Part shown: in pieces, positions 1 through 43,389 of the stretch
Position numbering within the stretch: the first letter of the stretch is position 1
Layout: every line of letters begins with the position of its first letter
Source of the DNA: a virus
Direction: 5' to 3' (one strand)
Length of the DNA stretch: 43,389 bases
IMG/VR virus record: IMGVR_UViG_3300010370_000068
Coordinates: 1-43,389 of that record
The notes under the pieces: model-generated
The model's input: the letters and a program-made list of their open reading frames with translations, nothing else
What the model was told of the DNA's origin: nothing
The model's database searches: none
Program-made: the position numbers and the translations under genes

Positions 1-90
1 AAAGGGCAAGAGTTCTGTGGTGATAGTGTTGACCGAGAACTTGTCCGTGATCTTCTGATCGATAAGTACAAACTTCAATTCCCAAACTGA
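1..90 (+). CDS. C-terminal end of an unidentified gene (partial)
   Basis: Frame 1 is open from the window edge to a TGA at 88-90 and gives 29 residues ending in KYKLQFPN. The start lies outside the window. The stop shares its last base with the next ATG, so this gene belongs to the same co-directional train as the genes to its right. The fragment is mixed charged and aliphatic (VDRELVRDLLIDKYKL) and looks helical. I do not recognise the family. Confidence 0.55.
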   Translation, partial: KGQEFCGDSVDRELVRDLLIDKYKLQFPN

Positions 91-251
91 TGAAAAACTA
101 TCGTGTTCGTGTTGAAACCTACGATGGTTGTGTGACCATCTGGTATGAGAAATCCAAAGCAAAGAAAGCACCAACTCTCATCTGCAATCGTGTTTATGAA
201 CAACTTTGTGGATTGAATGTTAAAGAGATTGATGTTGACCTTTCCGTATGA
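90..251 (+). CDS. Small hypothetical protein, 53 aa
   Basis: An ATG overlaps the upstream stop by one base (TGATG) and the frame runs 53 codons to TGA. The product begins MKNYRVRVETYDGCVTIWYE, then has a Lys-rich turn and ends KEIDVDLSV, which suggests a small beta-rich fold. There are two Cys (positions 32 and 40) besides Cys14. The overlaps on both sides imply translational coupling. I see no motif that assigns a function. Confidence rests on the tight packing and absence of competing frames. Confidence 0.6.
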   Translation: MKNYRVRVETYDGCVTIWYEKSKAKKAPTLICNRVYEQLCGLNVKEIDVDLSV

Positions 252-403
252 AACCTATTTACATTAAACAATTTGTCAACCGCTGGTATTTGGTATGGCG
301 TGATACTGGTCAGACGATTGCATCATTCGCATCTCAATTTGAAGCATATGGCGCTCGCCGTGCTATCATAAAATCAAAGGAGGAAAAGGCAAATGACAAG
401 TGA
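248..403 (+). CDS. Small hypothetical protein, 51 aa
   Basis: It starts at an ATGA overlap with the previous stop and runs 51 codons. The N-terminus (MKPIYIKQFVNRWYLVWRD) is aromatic and basic and the C-terminus is Lys/Glu-rich (IIKSKEEKANDK). The end of the gene contains a strong ribosome binding site (AGGAGG at 378-383) that serves the next gene, so its last codons are dual-purpose. Function unknown. Confidence 0.6.
   Translation: MKPIYIKQFVNRWYLVWRDTGQTIASFASQFEAYGARRAIIKSKEEKANDK
376..383 (+). promoter_or_regulatory. Strong Shine-Dalgarno site inside the upstream coding end
   Basis: AAAGGAGG lies 9 bases before the ATG at 393 and decides that start. It stands out because many genes in this window, above all those between 5.4 and 9.3 kb, have no Shine-Dalgarno sequence. 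Confidence 0.7.
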
Positions 404-614
404 TAAAATTCAAGTCATTGTTGGTTGGTCATTCATCATTGGAATTGTTGCCAATACAGTGATGGCACTTAACTTAAACATGAGACTTAATAATCTTGAT
501 TATAGTGTTAATCAATTAGATATTAATTTGTACAGTGCAATTCAATCATTGAGCACTGAAGTTTATTCGATAAAGTCTACCAAACAAAAAAATCGTACTG
601 GTGAATTTGAATGA
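393..614 (+). CDS. Small single-pass membrane protein, 73 aa
   Basis: The first 25 residues contain one hydrophobic segment (VIVGWSFIIGIVANTVMAL) that should span the inner membrane. It is followed by a polar heptad-like stretch (LNNLDYSVNQLDINLYSAIQSL) that may form a short coiled coil. The start is fixed by the AGGAGG site. It overlaps the upstream gene by 11 bases and the next gene by 4 (ATGA). This architecture is seen in phage spanin-like and other small membrane proteins, but nothing here assigns a role. Confidence 0.65.
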   Translation: MTSDKIQVIVGWSFIIGIVANTVMALNLNMRLNNLDYSVNQLDINLYSAIQSLSTEVYSIKSTKQKNRTGEFE

Positions 615-973
615 AAAAACTTATTCTTGCTGCTGCACTGTTGTTTGCGACTCCTGCACTTGCACAAACTGAAAAGAAAGAGTATCGACCGTTTCGGTAT
701 GAAACTCCTTGTATTCTTGAATATGGAATTCAAACCTATCCTGATGTTTGTGTGGTGATTGAAACCCGTGAAACTGGTGGAGCACTTCGCACTCGCAATA
801 TCTTTTCTAATAAGCATGGTCTGACGATCAAAGGTCGTTTTGATAAGGAGAAAGGATATATGACTTGGGACAGTCATAATAAGTTTGAGTATAAGTGGGA
901 TTATAAACCAGGTGGAACTGGGTGGACTTATGTGATGCCTGGTTTTCTTGTTGAAAATGTATCTTGGGACTAA
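611..973 (+). CDS. Exported small protein with signal peptide, 120 aa
   Basis: The N-terminus is a textbook Sec signal: MKK, a hydrophobic core LILAAALLFATPA, and a likely signal peptidase site after ALA-Q. The mature part has two Cys about 13 residues apart (ETPCILEYG and DVCVVIE) that could form a disulfide, then several aromatic beta-rich segments. The product is therefore expected in the periplasm of the infected cell. From memory, similar exported proteins occur in cyanophages, without known function. It overlaps the membrane-protein gene upstream by ATGA. Confidence 0.75.
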   Translation: MKKLILAAALLFATPALAQTEKKEYRPFRYETPCILEYGIQTYPDVCVVIETRETGGALRTRNIFSNKHGLTIKGRFDKEKGYMTWDSHNKFEYKWDYKPGGTGWTYVMPGFLVENVSWD

Positions 974-978
974 TCACA

Positions 979-1215
979 ATGACACAACCAAATGTTAATT
1001 TTGAAATTAAGTTTACTGAGGTGCCTGTACAACTGAATGTTCATGAAATAGGTGTAATTCTATCTGCACTGCAACAACTTGGAGTCAGAGAAGAAAATCA
1101 AATTGCACGGGATTATGGAAGTGTGCCAGCACTGTATAACAAACTTTACAGTATCTTTGAACTCATGGACAGATCCGAAACTGTCCTACGCAACGACGTG
1201 GTGCCGTCCTTCTGA
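979..1215 (+). CDS. Small hypothetical protein, 78 aa
   Basis: I chose the ATG at 979, five bases after the upstream stop, rather than the TTG at 964 inside the preceding gene. The product begins MTQPNVNFEIKFTEVPVQ, a beta-like half, then a helical half (NVHEIGVILSALQQLGVREENQ). No Cys and no known motif. It closes the first overlapped gene train; a perfect TATAAT for the next gene begins three bases after its stop. Confidence 0.6.
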   Translation: MTQPNVNFEIKFTEVPVQLNVHEIGVILSALQQLGVREENQIARDYGSVPALYNKLYSIFELMDRSETVLRNDVVPSF

Positions 1216-1217
1216 CC

Positions 1218-1248
1218 TATAATACAGAGGTAGTCAAGGGGAGACCCA
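1218..1248 (+). promoter_or_regulatory. Sigma-70 type -10 box and leader
   Basis: TATAAT at 1218-1223 follows the stop codon of the previous gene. The leader to the ATG at 1249 is 25 bases and ends AAGGGGAGACCCAATG. No clear -35 box is visible at 17 bases. The -10 to ATG distance and the ACCCAATG ending match the cassettes at 5.4-9.3 kb. Confidence 0.55.
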
Positions 1249-1509
1249 ATGCAAACGCCGCAACTGACCAGTCAAGATGGCAATATGGTGGTTGACTTCT
1301 ACCCTGTCAAGACTCCTTATGGTGATATTTCGCAACAGTGGTTCTTCCGCACTGTGACGTTTCAACCGCACGGGCAAGTGTCTAAGAAGTTTCTCAACAA
1401 AGTAGAAATGCTTCTGGATATTCGTGAGCGTATTGCTTATGGTTACACTCAGACTCGTGATAATTCTAATCTGCCTCAACTTGGTAATCCTTTCTACGGT
1501 GCTTGCTGA
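1249..1509 (+). CDS. Hypothetical protein, 86 aa
   Basis: Reads MQTPQLTSQDGNMVVDFYPVK at the start and ends NLPQLGNPFYGAC. The middle is beta-rich (QQWFFRTVTFQPHGQV) followed by an amphipathic helix (KKFLNKVEMLLDIRERIAYG). It has its own -10 box just upstream and is the first gene of a second overlapped train; its stop shares one base with the next ATG. No family recognised. Confidence 0.6.
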   Translation: MQTPQLTSQDGNMVVDFYPVKTPYGDISQQWFFRTVTFQPHGQVSKKFLNKVEMLLDIRERIAYGYTQTRDNSNLPQLGNPFYGAC

Positions 1510-1658
1510 TGAAAACTCATTATTGGTTCTTTCTGGTCATTGCCGTTCTAATGTGGAATGGTATGTTGATTCAACGTGATCAGAAAATGTTTGAGGCATA
1601 TGATAAAGCTTGTGCCGAACTTACAACTTCGAATCCCAACTGCCGCTACGCAAAATGA
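1509..1658 (+). CDS. Small membrane-anchored protein, 49 aa
   Basis: The frame starts at a TGATG overlap and encodes 49 residues. An N-terminal hydrophobic segment (HYWFFLVIAVLMWNGMLI) is a likely signal anchor. The remaining 30 residues are polar with two Cys (DKACAELTTSNPNCRYAK) that could pair outside the cytoplasm. Small anchored proteins with such a Cys pair recur in cyanophage accessory regions, but I cannot name a role. Confidence 0.55.
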   Translation: MKTHYWFFLVIAVLMWNGMLIQRDQKMFEAYDKACAELTTSNPNCRYAK

Positions 1659-1837
1659 ACAACGAAGACATTGCACAATTTATGAACGCCTACGAAGATT
1701 TTATGCAACACGCTGAAGTCGAACAATTCAATCATGAAGCCTGGGTTGCTGCGAAACAATATACAAATCATTATTATGAGCAGAAAGCAGCAGAATTAGA
1801 AGTGACTGTAGATTATTACATTCAGGAGTTTGTTTGA
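1655..1837 (+). CDS. Small hypothetical protein, 60 aa
   Basis: I place the start at the ATG at 1655, which overlaps the upstream stop by four bases; an earlier in-frame start at 1610 would lie deep within the previous gene. The product is mostly helical and rich in Glu, Gln, Tyr and Asn (MNNEDIAQFMNAYEDFMQHA). Function unknown. Confidence 0.6.
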   Translation: MNNEDIAQFMNAYEDFMQHAEVEQFNHEAWVAAKQYTNHYYEQKAAELEVTVDYYIQEFV

Positions 1838-2011
1838 ATGGATCGAAGAACTAAACTCATTTTTGCTCTTCAGCAAACTGAAAACATCTTTAAACTTCTA
1901 CAAGATGGTGAGTATGCTGGTTTCTTTAGTTCTCATCTTTTGCCAATTAAATTTGAGATTGAGCGACAACTGTCCTGCTTGACAGGTCATAACAAATATA
2001 CTAAAATTTAG
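1838..2011 (+). CDS. Small hypothetical protein, 57 aa
   Basis: The ATG is directly behind the upstream stop. The product starts MDRRTKLIFALQQTENIFKL, looks entirely helical, and ends in a basic tail (LTGHNKYTKI). The segment GEYAGFFSSHLLPIKFEIER resembles, from memory, a small protein conserved in cyanophages. No enzymatic motif. Confidence 0.6.
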   Translation: MDRRTKLIFALQQTENIFKLLQDGEYAGFFSSHLLPIKFEIERQLSCLTGHNKYTKI

Positions 2012-2030
2012 AGGTCATTTACACAAACAG

Positions 2031-2261
2031 ATGAAGTATCTTTACATTGTTGATTACTGGGTGCCGTTTCCTTCTTCAGAGTACGGTGGTCTGATTAATC
2101 TAATTGCCGAATCTGATACGGAAGCATTTGCAATTCTTTCAGGTGAGGATCAATTTGATGATCGCTATACTGATCGCATTATGGAGAGAGTTGTCAATGC
2201 TCAGAAATTTTCATTGCAAGATGAATATGAGTCTGGACTTCTGGAGGCATTTACAACGTGA
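2031..2261 (+). CDS. Conserved cyanophage-type hypothetical protein, 76 aa
   Basis: The product MKYLYIVDYWVPFPSSEYGG has a beta strand and an aromatic loop, then NLIAESDTEAFAILS and a helical C-terminal half. I recall near-identical N-termini (YIVDYWVPFPSSEYGG) from cyanophage genomes, without function. It is separated from the upstream gene by 19 bases and overlaps the next by four (GTGA). Confidence 0.65.
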   Translation: MKYLYIVDYWVPFPSSEYGGLINLIAESDTEAFAILSGEDQFDDRYTDRIMERVVNAQKFSLQDEYESGLLEAFTT

Positions 2262-2419
2262 CACAACTTTATCGTATTGAAGAACTTTCCACAATGGGTT
2301 GGTCTTTAATTGAAGAAGATGCAAAGCAACTGACAAGAGAGCAGTGTGATCTTCTATTAAACAATTATTTGTCTTTAGGTTACAATCCCAATTATCTTCG
2401 TGCAGTCCGTGATGATTGA
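2258..2419 (+). CDS. Small hypothetical protein with GTG start, 53 aa
   Basis: The start is the GTG in a GTGA overlap with the preceding stop; the in-frame ATG at codon 13 would leave too short a protein. It reads (V)TQLYRIEELSTMGWSLIEE and ends SLGYNPNYLRAVRDD. From memory this matches a small cyanophage family with the LYRIEELSTxGW pattern; function unknown. It overlaps the next gene by eight bases. Confidence 0.6.
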   Translation: MTQLYRIEELSTMGWSLIEEDAKQLTREQCDLLLNNYLSLGYNPNYLRAVRDD

Positions 2420-2690
2420 ATTTCCCCACAAAGCACCGAAAGGAATGTATTATGAACAAACTGAATTTAAGCGCAATATTGATGCTATCTGGATTCATTA
2501 CAAGCGTCAGTTTGATTATAATCTTGGCGAACCTGTTCGGTGCATTTGGGGATTCTACAACACCAAAACAAAACAATACCACGCACCAATCAATTCAAAG
2601 ACAGTGGGTAATGTAGTCAACATTCAAGACACAACGCCATATTCTGCAATGCAAATCAAACAGACACCATTAGAAGCGGCATATGTATGA
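2412..2690 (+). CDS. Hypothetical protein, 92 aa
   Basis: I use the ATG at 2412 (MIEFPHKAPKGMYYEQTEFK), within the last codons of the upstream gene. The protein has aromatic clusters around IDAIWIHYKRQFDYNL and a TKTKQYHAPINSKT turn, suggesting a compact beta-rich fold. It overlaps the next gene by eight bases. No recognised domain. Confidence 0.6.
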   Translation: MIEFPHKAPKGMYYEQTEFKRNIDAIWIHYKRQFDYNLGEPVRCIWGFYNTKTKQYHAPINSKTVGNVVNIQDTTPYSAMQIKQTPLEAAYV

Positions 2691-2973
2691 ACCACAAGTT
2701 AATGATTATGTTCAGTGGACTAAAGGCGTAGAAGGTTGGGTGTATTTTAAGGGAAAGGAATATATTACCATTGAGGCAAATGTACGTCCTAAAGATACAC
2801 AAAACTATCAAGCTTGTTCAATACATCGTAATGATCGTTTATTGATTCTCTGTTATAAAAATCAATGGAAAGAGTTAATGTACGTTACGTCAAGAGAATC
2901 AGTTTATGAAGAAGAGAAAGACCTTGTGGAGACTGTGGGCGAAAGCATTAGGACAGAAAGCGACGAAAAATGA
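2683..2973 (+). CDS. Conserved cyanophage-type hypothetical protein, 96 aa
   Basis: Starts MYEPQVNDYVQWTKGVEGWV, followed by YFKGKEYITIEANVRPK, a beta-barrel-like pattern, and ends in an acidic tail with EEEKDLVETVGESIRTESDE. I recall proteins with the NDYVxWTKGVEGWVYFK signature throughout T4-like cyanophages, still without an assigned function. ATGA overlap with the next tiny gene. Confidence 0.65.
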   Translation: MYEPQVNDYVQWTKGVEGWVYFKGKEYITIEANVRPKDTQNYQACSIHRNDRLLILCYKNQWKELMYVTSRESVYEEEKDLVETVGESIRTESDEK

Positions 2974-3062
2974 CAGAGAATCAGATCACATTGCTCATAT
3001 ACGGACTCTTATATTCTTTACTTACTTTCTTACTAATCTATTCATTATCGCAGGCGTCATAA
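2970..3062 (+). CDS. Tiny membrane peptide, 30 aa
   Basis: An ATGA overlap starts a 30-codon frame, MTENQITLLIYGLLYSLLTF and onwards, of which about 20 residues are one hydrophobic helix (LLIYGLLYSLLTFLLIYSL). The overlap and the strongly membrane-like product support it as a real gene despite its size. A single-span peptide of this kind could modulate the host membrane; that is inference only. Confidence 0.45.
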   Translation: MTENQITLLIYGLLYSLLTFLLIYSLSQAS

Positions 3063-3083
3063 GACATTGGAATGATCAACAAC

Positions 3084-3233
3084 ATGAAATACCAGGTTGT
3101 CTACTACAAATCGAAGAAGAACAAAATCACCAAACAAACGGCAGTTTTTTATAACATTGAGGATGCTACATTATGGGAACAGCACATTCAGAAACAAGGT
3201 TTTCTAAACTCAGAAATACACCCAATCTTTTAA
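3084..3233 (+). CDS. Small basic hypothetical protein, 49 aa
   Basis: The frame reads MKYQVVYYKSKKNKITKQTA, VFYNIEDATLWEQHIQKQGF, ending EIHPIF. I chose the ATG at 3084 because the product then begins with a beta strand as in similar cyanophage proteins I recall; the ATG at 3072 would add MINN. The combination of a strand with a basic loop and a helix containing WEQH suggests a small nucleic-acid or protein-binding fold, not proven. Confidence 0.55.
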   Translation: MKYQVVYYKSKKNKITKQTAVFYNIEDATLWEQHIQKQGFLNSEIHPIF

Positions 3234-3430
3234 TACCTGTTTATTGCATTCTATCTGTAATTATAGGGTATTCACTTTCTGGACCAATTACACAACAATC
3301 AACAGTTAATGATACTCTGAAACTCTGTAATGAGAAACCATTAGAGTGTAAGTTTAAGTATGATATTCTAATGTATAATCAGACTGGTAAAGTACCTTAT
3401 AAAGAGATAACAATAAATACCAAAAAGTAA
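3173..3430 (+). CDS. Putative membrane protein, 85 aa
   Basis: A hydrophobic segment (NLLIPVYCILSVIIGYSL) lies around residues 18-35 and is followed by a soluble tail with two close Cys (LCNEKPLECKFKYD). The ATG at 3173 forces a 61-base overlap with the previous gene, so the true start may be a non-ATG codon further in. The membrane segment and Cys pair mirror the gene at 1509. Function unknown. Confidence 0.45.
   Translation: MGTAHSETRFSKLRNTPNLLIPVYCILSVIIGYSLSGPITQQSTVNDTLKLCNEKPLECKFKYDILMYNQTGKVPYKEITINTKK
3412..3419 (+). promoter_or_regulatory. Candidate late promoter (AATAAATA)
   Basis: The octamer fits the T4-like cyanophage late -10 pattern NATAAATA and lies 23 bases before the ATG at 3443. 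It overlaps the end of the upstream gene. It is the only such element I see in front of a gene in the first 9 kb. Confidence 0.45.
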
Positions 3431-3442
3431 GTACAAGGTAAG

Positions 3443-3631
3443 ATGAAAACGTTTCATCAGTTTATGGAGCAACTTCCTACACCACATCAAGCAAAGATAG
3501 ATGCTGCAAAGACTAAGGCAAATGCTCTATCAACAAGACAGCATAATCGTTATGCAAACTTACAACGTCTTCATACAACAATGCATTTGAGACAGACTGC
3601 AGAACAAGAGAAAAAGAGTATGAAAGGTTGA
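3443..3631 (+). CDS. Small basic protein with capsid-targeting-like N-terminus
   Basis: Sixty-two residues, starting MKTFHQFMEQLPTPHQAK and then Lys/Arg/His/Gln-rich and helical. T4 internal head proteins start MKTYQEFI-x-EA, the capsid targeting sequence removed by the gp21 protease, and the first seven residues here match that pattern (MKT-aromatic-x-x-F). With a late promoter upstream and a basic composition, an internal head protein injected with the DNA is a reasonable inference. It ends directly against the convergent endonuclease gene, with no spacer. Confidence 0.6.
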   Translation: MKTFHQFMEQLPTPHQAKIDAAKTKANALSTRQHNRYANLQRLHTTMHLRQTAEQEKKSMKG

Positions 3632-4444
3632 TTATCCGTAAAACCAATAATAACCTTTCCAACTATAATGCCCAGGATTACGTAGGCTTTTAATTATTCC
3701 TGTACCTTTTCCAGAACCACCTAATGCTCTCACTGCATCTATAATAGATTCATAACGGGCACCTATTTCGCCCGTTTTTTTATTAACACCAAATACTGCT
3801 TTCTTTTTAGATTTCTCTTCTAAGATCTGCCATTTATGACCATAGGCAGTACCATCTTTTCTAGCAGCAAGTAGAATGTTACTATTTTTATTTGGATCAC
3901 CTGTGATTGATAATGCAGCCATACGTGCATTCTCATAATCAGTACATATGCCAGTTTTTAAGTTCTTACCACGGATAGGAAGACCACAGTGTTTTCCATT
4001 GCCTCTGTTTTCTTTTGTAAGAATACCCCAGGGTTCTATCTTTGCTTTTGTGGTTAATGCTGTTGATATATTCTCAATATGTTCTGATGTGAGTATCTTT
4101 TGTTTTGCTTTATCGGATATTTTCTGTTTTGTTTCTTCACTGAGTATTTGATTATCGCCGCCACTTGTAGCATTATATCCTTCTGCACTTTCAAATGTAT
4201 TGTATTGTTTAATCCAATATGCTTCTTTTTCATTTAATAAACTTTCATCACATTCGTCAATTTCTTTAATCATAAAGTTGTGATTACCATACTTACGCAT
4301 TGCACGATGTATTGGTTTATCACTCATTCTCATTGCTTCTTGTATGTGTTGCTGCCACCTTTTATTCATTCCCTGAGTGGTTTGACCAACATATTTGTGT
4401 CCGTTTTGTTTATTAGTAATGAGATAAATGATTCCTTGTGCCAT
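3632..4444 (-). CDS. GIY-YIG homing endonuclease
   Basis: The only substantial minus-strand gene, 270 residues. The N-terminal nuclease domain has the GIY-like IIYLITN (5-11), the YIG-like KYVGQT (17-22), Arg29 and His33, and a Glu-rich helix with LNEKEAYWI (70-78) supplying the catalytic Glu. Residues about 95-115 (SEETKQKISDKAKQK) resemble a NUMOD3 DNA-binding element. The C-terminal half contains two copies of a NUMOD1-like motif (GENARMAA-type and ESIIDAVRALGG) each ending in an aromatic KW or YW segment. Free-standing endonucleases of this kind cleave a specific site in related phages and spread by recombination. Its stop abuts the stop of the convergent gene. Confidence 0.9.
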   Translation of the reverse strand: MAQGIIYLITNKQNGHKYVGQTTQGMNKRWQQHIQEAMRMSDKPIHRAMRKYGNHNFMIKEIDECDESLLNEKEAYWIKQYNTFESAEGYNATSGGDNQILSEETKQKISDKAKQKILTSEHIENISTALTTKAKIEPWGILTKENRGNGKHCGLPIRGKNLKTGICTDYENARMAALSITGDPNKNSNILLAARKDGTAYGHKWQILEEKSKKKAVFGVNKKTGEIGARYESIIDAVRALGGSGKGTGIIKSLRNPGHYSWKGYYWFYG

Positions 4445-4512
4445 TTTTTATAATACGCTGCGTTTTCTATGTATAATAAATAACGCTTAAAATATAATAG
4501 ATAATACTGAAT

Positions 4513-4541
4513 TTGTTATAAAGTTAAAAATATGGTATAAT
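4513..4541 (+). promoter_or_regulatory. Sigma-70 promoter with no adjacent gene
   Basis: TTGTTA (4513-4518), 17 bases, TATAAT (4536-4541). The first open frame downstream starts 320 bases later, behind a second promoter, so the transcript may be a short non-coding RNA covering the palindrome at 4582-4610. There is no T-run after the palindrome to prove termination. Confidence 0.45.
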
Positions 4542-4581
4542 ATGTTAATGTTTGATTAAATATATGTGTCTAATTTGTTGT

Positions 4582-4610
4582 ATTCTCAATAAGATAGAAT
4601 AATTGAGAAT
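4582..4610. repeat. Inverted repeat ATTCTCAAT / ATTGAGAAT
   Basis: Nine-base perfect arms at 4582-4590 and 4602-4610 with an 11-base loop. The same arm sequence forms the palindrome at 5318-5346, so the two copies bracket the iteron-bearing islet. A third half-site is at 4626-4633. It may be a protein-binding site or the trace of an insertion event. Confidence 0.6.
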
Positions 4611-4749
4611 CAATTGAGTATATTGTTGAGAATAGTTTAGAAATGCTGGATCTTATAGCAACCTTTGCCAGCGTACCATAAGACGCACAGTTTGTCAAGC
4701 CCCACGACGCGCCCAGGTGCCCAGACCCACACATAAAACGCACAAGGTC

Positions 4750-4778
4750 TTGACATTCTTATAAGTTCGTGATAAAAT
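4750..4778 (+). promoter_or_regulatory. Strong sigma-70 promoter of the iteron gene
   Basis: TTGACA (4750-4755), exactly 17 bases, TAAAAT (4773-4778). The expected transcription start near 4785 falls inside the first CTAGTCGAG word (4779-4787). A protein that binds the word would sit on the start site, so the layout is that of an operator-controlled promoter. Confidence 0.65.
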
Positions 4779-5050
4779 CTAGTCGAGACATTATACACAA
4801 GATCTAGTCGAGATATCAGCATATCTTAACAAATCTAGTCGAGATCACATATATATTGGTATGAATCTCGACGAGATCTACACTAGATCTAGATTGCATC
4901 TCGTCGAGCTTTATGCTATAATACACAAGCGTTCAACAGATCTCGACGAGCTTATGTACGACGACTACGATCTCGACTATTCTATTAGCAACGATTACAA
5001 TCTCGACGAGGACTCATATTATGAGTATAGTGTACAAGATCTCGACGAGG
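4777..5050. repeat. Array of nine CTCGACGAG-type words (iteron- or operator-like)
   Basis: CTAGTCGAG occurs at 4779-4787, 4804-4812 and 4835-4843 in the leader. Inside the following gene, CTCGACGAG occurs at 4867-4875, 4942-4950, 5002-5010 and 5041-5049, the inverted form CTCGTCGAG at 4900-4908, and a degenerate copy at 4972-4980. Most are embedded in an ATCT..AGAT context, making near-palindromes of 12-13 bases. The leader copies are not coding, so selection must act at least partly on DNA. Confidence 0.75.
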
Positions 5051-5106
5051 ATTATGCACGAGACGGGCAAGATTACGAATCACTTGCATATCGTCATTAT
5101 GCATGA
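4861..5106 (+). CDS. Acidic Tyr/Asp-rich protein carrying the repeated DNA word, 81 aa
   Basis: Reads MNLDEIYTRSRLHLVELYAI and IIHKRSTDLDELMYDDYDLD, then a Tyr/Asp/Glu-rich tail ending YRHYA. Leu-Asp-Glu (or Leu-Val-Glu) recurs five times, each time spelled with CTC and GAG codons, because each is a copy of the DNA word. The N-terminal 30 residues look like a helix. It has its own promoter with three word copies in the leader. It could encode an autoregulator, or the frame could be a by-product of a regulatory array; I favour a real gene because the reading phase is constant across copies. Confidence 0.55.
   Translation: MNLDEIYTRSRLHLVELYAIIHKRSTDLDELMYDDYDLDYSISNDYNLDEDSYYEYSVQDLDEDYARDGQDYESLAYRHYA
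4894..4922 (+). promoter_or_regulatory. Internal sigma-70-like promoter spanning an inverted word copy
   Basis: TTGCAT (4894-4899), 17 bases, TATAAT (4917-4922), inside the gene at 4861. The spacer contains CTCGTCGAG (4900-4908), so the same binding word would lie between the two boxes. It could drive the gene at 5140. Confidence 0.4.
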
Positions 5107-5139
5107 TATGATCTAGTACACATACACATCTAGACACCC

Positions 5140-5292
5140 ATGCTAGCACAAAAGCGCATCATACAGGTAACACTCGATATAGAGTGTTATGATGATCTAG
5201 ACCTACGTGATATTAATTGGCACGAGTTATTGCAACTCGAACCAGGTGAGACTGTGCATTCTAGGGTGAAAGAATTCGATCCGTTCGATTAA
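5140..5292 (+). CDS. Small acidic hypothetical protein, 50 aa
   Basis: The frame gives MLAQKRIIQVTLDIECYDDL, then DLRDINWHELLQLEPGE and ends VKEFDPFD. The pattern RIIQVTLDIE followed by DINW-x-ELL is one I recall from small cyanophage proteins of unknown function. A seven-base perfect hairpin (AACACTC / GAGTGTT, 5169-5188) lies inside the coding sequence. No Shine-Dalgarno site; the start context is ACACCCATG, as in the cassette genes further right. Confidence 0.6.
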   Translation: MLAQKRIIQVTLDIECYDDLDLRDINWHELLQLEPGETVHSRVKEFDPFD

Positions 5293-5317
5293 TGTGCCAG
5301 TTTAGAGATTGGATCTT

Positions 5318-5346
5318 ATTCTCAATAACGAAGTCTTATTGAGAAT
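5318..5346. repeat. Inverted repeat, second copy of the ATTCTCAAT palindrome
   Basis: Perfect 11-base arms ATTCTCAATAA (5318-5328) and TTATTGAGAAT (5336-5346) around a 7-base loop. The inner nine bases of each arm equal the palindrome at 4582-4610. It may also act as a terminator for the gene at 5140, although it lacks a T-run. Confidence 0.65.
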
Positions 5347-5359
5347 GAGTACTTTAAAT

Positions 5360-5418
5360 GTGCCAATTACATAAGTGGCACAAGGGGGGTTGATATCTGC
5401 CACGGGGTGGGTTATGTT
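5360..5418 (+). promoter_or_regulatory. Dyad plus sigma-70 promoter cassette
   Basis: A dyad GTGCCA (5360-5365) / TGGCAC (5376-5381) is followed by AAGGGGGG and a promoter TTGATA (5390-5395), 17 bases, TATGTT (5413-5418). The leader to the ATG at 5445 ends GACCCCCAATG. The block AAATGTGCCAAT...CACAAGGGGGGTTG is repeated almost intact at 5633-5668. Confidence 0.6.
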
Positions 5419-5444
5419 ACTCAAGTCGTCGCAATTGACCCCCA

Positions 5445-5648
5445 ATGGTGTTTCTGTCTCTGCCGAATTATGGGTGCATCTTTACCCTTTCTCAGGAAGA
5501 TGGCAATGAATTGTATTATGCGCCGATCTACGCTGACGGTAGTGTAAACCTGCGTGAATTTGCACCCGTTGATTTAGCATCTGCTGATATGGATGAGATG
5601 GAATTGTTTGATATTCGTAATCGGTTGGTTGAAATGTGCCAATCGTAA
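5445..5648 (+). CDS. Small acidic hypothetical protein, 67 aa
   Basis: Product begins MVFLSLPNYGCIFTLSQEDG, then a beta-like stretch NELYYAPIYADGSVNLREF and an acidic helix MDEMELFDIRNRLVEMCQS. The start follows a sigma-70 promoter by 26 bases and has a C-rich leader without a Shine-Dalgarno site. Its last codons (ATG TGC CAA TCG) form the left arm of the next dyad cassette, so coding and regulatory sequence overlap. Function unknown. Confidence 0.65.
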   Translation: MVFLSLPNYGCIFTLSQEDGNELYYAPIYADGSVNLREFAPVDLASADMDEMELFDIRNRLVEMCQS

Positions 5649-5694
5649 AAGTGTCACAAGGGGGGTTGCGTTCGTGCTGCCCCCCTGATAAATT
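5636..5694 (+). promoter_or_regulatory. Second dyad-promoter cassette
   Basis: GTGCCA (5636-5641) pairs with TGTCAC (5652-5657, one mismatch), followed by AAGGGGGG, TTGCGT (5666-5671), 17 bases and TAAATT (5689-5694). It is a close relative of the cassette at 5360-5418. The leader to the ATG at 5720 is 25 bases. Confidence 0.5.
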
Positions 5695-5719
5695 ACATTC
5701 GTCCCTGAGAGACAAACCA

Positions 5720-5848
5720 ATGTTTGATGAAATGTGGTCTGAGATTCAAGATGCTCCTGGTGAGATCTTTGACCTGGACATTCCTGAACTTCGTGATACT
5801 GAGAAGTTCGATGTCAATGAGTACCTGAACGCAAACTACGATTACTGA
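5720..5848 (+). CDS. Very small acidic protein, 42 aa
   Basis: The ATG at 5720 gives MFDEMWSEIQDAPGEIFDLD and ends VNEYLNANYDY; the upstream in-frame extension would translate the promoter cassette and is rejected. The product is strongly acidic, with about a dozen Asp/Glu. Small acidic phage proteins often act as DNA mimics or inhibitors of host enzymes, but nothing here shows that specifically. Confidence 0.6.
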   Translation: MFDEMWSEIQDAPGEIFDLDIPELRDTEKFDVNEYLNANYDY

Positions 5849-5883
5849 ACCGTGTGACAGTCCACAAGGTGGCACAAGACCCC

Positions 5884-5912
5884 TTGTGCTGACCCCCACC
5901 CCGTGCCATACT
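5884..5912 (+). promoter_or_regulatory. Sigma-70-like promoter, TTGTGC-17-CATACT
   Basis: TTGTGC (5884-5889), 17 bases, CATACT (5907-5912), preceded by a TGGCAC half-site at 5872-5877. The -10 and its flank (CCGTGCCATACT) are identical to the promoter at 6473-6501. The leader ends GGGAAACCCCCAATG. Confidence 0.6.
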
Positions 5913-5937
5913 GTATTTGTTGAGAGGGAAACCCCCA

Positions 5938-6285
5938 ATGCGTAAGATCGAACGTGAAATGAACGCCGCCATTCTGAACAATCAGAACTGGCAAAAAGAC
6001 AACACTTCCGTTACTTTCGACCCCGAAACTAATGAGTCTAAAGTGTTTCTGTTCGGCAATCACATTGCTACCGTTGGTGACAACTTCGTGCAAATCTTTG
6101 ACGGTGGTTATCAGTCTAAGACCACCAAATCGCGTCTGAATGCTATTCTCAAAGAGCACGGAATCAAGGGTGAATGTGTATTTCAACGGAACTTCAATTG
6201 GTTCGTTCACAAGTTCATCGGACAGGCAGGAACTTCTCCTGTTTACAATGAATACGAATTCAAAGATGGATTCATGTTTGCATAA
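5938..6285 (+). CDS. Conserved cyanophage hypothetical protein, 115 aa
   Basis: Starts MRKIEREMNAAILNNQNWQK and continues with beta-rich NESKVFLFGNHIATVGDN and the strong signature DGGYQSKTTKSRLNAIL. From memory this family is widespread in cyanophages and has relatives in cyanobacteria; its role is unknown. The basic helix after the GGYQ motif could contact nucleic acid. It is followed immediately by a strong terminator, so it is transcribed as a single gene. Confidence 0.75.
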   Translation: MRKIEREMNAAILNNQNWQKDNTSVTFDPETNESKVFLFGNHIATVGDNFVQIFDGGYQSKTTKSRLNAILKEHGIKGECVFQRNFNWFVHKFIGQAGTSPVYNEYEFKDGFMFA

Positions 6286-6291
6286 AGAATC

Positions 6292-6316
6292 GGGGGGCGA
6301 TTGCCTCCCTTTTTTT
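6292..6316 (+). terminator. Intrinsic terminator
   Basis: GGGGGGC (6292-6298), loop GATT, GCCTCCC (6303-6309, one G-T pair) and a run of seven T (6310-6316). It sits seven bases after the stop of the gene at 5938. Confidence 0.85.
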
Positions 6317-6472
6317 ATACTTTGTTTGTTACTATTTCAAGGCAGGTTCAGTGGCGACCGTTTGCGTCAACGGGGCGACCCTACCCCTCCTTCGTTTGTC
6401 CCCTTATTATAAGTCTGCAGGGGGAGCGAAGCGGCCGACCGTGTGCCACTTCGTGAACTGGCACCAACCCCG
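6317..6472. other. Intergenic stretch marking the rise in GC
   Basis: Between the terminator and the next promoter there is no gene with a plausible start. The stretch holds a TTATTATAAG near 6401 that could be a weak -10, a G-run and a GTGCCA/TGGCAC dyad (6442-6447 and 6459-6464). Composition rises sharply to the GC-rich block from here. Confidence 0.4.
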
Positions 6473-6501
6473 TTGCGGTGCCCCCCGTTCCGTGCCATAC
6501 T
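6473..6501 (+). promoter_or_regulatory. Sigma-70-like promoter, TTGCGG-17-CATACT
   Basis: TTGCGG (6473-6478), 17 bases, CATACT (6496-6501); 21 bases separate the -10 from the ATG at 6523. It shares CCGTGCCATACT with the promoter at 5884-5912. Confidence 0.6.
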
Positions 6502-6522
6502 ATGGGCATCAAGAGAGAACCG

Positions 6523-7428
6523 ATGCAAAACAAGCACCAAGAGCACCCCGAAGACACCATCCTCACGGGCGACCTGAGCGTGCTGGACTGGTTCGTGACC
6601 CCTGGACATTTGAGTGTAAAAATTGATGGAAGTCCTGCAATCGTATGGGGCATCGACCCCGCTTGTGGTGAGTTCTTCGTGGGCACCAAGGCAGTCTTTA
6701 ACAAGAAGAAGATTCGTATTGCTCACTCTCACGAAGAGATTGACCAACACTATGAAGGCAACGTGGCAGAGATTCTGCACGCTTGCTTTGACTACCTGCC
6801 CCGTATGGATGCCATCATTCAGGGTGATTTTATCGGGTTTGGTGGTGAGAACGAATACACTCCGAATACTATCACTTACCAGTTCGGTGATGTAGTATCT
6901 CAAGAGATCATCATTGCACCCCATACGGTATACGTTGCAGAGAGCGACCTTCGTGATGCCGTAGCGTATCCGATGCAGTATACCATCACCGATACTTCCT
7001 ACGTGAAGTTCATCAAACCTGATGCCTACATTCTGCACGGTCAAGATTCGTTCGCTGATGTAAAAGAGGTTTGTGATTTCGCCCGTCAAATGGCAACCAC
7101 TGCCACCTTTGTGACTGATAAGGAAGCGGCAAAGATCAAACAACAGATCAACGCTTGCATTCGTGCGGGTGAGCAGATTAGTGTGGAGAATGTGAATGAG
7201 TTTGATTGTGACCCTAACCTGATTCGTTTGTGGGCACTGGTGAAGTCTATCAAGGATGACTGCCTGTTCCTGTGCCGCAACTACGGTCCTGCCGCTTACA
7301 TCAACGGCAACCGTATTGATGCCGAAGGTTATGTGATGAGCAATGAGTTTGGTATGTTCAAACTGGTGAATCGTGAGGTATTCTCTCACGCTAACTTCAC
7401 CAGCGGTCGCTTCCAGTGTGCCGCCTGA
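6523..7428 (+). CDS. Nucleotidyltransferase / polynucleotide ligase-like protein, 301 aa
   Basis: The sequence HLSVKIDGSPAIVWG around Lys33 is motif I (KxDG) of the covalent nucleotidyltransferases, which include DNA and RNA ligases and capping enzymes; Lys33 would carry the AMP. Near the C-terminus, AEGYVM (Glu269, motif IV) and FKLVNREVF (Lys281, motif V-like) follow in the right order. At 301 residues it has the size of a minimal ligase or RNA-repair enzyme. Many T4-like phages encode a protein with KxDGSP of unknown substrate, so nick repair or RNA end repair are both possible. I chose the ATG at 6523 because it fits the promoter and the leader GAGAGAACCGATG. Confidence 0.7.
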   Translation: MQNKHQEHPEDTILTGDLSVLDWFVTPGHLSVKIDGSPAIVWGIDPACGEFFVGTKAVFNKKKIRIAHSHEEIDQHYEGNVAEILHACFDYLPRMDAIIQGDFIGFGGENEYTPNTITYQFGDVVSQEIIIAPHTVYVAESDLRDAVAYPMQYTITDTSYVKFIKPDAYILHGQDSFADVKEVCDFARQMATTATFVTDKEAAKIKQQINACIRAGEQISVENVNEFDCDPNLIRLWALVKSIKDDCLFLCRNYGPAAYINGNRIDAEGYVMSNEFGMFKLVNREVFSHANFTSGRFQCAA

Positions 7429-7466
7429 GGGACTGGCACACGCTGCCCCCATCCTGCCCCTCTGTG

Positions 7467-7499
7467 CCCTTATACTGATCTAAGTTCACAAGCGAACCC
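7467..7499 (+). promoter_or_regulatory. Promoter-leader cassette, copy 1
   Basis: Contains -10 TATACT (7471-7476) preceded by TGTGCCCT; no good -35. The 33-base block from CCCTTATACT to AGCGAACCC recurs at 7828-7860 with a single mismatch. It ends directly at the ATG at 7501. Confidence 0.6.
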
Positions 7500-7500
7500 A

Positions 7501-7662
7501 ATGCGCTTCGAAGTCCGTTTCCAATCCCCCTACAACCACTGTGAGTGGCGGTCGCAATGGTTCACCACCAAGGAGGAGGCAGACCGTATGGTAGACTTCT
7601 ATCGGTCCTGCGGGTCACCCTCTCACATCGCCCCCAGCAGTCTGGCACAACTGGAGCGATGA
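7501..7662 (+). CDS. Small hypothetical protein, 53 aa
   Basis: Reads MRFEVRFQSPYNHCEWRSQW, then FTTKEEADRMVDFYRSCGSP and ends SLAQLER. A strand-helix pattern typical of small domains with an FTTKEEADRM helix; I cannot assign a function. Strong GC bias at third positions. The stop shares a base with the next ATG (TGATG), making this the only coupled pair in the GC-rich block. Confidence 0.6.
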   Translation: MRFEVRFQSPYNHCEWRSQWFTTKEEADRMVDFYRSCGSPSHIAPSSLAQLER

Positions 7663-7826
7663 TGCGAACCCTGACCCGTTCACGCACCCCTGAGTTTCAC
7701 CGCGCCACGATGTTCCGCCTCCTGATCGCTGCCCTGCTGCTGTGGTTACTCTGGGAACCGATCCGCCCCGTGCGGACTGTGACAGCAGAGGCACTGTACA
7801 CCGCAGGCGACCTGATCGCCCGCTGA
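7662..7826 (+). CDS. Small membrane protein, 54 aa
   Basis: An Arg-rich N-terminus (MRTLTRSRTPEFHRATMF) is followed by a hydrophobic span RLLIAALLLWLLWEPI and a polar tail TAEALYTAGDLIAR. The topology is that of a single-pass inner-membrane protein with a cytoplasmic N-terminus. The ATG overlapping the upstream stop is preferred over the earlier in-frame start at 7545. Unknown function. Confidence 0.55.
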   Translation: MRTLTRSRTPEFHRATMFRLLIAALLLWLLWEPIRPVRTVTAEALYTAGDLIAR

Positions 7827-7827
7827 C

Positions 7828-7860
7828 CCCTTATACTGATCTCAGTTCACAAGCGAACCC
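7828..7860 (+). promoter_or_regulatory. Promoter-leader cassette, copy 2
   Basis: TATACT at 7832-7837 with the same 33-base block as 7467-7499 (one mismatch, A to C). It begins immediately after the stop codon of the gene at 7662. Near-identity of a non-coding 33-mer points to recent duplication or gene conversion. Confidence 0.6.
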
Positions 7861-7863
7861 CAA

Positions 7864-8130
7864 ATGGCAACCGCAACCCTCACTCACCAAACCGACCTGC
7901 TGGATGTTACCTACAACGGTTGGACTAACTACGAAACCTGGAATGTGGTGCTCTGGATTGAGAATGATGAGAGCATCTACAACTTCATTCAGGAGAATGA
8001 TGTCTGCTGCTATGAAGAACTGCTGGAAGCATTCTATAAGTTCGGCACCAACGAAACGCCTGACGGTGTGAAGTGGAATGACCCTAAGATCAACCGTGCC
8101 GAAATCAACGGCGACGTGTTCGATTTCTGA
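7864..8130 (+). CDS. NGWTNYETWNV-family protein, 88 aa
   Basis: The motif YNGWTNYETWNVVLWIENDE (residues 17-36) marks a family common in phages and cyanobacteria and listed, as I recall, as DUF7249; no function is known. The rest is helical and acidic and ends EINGDVFDF. It has its own promoter-leader cassette. Two adjacent Cys (CCYEELL) are unusual. Confidence 0.7.
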   Translation: MATATLTHQTDLLDVTYNGWTNYETWNVVLWIENDESIYNFIQENDVCCYEELLEAFYKFGTNETPDGVKWNDPKINRAEINGDVFDF

Positions 8131-8140
8131 ATGTGTGACC

Positions 8141-8176
8141 TGAGCAAGTCCTAAAACTGCTCACAAACTTTACACT
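8141..8176 (+). promoter_or_regulatory. Dyad and -10 box
   Basis: TGAGCA (8141-8146) / TGCTCA (8158-8163) form a six-base dyad just upstream of TACACT (8171-8176). The ATG of the next gene is 12 bases later, so the leader is very short. Confidence 0.35.
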
Positions 8177-8188
8177 CTCTGAATTCAA

Positions 8189-8356
8189 ATGACCCGCGAC
8201 CTTGCCCTGTCCCTGCTCCGTCAAGGCAGCAACGGCGACAGCATTCTGCAGATCCTGGATACTATCACCGACGACATTGAGCAGGCAGGCATCGCTGAAT
8301 GCGCCGCCCATTATACCGCCATCAGCGCCCCGACCGCCGAACCCATCCAGTTCTGA
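8189..8356 (+). CDS. Small helical hypothetical protein, 55 aa
   Basis: MTRDLALSLLRQGSNGDSIL, then QILDTITDDIEQAGIAECAA, ending AEPIQF. The pattern LALSLLRQG-x-x-G-x-x-ILQILD is familiar from small cyanophage and cyanobacterial proteins; the first half could be a small helix-turn-helix-like fold, but that is a guess. It is followed by a terminator hairpin, so it is a single-gene unit. Confidence 0.6.
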   Translation: MTRDLALSLLRQGSNGDSILQILDTITDDIEQAGIAECAAHYTAISAPTAEPIQF

Positions 8357-8369
8357 CACTGACCACCCG

Positions 8370-8402
8370 CCCCCCACGGTTCGCCGCTGGGGGGTTTATA
8401 CT
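8370..8402 (+). terminator. UUCG-loop hairpin fused to the next -10 box
   Basis: CCCCCCA (8370-8376) pairs with TGGGGGG (8388-8394), CGG (8377-8379) with CCG (8384-8386) around a TTCG tetraloop; one bulged C. It is followed by TTT (8395-8397), whose last T begins TATACT (8397-8402), the -10 box for the gene at 8429. Terminator and promoter are thus physically fused. Confidence 0.65.
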
Positions 8403-8428
8403 ATGGGGACAGTCAACCAAACGAACCG

Positions 8429-8590
8429 ATGACCCGCTACGATGTGATCTGCCCCTCCGCCCCCTGGGAGAACCACACCTGTGATGAGGACCGTGCCTGG
8501 GATCTGTGCTTCTCTCTGTCGGAGGAGTACGGGTATGCTGAGGTCCGCCACAATGGGGTGGTGATCGGAGACTACACCAACGGGCAGTGA
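8429..8590 (+). CDS. Small hypothetical protein, 53 aa
   Basis: MTRYDVICPSAPWENHTCDE, DRAWDLCFSLSEEYGYAEVR, then HNGVVIGDYTNGQ. Three Cys in a short chain and a beta-alpha-beta pattern. The start shows the leader AAACGAACCGATG without a Shine-Dalgarno site. The TGA stop lies in the GTGACC -35 box of the next gene. No family recognised. Confidence 0.6.
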   Translation: MTRYDVICPSAPWENHTCDEDRAWDLCFSLSEEYGYAEVRHNGVVIGDYTNGQ

Positions 8591-8614
8591 CCCCTGCCCC
8601 CGACCTGCTACAAT
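8587..8614 (+). promoter_or_regulatory. Promoter whose -35 box contains the upstream stop codon
   Basis: GTGACC (8587-8592), 16 bases, TACAAT (8609-8614). The TGA at 8588-8590 is the stop of the preceding gene. The ATG at 8637 follows after 22 bases. Confidence 0.6.
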
Positions 8615-8636
8615 ACTCTCAACCGCAACGGACCCG

Positions 8637-8825
8637 ATGAACGCCACCTTCTCCGATATTCTGTGGAACTGCACCAACCCCGACAATGGCACCATCCCCT
8701 GGAGCACCGCCTGCCAGGCAGCGAAGGAGCACGGTCTCTGGGATGACTTCCGCACGGAGTACGGGGTGACCGCCAAATTCGGACCCGTAGACACTGGCGA
8801 ATTTTTGGTGTGGTTGGGGTATTGA
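8637..8825 (+). CDS. Conserved small protein, 62 aa
   Basis: MNATFSDILWNCTNPDNGTI, PWSTACQAAKEHGLWDDFRT, ending VDTGEFLVWLGY. I recall this pattern (ILWNCTNPDxGTIPWSTA and the C-terminal GEFLVWLGY) as a small family shared by cyanophages, of unknown function. The helix AAKEHGLWDDF resembles the recognition helix region of small DNA-binding folds but no clear domain is visible. The stop is part of the next TTGACC. Confidence 0.65.
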   Translation: MNATFSDILWNCTNPDNGTIPWSTACQAAKEHGLWDDFRTEYGVTAKFGPVDTGEFLVWLGY

Positions 8826-8851
8826 CCCCTGCCCCCCTGACCCTGTACAAT
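8822..8851 (+). promoter_or_regulatory. Promoter TTGACC-18-TACAAT with embedded stop codon
   Basis: TTGACC (8822-8827) includes the upstream TGA (8823-8825). TACAAT is at 8846-8851 and the ATG at 8876, 24 bases further. Confidence 0.65.
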
Positions 8852-8875
8852 TCTCTCAGTTCACCACCCGACCCG

Positions 8876-9049
8876 ATGACCCGCTTCCCCCTGGCAATGT
8901 GCTCTGACCTGGAGACCCGTCAAATCAAGTGGATCTCCCGTGCTGATCAACTGAAGAACGGTTCGCGCCCTGCCGCCTACGTTCACTGGGGTGTGCCCGC
9001 CGTCGCCATCGCCGCCCAGTATTCTGAGGCGTTCGCTGGGCGGGGGTGA
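8876..9049 (+). CDS. Small hypothetical protein, 57 aa
   Basis: MTRFPLAMCSDLETRQIKWI, SRADQLKNGSRPAAYVHWGV, ending YSEAFAGRG. Arg/Ala-rich and GC-biased. It begins MTR like two of its neighbours (8189 and 8429), and the leader is CCACCCGACCCGATG. No known motif. The TGA stop lies within the next GTGACC. Confidence 0.55.
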   Translation: MTRFPLAMCSDLETRQIKWISRADQLKNGSRPAAYVHWGVPAVAIAAQYSEAFAGRG

Positions 9050-9073
9050 CCCTCCCCCCGTTCGTGCTACAAT
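9046..9073 (+). promoter_or_regulatory. Promoter GTGACC-16-TACAAT with embedded stop codon
   Basis: GTGACC (9046-9051) contains the TGA (9047-9049) that ends the preceding gene. TACAAT is at 9068-9073, 23 bases before the ATG at 9097. Confidence 0.6.
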
Positions 9074-9096
9074 TCATTCGTTCGCAACCGACACCG

Positions 9097-9306
9097 ATGA
9101 CCACCCTCCCCACGATGACCGCCGCCGAACTCAACGCCGCCATCGCGTCGGGTGCTATGCGTCTGACCCGCCTGCCCCGCCGTGGTCCCCGTAAGGGTGA
9201 GGCAACCGCTAACCGCGTTGGTGGGTCGGGCACCGCTTGGCGCCCTGCTGTGTCTGCTGGTCACGCCAACCGCCACATCCGCAGCGGGTCTCCTGCCCTG
9301 CGCTGA
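9097..9306 (+). CDS. Small very basic protein, 69 aa
   Basis: MTTLPTMTAAELNAAIASGA is followed by an Arg/Gly/Ala-rich stretch (RLTRLPRRGPRKGEATANRV) and a tail rich in His, Arg and Ser. The positive charge suggests RNA or DNA binding. A second ATG at 9115 is possible. The gene is the last of the GC-rich block and the richest in GC; no family recognised. Confidence 0.5.
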   Translation: MTTLPTMTAAELNAAIASGAMRLTRLPRRGPRKGEATANRVGGSGTAWRPAVSAGHANRHIRSGSPALR

Positions 9307-9318
9307 GGTGTTCGTGGG

Positions 9319-9353
9319 GGGGCACTGCATTCGTTCGTGACCGACAGTGCCCC
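9319..9353 (+). terminator. GC-rich hairpin closing the cassette block
   Basis: GGGGCACTG (9319-9327) and CAGTGCCCC (9345-9353) are perfect nine-base arms around a 17-base loop, 13 bases after the stop at 9306. No T-run follows, so Rho-independent termination is not certain. GC falls sharply soon after (from about 9385). Confidence 0.5.
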
Positions 9354-9432
9354 GCCGTCGCGCCGTTAGGGGCGCGGGCGCGTGATATAAAAACGCACCA
9401 CTACCCTAAGCTATAAACGACCCAGATCGACC

Positions 9433-9440
9433 TCTAAATA
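9433..9440 (+). promoter_or_regulatory. Candidate late promoter (TCTAAATA)
   Basis: One mismatch to the NATAAATA late pattern, 64 bases upstream of the ATG at 9505. A TATAAATT at 9471-9478 is an alternative. It is the first late-type element of the structural region. Confidence 0.35.
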
Positions 9441-9504
9441 TCTCTCTGTTTCAAAAATTCCGGAAGAATATATAAATTTGAAAAAGGTCAATGATAATAC
9501 AAAG

Positions 9505-9678
9505 ATGAAAAAAAATTCCGGTGATATTTTTGAGTCCCTACAAGTCGATCCAATTACGGGCGATTATTACTTGATTATACCTGAACAAATTGTCAATGAA
9601 CTTTCTTGGTATGAAGACACAGAAATTCAAATAAACATAGAGGGTAGTGAAGTGGTTCTGTCAGAAAGGGTTAATTGA
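9505..9678 (+). CDS. AbrB/MazE-like small DNA-binding protein, 57 aa
   Basis: The stretch VDPITGDYYLIIPEQIVNEL, then WYEDTEIQINIEGSEVVLSE follows the swapped-hairpin AbrB/SpoVT fold: strand, IP-x-x-I turn, short helix, and two strands ending in a VVLSE-like edge. Proteins of this type dimerise and bind DNA, as antitoxins or transition-state regulators. I chose the ATG at 9505; a TTG at 9478 would add nine residues. No toxin gene is next to it. The TGA stop lies inside a TTGACA promoter box for the next gene. Confidence 0.6.
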   Translation: MKKNSGDIFESLQVDPITGDYYLIIPEQIVNELSWYEDTEIQINIEGSEVVLSERVN

Positions 9679-9703
9679 CAGACGATACATAATAGAGTAT
9701 GAT
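9675..9703 (+). promoter_or_regulatory. Strong sigma-70 promoter with embedded stop codon
   Basis: TTGACA (9675-9680), 17 bases, TATGAT (9698-9703). The TGA at 9676-9678 ends the AbrB-like gene. It would drive the glycosyltransferase gene at 9726. Confidence 0.65.
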
Positions 9704-9725
9704 ACTGAAGTAAACAACTTATCTT

Positions 9726-10484
9726 ATGGCTAAAGGATTTACAGTAAAAGCAAAAGCGCCAGTAACAACTTCAAATGAACCAGAATGGGACTTTGATCTG
9801 GCAAGAGAAATGGTACGTGGCAAATCAATTGTATTTTGCCTACCTGGTAGAGGTGTATCTTACACATACTTGAAGAACTTTGTACAACTTTGTTTTGACC
9901 TTGTACAAGCGGGAGCGAGCATTCAAATCTCGCAGGATTATTCATCAATGGTAAACTTTGCAAGATGCAAATGTTTAGGTGCGAATGTACTGCGTGGACC
10001 TGATCAGATTCCCTGGGACGGCAAACTTAAGTATGATTGGCAACTTTGGATTGATTCTGATATTGTTTTCAATACTGAAAAGTTTTGGCAATTGATTTTA
10101 ATGGACAAAGATATCGCAGCGGGATGGTATGCAACTGAAGATGGTCACACGACATCAGTTGCTCATTGGTTAGAAGAAGACGATTTCAGAAATAATGGTG
10201 GAGTGATGAATCATGAAACCGTTGAAAGTATCTCAAAGCGTCGAAAGCCTTTTACAGTTGATTATACTGGGTTTGGTTGGCTTCTGATTAAGCACGGTGT
10301 ATTTGAGCATTCTGAAATGAAGTATCCTTGGTTTGCACCAAAGATGCAAGTCTTTGAATCTGGTGAAGTACAAGATATGTGCGGCGAAGACGTATCATTC
10401 TGTTTGGATGCTAAAGAAGCAGGATTTGAAATCTGGTGCGATCCTCGCGTAAGAGTTGGGCACGAGAAATCAAGAATTATCTGA
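9726..10484 (+). CDS. GT-A type glycosyltransferase-like protein, 252 aa
   Basis: The segment QLWIDSDIVF puts a DxD motif at residues 110-112, the metal/nucleotide-sugar site of GT-A fold enzymes. Further on, YTGFGWLLIKHGVFE (180-194) and CGEDVSFCLDAKEAGFEIW (219-237) followed by DPRVRVGHE (239-247) match the acceptor side and catalytic-base region of family-2-like glycosyltransferases. An N-terminal stretch of about 30 residues (MAKGFTVKAKAPV) is basic and flexible. Similar proteins are common in cyanophages; substrate unknown, perhaps modification of virion proteins or host surface sugars. It has a strong sigma-70 promoter. Confidence 0.75.
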   Translation: MAKGFTVKAKAPVTTSNEPEWDFDLAREMVRGKSIVFCLPGRGVSYTYLKNFVQLCFDLVQAGASIQISQDYSSMVNFARCKCLGANVLRGPDQIPWDGKLKYDWQLWIDSDIVFNTEKFWQLILMDKDIAAGWYATEDGHTTSVAHWLEEDDFRNNGGVMNHETVESISKRRKPFTVDYTGFGWLLIKHGVFEHSEMKYPWFAPKMQVFESGEVQDMCGEDVSFCLDAKEAGFEIWCDPRVRVGHEKSRII

Positions 10485-10488
10485 TAGA

Positions 10489-10683
10489 ATGGCTAACCAA
10501 CGCTATAATATTCTTTGTAAAGGGCGTAGAATTTATACTGGTCTCTCAGAAGAAGAATATTTCAATACAATGGAGGATCTGTCGATTGAATATTATCAGA
10601 CAGGTTCTCCAAAACCTGAAGATCTTGAAACTGAAATTTTATTGGAGGATAATGTATGGCTGCAAAAGCAAAAGGTGGACTGA
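10489..10683 (+). CDS. Conserved cyanophage hypothetical protein, 64 aa
   Basis: MANQRYNILCKGRRIYTGLS followed by EEEYFNTMEDLSIEYYQTGS and an acidic end. I recall the pattern YNILCKGRRI and YFxTMxDLxxEfYQTGSP as a nearly universal small cyanophage protein, with no function. I use the ATG at 10489 rather than an earlier start inside the previous gene. It overlaps the next gene by 28 bases and supplies its ribosome binding site (TTGGAGGAT). Confidence 0.7.
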   Translation: MANQRYNILCKGRRIYTGLSEEEYFNTMEDLSIEYYQTGSPKPEDLETEILLEDNVWLQKQKVD

Positions 10684-10811
10684 ATAAGAATAGTTCTTAT
10701 ATTCCTGGTCCTCCTAAAAAGTCTCGTCAAGGCGATGGTATGGGAACTAAGTACGCTGCGTCTTCTCGTAATAAAGCACGTAAAAAGTATAGGGGTCAGG
10801 GTAAAGGTTAA
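10656..10811 (+). CDS. Small Lys/Gly-rich cyanophage protein, 51 aa
   Basis: MAAKAKGGLNKNSSYIPGPP, KKSRQGDGMGTKYAASSRNK, ending KKYRGQGKG. It is strongly basic and looks disordered. The signature KAKGGLNKNSSYIPGPPKK recurs, as I remember, in most T4-like cyanophages, always as an unannotated gene near this position. A basic disordered peptide of this size may bind nucleic acid or a virion surface. SD site TTGGAGG upstream; the stop shares a base with the next ATG. Confidence 0.7.
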   Translation: MAAKAKGGLNKNSSYIPGPPKKSRQGDGMGTKYAASSRNKARKKYRGQGKG

Positions 10812-11401
10812 TGTATTTAATTGAAGGTAATGATGAGTGGAACTCTATTCATTCTGAAGACCTTTGGGTTTATAATAAACTATTCTTAAGTCGGGTTTTG
10901 GGTTATACTTGTGGTCCAGTTGGGACTACAGTTCCCCAACCCGACTTTTATATTGTCCGTCCGATGGCTAATTTTTTGGGTATGGGGCGTTTTGCTCGTA
11001 AAGAATGGATTGAATCTCATACAGATTCATTTCATCCTGGTGAATTTTGGTGTGAGATCTTTAAAGGTGAGCATTTAAGTGTAGATTTTCATCAAGAGAA
11101 AGCAGAACTTATTGTATTAGGTAGTCGTGAACAAGAAGAACCCTACTACAAGTGGAAAAAATGGGAAAAAATTGATCGAAATGTTGATTTTCCTGAGATT
11201 TTAAAAAATTTAAAGGGTAACTATGAGTGGATTAACTGCGAATTTATTGGAGATAAGTTAATTGAAGTTCATTTTCGTCAAAATCCCGACTTTCGCTATG
11301 GAAACTCAGTAGCAATACCAGTTTGGAACGATGAAAAGGTTGAAAATATGAGATTTATTGAAGACTCTGATTACCTACGCAAGGGTTTTTACGTCGAATA
11401 A
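10811..11401 (+). CDS. Conserved cyanophage hypothetical protein, 196 aa
   Basis: MYLIEGNDEWNSIHSEDLWV and the signature LGYTCGPVGTTVPQPDFYIV followed by RPMANFLGMG. The middle shows GEFWCEIFKGEHLSVDFHQ and the end DFRYGNSVAIPVWNDEK. I recall this as a gene present in most cyanomyoviruses between small genes and speD. The strand pattern with YIVRP, GEFWCEIF and LIEVHFRQNPDF resembles an ATP-grasp-like arrangement, but no catalytic set is convincing, so I leave the function open. Confidence 0.7.
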   Translation: MYLIEGNDEWNSIHSEDLWVYNKLFLSRVLGYTCGPVGTTVPQPDFYIVRPMANFLGMGRFARKEWIESHTDSFHPGEFWCEIFKGEHLSVDFHQEKAELIVLGSREQEEPYYKWKKWEKIDRNVDFPEILKNLKGNYEWINCEFIGDKLIEVHFRQNPDFRYGNSVAIPVWNDEKVENMRFIEDSDYLRKGFYVE

Positions 11402-11404
11402 ATA
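11397..11404 (+). promoter_or_regulatory. Candidate late promoter (AATAAATA)
   Basis: It overlaps the stop codon of the gene at 10811 and lies 35 bases before the speD start. It fits NATAAATA exactly. Confidence 0.5.
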
Positions 11405-11439
11405 AATTTTTACTAAAAATTGAGTTGAAAAATATTTCA

Positions 11440-11766
11440 ATGGGTAAACACCTACTCTTAGAGGTGTATGATGTTCAATTTGACTTGATCAATGACGTAA
11501 ATTCTCTACAAAACGTCATGATTAAAGGTATTGAACGTGCAAGAATGACAATTCTGAACACATTCTCACACTGTTTTCTGCCACAAGGGTGTACAGTTGT
11601 GATTGCATTGGCAGAAAGTCACGTTTCTTGCCATACTTGGCCAGAAAATGGATGTTTAGCAGTGGATGTTTATACTTGTGGTGAGGGAAATCCACGTCTA
11701 ATTGCTCTTGAAATTCTCAAATACTTGGATTCTGACAGATATTCTCTACGTGAAGTTGAGCGTTAA
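11440..11766 (+). CDS. speD: S-adenosylmethionine decarboxylase proenzyme
   Basis: Decarboxylates S-adenosylmethionine to supply the aminopropyl donor for spermidine. The short bacterial-type class (108 residues) is clear: AESHVSCHTWPENG carries Ser60, which becomes the pyruvoyl group after self-cleavage at Glu59-Ser60, and His65; Cys80 is in VYTCGEG. All three catalytic residues are present, so the enzyme should be active. It is a known auxiliary gene of T4-like cyanophages, thought to support DNA condensation or host translation. I chose the ATG at 11440 (MGKHLLLEVYDV); a TTG at 11425 is possible. Confidence 0.93.
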   Translation: MGKHLLLEVYDVQFDLINDVNSLQNVMIKGIERARMTILNTFSHCFLPQGCTVVIALAESHVSCHTWPENGCLAVDVYTCGEGNPRLIALEILKYLDSDRYSLREVER

Positions 11767-11774
11767 ATAGAAAT

Positions 11775-11825
11775 AAGGAGATAGCAACCTCCTTTATAAA
11801 AGTTCTGTTTTATTCATTAAAACAG
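11775..11825 (+). promoter_or_regulatory. Two hairpins in the leader of the gene at 11835
   Basis: AAGGAG (11775-11780) can pair with CTCCTT (11789-11794), which would sequester a Shine-Dalgarno-like sequence. CTGTTTT (11805-11811) pairs with AAAACAG (11819-11825), just before the GGAGCT that serves the ATG at 11835. The first may also be a weak terminator for speD. Confidence 0.4.
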
Positions 11826-11834
11826 GAGCTACAA

Positions 11835-12077
11835 ATGTCCAACTTACCAGTCGATAGAGACAAAAATTATATGTATGAGATGTGGGGAACAAATCGTTTA
11901 ATCACGGATTATGATAATGTTCCTCAAAAAAGAATTATTCAAGAGGTAATGCACGATACGGCACCAAAGCATGACTTTAAAAAACAAGTTGAGTTGCACG
12001 AAAAAATCAGAAATGATGAAGATTACGATGATTGGGACTATGGAACTGAACCAACATACGGATCTTCCTGGAAATGA
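11835..12077 (+). CDS. Acidic hypothetical protein, 80 aa
   Basis: MSNLPVDRDKNYMYEMWGTN, then RLITDYDNVPQKRIIQEVMH and an acidic, Asp/Tyr-rich tail (DEDYDDWDYGTEPTYGSSWK). It has a Shine-Dalgarno site (GGAGC) seven bases upstream. It lies between speD and gene 25, and a late promoter starts two bases after its stop. From memory, cyanophages often have an acidic small gene here; function unknown. Confidence 0.6.
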   Translation: MSNLPVDRDKNYMYEMWGTNRLITDYDNVPQKRIIQEVMHDTAPKHDFKKQVELHEKIRNDEDYDDWDYGTEPTYGSSWK

Positions 12078-12078
12078 A

Positions 12079-12086
12079 CATAAATA
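12079..12086 (+). promoter_or_regulatory. Late promoter (CATAAATA) of the baseplate operon
   Basis: Fits NATAAATA and lies 21 bases before the ATG of gene 25, in the 30-base gap after the previous stop. In T4-like phages such elements are read by the gp55/gp33 late sigma system. Confidence 0.6.
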
Positions 12087-12107
12087 AAAAAAGAAATTTT
12101 ATGTCCA

Positions 12108-12509
12108 ATGTCTGTTACAAGGATATCTAGATCGTTTAAAGATATTAGCTTATCCTTTGAACCACATCCCGTGACAAAGGATCTACCTATTTTGAAGAAT
12201 GAACGTGCAATTATGCGTTCAATTCGCAACTTAGTTGAAACAATTCCAATGGAAAGATTCTTTAATCCTCTTCTTGGTTCAAACGTTCGTTCAAGTTTAT
12301 TTGAATTCGTTGATTATGGTACTGCTTCCTTTATCAAGGATCAAATTAAGAACACAATTTCAAATTTTGAACCAAGAGTTGATAATGTTTCGGTGGTTGT
12401 TAGTCCTTTTCCAGATCTAAATCAATTTAATGTGACTGTTGTTTATGACATTATTGGGCAAGAGTTTCCAACACAAGAATATTCTTTTATTTTAGAGGCA
12501 GCAAGATAA
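12108..12509 (+). CDS. 25: Baseplate wedge subunit gp25
   Basis: At 133 residues it equals the T4 protein (132). The family core is visible: NERAIMRSIRNLVETIPMER (31-50), FNPLLGSNVRSSLFEF (52-67) and RVDNVSVVVSPFPDLNQF (90-107). gp25 is the lysozyme-like core-bundle component that joins the baseplate wedge to the central hub and forms the nucleus for the sheath. It is followed after one base by gene 6, as expected for a wedge operon. Confidence 0.93.
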   Translation: MSVTRISRSFKDISLSFEPHPVTKDLPILKNERAIMRSIRNLVETIPMERFFNPLLGSNVRSSLFEFVDYGTASFIKDQIKNTISNFEPRVDNVSVVVSPFPDLNQFNVTVVYDIIGQEFPTQEYSFILEAAR

Positions 12510-12510
12510 A

Positions 12511-14433
12511 ATGCCTTTTACTAAATTTACAAATCTAGATTTTGATCAGATTAAAACATCCATCAAAGACTATCTCCGTGCGAATTCTACATTCACGGAT
12601 TTTGACTTTGATGGATCTAATTTTTCTGTTTTAATTGATACATTAGCGTATAACACATATATTACTGCTTTTAATTCAAACTTGATTGTTAATGAATCTT
12701 TCTTAGATTCTGCAACTTTAAGAGAAAACGTTGTTTCTCTTGCTAGAAATATCGGGTACGTACCACGCTCTAGAACCGCCTCTACAGCGACTGTATCTTT
12801 CGATGTAGAAACATCAGCAAGCACATCTACACTGACCTTGCAGGCAGGTCTAGTGTGTGTTGGCGCATCAGATAATACCACTTATGTTTTTTCAACACCA
12901 CAAAATGTTTCTGCATCTGTGGTAAATGGAACAGCATCTTTTAATAATGTTGAGGTTAAAGAAGGAACATTTCTTAGAAAACAATTTACTGTTGATGGTT
13001 CTTTAGATCAAAAATTTATTTTAGATAATTCATTTGTTGACTCCTCAACAATAAATGTATATGTAAAGGGAACAAGTGATACTGGATTAGGTAGACAATA
13101 TAGTCTTGTAGATAATATTTTTACCATTGATTCTGGTTCTGAAATTTTCTTATTGCAAGAAATTCAAGATGAAAAATATCAAATCTTTTTTGGAGATGGT
13201 AGATTTGGTAAGAAACTTGAAAATGGTACAATTATTACAGTAAACTATATTATTACTGGTGGAAAAGATGGTAATGGTGTAAATGAATTTTCTTTTGCCG
13301 GAACATTTAAAGATTCAAGTGATAATACAATTGTTCCAACAAATACAATTACAGTTACCACAAATCAGAAATCACAAAATGGTTCTGACATTGAGAATTT
13401 AGATTCGATTAAATATTTTGCACCAAGACTTTACTCATCACAATATCGTGCAGTAACCAGTAGAGATTACGAAGCAATTATCAAATCAAAAGTTTATCCA
13501 GATACTGAATCAGTTTCGGTTATTGGCGGAGAGCAATTAAACCCACCACAATTTGGTAAAGTTTTAATTAGTATTAAACCTAAAAATGGCACATATGTGT
13601 CAGATTTTAATAAGCAGCAAATTAAAAATAAATTAAAGCAATACACAATTGCTGGTGTTGAACCAGAAATTATCGATCTTCAAGTTCTTTATATTGAAAT
13701 TGATTCTTCAATTTACTACAATTATTCTCAAGTTTCAAGTGTATCTGATTTAGAAAATAAAATTAAAAATTCACTTGTAACTTATGCACAGTCACCAAAT
13801 GTAAATACTTTTGGTGGTAGATTTAAGTACAGTAAAGTTCTTCAAGTAATTGATAATACCGACTCTGCAATTACTTCAAATATTACAAAAATAAGAATTA
13901 GAAGAGATTTAAAAGCAAAAATTAATACACCAACTCAGTATGAAATCTGCTATGGAAATCAATTTCATGTAAAATCATCTGGTTATAATATCAAATCAAC
14001 TGGATTTAAAATTAGTGGTGTTTCAGACACAGTTTATTTTACAGACACTCCAAATTCAGATCTTAAGACAGGAACAATATCAATAGTTAAACCATCACCA
14101 GTAATATCTGGAGTAGGAACAACATCTGTATCAAAGATACCAGTTGTTGTTAAATCTGCAGGCACAGTCAATTATGAAACTGGAGAAATATTATTGGGTG
14201 CTTTAACTATTACTTCAACTTCTTTACCAAATGATATTATTGAGATTCAAGCATTCCCAGAGTCAAATGATGTGATCGGTCTAAAAGATTTATACATTTC
14301 TTTTGACATTTCAAAAAGCACAATAAATATGGTTAAAGATGTAATTGCATCTGGTGATGATATATCAGGCGTGGTATTTTCAAAAGATTCTTATAGGTCA
14401 AGCTATTCTAACGGGGAACTAACGAGGTCGTAA
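12511..14433 (+). CDS. 6: Baseplate wedge subunit gp6
   Basis: 640 residues, T4 gp6 has 660. The start (MPFTKFTNLDFDQIKTSIKD), the DFDGSNFSVLIDTLAYNTY segment, and FGDGRFGKKLENG with the following ARLYSSQYRAVTSRDYEAI-type region match the gp6/baseplate J-like family. gp6 dimers form the inner ring of the baseplate around the hub and bind gp25 and gp53. A late region of about 150 residues (DTVYFTDTPNSDLKTG onward) is Thr/Ser/Gly-rich and probably cyanophage-specific. The stop is one base from the next start. Confidence 0.9.
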   Translation: MPFTKFTNLDFDQIKTSIKDYLRANSTFTDFDFDGSNFSVLIDTLAYNTYITAFNSNLIVNESFLDSATLRENVVSLARNIGYVPRSRTASTATVSFDVETSASTSTLTLQAGLVCVGASDNTTYVFSTPQNVSASVVNGTASFNNVEVKEGTFLRKQFTVDGSLDQKFILDNSFVDSSTINVYVKGTSDTGLGRQYSLVDNIFTIDSGSEIFLLQEIQDEKYQIFFGDGRFGKKLENGTIITVNYIITGGKDGNGVNEFSFAGTFKDSSDNTIVPTNTITVTTNQKSQNGSDIENLDSIKYFAPRLYSSQYRAVTSRDYEAIIKSKVYPDTESVSVIGGEQLNPPQFGKVLISIKPKNGTYVSDFNKQQIKNKLKQYTIAGVEPEIIDLQVLYIEIDSSIYYNYSQVSSVSDLENKIKNSLVTYAQSPNVNTFGGRFKYSKVLQVIDNTDSAITSNITKIRIRRDLKAKINTPTQYEICYGNQFHVKSSGYNIKSTGFKISGVSDTVYFTDTPNSDLKTGTISIVKPSPVISGVGTTSVSKIPVVVKSAGTVNYETGEILLGALTITSTSLPNDIIEIQAFPESNDVIGLKDLYISFDISKSTINMVKDVIASGDDISGVVFSKDSYRSSYSNGELTRS

Positions 14434-14434
14434 T

Positions 14435-17400
14435 ATGATACAAACTGGTTTTGAGTCTAGGGTAAAAATTCAACAAATTGTTGATAATCAGCTTCCAGAG
14501 TTTATCTTAGATGAAAGTCCAAAAGCTGCTGAATTTTTAAAACAATATTACATTTCTCAAGAATATCAAGGTGGAACTATTGATATTGCTGAGAATTTAG
14601 ATCAATATTTAAAATTAGATAATTTAATTCCAGAAGTTATTGTTGGGTCAACAACACTTACAGATTCAGTTGGTTCTGATGATACGGATATTACTGTAAG
14701 TAATGTAAAAGGATTTCCAAAATCATATGGTCTATTAAAAATAGATAATGAAATTATTACCTATACTGGTATTAATGGTAACACATTTACTGGTTGTGTT
14801 CGTGGTTTTAGTGGTATTACAACATATAGTGCTGGTATTACAGAAAGTAAGACTGAGAATTATACCGGTGATCTTATCTTTAAAACATCTGAAGCAGAAT
14901 CACATACTTCTGATAGTGTTGTAATTAATTTAAGTTCCCTATTTTTAAAAGAATTTTATAAAAAAATTAAATATTCTTTAACCCCAGGTCTCGAAAATCT
15001 TGATTTTGTAAGTGATTTAAACGTTGGAAATTTTATAAAAGAATCAAGAACTTTATATGAATCAAAAGGAACTGAAGAATCCTTTAGAATTTTATTTAAT
15101 GTTCTATTTGGTGAAACTCCAAAGATAATTAATTTAGAAAATAATTTAATTAAACCCTCATCTGCAACTTACGTTAGAAGAGAAGTAGTAGTTGCTGATC
15201 GTATTTCTGGCGACCCACTTTTACTTGCAGGTCAAACTATCAAAAAAACAACTGATGACAAAACAAGTGCATCAGTTTCTGAAGTAGAAGTTATTCGTAG
15301 AGCTGGAAAAGTATATTACAAACTTTTATTATTTGTTGGTTATGATGACGCATTTCCAACTATCACCGGTTCTTTCAATATTACCAGTAGCACAAAGAAT
15401 ATAGAAGCAGTTAATATTGGCGATTCTATTATTACAGTTGATTCTACAATTGGGTTTCCTGCCTCTGGAAAGATTTATTCTGGGGATAATGAAATTACAT
15501 ATCAAGAAAAAACTATTAACCAATTTTTAGGTTGTTCTGGAGTAACTTCAAGGATTGAAACTGCATCAACTATCCGTTCAGATGAAACTTATTATGGTTA
15601 TGAAAACGGCGATACTTCTAAAAAAGTTGAATTAAGATTTACTGGAGTATTATCAAATTTTGCACCATTATCACAATCAGCATCAGTAGATGAAGGTGAA
15701 AAAATAAAGATTAGAAATTTGGGTGAGGTGATTGAAAACCCAATAGAAAATCCAACATATAAAGAAATTTTTGCTAATAGTTGGATTTATAATACAAGTT
15801 CAAGATATCAAATAGGTAGTTACTCTTCGGGAAATATATCTCAAGTAATTTTAAAGGATGACGTTGATAAGTCTAGTTTAAAAGTTGGTGATACAATTGA
15901 AATTTTAAATAGAAATTCTGAGGTTATAATTGCCTCTAACTTGGTCGTAACTCAAATTAATGGAAAACAAATTAATACTAATGGTTCTTTTGAACTTAGT
16001 CCATCATTCGACTATGATATAAGAAGAAAACTTAACTACGCATCAAGTTCTAATGTTTCTTTAGAATATGAATCTTTAACATCTGATATTCAAAATTTAT
16101 ATGTTGAAGATGATAAGTTTATGTATGTTGCATCAAACTCATTACCATCTTATGAGATAACTAAAAATATTTTTGGTTATCAAGCATCTTCTGTATCCGA
16201 AAAAAATCCAGATACTGATAATTATTCAGTCATTAATTTTACTGATAAGGTATCTTTTTATTCTGGATCAGCAGTTTATTATGTTCCATCAGATTCCCCA
16301 ATTCCAGGTCTTTTGGAAAGAGTATACTATGTTGATGTAATAAATGATAGGCGTCAGATTAGATTATACACTTCATTATCTTTAGTTGGTTCTAGTGATT
16401 ATATTGAATTCGGAAATCTTACTCCAGGAACTCATACCTTTATATTAAACAGTCAAAAAGAGAATATAATTTCTGCACAGAAAATTTTTAGAAAGTTTCC
16501 TCTTAATGTTAATATTGGTGATGGACAATCTGATTTAACACCTGTTGGATCAATTGGAATTTTAGTTAATGGTGTGGAGATTACTAGTTACAAAACAAAT
16601 GATAAGGTTTATTATGGACCATTAGATTCAGTTGATGTTCTTAATAGTGGTTCTGATTATGACGTTATTAATCCACCATTACTATCACTATCATCAGGAA
16701 GTGCTCTTTTACAACCAGTTGTTAGTGGAAAATTTAAGAAAATTTATGTTGATCCGCAAGATTTTGATGTTGATACAGTTGTTTCAGTTGCAGTTACGGG
16801 AGGTAACGGTAAAGGAGCATCTTTTGAACCAATTATTGAATTAAAAAGTAGAAGCATTGAATTTGATGCGAAACAAATTGCATATGGTGGAGGATTAGAT
16901 ATTAGTGCGGAGACCATCACATTCTTAAGACCTCATGGTTTAGTTAATGGTCAACAAATTATTTACAATCCAGGCAATAATGATTCTATTGGAATTGGAA
17001 CTTTTAACGGTCTTAATACGGATACTGGATCGACTTTAAAAACAGATACAATTTATTATGCAAAATATGTCAATGATACAACTATTCAGATTTATGAGAG
17101 ATTATCTGATTACAGATCGGGAATTAATACTGTGGGATTTACCACAATTGGTAATTCGGGAATTCATAAATTTTCAACAGATCTCAAAAAAACTTTAAAA
17201 GAAATTAAAATTATTGAACCAGGATCTGGATATGAAAATAGAAAATTAAGAGTTAACCCATCTGGTATATCTACCGTTAATAGTACAATTTCATTTACAA
17301 ATCATGGTTTTTCTGATGGAGAAATTATATCATACACATATCAAACAACTGGCATTTCTGGATTATCTACATCTAATCAATATTATATTTTAAAAGTTAA

Positions 17401-20400
17401 TGATGATACTTTTAGACTTGCAAATGCTGGAGTTGGTGGAACAGATCCATCATATTATCAAAGAGGAAAATTTGTAGAATTTTCAAATACAGGATCTGGA
17501 TATCAAATATTCAGTTACCCGCAAATATGCTTGAGTGTAAATTACACTAGCTCTAATCTTGAGAGTACTCAAACAAAAGGAACAATAAGTGCAACACCTG
17601 TTATTACTGGTAGTATTGTAGATGTTTATGTTTATGAAGGTGGTTCAAATTATGGATCTGAAATTTTAAATTTACATAAAAAACCCAAAATTACCATTAA
17701 AAATGGTAAAAATGCACAACTAAAACCAGTTGTTGTAAATGGAAGTATTTCTAATGTCAATATTCAATTTGGTGGTAGTGAATACTACTCTATGCCAAAT
17801 ATTAAAGTAATAGGTGAAGGGACAGGTGCTATAATTAAACCTATTGTTACAAACAACAGAATTTCGGATGTAGTAATTATAAATCCTGGAGTTGGTTATG
17901 TATCTTCAACCACTAGACTTGTTGTTGAGTCTGCAGGAAAAGGTGCGATTCTAAATCCGAATGTAAGATCTATAAATGTAAATAAAAATCTTTTATATGG
18001 TGAAGAGAATGATACTAGAGAAATTGCAAATGAAATATTAACGTCATCATATTATAACTTACAATATAGTGTTTGTGGTTACTCTGAAAATATTCAAAAT
18101 GAATTCGGAGATGATGGAACCCAGCATTCTAAAATTATTGGTTGGGCATATGATGGAAATCCAATTTATGGTTCTTATGGTTATTCTGATCCAAAAGATG
18201 ATAACTCTTCAATTAAAAGACTTTTATCTGGTTATTCATTAAATACGTCTAATATACAAAATAGACCTTCATCTTTTGATAATGGATTTTTTGTAGAAGA
18301 CTATGTATTTACTAACAGTGGAGATCTTGATGAATATAATGGTAGATTTTGTGTAACTCCTGAATTTCCAGATGGTGTATATGCCTACTTTGCAACATCT
18401 GAGGATAATTTATCTGGAAATCTTATAGGTCAGTTCCCATACTTTATTGGAGAAAGATTTAGATCTAAATTTATTTCAGAAAATTCATACTTAGATCAAA
18501 CTTTCGACTTTAACAATTCTAAACTTATTAGAAATACTTTACCATATAAAGTAAATGAAACTTATGCTGGAAATGACTTTATTATCGAGTCTAATGAAAT
18601 TATAAATCAAATTACTGTAGTAGATTCTATAACTTCTGGTTCTATTGAAAATTTTGATATTATAGACTCTGGTAATGATTATAAAGTTAATGACCTATTA
18701 AGATTTGATCAAAGTGCTGCTGGTGGTTTTGGTTTATCTGCACAAGTTTCTGAGATAACGGGAAAAGATGTAGTTGATATTAATTCGACGATAACTTCAT
18801 ATGACGATTCAATTTTTACTTGGGAAAATAATAATCAAGTAAAAGTTACTATATCTCCATATCACACTTTTAATAATTTAGATTATGTAACTATTTCAGG
18901 GTTTTCAACGTCATTAAGTGCTTTAAATGGTTTTACTCAGATTGGAGTAAGCACTGTTAGTTCAATTCTCTTTAAAGAAATACCAGCTTACTCAATTGCA
19001 GGTGTTGTAACTGATATTTACGTTTCTAGTATACCAGAAAATATCTCAATAGGAAGTAGCATTAAAATTGATAATGAAACCTTATCTGTAATTAATACTT
19101 ATAGAACTGATAATGTCCTAAGAGTTGTTAGAGAATCTACAGGTTCTGCCCATACTGCAACATCTATTGTCAATTTCTTACCAAATAGTTTTACGATTAA
19201 TAAACCAGTTTCATACTTTAATTCTAAAGTAAATGATATCTATTATTTCAACCCAAAACAATCTGTTGGTGTTGGTAGTACTTCTGGTATTGGTATTTCT
19301 ACAACTTATATTCTAGGAACTCGCAATATTCCAATTTCAATTCCAACACAAACAATCTTCCTTCCTGATCATAATTTTTCAACTAATCAGCAATTAATTC
19401 TTAGAAAATTACCATCTTCGTCTGCAATTTCTGTTGCAAATACTGGAGGTAGTTCTACATTCAATCTTCCTCTTTCTGGCGACTCTCAGATTGTTTATGC
19501 CATTAAAAAATCAAGAGATCATATTGGTATCGTAACACAAATTGGGTTGACAACCACCACAAATGGTTTGTTCTTCTTGACTAATGGATCTAATGATTAT
19601 CGTTATTCGATAGAGTCTAATTTTACTCAAATTAAAGGTGACATTACCAGCATTAAGTCAACAGTTTCTGTTTCCACTTCACACAATCTTTATGATGGTA
19701 ATGAAATTAATTTGACAGTAAAACCAAATTTATCAGTAGGAATTGGTACTAGTACTTCAATTAAGGTAAAATATGATTCTATTAGAGAAAAACTTATTAT
19801 CAATCCAATAGAATTTAGTTCTTCTGGTATTAATACAATTACTGATGAAATTTTAATAACAAATCATAAATTAAGAACTGGAGATAAAGTAATTTATTCT
19901 TCTGCAGGCACTGTTGCATCTGGACTAACGACTGGCATTTATTTTGTTTACAAAGTAGATAATAATATAATCAAATTATGTGAAACATTTGTAGACTCAA
20001 TATCCAATCCACCAATAGTCGTAGGTATTACTAGTGCTCCAGCATCAACTCATCAACTTGGACCTGTTAATCCGCCTTTAAATGTTATAAGAAATAATAA
20101 TTTAATATTTGATTTATCAGATACTTCTCTATCTGGTTACAATTTTAAATTATTTTATGATGATGAATTCAAAGATGAGTTTATTTCCACTGGATCTACT
20201 AATACATTTTCAGTATCTGGTGTTGGAACTGTAGGTGTGTCGTCAACTGCATCATTGACTTTAAACTATAGTGAAAATGTACCTCTCAATTTATTCTATA
20301 ATTTAGAAAAATCTGGTTACATTAGCACTGCTGATATAGAGGTTAATACTTATTGTAAAATATCATTTACAAATAGCGTCTATACTGGTTCATATCCAAT

Positions 20401-23400
20401 AAGTGGTGTTGGTACAACAACTTTCCAAATTTCTTTACCATACTTACCAGAAAATCTGAATTATACTTCAAGTGATTGCGATACTTTATTATATACTACT
20501 AATTCCTTATCAGCATCTGGTGGTATTAGTAAAATTAGAACGGTATCTTCTGGTGTTGGATTTAATAAGATTCCAGCATTTACAGGAACAAATTCTGAAA
20601 ATGGCGAAGGTGCGTATATAATTGCAAAATCTTCTACAATTGGTAATATTAATCAAACAAGAATTTTAAATGAAGGATTTGAATATCCTTCTGATAAAAC
20701 TCTAAGACCAACTGCTGACATACCAAAACTCTTAATTATTAAAGACGCTAATACTATTTCTGGAATAACAATAACAAACAATGGTAGAAACTACCTAAGT
20801 GTTCCAGATTTAATTATTACAAATTCGGAGACAGGTGAAAAAATTGATTCTGGACTACTAACTGCTAATTTGTTCGGTACAAGTGTAGGGTCAGTTAACA
20901 TTGTTAAAGAACCTAAGGGTCTTCCATCAGTACCAGTTAATATTGTATGTATTAATAATACTAATGGCGTTGGAATTAAAACAGTTACTACATCTTCATC
21001 TGGAATTGTTACTTGTTATCTTGTAACACCTTTAAGTGGATTTGGAACTGAACCATTTGCTGTTGGAGACAAGATATTTGTAGAAGGTATACAAAAGTAT
21101 AGTAATGATGGTGACGGATTTAATTCAGAAAATTATGGTTACAATTTCTTTACAGTTACTGCATATGAAAATGGAGGAACATTACTTACAAGAAAACTTG
21201 AATACAATCTATCAGGTTTTTCTACTAATGTAGGTGTTGCTAAAACTGAGCAAGAATCTTATGGTTTTATAATAAATTATGATAACTATCCAAGATTTGA
21301 AGTAACTCAAGAATATTCGCCATTTATAATTGGAGAATTTTTATCAGTCCAAAGTCAACTTGGTTTTGAATCTCAAGACTTGAGAGTAGTTGAAGATAAT
21401 GAAAACTACATCAAAGTTTTTGGTAACTATAAAATCAACACTAATGATATTATTCGTGGCGTTCAATCTGGAAATATTGCTAAAGTTGATGATGTTAAAG
21501 TAACAACTGGTTATTTTAACATTGGATATGGGTCAACACAAAGAATTGGTTGGTCTAATGATATTGGCAAACTAGATGAGGATACTCAAGTCATTGCAGA
21601 TAATGACTATTATCAAAATCTATCCTATTCAATAAAGAGTAAGCAAAGATGGGAGGATATTGTTACCCCAGTAAATAGCATTCTACACCCAAGTGGATTG
21701 AAAAATTTTGCAGACACTGTAATTACTGATAGTGTTGGAGTTGGTAATACTAATGTAAGTGATTCAATACAAATTCTTTATGATATTATAGATGAAAGAA
21801 GAGTAGACACAATCAATAATTTTGATTTGGCTATCGATGTGGATACAGTTGAAAATTCTTCTAGATATTTGAAATTTAAAAATAAAAAACTTGCAGACTA
21901 TATTGAATGTAGAACAAATAGAGTTCTTGCAATAGATGACATTAGTGAAGATTTTGCAAGTTCTGAAGTTACAACAAGTGGATTCTTAAGAATTTCAATT
22001 ATTAATCCATCATACAGGTACAATAGATATTTGGTTCAAATTACAAATAGTGATAACAGTCAAATTCAACTTACTGAAGTAATAGTTATCAATGATGATA
22101 ATAATGTATATACATTAGAAAAATCAAGTATCAGCAACTTGGAAGATCAGATTGGTGACATTGAAGGTTATATTGATGAAGATAATAGTTTGTATTTAAA
22201 GTTTACCCCATATGATGAATTTAATAATGATTATAAATTAAAAGTTCTTAATGACAAATTTGCATCTTTCTCTAGTGGTATAGGAACATATTCGGTTGGA
22301 TTTGTCGATCTAATAGGATCTAATGTAGCAATATCATCTAATACCACAAAAAGTTTGATTACTAAGAATGTAAACAAAATAGAGGCAATATACTCAAATA
22401 TTCATATTCTTAATCAATCTACCAATGAAATGAATTATGTTGAAATTTATTTGGATCACAATGGTACAGATACTAATATTACTGAACTGTACTTTGATTC
22501 AAATAGCGATTTAAGTTCTAACTTTATTGGTTCTTTTGGCGCATCTATTTCTGGAGGAGTTCTGACTTTAGATTATACAAATACTTCTGATATTGATATT
22601 ATTGTTAGAAGTAAAAATATTGGATTTAATACTACTGGAGCGGGTATTGGTACATATAGATTTAAGAAGACTGGTCAGGGAGATGGTTTTGAAAGAACAG
22701 TTAATTATGTTTCAAATTTCTCGAACGTTTCTTCAGCATCTACCGTTGTATCTTTAAGTATACCTGAATTTACTTCAGTTAAATCTATAGTAAGAGTTAG
22801 TATTGGTAATACAAGTTCATTACATCAAGTAATGATGATTAATGATGGAACAAATACTCATACAGTTCAATATCCAGCACTATCAATTGGTAGCACTTCT
22901 GGTATTGGTAGTTTTGGTGGAGTAATTTCTGGATCTAATGCTAACCTAATTTTCTACCCAGATCCTTCTATTTCTGGAACTTTTGAAGTCTTATCTTTCA
23001 ATGAAAAATTCTATACTGATATTGATTCAGTTAACCAACCATCAAGTTTAGAATATGCAAGCATTATTGAGTCTATTCAAGTTGGAAACTATTTTTCTGT
23101 CAATAGTGATAACTTAAGTAAAACAAACTTTAGTTTAACATATGATGGGTATCCAATTTTTATGAGGGAGTTTAATCCTTCAGATAGCAGTGTTTTAAAC
23201 TTATCTACTGGCGAATTTAACATTCCAAATCACTTCTTTAATACTGGCGAAAGATTGATTTATACTCCAAAATCAACTTTCTTAGGGGTTGGGCAAACTT
23301 CCGTTGGTATTGGATTAACTTTGACCTCTGCAGGTATTGTCACAAATCGTTTACCTGAAGAAGTATATGCTTATAAAATTAATGCTGATAAGTTTAAATT

Positions 23401-26332
23401 ATCTACAAGAAGAGACTATGCTCTTGCAGGTATATGTGTAACTTTCACTTCTGTTGGAGAGGGTAATGCTCATCAACTTGAAATGTATCATAAAAATGAT
23501 AAAACTATCATTTCAGTTGATAATGTTATTCAATATCCAATTGCATATTCACTAATTCAACATACTTTAAATAATTATTCTTCAATTGGTTATGCTTCTA
23601 CAATTTTTGCTTTGAGTGGTATTTCATCAATATCTGTAAAAGATTTATTAAAAATTGATAATGAATATATGAGAGTAAATAATGTCGGTTTTGGAACAAC
23701 AATTTCTGGACCAATATCATTTACTGGATCTGTACCATTGGTTGAAGTACAAAGAGGATTTGTTGGTTCATCAGCAACTTCTCATACTAACCTATCAACA
23801 ATAAATGTTTATAGAGGTTCATATAATATCGTTGGTGATCAAATTTTCTTCACTGAACCACCAGCAGGAAGTGTTGCGGATCAGATTGGAGCAGATGAGG
23901 ATAATCTTCCTGAAGCAAGATCTTCATTTAATGGAAGAGTTTTTCTAAGAAAAAATTATGATACTAATCAAATTTATGATAATATTTCTGAAAAATTCAC
24001 TGGTATCGATCAAAGTTATACACTTTCTTCAAATGGAATTAGTACAGTAGGTTTAGGAACTACTGGTGGAAGTGGTATAGTTTTAATTAATGGCATTTTC
24101 CAGACACCAACAACAGAGAATAATTTAAGTAACAACTATAGAATTGTAGAAAATGGAAGTGTTGGTGTAAGTAGTATAGTATTTTCCGGTATTACATCAT
24201 CAAATGGTTCAGTTATTATTTCACAAAATGATGTAAACTTAAATCAACTTCCAAGAGGTGGTCTGATTGTATCATTAGGTTCTACTTCTGGTTTAGGTTA
24301 TGCTCCCTTAGTTGGTGCCTCTGTAACGGCAATTGTTGGCGCAGGTGGATCTATTAGATCAATTGGTATTGGAACCACTGGAAATTGGGGTTCTGGATAT
24401 AGAAATCCAGTTTCAATTGCAATAACAGAATCTGGTCATACTGGATCTGCTGCAACTATTTCAGCTTTAGTTGGTGCTGGGGGAACATTATCTTTCACTA
24501 TTACTGGTGGGGGATCTGGGTATTCAAATCCAACTATTATTGTATCACCACCAAACTATGAAAATCTACCCATAACTGGAGTTTCAAGACTTGGTGTTGG
24601 TACAACAACAAGCACTGGTGTTGGTTTACTATTAAATGTTGAAGTTGGTACAAGTTCAACCGTTGGTGTAGGTTCTACCTTATTTGAAGTTACTAATTTT
24701 AAAATTACTAGATCTGGTTATGGATTTAAAAAAGGTGATGTTTTCAAACCAGTTGGTTTAGTAACTGCTTATGGATTATCAAGCCCAGTTTCAGAATTCC
24801 AACTCACAGTTTTAGATACTTTCTCAGATTCATTTGCTGCTTGGCAATTTGGTCAGATGGATTATATTGATACTGTTAAGAATTATCAAGATGGTTCTAG
24901 AACAAGATTCCCACTTTATTACAATGGTGATTTATTAAGTTTTGAAAGAAATGCTGATGATCCAGACTCCCAGTTAATTGATTTTGATGCTTTATTGATA
25001 GTTTTCATTAATGGCATTTTACAAGAACCAAAATTAGCATACCAATTTGAAGGTGGTACTTCATTTACATTCACTGAAGCACCAAAACCAGAAGATAATA
25101 TTTCAATTTTCTTCTATAAAGGTAGTTCTGAGGATACCGTCTTTGTAAATGTCAATGAAACTTTAAAAATTGGTGATGACGTTCAGGTTCTTAGTAATAA
25201 TAATTTACTTGACATTACTACAGAACAAAATTCAAGAATAATTTCAAATATTTCTTCTTCTGATAAAATTCAAACAGTTCTTTATAATTCGGTTGGAATT
25301 GATATAACAAACAGAAAACCAGCAAGTTGGACAAAACAAAAAATAGATAAAATTATTGATGGTAATTTTGTCTATAAGACAAGAGATTCTATTGAACCTC
25401 AAATATATCCAACTGCAAAAATTATTAAAAATTTCAATGCAGGTGATACTGAACTTTATGTTGACAATGCACAATTCTTCAATTATGAAAATGTTTCACC
25501 AGGTAGTATTAATTTTAATGCATTGATTGTTTCTGGCGCTGCAGATCCAATTTCAGCGAATATAACAGCAACTGTTTCTGCTGCAGGAACAATTCAATCA
25601 CTTACAATTAATAACCCAGGTAGTGGTTATGTAGGTTCTGCAGTTACAGTTAAAATCTCTGCACCACCAAAAGTTGGTGTTGGTATTGGAACTACCGCAA
25701 CAGCATCAGTATCTATCATAAATGGATCACTCTCAGTACCAACCATAATCAATCCTGGTTTTGGTTACACTGCGAATATTGTCCCACAGGTTATTGCACC
25801 TCTTCCAGATCCAACTTATGAAAATATTACTCAGGTAACAACAGTTCAAGGTTTCTCTGGAAAGATTACAGGAATTGCAACTGCTTCTGGAATTGGCACT
25901 AGTTTAGCAATCAAATTTACATTAGATCCAACATTATCTCCATTTACAAATCTTTCTGTTGGTCAACCAATTTATATCTTCAATACAAAGGTTGGTAAAG
26001 GTGTATCTTCTATACTCACTTCAGATAATGCAATTGTAGGAGTTGGTACTACTTTCCTTGATAATATTTACAATATTAGTGCATTTAACAGTTCTGTTGG
26101 AATAATTACTTGCAATGTCTTATCAACATCCTCCTTGGTTGGAATTGCAACTACTGGATCTTTTGTTGGACAATTTTCTTGGGGCAAATTATCTGGATTT
26201 ACCAGATCATCTTCTCCAGTATCAATAGCAGTTTCTGCATATCAAGTTGATGCTGGTTTGTCCACATTCCCAACAATTCAAAGAAGAGGATATGGATTCA
26301 GAGATAATGGTTCAATTAAAAAGGTCTTGTAA
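14435..26332 (+). CDS. Giant baseplate/fibre protein at the gene 7 position, 3965 aa
   Basis: An uninterrupted frame of 11.9 kb, by far the largest gene here. Residues 1-270 form a non-repetitive head (MIQTGFESRVKIQQIVDNQL, ESKGTEESFRILFNVLFGE) that I recall from cyanophage baseplate proteins; T4 gp7 occupies this place, so this may be its functional counterpart. The remainder is a mosaic of beta-rich modules: the GSGY-x(4)-P-V type (for example near residues 1100-1175, 3305-3375, 3715-3790), a HGF-x-x-GE type (near 830-890, 955-1000, 1805-1850, 2925-2990), IDNE/RG/H modules (near 105-135, 1545-1580, 3075-3120), a YHYH-like domain (about 1195-1350) and a T7-fibre-like segment (about 3470-3570). 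It is probably exposed on the virion and may bind host or trigger contraction. Confidence 0.75.
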   Translation: MIQTGFESRVKIQQIVDNQLPEFILDESPKAAEFLKQYYISQEYQGGTIDIAENLDQYLKLDNLIPEVIVGSTTLTDSVGSDDTDITVSNVKGFPKSYGLLKIDNEIITYTGINGNTFTGCVRGFSGITTYSAGITESKTENYTGDLIFKTSEAESHTSDSVVINLSSLFLKEFYKKIKYSLTPGLENLDFVSDLNVGNFIKESRTLYESKGTEESFRILFNVLFGETPKIINLENNLIKPSSATYVRREVVVADRISGDPLLLAGQTIKKTTDDKTSASVSEVEVIRRAGKVYYKLLLFVGYDDAFPTITGSFNITSSTKNIEAVNIGDSIITVDSTIGFPASGKIYSGDNEITYQEKTINQFLGCSGVTSRIETASTIRSDETYYGYENGDTSKKVELRFTGVLSNFAPLSQSASVDEGEKIKIRNLGEVIENPIENPTYKEIFANSWIYNTSSRYQIGSYSSGNISQVILKDDVDKSSLKVGDTIEILNRNSEVIIASNLVVTQINGKQINTNGSFELSPSFDYDIRRKLNYASSSNVSLEYESLTSDIQNLYVEDDKFMYVASNSLPSYEITKNIFGYQASSVSEKNPDTDNYSVINFTDKVSFYSGSAVYYVPSDSPIPGLLERVYYVDVINDRRQIRLYTSLSLVGSSDYIEFGNLTPGTHTFILNSQKENIISAQKIFRKFPLNVNIGDGQSDLTPVGSIGILVNGVEITSYKTNDKVYYGPLDSVDVLNSGSDYDVINPPLLSLSSGSALLQPVVSGKFKKIYVDPQDFDVDTVVSVAVTGGNGKGASFEPIIELKSRSIEFDAKQIAYGGGLDISAETITFLRPHGLVNGQQIIYNPGNNDSIGIGTFNGLNTDTGSTLKTDTIYYAKYVNDTTIQIYERLSDYRSGINTVGFTTIGNSGIHKFSTDLKKTLKEIKIIEPGSGYENRKLRVNPSGISTVNSTISFTNHGFSDGEIISYTYQTTGISGLSTSNQYYILKVNDDTFRLANAGVGGTDPSYYQRGKFVEFSNTGSGYQIFSYPQICLSVNYTSSNLESTQTKGTISATPVITGSIVDVYVYEGGSNYGSEILNLHKKPKITIKNGKNAQLKPVVVNGSISNVNIQFGGSEYYSMPNIKVIGEGTGAIIKPIVTNNRISDVVIINPGVGYVSSTTRLVVESAGKGAILNPNVRSINVNKNLLYGEENDTREIANEILTSSYYNLQYSVCGYSENIQNEFGDDGTQHSKIIGWAYDGNPIYGSYGYSDPKDDNSSIKRLLSGYSLNTSNIQNRPSSFDNGFFVEDYVFTNSGDLDEYNGRFCVTPEFPDGVYAYFATSEDNLSGNLIGQFPYFIGERFRSKFISENSYLDQTFDFNNSKLIRNTLPYKVNETYAGNDFIIESNEIINQITVVDSITSGSIENFDIIDSGNDYKVNDLLRFDQSAAGGFGLSAQVSEITGKDVVDINSTITSYDDSIFTWENNNQVKVTISPYHTFNNLDYVTISGFSTSLSALNGFTQIGVSTVSSILFKEIPAYSIAGVVTDIYVSSIPENISIGSSIKIDNETLSVINTYRTDNVLRVVRESTGSAHTATSIVNFLPNSFTINKPVSYFNSKVNDIYYFNPKQSVGVGSTSGIGISTTYILGTRNIPISIPTQTIFLPDHNFSTNQQLILRKLPSSSAISVANTGGSSTFNLPLSGDSQIVYAIKKSRDHIGIVTQIGLTTTTNGLFFLTNGSNDYRYSIESNFTQIKGDITSIKSTVSVSTSHNLYDGNEINLTVKPNLSVGIGTSTSIKVKYDSIREKLIINPIEFSSSGINTITDEILITNHKLRTGDKVIYSSAGTVASGLTTGIYFVYKVDNNIIKLCETFVDSISNPPIVVGITSAPASTHQLGPVNPPLNVIRNNNLIFDLSDTSLSGYNFKLFYDDEFKDEFISTGSTNTFSVSGVGTVGVSSTASLTLNYSENVPLNLFYNLEKSGYISTADIEVNTYCKISFTNSVYTGSYPISGVGTTTFQISLPYLPENLNYTSSDCDTLLYTTNSLSASGGISKIRTVSSGVGFNKIPAFTGTNSENGEGAYIIAKSSTIGNINQTRILNEGFEYPSDKTLRPTADIPKLLIIKDANTISGITITNNGRNYLSVPDLIITNSETGEKIDSGLLTANLFGTSVGSVNIVKEPKGLPSVPVNIVCINNTNGVGIKTVTTSSSGIVTCYLVTPLSGFGTEPFAVGDKIFVEGIQKYSNDGDGFNSENYGYNFFTVTAYENGGTLLTRKLEYNLSGFSTNVGVAKTEQESYGFIINYDNYPRFEVTQEYSPFIIGEFLSVQSQLGFESQDLRVVEDNENYIKVFGNYKINTNDIIRGVQSGNIAKVDDVKVTTGYFNIGYGSTQRIGWSNDIGKLDEDTQVIADNDYYQNLSYSIKSKQRWEDIVTPVNSILHPSGLKNFADTVITDSVGVGNTNVSDSIQILYDIIDERRVDTINNFDLAIDVDTVENSSRYLKFKNKKLADYIECRTNRVLAIDDISEDFASSEVTTSGFLRISIINPSYRYNRYLVQITNSDNSQIQLTEVIVINDDNNVYTLEKSSISNLEDQIGDIEGYIDEDNSLYLKFTPYDEFNNDYKLKVLNDKFASFSSGIGTYSVGFVDLIGSNVAISSNTTKSLITKNVNKIEAIYSNIHILNQSTNEMNYVEIYLDHNGTDTNITELYFDSNSDLSSNFIGSFGASISGGVLTLDYTNTSDIDIIVRSKNIGFNTTGAGIGTYRFKKTGQGDGFERTVNYVSNFSNVSSASTVVSLSIPEFTSVKSIVRVSIGNTSSLHQVMMINDGTNTHTVQYPALSIGSTSGIGSFGGVISGSNANLIFYPDPSISGTFEVLSFNEKFYTDIDSVNQPSSLEYASIIESIQVGNYFSVNSDNLSKTNFSLTYDGYPIFMREFNPSDSSVLNLSTGEFNIPNHFFNTGERLIYTPKSTFLGVGQTSVGIGLTLTSAGIVTNRLPEEVYAYKINADKFKLSTRRDYALAGICVTFTSVGEGNAHQLEMYHKNDKTIISVDNVIQYPIAYSLIQHTLNNYSSIGYASTIFALSGISSISVKDLLKIDNEYMRVNNVGFGTTISGPISFTGSVPLVEVQRGFVGSSATSHTNLSTINVYRGSYNIVGDQIFFTEPPAGSVADQIGADEDNLPEARSSFNGRVFLRKNYDTNQIYDNISEKFTGIDQSYTLSSNGISTVGLGTTGGSGIVLINGIFQTPTTENNLSNNYRIVENGSVGVSSIVFSGITSSNGSVIISQNDVNLNQLPRGGLIVSLGSTSGLGYAPLVGASVTAIVGAGGSIRSIGIGTTGNWGSGYRNPVSIAITESGHTGSAATISALVGAGGTLSFTITGGGSGYSNPTIIVSPPNYENLPITGVSRLGVGTTTSTGVGLLLNVEVGTSSTVGVGSTLFEVTNFKITRSGYGFKKGDVFKPVGLVTAYGLSSPVSEFQLTVLDTFSDSFAAWQFGQMDYIDTVKNYQDGSRTRFPLYYNGDLLSFERNADDPDSQLIDFDALLIVFINGILQEPKLAYQFEGGTSFTFTEAPKPEDNISIFFYKGSSEDTVFVNVNETLKIGDDVQVLSNNNLLDITTEQNSRIISNISSSDKIQTVLYNSVGIDITNRKPASWTKQKIDKIIDGNFVYKTRDSIEPQIYPTAKIIKNFNAGDTELYVDNAQFFNYENVSPGSINFNALIVSGAADPISANITATVSAAGTIQSLTINNPGSGYVGSAVTVKISAPPKVGVGIGTTATASVSIINGSLSVPTIINPGFGYTANIVPQVIAPLPDPTYENITQVTTVQGFSGKITGIATASGIGTSLAIKFTLDPTLSPFTNLSVGQPIYIFNTKVGKGVSSILTSDNAIVGVGTTFLDNIYNISAFNSSVGIITCNVLSTSSLVGIATTGSFVGQFSWGKLSGFTRSSSPVSIAVSAYQVDAGLSTFPTIQRRGYGFRDNGSIKKVL

Positions 26333-26338
26333 TATTAA

Positions 26339-26346
26339 TATAAATA
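26339..26346 (+). promoter_or_regulatory. Late promoter (TATAAATA)
   Basis: Perfect T4-type late octamer in the 33-base gap before gene 8, 19 bases from its ATG. It allows gene 8 and the following genes to be transcribed independently of the 12-kb gene upstream. Confidence 0.7.
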
Positions 26347-26365
26347 TAGAAAAAACTATATTCAA

Positions 26366-27925
26366 ATGCCTGCACTTGTAACAGATCAATTTAGAATTCT
26401 AAATGCATCTAATTTTATAGATTCTGTTCAGGATTCTTCAAATTCATATTATGTTTTTGTCGGTCTTTCAAATCCAACTCAAACTGGATTTGGTAGAGAC
26501 ATCAATTGGGATAGTAACACACCAAATCCAACTGATAATATAGATTATTTAAATCATTATGAAACGACCGCTCTTTTTGGCAAAAAAATTACAAGTGCAA
26601 ATATCAAGAGGGTAATTCGAAGAATTGATTGGACGCGTGGTACAAAATATGAAATGTATAGACCAGATTATAGTGTGGTAAATCCATCACCAGTTACTGG
26701 TGCTATGAGATTATATGATGCCAACTATTATGTTCTGAATTCTGATTATAAAGTTTATATTTGTATTTCTAACGGTTCTTCTGGAATTAATACAACTGGT
26801 AATGCTTCACAAGATGAACCAACTTTTACAGACTTAGAACCATCTCCAGCAGGTGAAAGCGGAGATGGTTATCTTTGGAAGTATCTGTACACAGTTTCTC
26901 CAAGTGATATTATTAAATTTGATTCTATTGAGTATATCACTGTACCTAACGACTGGGATACATCTACAGATGCTCAAATAACGGCTGTAAGAGAAAGTGG
27001 CGATTCTACAATAAATGATAATCAAATTAAGAAAGTTTATATTCAAAATAGGGGATTAGGTTATACACTATCTTCTGGTCAATCTTGTAACATTATTGGG
27101 GATGGCACAGGTGCAACAGTCGTTGTTGATGTGGATTCTTCAGGTAGAATTGCAGATACAACTGTTACTTCTGGTGGAAAAAATTATACATATGGTTTAG
27201 TTGATTTAGGAACGACTGCAAATCCTGGCGAATATGCAGAATTAATTCCAATTATACCACCATCAAAAGGACACGGTTTTGATATCTATAAAGAATTAGG
27301 TGCAGATAAAGTTTTAATTTATGCAAGATTTGATGATTCGACAAAAGATTTTCCAATTGATTCAAAGTTTGCACAGGTTGGAATACTAAAAAATCCAAAG
27401 GTATTTGATTCAACAGGAGTTAGTACATCAAGTTTTACATCAACAGAGTTTTCTGGTGTCTATGCATTGAGACTTAGTGGAACACCATCTGGTTCAATCT
27501 CAGTTGGAGATAAAATTCAACAAACAGTTACCGATGGAATTGCAGTTGGATATGTCGCTTCGTATGATGAAGAAACAAAAGTTTTAAAATATTTTAAAGA
27601 TAGATCTTTATATTTCAATCCTACAACATATGACCAAATTGATTATATCGGAATAACTACTACAGGAAAAGTACTAGATTTTGAATCAACTAATCAAATT
27701 ACTAAAGTTGGTGGTGGATTTAATGCCTCTGTAGATAGTTCATTCTCTGGTATTACAACAACGATTTCAAATAAAATTGTAAATCTAGGAATAGAATTTA
27801 CTAATGGACTTGCAAATCCAGAGATAAATAATAAGACGGGTGACATAATTTATATTGATAATAGACCCACGGTAACAAGAAGTACTAGACAAAAAGAAGA
27901 CGTTAAAATTATCCTGGAATTTTAA
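26366..27925 (+). CDS. 8: Baseplate wedge subunit gp8
   Basis: 519 residues against 334 in T4. The conserved parts are visible: the SNIKRVIRRIDWTRG-type loop (about 75-90), GESGDGYLWKYLYTVSP (about 165-182) and YITVPNDW (about 191-198), and the C-terminus NKTGDIIYIDNRPTVTRS followed by DVKIILEF, which aligns with the T4 end. The extra length includes a GLGY/GTGA beta module at about 225-270. gp8 dimers sit between gp6 and gp7 in the wedge. Confidence 0.88.
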   Translation: MPALVTDQFRILNASNFIDSVQDSSNSYYVFVGLSNPTQTGFGRDINWDSNTPNPTDNIDYLNHYETTALFGKKITSANIKRVIRRIDWTRGTKYEMYRPDYSVVNPSPVTGAMRLYDANYYVLNSDYKVYICISNGSSGINTTGNASQDEPTFTDLEPSPAGESGDGYLWKYLYTVSPSDIIKFDSIEYITVPNDWDTSTDAQITAVRESGDSTINDNQIKKVYIQNRGLGYTLSSGQSCNIIGDGTGATVVVDVDSSGRIADTTVTSGGKNYTYGLVDLGTTANPGEYAELIPIIPPSKGHGFDIYKELGADKVLIYARFDDSTKDFPIDSKFAQVGILKNPKVFDSTGVSTSSFTSTEFSGVYALRLSGTPSGSISVGDKIQQTVTDGIAVGYVASYDEETKVLKYFKDRSLYFNPTTYDQIDYIGITTTGKVLDFESTNQITKVGGGFNASVDSSFSGITTTISNKIVNLGIEFTNGLANPEINNKTGDIIYIDNRPTVTRSTRQKEDVKIILEF

Positions 27926-27928
27926 AAA

Positions 27929-30900
27929 ATGGCTCAAAAAACAAATTTTAATGTAAATCCTTATTATGATGATTTCAATGAACCAAATGTAGGTTCTAAA
28001 GATAAAAATTATTATAAGGTTTTATTCAATCCAGGAAAAGCTGTACAAGCAAGAGAGTTAAATACCTTACAATCAATACTACAAAACCAAATAGAATCTT
28101 TTGGTAGTCATATTTTTAAAGAGGGTTCTTTAGTAATTCCAGGAAATATCGTTTATGATGATCAATTTTATGCAGTTAAATTAAATCCAACAACTTATGG
28201 TATTAATGTAGTAGAATATCTTGAAAAATTTGTTAATAAAAAAATTACAGGGCAAACTTCGGGGACTACTGCTACTGTTCAAATGGTTCAACTTCCAAAT
28301 TCAGAAGTTGAATACGCAACTCTATACGTAAAATATCAGGGTTCTGATAATAATTTTACATTTAATGAGTTCCAAGATGGTGAATTTTTATATGCAAATG
28401 AAAATGTAGAGTATTCAGAAACAGTTATTTCTTCTGGAACTCCATTTGCTTCAACTATTGCTACAAATGCGAGCAGCATTGGATCTGCTGTTTCTATAGG
28501 CGATGGTGTTTACTTCATTAGAGGAACTTTTGCAAGAGTTGCTAAGCAAACTATAATTCTTGATTATTACACAAATACGCCATCATATAGGATTGGGTTA
28601 AAGGTAGATGAGCAGATTATTACTGCAAAGGATGATGAAACTCTTTATGATAATGCAAAAGGTTTTACAAATTATGCGGCACCTGGTGCAGATAGATTTA
28701 AAATTTCTCTAACATTAGTTAAAAAACTTTTAACAGATAATGATAGTGATACTGACTTTGTTGAAATACTAAGAGTTGAAAACGGTAGAATTAAAAAAGT
28801 AGAATCTAAAACACAGTATTCAAATATTAAAGACTACCTTGCACAAAGAACTTATGATGAGTCTGGTGATTATGTTGTAGATCCCTTTCAATTTACATTA
28901 AACAACTCATTAAATAATAGACTTGGTAATGATGGTATATTTTTTAGTAATGAAAAAACTCAACAAAATAATACACCATCAGATGATTTGATGTGTATTA
29001 AATTTTCTCCAGGAAAAGCTTATGTTAGAGGATATGATATTGTTAAGACGGGTGTAGAAGTTATAGATGTCCCAAAACCAAGAACAACCGAATCCAGAAC
29101 AAATGTTAATATCCCATTTGAAATGGGTAATTTAGTAAGAGTTAATAATGTTTCTGGATCACCAAAACAAAAATCTTCAATCGAACTTTATAGTCAAAGA
29201 AAATCATCCACAACAGCATCGACTGGTACTAAAATAGGTGATGCAAGAGTTTATGGTTTTAATCTAACTGATGCTGCATATACAAACTCTGCAACAAATT
29301 GGGATTTATATCTTTATGATATTCAAACTTATACAGTACTAACCCTCAACCAAAATATTTCTGCTACTGAGCTACCAGCAACTTCTTACGTAAAGGGTAA
29401 AAGTAGTGGTGCTACCGGTTACGCCTCTGCAGCAGGAACAGGTTCTAATCAGATTTCTCTTAGTCAAACATCTGGTACTTTTATTACTAATGAGCAAATT
29501 ACAATTAATGGAATAGAATTATTCCCAAGAACAATTAGATCAATAAAAGTTTATTCAACCCAAGACATAAAATCAGTATATCAGTCAACTGCAACTTCTG
29601 GTTTTTCAACAGCATTTGTTGCGGATACTCAGTTAGATAGGTCAGTAGCATCTGGTTTCTCTCCAACTGATACCATTACTATTCAATCATCAGGTACAGT
29701 TTCTGCATCTGGACGAATTTTTAGCGGAATAGCATCCGATTCAATTATTAGATATCAAAGAGTAGGTTTTTCTACCGAAACCTACAATAGAGTTTTATCA
29801 GTATCCTCAGATGGTTCTTCCATGACTCTTGTTGGCGTTAGCAGCGTTGCAGGAGTTTGTGATGGTGGTTTACCTTTATCTCAGACTAGTACAACCTTCT
29901 CAATTGGTTCTCCAAGAATTAGAAATGAAACGAATGCTTTTCTTTATGCAAGACTGCCAAGTGCCAATGTTTCTTCAACGAATTTAAGCGATTCTATATT
30001 AACATTTAAGTCACAATCTAATGTAACTTTAACGCCTAGTAGCAACACATTAACAATCAACAGTAGTAATTTTGATCTGGGTATTAGTTCATCGACTGCT
30101 AGATTTGAAACATTTGATGAAGAACGTTATTCCATTCATTATGCTGATGGTACAATTGAAGATTTAACATCAGATAAGGTTACGTTATCAAATAATCAGG
30201 TAACATTTAGTGGAATAGATAACAAATCTATATCCACAATTAACGCAACTTTTGTTAAGAGTGGTATACAAAGTAAGGCAAAGCAGTTTATTAGAAGTGC
30301 TTCTCTTAATGTATCATTATCGAAATATCCACAATCTGGATCTGGAATTAGCACATCAGTTAATGATGGATTAACTTATAATCAGTTTTATGGGTTAAGA
30401 GTTCAAGATGAAGAGATTTCTTTAAATTATCCAGATGTTGTAAAAGTTATAGCAATATATGAATCTTTGAATACTTCTGCACCTTCTTTAGATACATTAA
30501 CCTTTAGTTCGCTTTCAAATGTAGACACTAATGCGATTATAGGGGAAAATATTGTTGGACAATCTAGCAAAGCAATTGCTAGAATTGTAACAAAACCATC
30601 TTCAAATACTCTTGGTATTGTATATCTCAATCCAGATAGATTTGTTGAGGGTGAGATTGTTTCTTTTGAAGAATCAAATATTAATACACCAATTGATACT
30701 ATAACTGCAGGTAACTATAAAAATATCACAAATAAATTTACATTAGATAAAGGTCAGAAAGAACAATATTATGATTATTCAAAAATAGTTAGAAATTCTG
30801 GAGAACCAGCACCATCTAACCAATTACTTATTATATTTGATTATTATTCAGTTCCAACTGGCGACACTGGTGATTTATTTACTGTTAATAGTTATTCTGC

Positions 30901-33900
30901 AGAAAGATTTGGAGATGATATTCCAACTATTGGCGGAAGAACTGTAAGAGCGTCAGATACTTTAGATTTTAGACCAAGAGTTCCTGTATTTTCAGGTACA
31001 TCTTCTTCTCCATTTGACTTTACCTCTAGATCATTCGGTTCAGAACCAAAACTAATTCTTTCACCAAATGAAAGCGCATTAATTGGTTACGATTTCTACC
31101 TAGGTAGAATTGATAAACTATGTTTAGATAAACTAGGTAATTTTATTGTTATTGAAGGAGTACCCTCAACAGATCCAGTAGAACCATTGAAGCAAGATGA
31201 AGTGATGCAGATGGCTGTGATTAATCTGCCACCATATCTTTATAGTCCAAGTGATGCAACTATTACACTTACAGATAATAGAAGATATACAATGCGCGAT
31301 ATTGGTCGTATTGAAGATAGAGTTGAAACTCTTGAAACAGTCACATCGCTTTCTCTTTTAGAACTTAATGTTCAAACTTTACAAATTCAAGATGCTCAAG
31401 GTTTTAATAGATTTAGAACAGGATTTTTTGTAGATGATTTTGCAAATACAAGTTTAATTAATCTTGATGATTCAACAATCGAAGTAGATACTGCAAATGG
31501 TGAATTAATACCTCAAATTAATAGAAATAGTATTAGTCTATTACCAGTTTCTGCAGATTTAACTACAGATGAAAATTTAGATCTAAGTACAAATTTTGCT
31601 TTATATGACTCTAATGTTCAAAAAACAAACGACGTAATTACATTAAGATATGAATCTGTTGGATGGATTGAGCAACCAATTGCAACTAAAGTAGAAAATG
31701 TAAACCCATTTCACGTTGTTTCATATGTTGGAGAGATTACACTTGATCCATCTAGCGATAGTTGGGTAAGAACGATACAACTTGAAGATGTAAACGTTAA
31801 TATAAGATTAAGAAACAGACGTGTTCGCCCAAATCAAGTTGCAAGAGGATTTTTTAGAGTAGATGGTAGAAGAGTAAGAAGAAGAGAAGTAACAGAAGTT
31901 GCTAGTGATGTTACTAACGTAGTTGCTACTGGTGCTGAAGTTTACATGAGATCACGCAACACTGGTTTTGATGCAGTAAGCTTAAAACCTTTGACTAGAT
32001 TTTATCAGTTTTTGGATAGTAATAGTGGAGTTGATTTTATTCCAAAACTTATTGAAATTTCACCTAATAGAACTTTAACAAACTATGGAGCATCAAAAGC
32101 GTTTACCGTAGGTGAAACTGTAGTTGGTAGTTACAATGGTCAAGATTTAATTGCATTTAGAGTTGCTACCCCAAATCACAAAGAAGGTAGATTTAATAGT
32201 CCTAGTAAAACATATAGTGTCAATCCTTATATTAGAGGTGAAAGTATTCCGGGTCAATATAGTGCTTCATCAAAAGTTCTTAATGTAGATATTAGAGCAC
32301 TATGCGCTGAAGCACAAGGTTTGTATTCTGGTTACTTAGTTGTTGGAATGAGATTAGTTGGTGAAACTAGTGGTGCTGTTGCATATGTAAAAGATCTGAG
32401 ACTTATAAGTGATAATTTTGGTGATTTGCAAGGATCATTTTTCTTAAGAGAACCAAATACAACACCCCCACCACCAGTAAGACTTGCAACTGGATCTAAA
32501 GTATATAAATTATCTTCAAGTGAAACAAATGAAACTCCACTTCCAGGAAGTAGACTTATTTCTTCTGCGGAAACAATTTATAGATCGGAAGGAACTTGGG
32601 AACAAAGGCAAAGAATAACAACTACAACTACCCAACTTTTTATTCGTAAAGATCCTCTAGCACAATCGTTTAGTGTTGGTGCAAGTAGTGAAGATGTTAA
32701 TGGAAACTCTCCAAATGAAGATGCAAATGGAGCATTTTTAACTGCTGTTGACATTTATATGGCACGCAAAGATGAAGAAACTCCATTAACTGTACAAGTA
32801 AGAACAGTTGAATTAGGTACACCAACATTGACGGTTCTTGGAGATCCAGTTACTTTAAGACCAAACGAAATTCAAATTTCTAATGATGCATCTTTACCAA
32901 CCAGAGTAACATTCCCATATCCAATTTATCTTGCACCAGGAGCTGAATATTGTATTGTTCTTTTGGCACCACAGACTATTCAATATGAAGCTTGGATTGC
33001 AGAAATGGGAGAAAATGCAGTTAACGCTAGATCTCTTCCAGATTCTCAAAATGTAAGGTATACAAGGCAATTCGCTCTTGGCAGCCTCTTCAAATCTCAA
33101 AATGGTTCTATTTGGACAGCAAATCAATATCAAGATTTGAAATTTAAACTTTATAAAGCTAATTTCACATCAAACAGTGGAAGTGTCTTGTTCCAAAATC
33201 CAACACTAAATCAGAGTAATGGTTATGTACCCAACCTATCCTCAAATCCAATTACAACATTACCTAAGAGATTTTCGATTGGTATAAGCACAGTAACCAA
33301 CAATGCAGTAATTGGCATTTTAACCACTGGTAGAAAAATTGGTGATGCTTCAAAACCAAGTAATTATGGTTATATTGTTGGAACAGGAAGTTCAGTAGCA
33401 AGTGTAGGAATTACTACAGGCGGTTCAAATTATACAACAACATCAAATGTTGGTACATATGCAATTACTGGTGGAGGAACTGGGTTAAGACTTAATATTA
33501 CCGCAGCTAGTGGTAGTGGCAACATTACTGCAGCAACGATTGCTAGTGTTGGAAACGGTTATGCTGTAGGTGATATTGTCGGTATTAAAACTTCAGATGT
33601 TTCTCCTGCTGCAGGTCGTAATGCACGAATTACAATTAGTAGTATTACAGGTCTAGACACCTTGTATATTAGCAATGCCCAAGCGGAGTCATTTACCACT
33701 GTTGGTATTTCAACTTTAGTTTATTATAATTCTTCTGATACAGCAGTTTCTCTTGCAGGTACATCAATTAGAACATCAACTCCAGTAGGTGGAATTTACG
33801 CAGGAAACTTTATGAAAGTAATTCATTCCGATCACGGAATGTATGCTGCTAATAATAAACTCACCCTTTATAATGTAGGATCTAACATTGTTCCAACAAC

Positions 33901-35164
33901 ACTTTCATCAGATCTTGTTTCTCAGAGTACATCAATTAGTGTTGCATCTACTTCAAACTTTACAACATTCGAAGGTATTAATGTAAGTTCATCAAATCCA
34001 GGATATGTTAAGATTGAAAATGAAATCATTAAGTATCAGTCTGTTGGGGTAGGACAACTATTAACAATTACTAGAGGTATTGATGCAACTACTGTTGTTG
34101 ATCATTTAACAAACACTCAAGTTTTTAAATATGAACTCAATGGTGTTTCTCTAAGAAGAATTAATAAGACACACGATATTAGTGATACTGGAATTGATAT
34201 TGATGAGTATTATGTAGAAATTGATAGAACAAATTTTGATTCGGATGTTACTAATAGAAATACTGATGGAAGTCTTACATCCGCACCTCAATTATCTTTT
34301 AATTCAGAAACAACTGCTGGTGGTGATAATGTTAGAGCAACTGAAAATATACAATATGATACCATTACTCCACAAGTAACTTCTTTAGTTCCTGGAGCAC
34401 CAACAGTGATAACATCACAAATTAGATCAGTGAGCGGAACGAGTGTAAATGGAACGGAATCTTCATTCTTAGATCAAGGATATGAAGATGTTGAAATAGG
34501 TTCTCCAAACAAATTATCTTCGACAAGAATCATTTGCTCAAAGATTAATGAAACTACTTATCTTGATGGCACTTTATTGGCAGGTAGAAGTAAATCTCTT
34601 ATTACAAAGGTAAATCTATCTACTACAGATAGTAATCTATCTCCAATGATTTTCTGGAGAACTTCCGCTGTTCAACTTTCAAGTAGCAGATTAAATAGTC
34701 CAATTTCCAACTATATTACAGACAATAGAGTTAATTCAATCATTGGAGATCCACACGCTGCAGTGTATATTTCCAATACCGTAAATCTTACACAATCTGC
34801 AACTTCACTTAAAGTTATTGTGAGTGCTTATAGACATTCATCTGCAGATTTTAGAGTTCTTTATAGTTTAATTAGACCTGATTCGAGTGAAGTTGATCAA
34901 ACTTTTGAATTGTTCCCTGGTTACAATAATCTTACAATTGATGCAAATCAAGATGGATATCCCGATGTTATTAATCCAGAAAATAACAGCGGATTGCCAG
35001 ATACACGTATTCCCGCAAGTTCCGATAATCAATTCTTAGACTATGAATTTAATGCACATAACTTGGGTGAATTTACAGGGTATACAATTAAAATTGTTAT
35101 GTCTGGAACAGATCAATCAAAAGCACCAAGATTTAAAGATTTAAGGAGTATTGCAATTAGATGA
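27929..35164 (+). CDS. DUF4815-type giant virion protein, 2411 aa
   Basis: The start (NVNPYYDDFNEPNVGSKDKN followed by YYKVLFNPGKAVQARELNTL and ILQNQIESFGSHIFKEGS) is the hallmark of DUF4815 proteins in T4-like and other cyanophages. About 1400 residues of unique sequence follow, then a module-rich region including a GGSNY/GNGY repeat (about 1820-1900) and an IENE/RG/H unit (about 2025-2075). Near 2340 there is a DANQDGYPDV calcium-loop-like motif. The C-terminus (YSLIRPDSSEVDQTFELF, then APRFKDLRSIAIR) resembles other long cyanophage baseplate fibres. Likely a baseplate-attached fibre or pin, at the position of T4 genes 9-12. Confidence 0.78.
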   Translation: MAQKTNFNVNPYYDDFNEPNVGSKDKNYYKVLFNPGKAVQARELNTLQSILQNQIESFGSHIFKEGSLVIPGNIVYDDQFYAVKLNPTTYGINVVEYLEKFVNKKITGQTSGTTATVQMVQLPNSEVEYATLYVKYQGSDNNFTFNEFQDGEFLYANENVEYSETVISSGTPFASTIATNASSIGSAVSIGDGVYFIRGTFARVAKQTIILDYYTNTPSYRIGLKVDEQIITAKDDETLYDNAKGFTNYAAPGADRFKISLTLVKKLLTDNDSDTDFVEILRVENGRIKKVESKTQYSNIKDYLAQRTYDESGDYVVDPFQFTLNNSLNNRLGNDGIFFSNEKTQQNNTPSDDLMCIKFSPGKAYVRGYDIVKTGVEVIDVPKPRTTESRTNVNIPFEMGNLVRVNNVSGSPKQKSSIELYSQRKSSTTASTGTKIGDARVYGFNLTDAAYTNSATNWDLYLYDIQTYTVLTLNQNISATELPATSYVKGKSSGATGYASAAGTGSNQISLSQTSGTFITNEQITINGIELFPRTIRSIKVYSTQDIKSVYQSTATSGFSTAFVADTQLDRSVASGFSPTDTITIQSSGTVSASGRIFSGIASDSIIRYQRVGFSTETYNRVLSVSSDGSSMTLVGVSSVAGVCDGGLPLSQTSTTFSIGSPRIRNETNAFLYARLPSANVSSTNLSDSILTFKSQSNVTLTPSSNTLTINSSNFDLGISSSTARFETFDEERYSIHYADGTIEDLTSDKVTLSNNQVTFSGIDNKSISTINATFVKSGIQSKAKQFIRSASLNVSLSKYPQSGSGISTSVNDGLTYNQFYGLRVQDEEISLNYPDVVKVIAIYESLNTSAPSLDTLTFSSLSNVDTNAIIGENIVGQSSKAIARIVTKPSSNTLGIVYLNPDRFVEGEIVSFEESNINTPIDTITAGNYKNITNKFTLDKGQKEQYYDYSKIVRNSGEPAPSNQLLIIFDYYSVPTGDTGDLFTVNSYSAERFGDDIPTIGGRTVRASDTLDFRPRVPVFSGTSSSPFDFTSRSFGSEPKLILSPNESALIGYDFYLGRIDKLCLDKLGNFIVIEGVPSTDPVEPLKQDEVMQMAVINLPPYLYSPSDATITLTDNRRYTMRDIGRIEDRVETLETVTSLSLLELNVQTLQIQDAQGFNRFRTGFFVDDFANTSLINLDDSTIEVDTANGELIPQINRNSISLLPVSADLTTDENLDLSTNFALYDSNVQKTNDVITLRYESVGWIEQPIATKVENVNPFHVVSYVGEITLDPSSDSWVRTIQLEDVNVNIRLRNRRVRPNQVARGFFRVDGRRVRRREVTEVASDVTNVVATGAEVYMRSRNTGFDAVSLKPLTRFYQFLDSNSGVDFIPKLIEISPNRTLTNYGASKAFTVGETVVGSYNGQDLIAFRVATPNHKEGRFNSPSKTYSVNPYIRGESIPGQYSASSKVLNVDIRALCAEAQGLYSGYLVVGMRLVGETSGAVAYVKDLRLISDNFGDLQGSFFLREPNTTPPPPVRLATGSKVYKLSSSETNETPLPGSRLISSAETIYRSEGTWEQRQRITTTTTQLFIRKDPLAQSFSVGASSEDVNGNSPNEDANGAFLTAVDIYMARKDEETPLTVQVRTVELGTPTLTVLGDPVTLRPNEIQISNDASLPTRVTFPYPIYLAPGAEYCIVLLAPQTIQYEAWIAEMGENAVNARSLPDSQNVRYTRQFALGSLFKSQNGSIWTANQYQDLKFKLYKANFTSNSGSVLFQNPTLNQSNGYVPNLSSNPITTLPKRFSIGISTVTNNAVIGILTTGRKIGDASKPSNYGYIVGTGSSVASVGITTGGSNYTTTSNVGTYAITGGGTGLRLNITAASGSGNITAATIASVGNGYAVGDIVGIKTSDVSPAAGRNARITISSITGLDTLYISNAQAESFTTVGISTLVYYNSSDTAVSLAGTSIRTSTPVGGIYAGNFMKVIHSDHGMYAANNKLTLYNVGSNIVPTTLSSDLVSQSTSISVASTSNFTTFEGINVSSSNPGYVKIENEIIKYQSVGVGQLLTITRGIDATTVVDHLTNTQVFKYELNGVSLRRINKTHDISDTGIDIDEYYVEIDRTNFDSDVTNRNTDGSLTSAPQLSFNSETTAGGDNVRATENIQYDTITPQVTSLVPGAPTVITSQIRSVSGTSVNGTESSFLDQGYEDVEIGSPNKLSSTRIICSKINETTYLDGTLLAGRSKSLITKVNLSTTDSNLSPMIFWRTSAVQLSSSRLNSPISNYITDNRVNSIIGDPHAAVYISNTVNLTQSATSLKVIVSAYRHSSADFRVLYSLIRPDSSEVDQTFELFPGYNNLTIDANQDGYPDVINPENNSGLPDTRIPASSDNQFLDYEFNAHNLGEFTGYTIKIVMSGTDQSKAPRFKDLRSIAIR

Positions 35165-35364
35165 TGATACCAGTTAAAGGACACCCAAATTTATACCGCG
35201 ATGAAGAATCTGGTGCTATTGTAAATTGTGATAATAATGCTTATAATCAATATCTAAACACTTTGCATAATAGAGATTATCAGAAAAATGAAATACAACA
35301 AATGAAAAAGGATATTGATGAGATTAAATCATTGCTTAAGGGGTTATTAAATGGAACACAATGA
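35161..35364 (+). CDS. Small coiled-coil protein, 67 aa
   Basis: MMIPVKGHPNLYRDEESGAI, then a coiled-coil C-terminus (QKNEIQQMKKDIDEIKSLLK). Starts in the stop overlap with the giant gene (ATGATGA; a second ATG at 35164 is equally good). The N-terminal VKGHPNLYRDEESGAIVN pattern is, as I recall, conserved among cyanophages and annotated only as a structural or hypothetical protein. Overlaps the next gene by 14 bases. Confidence 0.7.
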   Translation: MMIPVKGHPNLYRDEESGAIVNCDNNAYNQYLNTLHNRDYQKNEIQQMKKDIDEIKSLLKGLLNGTQ

Positions 35365-35527
35365 TATTCAATTGGAAACAATTGACAAAATGTTTGAGTT
35401 TGAAAAACATTCTCGCGTCATAGATGAGTTAAGTTTTGAAGAACTTAAAAATTTTTCTAAAATGTATTGTAAATTGTACCTTAAACAACAAGAAGTTTTG
35501 AGTTCCCTTGGCAATCTTGAGATATAA
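35351..35527 (+). CDS. Small helical cyanophage protein, 58 aa
   Basis: MEHNDIQLETIDKMFEFEKH, SRVIDELSFEELKNFSKMYC, then KLYLKQQEVLSSLGNLEI. Entirely helical, amphipathic and acidic-basic mixed. The pattern TIDKMFEFEKxSRVIDEL and EELKNFSKxYCKLY recurs in cyanophages by memory. Its last codons overlap the late promoter of the next gene. Confidence 0.65.
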   Translation: MEHNDIQLETIDKMFEFEKHSRVIDELSFEELKNFSKMYCKLYLKQQEVLSSLGNLEI

Positions 35528-35530
35528 ATA
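35523..35530 (+). promoter_or_regulatory. Late promoter (TATAAATA)
   Basis: Perfect late octamer that includes the TAA stop of the gene at 35351. The next ATG (35553) is 22 bases downstream. Likely drives genes 13-17 and their neighbours. Confidence 0.7.
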
Positions 35531-35552
35531 AGAAGTAGAGCTTAAAAAATAG

Positions 35553-35897
35553 ATGGCAGCAGTATATGTAAATAACCTAGTTGTGAATGCTGGCAGTGAT
35601 TTTAATCAGACTTTCACATTAGAAGGTGCAAATACAAATTCTGCTTTGAATTTAACTAATTATACTATTACTGCTCAAATGAGAAAGTGGGCAGGAAGTT
35701 CTTCTGCGACAAGTTTTACTACTAGAGTAATAACACCTAGTACAAGTGGAAAAATTGAATTATCTTTGACTTCTGAAGAAACTTCAAATTTAAAACCTGG
35801 AAGATACATTTATGATATTCTAATCGAAGATACTACTGGTTCTAAAACTAGAGTTGTTGAGGGAATGGTTCTCGTAAGAGAGGGAGTTACCCGATAA
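35553..35897 (+). CDS. Small virion structural protein, 114 aa
   Basis: MAAVYVNNLVVNAGSDFNQT, FTLEGANTNSALNLTNYTIT, AQMRKWAGSSSATSFTTRVI, and the end GRYIYDILIEDTTGSKTRVV with EGMVLVREGVTR. The alternating beta pattern with GRYxYDI-x-I-x-D is that of N-terminal immunoglobulin-like baseplate adaptors (BppU-like) and I recall it from cyanophages as a structural protein. It overlaps the next gene by one base. Confidence 0.7.
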   Translation: MAAVYVNNLVVNAGSDFNQTFTLEGANTNSALNLTNYTITAQMRKWAGSSSATSFTTRVITPSTSGKIELSLTSEETSNLKPGRYIYDILIEDTTGSKTRVVEGMVLVREGVTR

Positions 35898-36181
35898 TGT
35901 CAGATATTAAGGTTAGAGTTGGTCAACAAAATTCTATCAAAGTTATATCTAGTATAGCAGGTGAACGTGCCTTTAATGATGCTGTAAATGTAATAGGCGG
36001 TATTGCTTCTGTTACACAATTAAATGTAAGCGGAATATCTACATTTGTTGGAATTGCTACGTTTAAAAATGATCTTTTTGTTGATGGAAATTTAACTGTT
36101 GTAGGTATTGCATCTTTTAAAAATGATGTTTTTATTAATGGTGATTTAACTGCTAGTGTCATAGACGGAGGAACGTACTGA
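35897..36181 (+). CDS. Small virion protein with beta repeats, 94 aa
   Basis: After MSDIKVRVGQQNSIKVISSI, two copies of a repeat (STFVGIATFKNDLFVDGNLT and ASFKNDVFINGDLT) suggest a triple beta-spiral or needle-like trimer. The stop precedes gene 13 by one base. Similar FKNDLFVDGNLT repeats are common in cyanophage tail fibres. Likely a small fibre or whisker-like component; the exact role is unknown. Confidence 0.65.
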   Translation: MSDIKVRVGQQNSIKVISSIAGERAFNDAVNVIGGIASVTQLNVSGISTFVGIATFKNDLFVDGNLTVVGIASFKNDVFINGDLTASVIDGGTY

Positions 36182-36182
36182 A

Positions 36183-37025
36183 ATGTCAAAACCCGCAAGT
36201 AGACAACAACTAATTGATTACTGCTTAAGGCGTCTAGGTGCCCCCGTATTAGAAATTAATATTGATGATGACCAAATTGATGATTTAGTAGATGACGCTC
36301 TTCAGTACTTTCACGAGCGTCATTTTGATGGTGTTGAGAGAATGTACTTAAAGTATAAGATTACCGAAGAAGATTTAAATAGAGGTAGAGCAAATCCAAC
36401 AAGTGGTGTAGGAATCGTTACAACTACAGGAACCGCATCAATTAGTGGAATTGGATCTACATCTTTCAATTTTTACGAGAATTCAAACTTTATTCAAGTT
36501 CCAGATAGTGTTATAGGAATAGAAAAAGTTTTTAAATTTGATACCAGTTCAATTTCTGCTGGTATGTGGAGTATTAAATATCAGTTATTTCTAAATGACT
36601 TATATTATTTTAATTCAGTAGAACTTTTACAGTATGCAATGGTAAAAACTTACCTTGAAGATATTGACTATTTACTTTCTACAGATAAACAAATTAGATT
36701 TAACAAGAGACAAAATAGGTTATATTTAGATATTGACTGGGAAGCGAAAGCAAAAGACAATTTTATTGTAATAGATTGTTATAGAATTTTAGATCCAAAT
36801 GATTTTACCAAAGTATATAATGACAGTTTCTTAAAAAGATATTTAACTGCTTTAATGAAGCGTCAATGGGGTCAAAATTTAATTAAGTTTAGAGGAGTTA
36901 AATTACCTGGTGGCATTGAATTAAATGGAAGAGAAATATATGAAGATGCTGAAAGAGAAATAGAAAATATAAGACAAAGAATGTCTATGGATTATGAACT
37001 TCCTCCTTACGATTTTATTGGATAA
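36183..37025 (+). CDS. 13: Neck protein gp13
   Basis: 280 residues (T4 gp13 309). The beginning MSKPASRQQLIDYCLRRLGA and EINIDDDQIDDLVDDALQYF with HERHFDGVERMYLKYKIT is the family signature, and the end is RQRMSMDYELPPYDFIG. gp13 with gp14 caps the portal after packaging and connects the head to the tail. The position right before genes 14, 15 and 16 is conserved. Confidence 0.92.
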   Translation: MSKPASRQQLIDYCLRRLGAPVLEINIDDDQIDDLVDDALQYFHERHFDGVERMYLKYKITEEDLNRGRANPTSGVGIVTTTGTASISGIGSTSFNFYENSNFIQVPDSVIGIEKVFKFDTSSISAGMWSIKYQLFLNDLYYFNSVELLQYAMVKTYLEDIDYLLSTDKQIRFNKRQNRLYLDIDWEAKAKDNFIVIDCYRILDPNDFTKVYNDSFLKRYLTALMKRQWGQNLIKFRGVKLPGGIELNGREIYEDAEREIENIRQRMSMDYELPPYDFIG

Positions 37026-37027
37026 TA

Positions 37028-38416
37028 ATGGCTCTTAATCCCTTTTTCTTACAAGGTTCTCCAGGAGAACAAAGACTTATACAAGATCTAATTAATGAGC
37101 AGTTGAAAATATATGGCGTAGATGTTATCTACATTCCAAGAAAATTTGTAAGAAAGCAAACTATTATCAAAGAAATCCAATCATCAAAATTTGATGATAA
37201 TTTTGCTATAGAAGCATATGTGAATACTTTTGATGGTTATAGTGGTCAAGGTGATATCTTGTCAAAATTTGGAATGACTTTAAAAGATGAGTTAAGTTTA
37301 ATCATCTCAAAAGAAAGATTTGAAGATTTTATTTCTCCATTTTTAGAACCAGTAGATGATGAAATAGTTCTTTCATCAAGACCAAGAGAAGGAGATTTAG
37401 TATATTTTCCTCTTGGTCAAAGATTATTTGAAGTTAAATTTGTTGAGCACGAAGTTAATTTTTATCAACTAGGGAAATTATATGTTTATGAATTAAAATG
37501 TGAACTATTTGAATATGAAGATGAAGTTATCGATACTTCTGTTGAAGAAATTGATACTCAAATTGAAGATCAGGGATATATTACAACTTTACAATTAATT
37601 GGCACAGGTTCAACAGCAACAGCAACAGCATTGATTAATACTGGTTATATTAGAGAAATATATCTAAACAATGATGGTTATGATTATATAACAACACCAA
37701 CTGTTTCAATTTCAACTGCACCTTCTGGAGGAACTAACGCTACAGCAGTTGCTATAACGACAAACAGAGCTGGTGTATATTCAATTGAATCAATTATATT
37801 AACAAATGCTGGTGCAGGTTATACGACTATTCCATCAATTGCAATAAGTGGTGGAGGTGGAACTGGAGCTGCCGCAACTTGTAAGATTGAAACTTCTGAA
37901 AACGGCATCTCTCGTTTTAATATAACTGGCATTGGAAGTGGGTATGTTAGTTCACCAACGGTTAATATTATTGGGTCAGTTGGAACTGGACAAACTGCAG
38001 TTGGACTTGCTGTAGTAGGTGCTGGTCAAACCATTTCTTCTATCAGAATTTTAAATCCAGGCATCGGTTATACTTTAGCACCTACAGTAACTATTGCTGC
38101 ACCACCTGTTCTGTCAGGAATTGGCACATATCAATTTAATGAAGAAGTATTTGGTTCTCGTTCTGGAACTAGAGGGCGTGTTAAGTCTTGGGATTACGAT
38201 ACTAAAGTTCTTAAGGTTGCTTTAGTTGATAATGCAGCAACAAAAGGTTTTTATGGTGGAGAACTTATTGTTGGTGCAGCATCTAGTGCCATATATGCAC
38301 TCAAATCTTTTGATACTTGGGATCAATATGATAAATATAGTGAAAATATAGAAATTGAAAATGCAGCTGACGGCATTATAGATTTCTCAGAGTCCAATCC
38401 ATTTGGTACATTTTAA
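37028..38416 (+). CDS. 14: Neck protein gp14 with inserted beta-repeat domain
   Basis: The N-terminal half (MALNPFFLQGSPGEQRLIQD, DVIYIPRKFVRKQTIIKEIQ, LVYFPLGQRLFEVKFVEHEV) and the C-terminal end (DTWDQYDKYSENIEIENAAD) are gp14. T4 gp14 has 256 residues, this has 462. The excess at about residues 185-370 holds four GxGY-x-x-x-P-x-V-x-I repeats (around 210, 255, 300 and 345). The insert is of the same kind as the modules of the giant protein and may decorate the neck. gp14 joins the portal to the tail terminator. Confidence 0.9.
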   Translation: MALNPFFLQGSPGEQRLIQDLINEQLKIYGVDVIYIPRKFVRKQTIIKEIQSSKFDDNFAIEAYVNTFDGYSGQGDILSKFGMTLKDELSLIISKERFEDFISPFLEPVDDEIVLSSRPREGDLVYFPLGQRLFEVKFVEHEVNFYQLGKLYVYELKCELFEYEDEVIDTSVEEIDTQIEDQGYITTLQLIGTGSTATATALINTGYIREIYLNNDGYDYITTPTVSISTAPSGGTNATAVAITTNRAGVYSIESIILTNAGAGYTTIPSIAISGGGGTGAAATCKIETSENGISRFNITGIGSGYVSSPTVNIIGSVGTGQTAVGLAVVGAGQTISSIRILNPGIGYTLAPTVTIAAPPVLSGIGTYQFNEEVFGSRSGTRGRVKSWDYDTKVLKVALVDNAATKGFYGGELIVGAASSAIYALKSFDTWDQYDKYSENIEIENAADGIIDFSESNPFGTF

Positions 38417-39213
38417 TGTTAGGAACTTATTACTATCACGAAATTATTAGAAGAACAGTGATTGCCTTTGGCACAATGTTCAATGACATTTATGTTAGAC
38501 ATAAAGATTCAAGTGGTGATAGTATTAGTGAAATGAAAGTTCCACTAGCCTATGGTCCAGTTCAAAAGTTTCTTGCAAGAATAGAGCAACAACCAGAACT
38601 GAATAAACCAATTGCAATGACATTGCCTAGATTATCGTTTGAGATGACTTCTATTCAATATGATCCAACGAGAAAAGCAAATGTAACTCAAACATTTAGA
38701 ACTTGTGATGGTTCTAATCTAAAAAAAGTTTTTCTACCTGTACCATACAATATTGGTTTTCAATTAAATCTGATGGCAAAACTTCAAGATGATGCTTTGC
38801 AAGTAACAGAACAAATTCTTCCATATTTTCAACCTTCTTTCAACCTTACAGTTGATCTTGTTGATTCCATTGGTGAAAAAAGAGATATACCCATAGTTTT
38901 AGATAACTTATCCTTCACTGATGATTATGAGGGAGATTTTTCAACAAGAAGAATTTTAATTTACACTTTTAATTTTACAGTTAAAACATATCTCTTTGGA
39001 CCTGTTGCAGAAACAACAGATGGTCTAATTCGTAAGGTTAAAGTTGATATGTATAGTGATACAAATAGACAAACGGCTAAGAGAGAAATGAGATATACTG
39101 TTCAACCAGATCCATACGATGCTGCACCAGAAGATAACTTTGGTTTTGATGAAGAATGGCTATCTTTCGACGATTCCAAGACTTATAGTCCCACACAACA
39201 AACTGATATTTAA
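38416..39213 (+). CDS. 15: Tail sheath stabiliser / terminator gp15
   Basis: 265 residues (T4 272). MLGTYYYHEIIRRTVIAFGT is typical of the family start, and LQVTEQILPYFQPSFNLTVD together with KRDIPIVLDNLSFTDDYEG are strongly conserved. A hexamer of gp15 ends the tail tube and sheath and binds the neck. One-base overlap with gene 14. Confidence 0.93.
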   Translation: MLGTYYYHEIIRRTVIAFGTMFNDIYVRHKDSSGDSISEMKVPLAYGPVQKFLARIEQQPELNKPIAMTLPRLSFEMTSIQYDPTRKANVTQTFRTCDGSNLKKVFLPVPYNIGFQLNLMAKLQDDALQVTEQILPYFQPSFNLTVDLVDSIGEKRDIPIVLDNLSFTDDYEGDFSTRRILIYTFNFTVKTYLFGPVAETTDGLIRKVKVDMYSDTNRQTAKREMRYTVQPDPYDAAPEDNFGFDEEWLSFDDSKTYSPTQQTDI

Positions 39214-39219
39214 TATCTT

Positions 39220-39642
39220 ATGAAAAACAATTATGATGGTCTAGATAATGCACTCAACATTGAAAGTAAAATTGTTGAGGTAGAGACGACCGAAAACAAA
39301 TTAGATGTTGTACCTATTCAGAGTCAAGATATTAAAAAGGACTATGAGTACACCCGTGCGAATCTATATTCTCTGATAGAAAAGGGTCAAGAAGCTATCA
39401 ATGGAATTATGGAACTTGCTGCTGAAAGTGATCAACCAAGGGCATATGAAGTTGCAGGTCAACTAATTAAAAGTGTTGGAGACGTAACTGATAAACTTAT
39501 TGATCTTCAAAAGAAACTTAAAGATGTTGAAGAAGATACAACTAAAACAACAAACAATGTTACTAATAATGCAGTATTTGTTGGATCAACATCAGAACTC
39601 TCCAAACTACTCAAGCAAGGTTTTCTAAATAATAAGGAGTAG
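39220..39642 (+). CDS. 16: Terminase small subunit gp16
   Basis: 140 residues (T4 164). The conserved core DYEYTRANLYSLIEKGQEAI, NGIMELAAESDQPRAYEVAG and KSVGDVTDKLIDLQKKLKDV forms the central coiled-coil hairpin of T4-like small terminases, which assemble into rings that regulate the gp17 motor and initiate packaging. The end (FVGSTSELSKLLKQGFLNNK) matches the gp17-interacting tail. Confidence 0.9.
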   Translation: MKNNYDGLDNALNIESKIVEVETTENKLDVVPIQSQDIKKDYEYTRANLYSLIEKGQEAINGIMELAAESDQPRAYEVAGQLIKSVGDVTDKLIDLQKKLKDVEEDTTKTTNNVTNNAVFVGSTSELSKLLKQGFLNNKE

Positions 39643-39654
39643 TTTTTACATTAT

Positions 39655-41214
39655 ATGAGTTGGTCTAAGGATTATAAAAAATCGATAGACTGTGACAATC
39701 CAAAAGGATTTTCACAAAGAGCTCATTGTGCTGCTCGTAAAAAAAGAGCAAGAGGTGAAGAAACAAAATCTAAATCACCTTTCAATGAAATGCACGAAGT
39801 AAAATCTCATAAAACAGTTGAACAGATTGCAAAGAAACATCGTCTTGAAGTTTCTTTTGTAAAAAATCAACTTAAGATGGGAATTCCTATCGAGCACGAA
39901 CATACAAAAGATAAGGATCTTGCAACTGATATTGCCCTTCAGCACCTAGATGAAATTCCAGATTATTATACTCGTTTGAAAAAAATGGAATCAGATGCTA
40001 AGAAAGAACATAAAAAGTTTAAAGATGTAAAAGAAGAAACGACATCTGGCGATGAAGGTCTTCACGACTGGTTTGGCAAATCAAAGTCTTCTGATGGTAA
40101 AAAAGGTTGGGTTCAACTTGGTGGCAAATATTCAGGAAAACCTTGCGCTCGTCAACCAGGTCAAACTTCTACTCCAAAGTGTGGAAGTTCTAAGATGAAA
40201 AGAGCACTTTCAAAGGATGAAGAAGAGGCAGCGAGAAGAAGAAAAAATAGATTAGATCCCAATCAACCAGAAAAAACTGGTGGTGCTAAACCAACAAACG
40301 TAAGAACTGAAGAGATGGATTTACAAGAAGTAAAAGACAAACCAGGTAAAGGTAGTGGCAAGAAAGATGCTTGCTACCAAAAGGTAAAGTCAAGGTATGA
40401 TGTTTGGCCAAGTGCATATGCATCTGGAGCACTAGTTAAATGTCGTAAGGTTGGTGCTGCTAATTGGGGAACTAAATCGGAAGATTGTTGGGATGGTTAT
40501 AAGCAAGAGGGTATGAAGAAAAAAGGTAAAAAAATGGTCCCAAATTGTGTACCAGTAAAAGAGGAACAAGCAATGATCAGATATTGTCCAAAATGTAAAA
40601 AAGATGAAACTAGAGATCAGTGCAAATATGGTCCAAAATATTGGGATATGTTTTCAACTCCATCGGCACTGACACCCAACCAATTAAAATATAGTATTGC
40701 AACTGTACATCCTGGAAATTTTCCAGAATCTTATGATCATGAGTATTCAATGGCTCGTTCCGAACTTTCAACAATTGTTTCAGCAGCAAAAAGACTTCGT
40801 AAAAAAATGAAAGGTGAGGGAAATATTGAGGCTTGGGTTCAATCAAAAATCACTAAAGCAGCAGATTATTTAGATAGTGCTGCAGATTATGTTGATAGTG
40901 GAGAAATGAAAGCAGAACAATATTCAAATTGGAGAGCGGACTTTGGTTTATCTGAAGACTGGCAAAAAGTCAATCGCCAGGATAAAACTGATGGTTTAAG
41001 TCAAAAAGCAGTTAATGCATATCGTCGTGAAAACCCAGGATCAAAACTTCAAACTGCTGTAACTGAAAAAAATCCAGAAGGAAAACGAGCAAAGCGTCGT
41101 GCATCATTCTGTCGCCGTATGTCTGGAATGAAATCTAAACTGACTTCTGCTAAAACTGCAAGAGATCCAGATTCAAGAATTAACAAAGCACTACGTCGTT
41201 GGAACTGTAACTAA
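39655..41214 (+). CDS. Lys-rich multidomain protein between genes 16 and 17, 519 aa
   Basis: Residues 55-112 (VEQIAKKHRLEVSFVKNQLK, with GIPIEHEHTKDKDLATDIAL) fit a DUF5661-like helical domain. Residues 137-185 (HDWFGKSKSSDGKKGWVQLG and KYSGKPCARQPGQ) fit a DUF5872-like module. Residues 235-275 have a Cys-bearing KKDACYQKVKSRYDVWPSAY module. Residues 310-324 have CPKCKKDETRDQC, possibly half a zinc knuckle. The C-terminus (from about 446, DGLSQKAVNAYRRENPGSKL) fits another small cyanophage/giant-virus domain (DUF6321-like). DUF numbers are from memory. The charge and position suggest a DNA- or head-associated protein, but no function is known. Confidence 0.7.
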   Translation: MSWSKDYKKSIDCDNPKGFSQRAHCAARKKRARGEETKSKSPFNEMHEVKSHKTVEQIAKKHRLEVSFVKNQLKMGIPIEHEHTKDKDLATDIALQHLDEIPDYYTRLKKMESDAKKEHKKFKDVKEETTSGDEGLHDWFGKSKSSDGKKGWVQLGGKYSGKPCARQPGQTSTPKCGSSKMKRALSKDEEEAARRRKNRLDPNQPEKTGGAKPTNVRTEEMDLQEVKDKPGKGSGKKDACYQKVKSRYDVWPSAYASGALVKCRKVGAANWGTKSEDCWDGYKQEGMKKKGKKMVPNCVPVKEEQAMIRYCPKCKKDETRDQCKYGPKYWDMFSTPSALTPNQLKYSIATVHPGNFPESYDHEYSMARSELSTIVSAAKRLRKKMKGEGNIEAWVQSKITKAADYLDSAADYVDSGEMKAEQYSNWRADFGLSEDWQKVNRQDKTDGLSQKAVNAYRRENPGSKLQTAVTEKNPEGKRAKRRASFCRRMSGMKSKLTSAKTARDPDSRINKALRRWNCN

Positions 41215-41215
41215 A

Positions 41216-41524
41216 ATGAAATCTTTTCAACAGTTTATTTCAGAAAGTATCAATATCGCTGGAGATTTCAACGGAAATCTCTATATGAATGCATCTCAAC
41301 CAGAAACAGCAAGTGAATCCTTTCTTGCTGATGTTGTCTGGCAAGGAAGATTATATCGTATGGAGGTTGAAGGGAAAATTATAGATAAAAATGCCCTGGC
41401 AGAACAACTGCAAAGAGAATATCCCGGTGCTATTGTTCATAATGTTTATCCTCTATCAGAAAATTCTTTAAAAGTAAAAAACACACAAAGATATAGACCA
41501 GAAAGTTTAACTTGGAGTGATTGA
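41216..41524 (+). CDS. Protein with capsid-targeting-like N-terminus, 102 aa
   Basis: It starts MKSFQQFISESINIAGDFNG, which aligns with the T4 internal-protein leader MKTYQEFI-x-EA; Ile8-Ser9-Glu10 then fits the gp21 protease site (I/L)-x-E followed by a small residue. The rest (NLYMNASQ, LADVVWQGRLYRMEVEGK, ALAEQLQREYPGAIVHNVYP) is a compact alpha/beta domain that I recall in cyanophages. Probable internal head or scaffold-associated protein, by inference. Confidence 0.65.
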   Translation: MKSFQQFISESINIAGDFNGNLYMNASQPETASESFLADVVWQGRLYRMEVEGKIIDKNALAEQLQREYPGAIVHNVYPLSENSLKVKNTQRYRPESLTWSD

Positions 41525-41527
41525 TTA

Positions 41528-42841
41528 ATGGCTCAGTGGAATAAAAATGAACAAGACTTTCTAAATCAAGAAAGAACACTTTTTGAAGTTCCTTTGATAG
41601 CGACAAGGGATGGAAATGTTGTAGATAATTACAATAGATTTCCTGTAAGTGTAAATCCAGATGCTTTTGGTAGAACAAGAGTGTCAAATCCACTTACATT
41701 ATTTGATAGTTCTCACAGATATAGAGACAATAATCTCTGGGAAAGTTTAGTTGTAGGAACTGGTTCTACAGTTGGATTTGTAACTACTCAAGGATTGATT
41801 AATATAGGTATTGGAACTACTGCGGGTTGCTCCGCAATTAGAGAAACTACAAAGACATTCTCATATCAACCAGGAAAATCTCTACTTGTTTTAAATACCT
41901 TTGTTCCCGCCACACCAAAACAAAATCTACGACAAAGAGTAGGATATTTTGGTGCTGACAACGGAATGTATTTTGAAATTAATGATACGACACCTTATTT
42001 TGTAGAAAGAAGTTTATCTACGGGTACTCAAACATCAGTTGCACAAAATGATTGGAATATTGATAAGTTAGATGGTACTGGGGTTTCTGGTATTACATTA
42101 GATATTACCAAAGCACAAATTCTTTGGATGGATATTGAGTGGTTAGGTCTTGGTACAGTAAGAATGGGATTTGTGATTGATGGGAGGTTTATTCATGCTC
42201 ACTCATTCCATCATGCAAATATAATTCAATCAACTTATATTACAACAGCATCTCTTCCTTTAAGATATGAGATTGCAAATACAGGTATTACTACAAGTAG
42301 TAGTACTATGAAACAGGTTTGCTCTTCTGTAATTTCAGAAGGCGGATATGAATTGCGTGGATTGCAACAAGCAGTAAATACTCCAATCACAGCACCAGTA
42401 GATTTACCAACTCCTGCGGGGACTTATTATCCAGCAATTTCTATTCGTCTAAAATCTTCCCCAAATAGATTAGATGCAATTGTTATTTTGACAGCACTTT
42501 CCTTGATGGGTACTGGAAATGGTCCACAATATAACTGGCAGGTAAGAGCATCTGCAACTACTAGTGGTGGAACTTGGGTAAGTGCTGGTGGTGATAGTGC
42601 TGTGGAATATAAAATTGATGGAGGAACTGTAAGTGGTGGAAGAATTTTAGCATCTGGATTTTTCTCATCAGCAAACCAATCTTCTGCAACTGTTGATATT
42701 CTAAAAGAAGCATTATTTAAGTTTCAATTAGAAAGAAATGGACTGACTGGAACTCCTTATGAATTAACACTAGTAGTTGCATCTGATACTGCTGGTGCTG
42801 ATGTTTTTGCTTCACTGGATTGGGAAGAAATTAGTAGGTAA
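41528..42841 (+). CDS. Virion structural protein, 437 aa
   Basis: MAQWNKNEQDFLNQERTLFE is followed by FPVSVNPDAFGRTRVSNPLT, LFDSSHRYRDNN, and several beta-rich segments including FIHAHSFHHANI and a C-terminal domain (RILASGFFSSANQ, LTLVVASDTAGADVFASLDW). The pattern GRTRVS-x-P-x-TLFDSSHRY recurs, as I recall, in virion proteins of cyanophages and other marine phages. It has no enzyme motif. Position directly before gene 17 within the late cluster supports a capsid-associated or fibre role. Confidence 0.65.
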   Translation: MAQWNKNEQDFLNQERTLFEVPLIATRDGNVVDNYNRFPVSVNPDAFGRTRVSNPLTLFDSSHRYRDNNLWESLVVGTGSTVGFVTTQGLINIGIGTTAGCSAIRETTKTFSYQPGKSLLVLNTFVPATPKQNLRQRVGYFGADNGMYFEINDTTPYFVERSLSTGTQTSVAQNDWNIDKLDGTGVSGITLDITKAQILWMDIEWLGLGTVRMGFVIDGRFIHAHSFHHANIIQSTYITTASLPLRYEIANTGITTSSSTMKQVCSSVISEGGYELRGLQQAVNTPITAPVDLPTPAGTYYPAISIRLKSSPNRLDAIVILTALSLMGTGNGPQYNWQVRASATTSGGTWVSAGGDSAVEYKIDGGTVSGGRILASGFFSSANQSSATVDILKEALFKFQLERNGLTGTPYELTLVVASDTAGADVFASLDWEEISR

Positions 42842-42846
42842 TTTTT

Positions 42847-43389
42847 ATGAGTGATAATGTATATCTTGGTAATCCCAATTTAAAAAAAGCAAATACTCAA
42901 ATTCAATTTACTGAGGAACAAATTATCGAGTTCCTCAAATGTAAAGAAGATCCTGTTTATTTTGCTAGAAATTATATCAAAATTGTTTCTCTAGATCACG
43001 GTCTTGTTCCTTTTGAGATGTATCCATTTCAAGAGAAACTAATTGATAATTTCCATAAGAACAGATTTAATATTTGTAAGATGCCCCGTCAGACGGGTAA
43101 ATCGACAACGGTTGTTTCATACTTATTACATTATGCAGTATTCAATGATAATGTTAATATTGCTATTCTAGCAAACAAAGCATCAACTGCTAGAGATCTT
43201 CTTGGAAGATTACAACTTGCTTATGAGAATTTACCAAAGTGGATGCAACAGGGTATTATATCCTGGAATAAAGGATCACTGGAACTAGAAAATGGCTCCA
43301 AGATTTCATCTAACTCTACTTCTTCATCTGCTGTCCGAGGCGGATCCTATAATGTCATCTTTCTTGACGAATTCGCGTTCATCCCAAAT
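42847..43389 (+). CDS. 17: Terminase large subunit gp17 (N-terminal part, runs off the window)
   Basis: 181 residues are present; T4 gp17 has 610. FEMYPFQEKLIDNFH (56-70) is the adenine-binding region, KMPRQTGKSTT (78-88) the Walker A loop and NVIFLDEFAF (169-178) the Walker B plus catalytic Glu. These form the ATPase motor that pumps DNA through the portal. The nuclease domain lies beyond the window edge. The start ATG at 42847 follows the upstream stop by five bases. Confidence 0.95.
   Translation, partial: MSDNVYLGNPNLKKANTQIQFTEEQIIEFLKCKEDPVYFARNYIKIVSLDHGLVPFEMYPFQEKLIDNFHKNRFNICKMPRQTGKSTTVVSYLLHYAVFNDNVNIAILANKASTARDLLGRLQLAYENLPKWMQQGIISWNKGSLELENGSKISSNSTSSSAVRGGSYNVIFLDEFAFIPN

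Follow-up and report, generated by a model that had tools for sequence, protein, structure and literature searches.

What is the function of a short word that is repeated nine times across a promoter, its leader and the gene downstream? The question is raised by a locus in the IMG/VR virus record IMGVR_UViG_3300010370_000068 (positions 1 to 43,389; this whole 43,389-base stretch is referred to below as the window), for which an initial annotation had listed nine copies of a 9-base word and read them as an operator or iteron array that is maintained as DNA. The words could be binding sites for a protein, parts of a replication origin, elements of an RNA, sites of another nucleoprotein structure or merely the coding trace of a repeated peptide.

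The word array and its predicted promoters in the window

On recheck, the coordinates of all nine words matched those of the initial annotation. The features of the locus are as follows, with the words given without strand.

4750 to 4778, plus strand: predicted promoter P1, TTGACA (4750–4755), 17 bp and TAAAAT (4773–4778), with TG before the -10 box
4779 to 4787: word 1, CTAGTCGAG, abutting the -10 box of P1 and covering the expected start site
4804 to 4812: word 2, CTAGTCGAG, in the leader
4835 to 4843: word 3, CTAGTCGAG, in the leader
4867 to 4875: word 4, CTCGACGAG, in the leader, within a full 13-bp palindrome (4865–4877)
4894 to 4922, plus strand: predicted promoter P3, TTGCAT (4894–4899), a 17-bp spacer and TATAAT (4917–4922)
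4900 to 4908: word 5, CTCGTCGAG, inside the P3 spacer
4942 to 4950: word 6, CTCGACGAG, 3 nt 5' of the start codon
4954 to 5106, plus strand: ORF1, acidic small protein of 50 aa (MYDDYDLDY...YESLAYRHYA)
4972 to 4980: word 7, degenerate, CTCGACTAT, coding LDY
5002 to 5010: word 8, CTCGACGAG, coding LDE
5041 to 5049: word 9, CTCGACGAG, coding LDE
5140 to 5292, plus strand: ORF2, 50 aa, second gene of the unit (phrog_12516)

Exact matches to CTCGWCGAG were found in the array and nowhere else in the 43.4-kb window. If one mismatch is tolerated, CTCGACGAG has 14 matches in the window (both strands), 13 of them in the array, compared with a mean total of 1.55 and a maximum of 6 in 100 dinucleotide-shuffled controls. 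When 9-mers were counted blindly within 340 bp, the commonest word of the window reached 5 copies, and none of 1000 dinucleotide shuffles gave more than 3. When the window and seven regions of cyanophages were scanned blindly for clustered palindromes, the only one to emerge was CTCGNCGAG, in S-SRM01 and the window. Further, the site extends to the 13-bp palindrome ATCTCG-W-CGAGAT (half-site CGAGAT), its outward flank, pooled over 143 non-redundant arrays, being A (0.66) and then T (0.76). Therefore, the copy at 4900, which had been placed correctly but described as inverted, is the same palindromic site with its centre flipped.

As had been proposed, the first copy lies on the predicted transcription start of P1. 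A second copy had been placed between the boxes of an internal promoter; word 5 does fill the start of such a spacer, although the boxes are better read as the TTGCAT and TATAAT of P3. The 81-codon gene of the initial annotation, starting at 4861, did not survive comparison with 44 lineages (a set thinned by k-mer overlap and compared from the ORF1 start codon), in 5 of which an in-frame upstream ATG of any kind was present, and the upstream ATGAATCTC site fell in frames 0, 1 and 2 relative to ORF1 in 10, 4 and 7 lineages, respectively. Because the upstream site occurs in all three frames and an in-frame ATG is rare, the longer gene appears to be an accident of the window genome, and ORF1 very probably starts at 4954 (50 codons). 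With this start, the words at 4867, 4900 and 4942 would be leader copies, and the coding copies would be only those at 4972, 5002 and 5041. The constant coding phase that had been claimed thus holds in the window, but the upstream copies lose it in relatives.

The array region is bordered on both sides by inverted copies of ATTCTCAATAA/TTATTGAGAAT (4581–4634 and 5317–5346), and a GIY-YIG homing endonuclease gene adjoins the array (3632–4444, minus strand), as HNH genes adjoin arrays in S-SRM01. An intergenic element, TGTGCCA...TGGCACAAGG, recurs between small genes of the window at 5291–5390, 5640–5690 and 5850–5900, and elements resembling it are present in S-SRM01, P-SSM2 and ACG-2014f.

Conservation of the array among cyanophages

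The array locus matches S-SRM01 (76% identity), S-T4 and S-SKS1, in all of which words lie upstream of the homologous small gene and, in S-SRM01 and S-T4, inside it too; an array upstream of homologous genes was also found in P-SSM2 and in more than 100 IMG/VR contigs. Scanning viral_contigs with a pattern of three words yielded at least 120 stretches, and 279 places were found to encode a relative of ORF2. Nearly all of the fetched ORF2 loci with enough upstream DNA carried an array of 3–9 words upstream of ORF2, and the remaining DNA, up to 10 kb, held few words or none; 10 of the 11 words of a 205-kb contig lay within 2 kb. In P-SSM2, a marine Prochlorococcus phage, the same module is found at 66.03–66.17 kb, over PSSM2_098, with the spacer word set as TTGACA-AT-CTCGACTAG-ATCTGG-TATAAT. 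No word cluster was seen in S-CRM01, S-CAM7, Syn9, S-B43 or DSL-LC03.

Some records deserve separate mention. Directly repeated half-sites (ACGAGAT) are present around and within the gene in S-SKS1 and, in the marine contigs L332–L340, upstream of the -35 box of the word-bearing promoter. The S-T4 record (NC_048049.1) holds the array twice, at 2715–2933 and 174284–174502, exactly 171,569 bp apart; this long duplication at the ends of the record may be an assembly overlap. Two entries of genome_contigs filed as Rhodobacteraceae and Flavobacteriales MAGs (L315 and L319) also carry arrays and are probably misbinned cyanophage DNA.

The number of words (3–11 per array) and their spacing vary across relatives. 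The words keep a fixed geometry relative to the promoter elements and the start codon. Across the 44 lineages, a word stands at -12 in 43, at -53/54 in 42 and at -86/87 in 42 (words 6, 5 and 4 of the window, respectively), and the pre-start word lies 2–6 nt 5' of the start codon. Further words are found at -105 to -139 (the zone of word 3, which holds a word 27 times in the 44 lineages) and at -140 to -160 in about half of the lineages. Within the gene, a word is found at +45 to +57 (word 8) in 31/44 lineages and at +70 to +99 (word 9), always as CTCGACGAG, in 34/44. In nearly all of the 42 lineages that have it, the -54 word comes after TTGCAT, or a close variant of it, and is set in the 17–18-bp spacer before TAYAMT, as in P3 and its P-SSM2 equivalent. 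Similarly, in 18 of 44 lineages a word comes directly after TTGACA-17-TAnAAT and coincides with the expected start site, as at P1. When loci were fetched by promoter-plus-word patterns alone, 54 of 55 had extra words nearby (median 5).

The copies inside ORF1 share one frame and mostly encode Leu-Asp-Glu, which is consistent with a protein that needs this motif, the leader copies being remnants. However, LDE in ORF1 was coded CTCGACGAG in 64 of 74 cases, compared with 0 of 74 cases in the other open frames of S-SRM01, S-SKS1 and contig G002, where 0.33–0.55% would be expected from codon use. Further, across the 44 lineages the leader copies are as constant as the coding copies, with the -12 copy kept in all but one, and the further arrays described below lie largely outside genes. 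A peptide-level repeat is contradicted by the codon and leader data and was rejected as scarcely credible. In one lineage (L147), the flank is AG, not AT, in leader and coding copies alike, and the coding copy has changed Asp to Glu. The initial annotation had named two outcomes that would count against it, homologues that keep LDE with other codons and homologues without leader copies; the same codons were found in the proportion given above, and both the pre-ATG copy (43/44) and the spacer-position copy (42/44) are kept. Overall, the comparison of lineages indicates that selection acts on the DNA, and the earlier proposal of an operator- or iteron-type array across promoter, leader and coding sequence is supported by the conservation of leader copies and codons. 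The array is a clear natural case of putative DNA-binding sites that dictate codons, and at times amino acids, across many lineages.

A putative operator array and its alternatives

From these sequence features, we give a probability of about 0.6 to the array being a multi-site operator for a dimeric DNA-binding regulator of sigma70-type promoters. As in an operator array, a repeated palindromic site overlaps promoter elements and is conserved as DNA rather than as peptide. The copies are confined to one place per genome, which was counted in favour of this reading, and word variants with one weak half face either way equally often (62 and 60), which is what a DNA site bound by a dimer should show. 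The words would then be double-stranded sites, with CGAGAT as the half-site, bound by a regulator that is sequence-specific, probably dimeric and most likely phage-encoded. In the window they would make up a multi-site operator that spans two host-type sigma70 promoters and the beginning of the two-gene unit ORF1–ORF2. Occupancy would block P1 at its start site and P3 in the -35/-10 spacer, and the extra sites downstream, into the gene, may add cooperative binding or a roadblock. A protein bound in this way would probably repress rather than activate, and a strong early promoter could thereby be shut down or timed during infection. Counted against the operator reading were the variable number and spacing of sites, the good folding of the leader RNA, the lack of any HTH_3 or RHH_1 hit over the cut-off, the further arrays that stand without an obvious sigma70 promoter and the loss of such arrays from the window. 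Helical phasing was set aside as proof, because the word spacing peaks near 17, 24, 32 and 40–42 and is not cleanly 10.5-periodic, the lineages being non-independent.

Two or three arrays are present within ∼6 kb in some genomes, each by a different small leader gene, and S-SRM01 has three within 5.4 kb. Most of the 143 non-redundant arrays lie beside ORF1/ORF2. Of the others, some separate a gene that ends PTLDEIQF from one that begins MQTAFVTPISKK, some follow a gene resembling ArdA (match to a PHROG anti-restriction protein, E = 2.6e-13) and some precede the gene MHNN..INSIGFTIKYQTPYNNCEWRTQSFTT; no obvious sigma70 promoter was seen at the arrays away from ORF1/ORF2. If the arrays are operators, the one or two other small genes, a few kb distant, whose leaders hold an array in some relatives would be co-regulated. 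The window keeps homologues, as read by eye, of the MHNN..INSIGFTIKYQTPYNNCEWRTQSFTT gene (7501–7662) and the PTLDEIQF gene (8189–8356) with no arrays at them. The window appears to have lost these arrays, and the further arrays are therefore not essential everywhere. Positions 6000–10000 of the window form a block of 49–58% GC in phage sequence of 28–40% GC, and this block holds small genes whose relatives bear further arrays, absent here.

A structural DNA site, that is, a centromere-like, condensation, packaging or other non-transcriptional nucleoprotein array, could also take the form of spaced palindromes in local clusters, some within coding DNA and some away from promoters. Such a site would, however, leave unexplained the fixed relation of the words to the -10 boxes, the promoter spacer and the start codon, and we consider it quite improbable. 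A general Pfam scan of proteins around the array gave no ParA/ParB match.

The leader words could also act as RNA, either as targets of an RNA-binding protein or by pairing with each other (-54 with -12), which would mask the ribosome site of long transcripts. None of 200 shuffles folded as well as the leader RNA (z = -4.06), in whose minimum-energy fold word 5 is paired with word 6, and the nearly invariant word before the start codon, the further arrays in leaders without a clear promoter and the half-sites in one orientation in marine contigs and S-SKS1 are all in keeping with a role in RNA. However, any set of palindromic words folds well, and the z-score of the leader is thus not independent evidence. 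Moreover, word 1 overlaps the P1 start, so that transcripts from P1 would include only part of it, yet it has been retained. Of the 42 lineages with a -54 word, 17 have one that does not match the near-invariant -12 word as a perfect complement. For the -87/-54 pair, covariation was marginal (8.57 versus 8.44 pairs of 9; shuffle P 0.02, with lineage kinship ignored), and the leader had no Rfam match. We therefore regard an RNA element as improbable.

Returning to the operator reading, no arrays were found in the cyanobacterial genomes scanned, which favours a phage-encoded binder; a host regulator was set aside on this ground. The suggestion of the initial annotation that the product itself binds the words was also set aside: the ORF1 product contains 16 D/E versus 2 R in 50 aa, as read from its sequence, and had no Pfam match, and so acidic a protein is an unlikely binder. 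Searches with HTH_3 and RHH_1 returned nothing over the cut-off and one sub-threshold HTH_3 match in P-SSM2, and phylogenetic profiling for a regulator yielded many shared small proteins and no clear regulator. One gene product was kept only as a weak candidate.

9478 to 9678, plus strand: MazE/AbrB-like small protein, ∼4.4 kb downstream of the array (PF04014 matches 10 of 17 family members, best E 1.5e-4)

This protein is present in 4/4 array-bearing comparison genomes and 1/4 controls. It is poor in basic residues, and it is also found in ACG-2014f, where a palindrome scan of the region revealed no array.

Comparison with known systems

By analogy of position, T4 oriE, with its iterons and repEA/repEB, is the closest analogue of the array, since both bring together an early-mode promoter, repeats and a pair of small genes close to the cluster of baseplate genes. 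In the cyanophages, the arrays are a few kb 5' of gp25/gp6, and this oriE-like architecture and position (repeats, early-mode promoter, small genes near gene 6) are what would be expected of an iteron-type origin in which an initiator binds the words and an early transcript primes replication. However, RepEA/RepEB show no sequence similarity to ORF1/ORF2, the T4 repeats are not palindromic words but follow the 24-bp coding repeats of gene 5, with which they coincide, and their role is itself unproven. Further, the cyanophage words are tied to promoter boxes and the start codon, and where a genome has several arrays (up to three), each precedes its own small gene. A strand-composition shift near the origin is reported for several, but not all, T4 origins. 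In S-SRM01, S-SKS1 and G002, GC skew neither reversed nor reached a minimum at the arrays, and it was set aside as a route to an origin. Overall, an origin is unlikely. At T4 oriE itself (79.40–79.57 kb; L324:5403–5570), the repeats share the 24-bp period of the gene 5 coding repeats, and peptide-level selection could thus explain those iterons.

In lambda ori and plasmid iterons, protein-binding repeats lie within a reading frame and constrain its codons. The cyanophage words resemble them in both respects but overlap promoter boxes, and no initiator gene was recognised around them. The lambda OL/OR repressor-operator systems likewise place several near-palindromic sites over the -10 box, spacer and start region of early promoters, whereas the cyanophage array has more sites, runs into the coding sequence and is found in lytic T4-like phages, with no repressor gene recognised. 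Cluster A mycobacteriophage stoperators are similar in that a short repressor site is repeated in and around genes, besides promoters. Stoperators are, however, asymmetric 13-bp sites spread genome-wide mainly in one orientation (PMC6550527), whereas the cyanophage site is palindromic and confined to one small region.

Cyanomyoviruses are without T4 motA and asiA, and the timing of their early and middle transcription is unsettled (PMC2984593). Tentatively, and with the odds somewhat against it, a large group of lytic T4-like cyanophages, all without AsiA/MotA, may use a hitherto undescribed regulator-operator circuit in which a phage protein on CGAGAT half-sites, in up to three leader arrays, times early genes, and the operators, running on through the coding sequence, dictate the acidic Leu-Asp-Glu repeats of the protein encoded there. 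The conserved array over host-type promoters, including that of the model phage P-SSM2, offers a handle, namely a fragment that could serve as bait for the regulator, and promoters whose activity can be assayed. No prior description of the array was found in the literature searched, which covered subscription journals in part, so that this absence is not proof; the word together with 'cyanophage' occurred in no paper of that literature, and a term search turned up no such repeats in the S-SRM01 genome paper. In conclusion, an operator or iteron array is known as a kind, and what appears to be new here is its presence in T4-like cyanophages without motA/asiA and its run through the coding sequence.

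Follow-up and report, generated by a model that had tools for sequence, protein, structure and literature searches.

The closest described counterparts of the repeats considered here are domain I of the T4 tail sheath protein gp18 (PDB 3foa, 3j2m) and domain D3* of Dpo31, the tailspike of Cobetia phage Carin1 (PDB 28lx, 8ck1). Domain I of gp18 is a protruding insertion which takes no part in sheath subunit contacts; its binding partners are the baseplate and the long tail fibers in their retracted state, and the gp18 mutations G106S, S175F, and A178V block fiber retraction (PMC3004832). Dpo31 is an exopolysaccharide depolymerase from whose β-helix D3* protrudes as an Ig-like domain which is soluble and monomeric on its own; its authors report a distant DALI similarity of D3* to sugar-binding domains, with scores of only 2.8 to 2.9, and assign the depolymerase activity to D3 (PMC13317679). 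Ig-like additions to phage proteins are already known, and those of Fraser et al. (2006), as that work is cited in PMC9230969, resemble the present repeats in being Ig-like, in being added to structural proteins, and in occurring across unrelated phages. The present case differs in that the proposed knob is made of two half-domain repeats and that the repeat matches no Pfam or NCBIfam family; what is new here is this half-domain repeat outside both collections.

The window, that is, the whole stretch of DNA that was analyzed, is an IMG/VR fragment of 43,389 bases from a T4-like cyanophage; among the records found, that of Synechococcus phage S-SRM01 was the nearest (76% over 21% of the 24 kb used as query). 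Four of its proteins bear a β-strand repeat of approximately 40 residues: a 3,965-aa gp7-like baseplate protein, gp8, a 2,411-aa DUF4815 protein, and gp14. Window gp8 and gp14 match the Pfam families Phage-Gp8 (3.7e-14) and T4_neck-protein (3.9e-29), respectively, and outside the repeats both chains are homologous to those of T4. The recurrence of the repeat in several tail and neck proteins, as proposed in the initial annotation, is real; the motif by which it was described there, GxGYxxxPxVxI, occurs in that exact form only twice in the window, both times in gp14, and a DNA-level search with the literal motif likewise returned only these two sites. The conservation actually present reads A.A.V..G.I..I.I.N.G.GY...P.V.I, with variation. 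In searches of Pfam and NCBIfam, Ig-like families included, the repeat region came near no family's curated cutoff, and a description of the repeat was not found in a literature search, most subscription papers lying outside its scope. The repeat-bearing features of the window are as follows.

16616..16705, + strand: gp7-like repeat copy, aa 728-757 (HMM 11.4 bits); nearest copy, the same-position copy of S-SRM01, identity 0.76
17189..17269, + strand: gp7-like repeat copy, aa 919-945 (HMM 12.0 bits); too short for identity comparison
17588..17932, + strand: gp7-like three-repeat array, aa 1052-1166 (E 0.0024, 4.9e-16, and 1.6e-13)
18614..18712, + strand: degenerate gp7-like copy, aa 1394-1426, after the YHYH domain (11.4 bits; E 0.0028)
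20495..20839, + strand: two to three degenerate gp7-like copies, aa 2021-2135 (copy at aa 2100, 11.0 bits; E 1.4e-4)
24314..24559, + strand: two gp7-like copies, aa 3295-3375 (E 0.0015 and 1.1e-11)
25556..25795, + strand: two gp7-like copies, aa 3708-3787 (E 9e-13 and 6.1e-4)
26981..27220, + strand: gp8 two-copy insert, aa 206-285 (hhalign E 2e-6)
33371..33583, + strand: two degenerate copies in the 2,411-aa DUF4815 protein, aa 1815-1885 (alone not significant)
37616..37738, + strand: gp14 repeat 1 (E 1.2e-14; AF2 pLDDT >90)
37739..37870, + strand: gp14 repeat 2 (E 2e-11; AF2 pLDDT >90)
37871..37996, + strand: gp14 repeat 3 (E 8.5e-14; AF2 pLDDT >90)
37997..38125, + strand: gp14 repeat 4 (E 5e-12; AF2 pLDDT >90)
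37577..38317, + strand: gp14 aa 184-430, a probable small β-barrel (aa 184-191 plus about 367-430) hosting the four repeats, as judged from match ranges

In a genome-scale profile scan with a match threshold of E ≤ 0.01, nine matches were obtained in the 3,965-aa protein (at 17591, 17711, 17825, 18626, 20744, 24314, 24449, 25556, and 25694), two in gp8 (27005 and 27110), and four in gp14 (37613, 37736, 37871, and 37994), while the 2,411-aa protein gave no match at this threshold. At every place named in the initial annotation a repeat is present, degenerate in some cases; the copies near 16616-16705 and 18614-18712 had been missed. The gp8 insert is located at the point where, in an alignment to T4 gp8, detectable homology is interrupted. 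Between the repeat arrays of the gp7-like protein lies a YHYH domain (PF14240, E 1e-27; 18113-18412), and a 94-aa frame at 35897-36181 contains the fiber-like near-repeats FKNDLFVDGNLTVVGIASFKNDVFINGDLT.

The similarity between these proteins was assessed using leave-one-class-out HMMs, each trained without the protein class under test and scored against locally shuffled sequences. Held-out window gp14 reached 60.6 bits against 9.2 for the best shuffled domain, the gp7-like protein 24.7 bits (best copy 15.2 against 9.2 for the best shuffled domain), and gp8 15.5 bits against a shuffled maximum of 4.0, while the copy of the 2,411-aa protein, at 3.1 bits against a null maximum of 4.6, was within noise when taken alone. 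A profile built solely from the four gp14 copies scored the 3,965-aa protein at 19.1 bits and gp8 at 14.5 bits, above all shuffled controls, and an independent profile derived only from phage Syn9 gave 78 bits for gp14 (null maximum, 11.5) and 50 bits for the 3,965-aa protein (null maximum, 9.3). Orthologues of the 2,411-aa protein in S-T4 and S-SRM01 were matched in whole-genome scans (E 7e-4 and 2e-3, respectively), and when hhalign was applied to the pooled orthologues, the repeat site was the top-ranked one among 39 segments (E 1e-4, with the next unrelated segment at 0.06). These comparisons argue strongly for a repeat module common to gp14, gp8, and the gp7-like protein; the 2,411-aa protein is linked to it through its orthologues. 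The proposal that one profile would connect the copies of all four proteins better than random sequence stands for gp14, the gp7 class, and gp8, which exceed their shuffles; the 2,411-aa copy does not do so alone, but its site ranks above all other segments when the orthologues are pooled.

The T4 counterparts have no detectable copy of the repeat, in agreement with the initial annotation: T4 gp7, gp8, gp10, and gp14 scored at noise, and the same profile scan (E ≤ 0.01) yielded no match in the whole T4 genome. The repeat was present in every cyanophage genome checked, and a scan of cyanophages with one profile, as the initial annotation had suggested, found 10 to 24 copies in each of seven of them. 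The further cyanophage copies are located in gp5-like baseplate hub/tail lysozyme proteins, in tail fibers of approximately 1,900 aa, and in baseplate/fiber proteins of approximately 620 to 930 aa; the repeat module is not confined to the tail cluster of the window. Outside the cyanophages, copies were found in the related Pelagibacter phage HTVC008M (three), Caulobacter phage Cr30 (three), and Agrobacterium phage Atu_ph07 (seven), and in Cobetia phage Carin1 (two). Both HTVC008M and Cr30 carry the repeat in gp7 and gp8, and the profile scan found none in Cr30 gp14. The sequence GGSGYAVGDALSV in HTVC008M gp7 (9436-12486) stands midway between the form found in cyanophages and that seen in T4 gp18. 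Scanning bacterial genomes with the gp14 insert yielded no more than three loci, and the three genomes picked in this way also have the repeat: two are Singulisphaera and Opitutales assemblies, with copies in giant open frames (those on the Singulisphaera contigs C128 and C367 being 4,737 to 6,533 aa in length), and the third is a bin assigned to Euryarchaeota. The gp14-like insert on the contig of this bin has 46% identity, and the contig may be viral, possibly a misbinned cyanophage.

Where a window copy could be compared (two were left out as too short), its nearest relative is in most cases the copy that occupies the same position in a related phage, at an identity of 0.45 to 0.80, while the best identity between copies inside the window is 0.54. 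Nucleotide matches between copies, a comparison also put forward in the initial annotation, extend to about 30 bp at most. Because same-position copies are mostly the nearest and the nucleotide matches are short, the spread of the repeat between genes appears to be old, and the data favor an ancient spread followed by inheritance in place with some change in copy number, gp14 having four copies in the window and two in Syn9. Inheritance in place is not demonstrated for every copy, as the gp7-like copies at aa 3295, 3708, and 3755 are most similar to a gp7 copy located elsewhere in the gp7 of a different phage. The module exchange within the tail cluster that was originally suggested is retained for the distant past only; neither the identities nor the nucleotide matches support gene conversion or exchange among the copies in recent times.

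Since AF2 modeled the T4-like N-terminal part of full-length gp14 poorly (pLDDT under 50), the insert (aa 190-368) was also folded alone, giving an all-β model with three strands per repeat (pLDDT 92.5, pTM 0.83); the insert is modeled with equal confidence within the full chain. Foldseek against the PDB returned nothing below E 0.001 for the insert or the full gp14 model. Among the structures to which the full model was aligned, the F1-ATPase and aIF2-gamma barrels span residues 184 to 419/430 with only 56 to 79 residues aligned, and these aligned ranges suggest a small barrel as the place of insertion of the repeats, with one knob nested in another. Against predicted viral structures (BFVD), stretches of 86 to 88 residues, corresponding to two repeats, superpose at 1.6 to 2.3 Å, while whole-insert alignments mostly lie at 14 to 28 Å, with one exception of 138 columns at 3.7 Å; tight two-repeat stretches combined with a poor whole-insert fit are consistent with flexibly joined two-repeat units. 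There are two copies in gp8 and four in gp14; among the runs of the gp7-like protein are odd and degenerate ones. A second recurrent motif, SG..A.V...LKV...GE.I.G, is common to the gp14 barrel (38126-38317), the 2,411-aa protein (aa 100-153, 855-891, and 1373-1412; 14.0 bits, with no shuffled baseline), and gp8 (aa 389-411; 4.9 bits, which is at noise level).

Structural realignment of the insert placed T4 gp18 domain I first (model residues 20 to 100), the next entry having a Z score of 3.4; the fold is matched over 75 residues at 3.0 Å with a Z score of 6.3, a range (Z < 8) in which likeness without kinship is common. Domain I is, like the proposed gp14 knobs, an exposed insertion nested in another domain, and its segment GSNYAVGDKITV resembles the turn and third strand of the repeat, as do, more generally, TISTPGSNYAVGDKITVKY and GKIKKINIPTGKNYA within aa 99-157 of gp18 (T4 NC_000866). 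It differs in having an extra helix and in its location on the sheath rather than in gp7, gp8, or gp14. G106, S175, and A178 all fit the T4 sequence when the initiator Met is not counted; in this numbering, the Gly of PGSNY, at the position matching the conserved Gly of the repeat, is G106. When gp18 was scored using the profile syn.hmm, 3 to 4 of 2,000 shuffles reached its score; two other profiles gave nothing clear, and hhalign scores with nine orthologues besides T4 fell inside the null range. Sequence kinship between the repeat and gp18 domain I is, at this level, borderline and is regarded as a lead.

In a profile search of PDB sequences, the Dpo31 tailspike ranked first (E 5e-4); a single Syn9 array used in the same database gave no match. 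The two Dpo31 copies (aa 438-465 and 480-509) both lie inside D3* (aa 434-536) and score 16.7 bits against 10.0 for 1,000 shuffles, such that one protruding Ig-like insertion holds two repeat copies. Dpo31 is, unlike the proteins of the window, a podovirus depolymerase, from a marine phage, with one knob only; the second strand set of D3* is partly different, the likeness derives from sequence, and D3* chains were absent among the fold matches listed for the gp14 models.

It is, on balance, probable that the repeat constitutes half of an exposed Ig-like β-sandwich knob, and that such knobs, inserted in tail, baseplate, and neck proteins and spread in ancient times, act as accessory contact surfaces. 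Each copy of approximately 40 residues would supply three strands (A.A.V, G.I..I.I.N., and P.V.I) connected through a G.GY turn, and one knob, inserted in a loop of a conserved tail, baseplate, or neck protein, would consist of two copies. The four gp14 repeats would probably form two knobs, one nested in the other, set in the small barrel that lies downstream of the T4-like region; there would be one knob in gp8 and many in the gp7-like protein. The passage of the knobs between genes probably took place well before the divergence of the sampled cyanophages, after which they were mostly inherited in place. The surface decoration surmised in the initial annotation gains support from protruding relatives or look-alikes, namely Dpo31 D3* and T4 gp18 domain I; for the window itself, we infer the two repeats per knob in gp14, the nesting, the exposure on the virion, and any binding. 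As protruding structures, the knobs would most likely provide a weak grip on host glycans or a docking surface for the phage's own fibers or neighboring subunits, two uses which we consider about equally plausible.

Glycan contact is, by analogy, a possible use, by which each knob would touch sugars weakly at the cyanobacterial surface and many copies would sum to slow, reversible adhesion. It accords with the presence of the two-copy D3* in an exopolysaccharide depolymerase, with its distant DALI likeness to sugar-binding domains (PMC13317679), with the view, discussed in PMC9230969, that Ig-like domains added to phage sheath proteins bind carbohydrates weakly, and with the occurrence of repeat copies in tail fibers. 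The DALI scores of D3* are low, however, and the depolymerase activity is attributed to D3; the neck, where gp14 is located in T4, lies a long way from the host surface when the phage first makes contact. Moreover, Gly, Pro, or Tyr occupies 28 of the 41 gp14-insert positions with a conservation of at least 95%, a pattern more indicative of a conserved fold than of a conserved ligand site, and no conserved polar surface patch marking a common ligand site was found in the insert.

Docking inside the virion, equally to be entertained as a tentative reading, would give the knobs the role of sites where tail or neck fibers and neighboring subunits attach or rest, as gp18 domain I does for the retracted long tail fibers. 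The fold match to that domain, its binding of the baseplate and retracted fibers, the retraction-blocking mutations (PMC3004832), and the correspondence of G106 to the conserved Gly of the repeat all favor such a role, although kinship with gp18 is unproven at the sequence level, and the module, being present both in the tailspike of a podovirus and in giant proteins of bacteria, is not tied to contractile tails. It is rather unlikely that the repeat is a neutral spacer, i.e., a stable, easily inserted β module which lengthens proteins without binding. The very large size of the host proteins, the changes in copy number, and the faster divergence of the gp14 insert (mean identity, 0.58, versus 0.81 for the T4-like part) would suit a spacer; against it, the insert is kept, with its folding residues conserved, across widely diverged cyanophage gp14s (237 records covering at least 80% of gp14). 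That unrelated Gly/Ser-rich β segments are merely alike in composition is highly improbable, for despite the rarity of the literal motif and the noise-level score of the 2,411-aa copy alone, same-composition local shuffles never match the held-out scores of gp14, gp8, and the gp7-like protein, the null maxima of the Syn9 profile also fall below the gp14 and gp7-like scores, and the T4 genome yields no candidate; for these three proteins, a compositional artifact is contradicted by the shuffle controls.

With regard to the preferred reading of exposed two-repeat knobs as accessory contact surfaces, a broader and more doubtful extension is that one ancestral half-domain repeat lies behind exposed knobs over much of the tail in the T4 superfamily, namely those on cyanophage gp7, gp8, gp14, hub, and fibers and domain I of the sheath protein gp18 in T4, as well as behind that on a podovirus tailspike, all of which would then represent a common virion surface-fiber-host contact system unnamed in Pfam and NCBIfam. 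The repeat profile would allow long stretches of large cyanophage structural proteins, currently designated "hypothetical," to be annotated, and the links to Dpo31 D3* and gp18 domain I make the function of the inserts a question that can be tested with existing structures and mutants.
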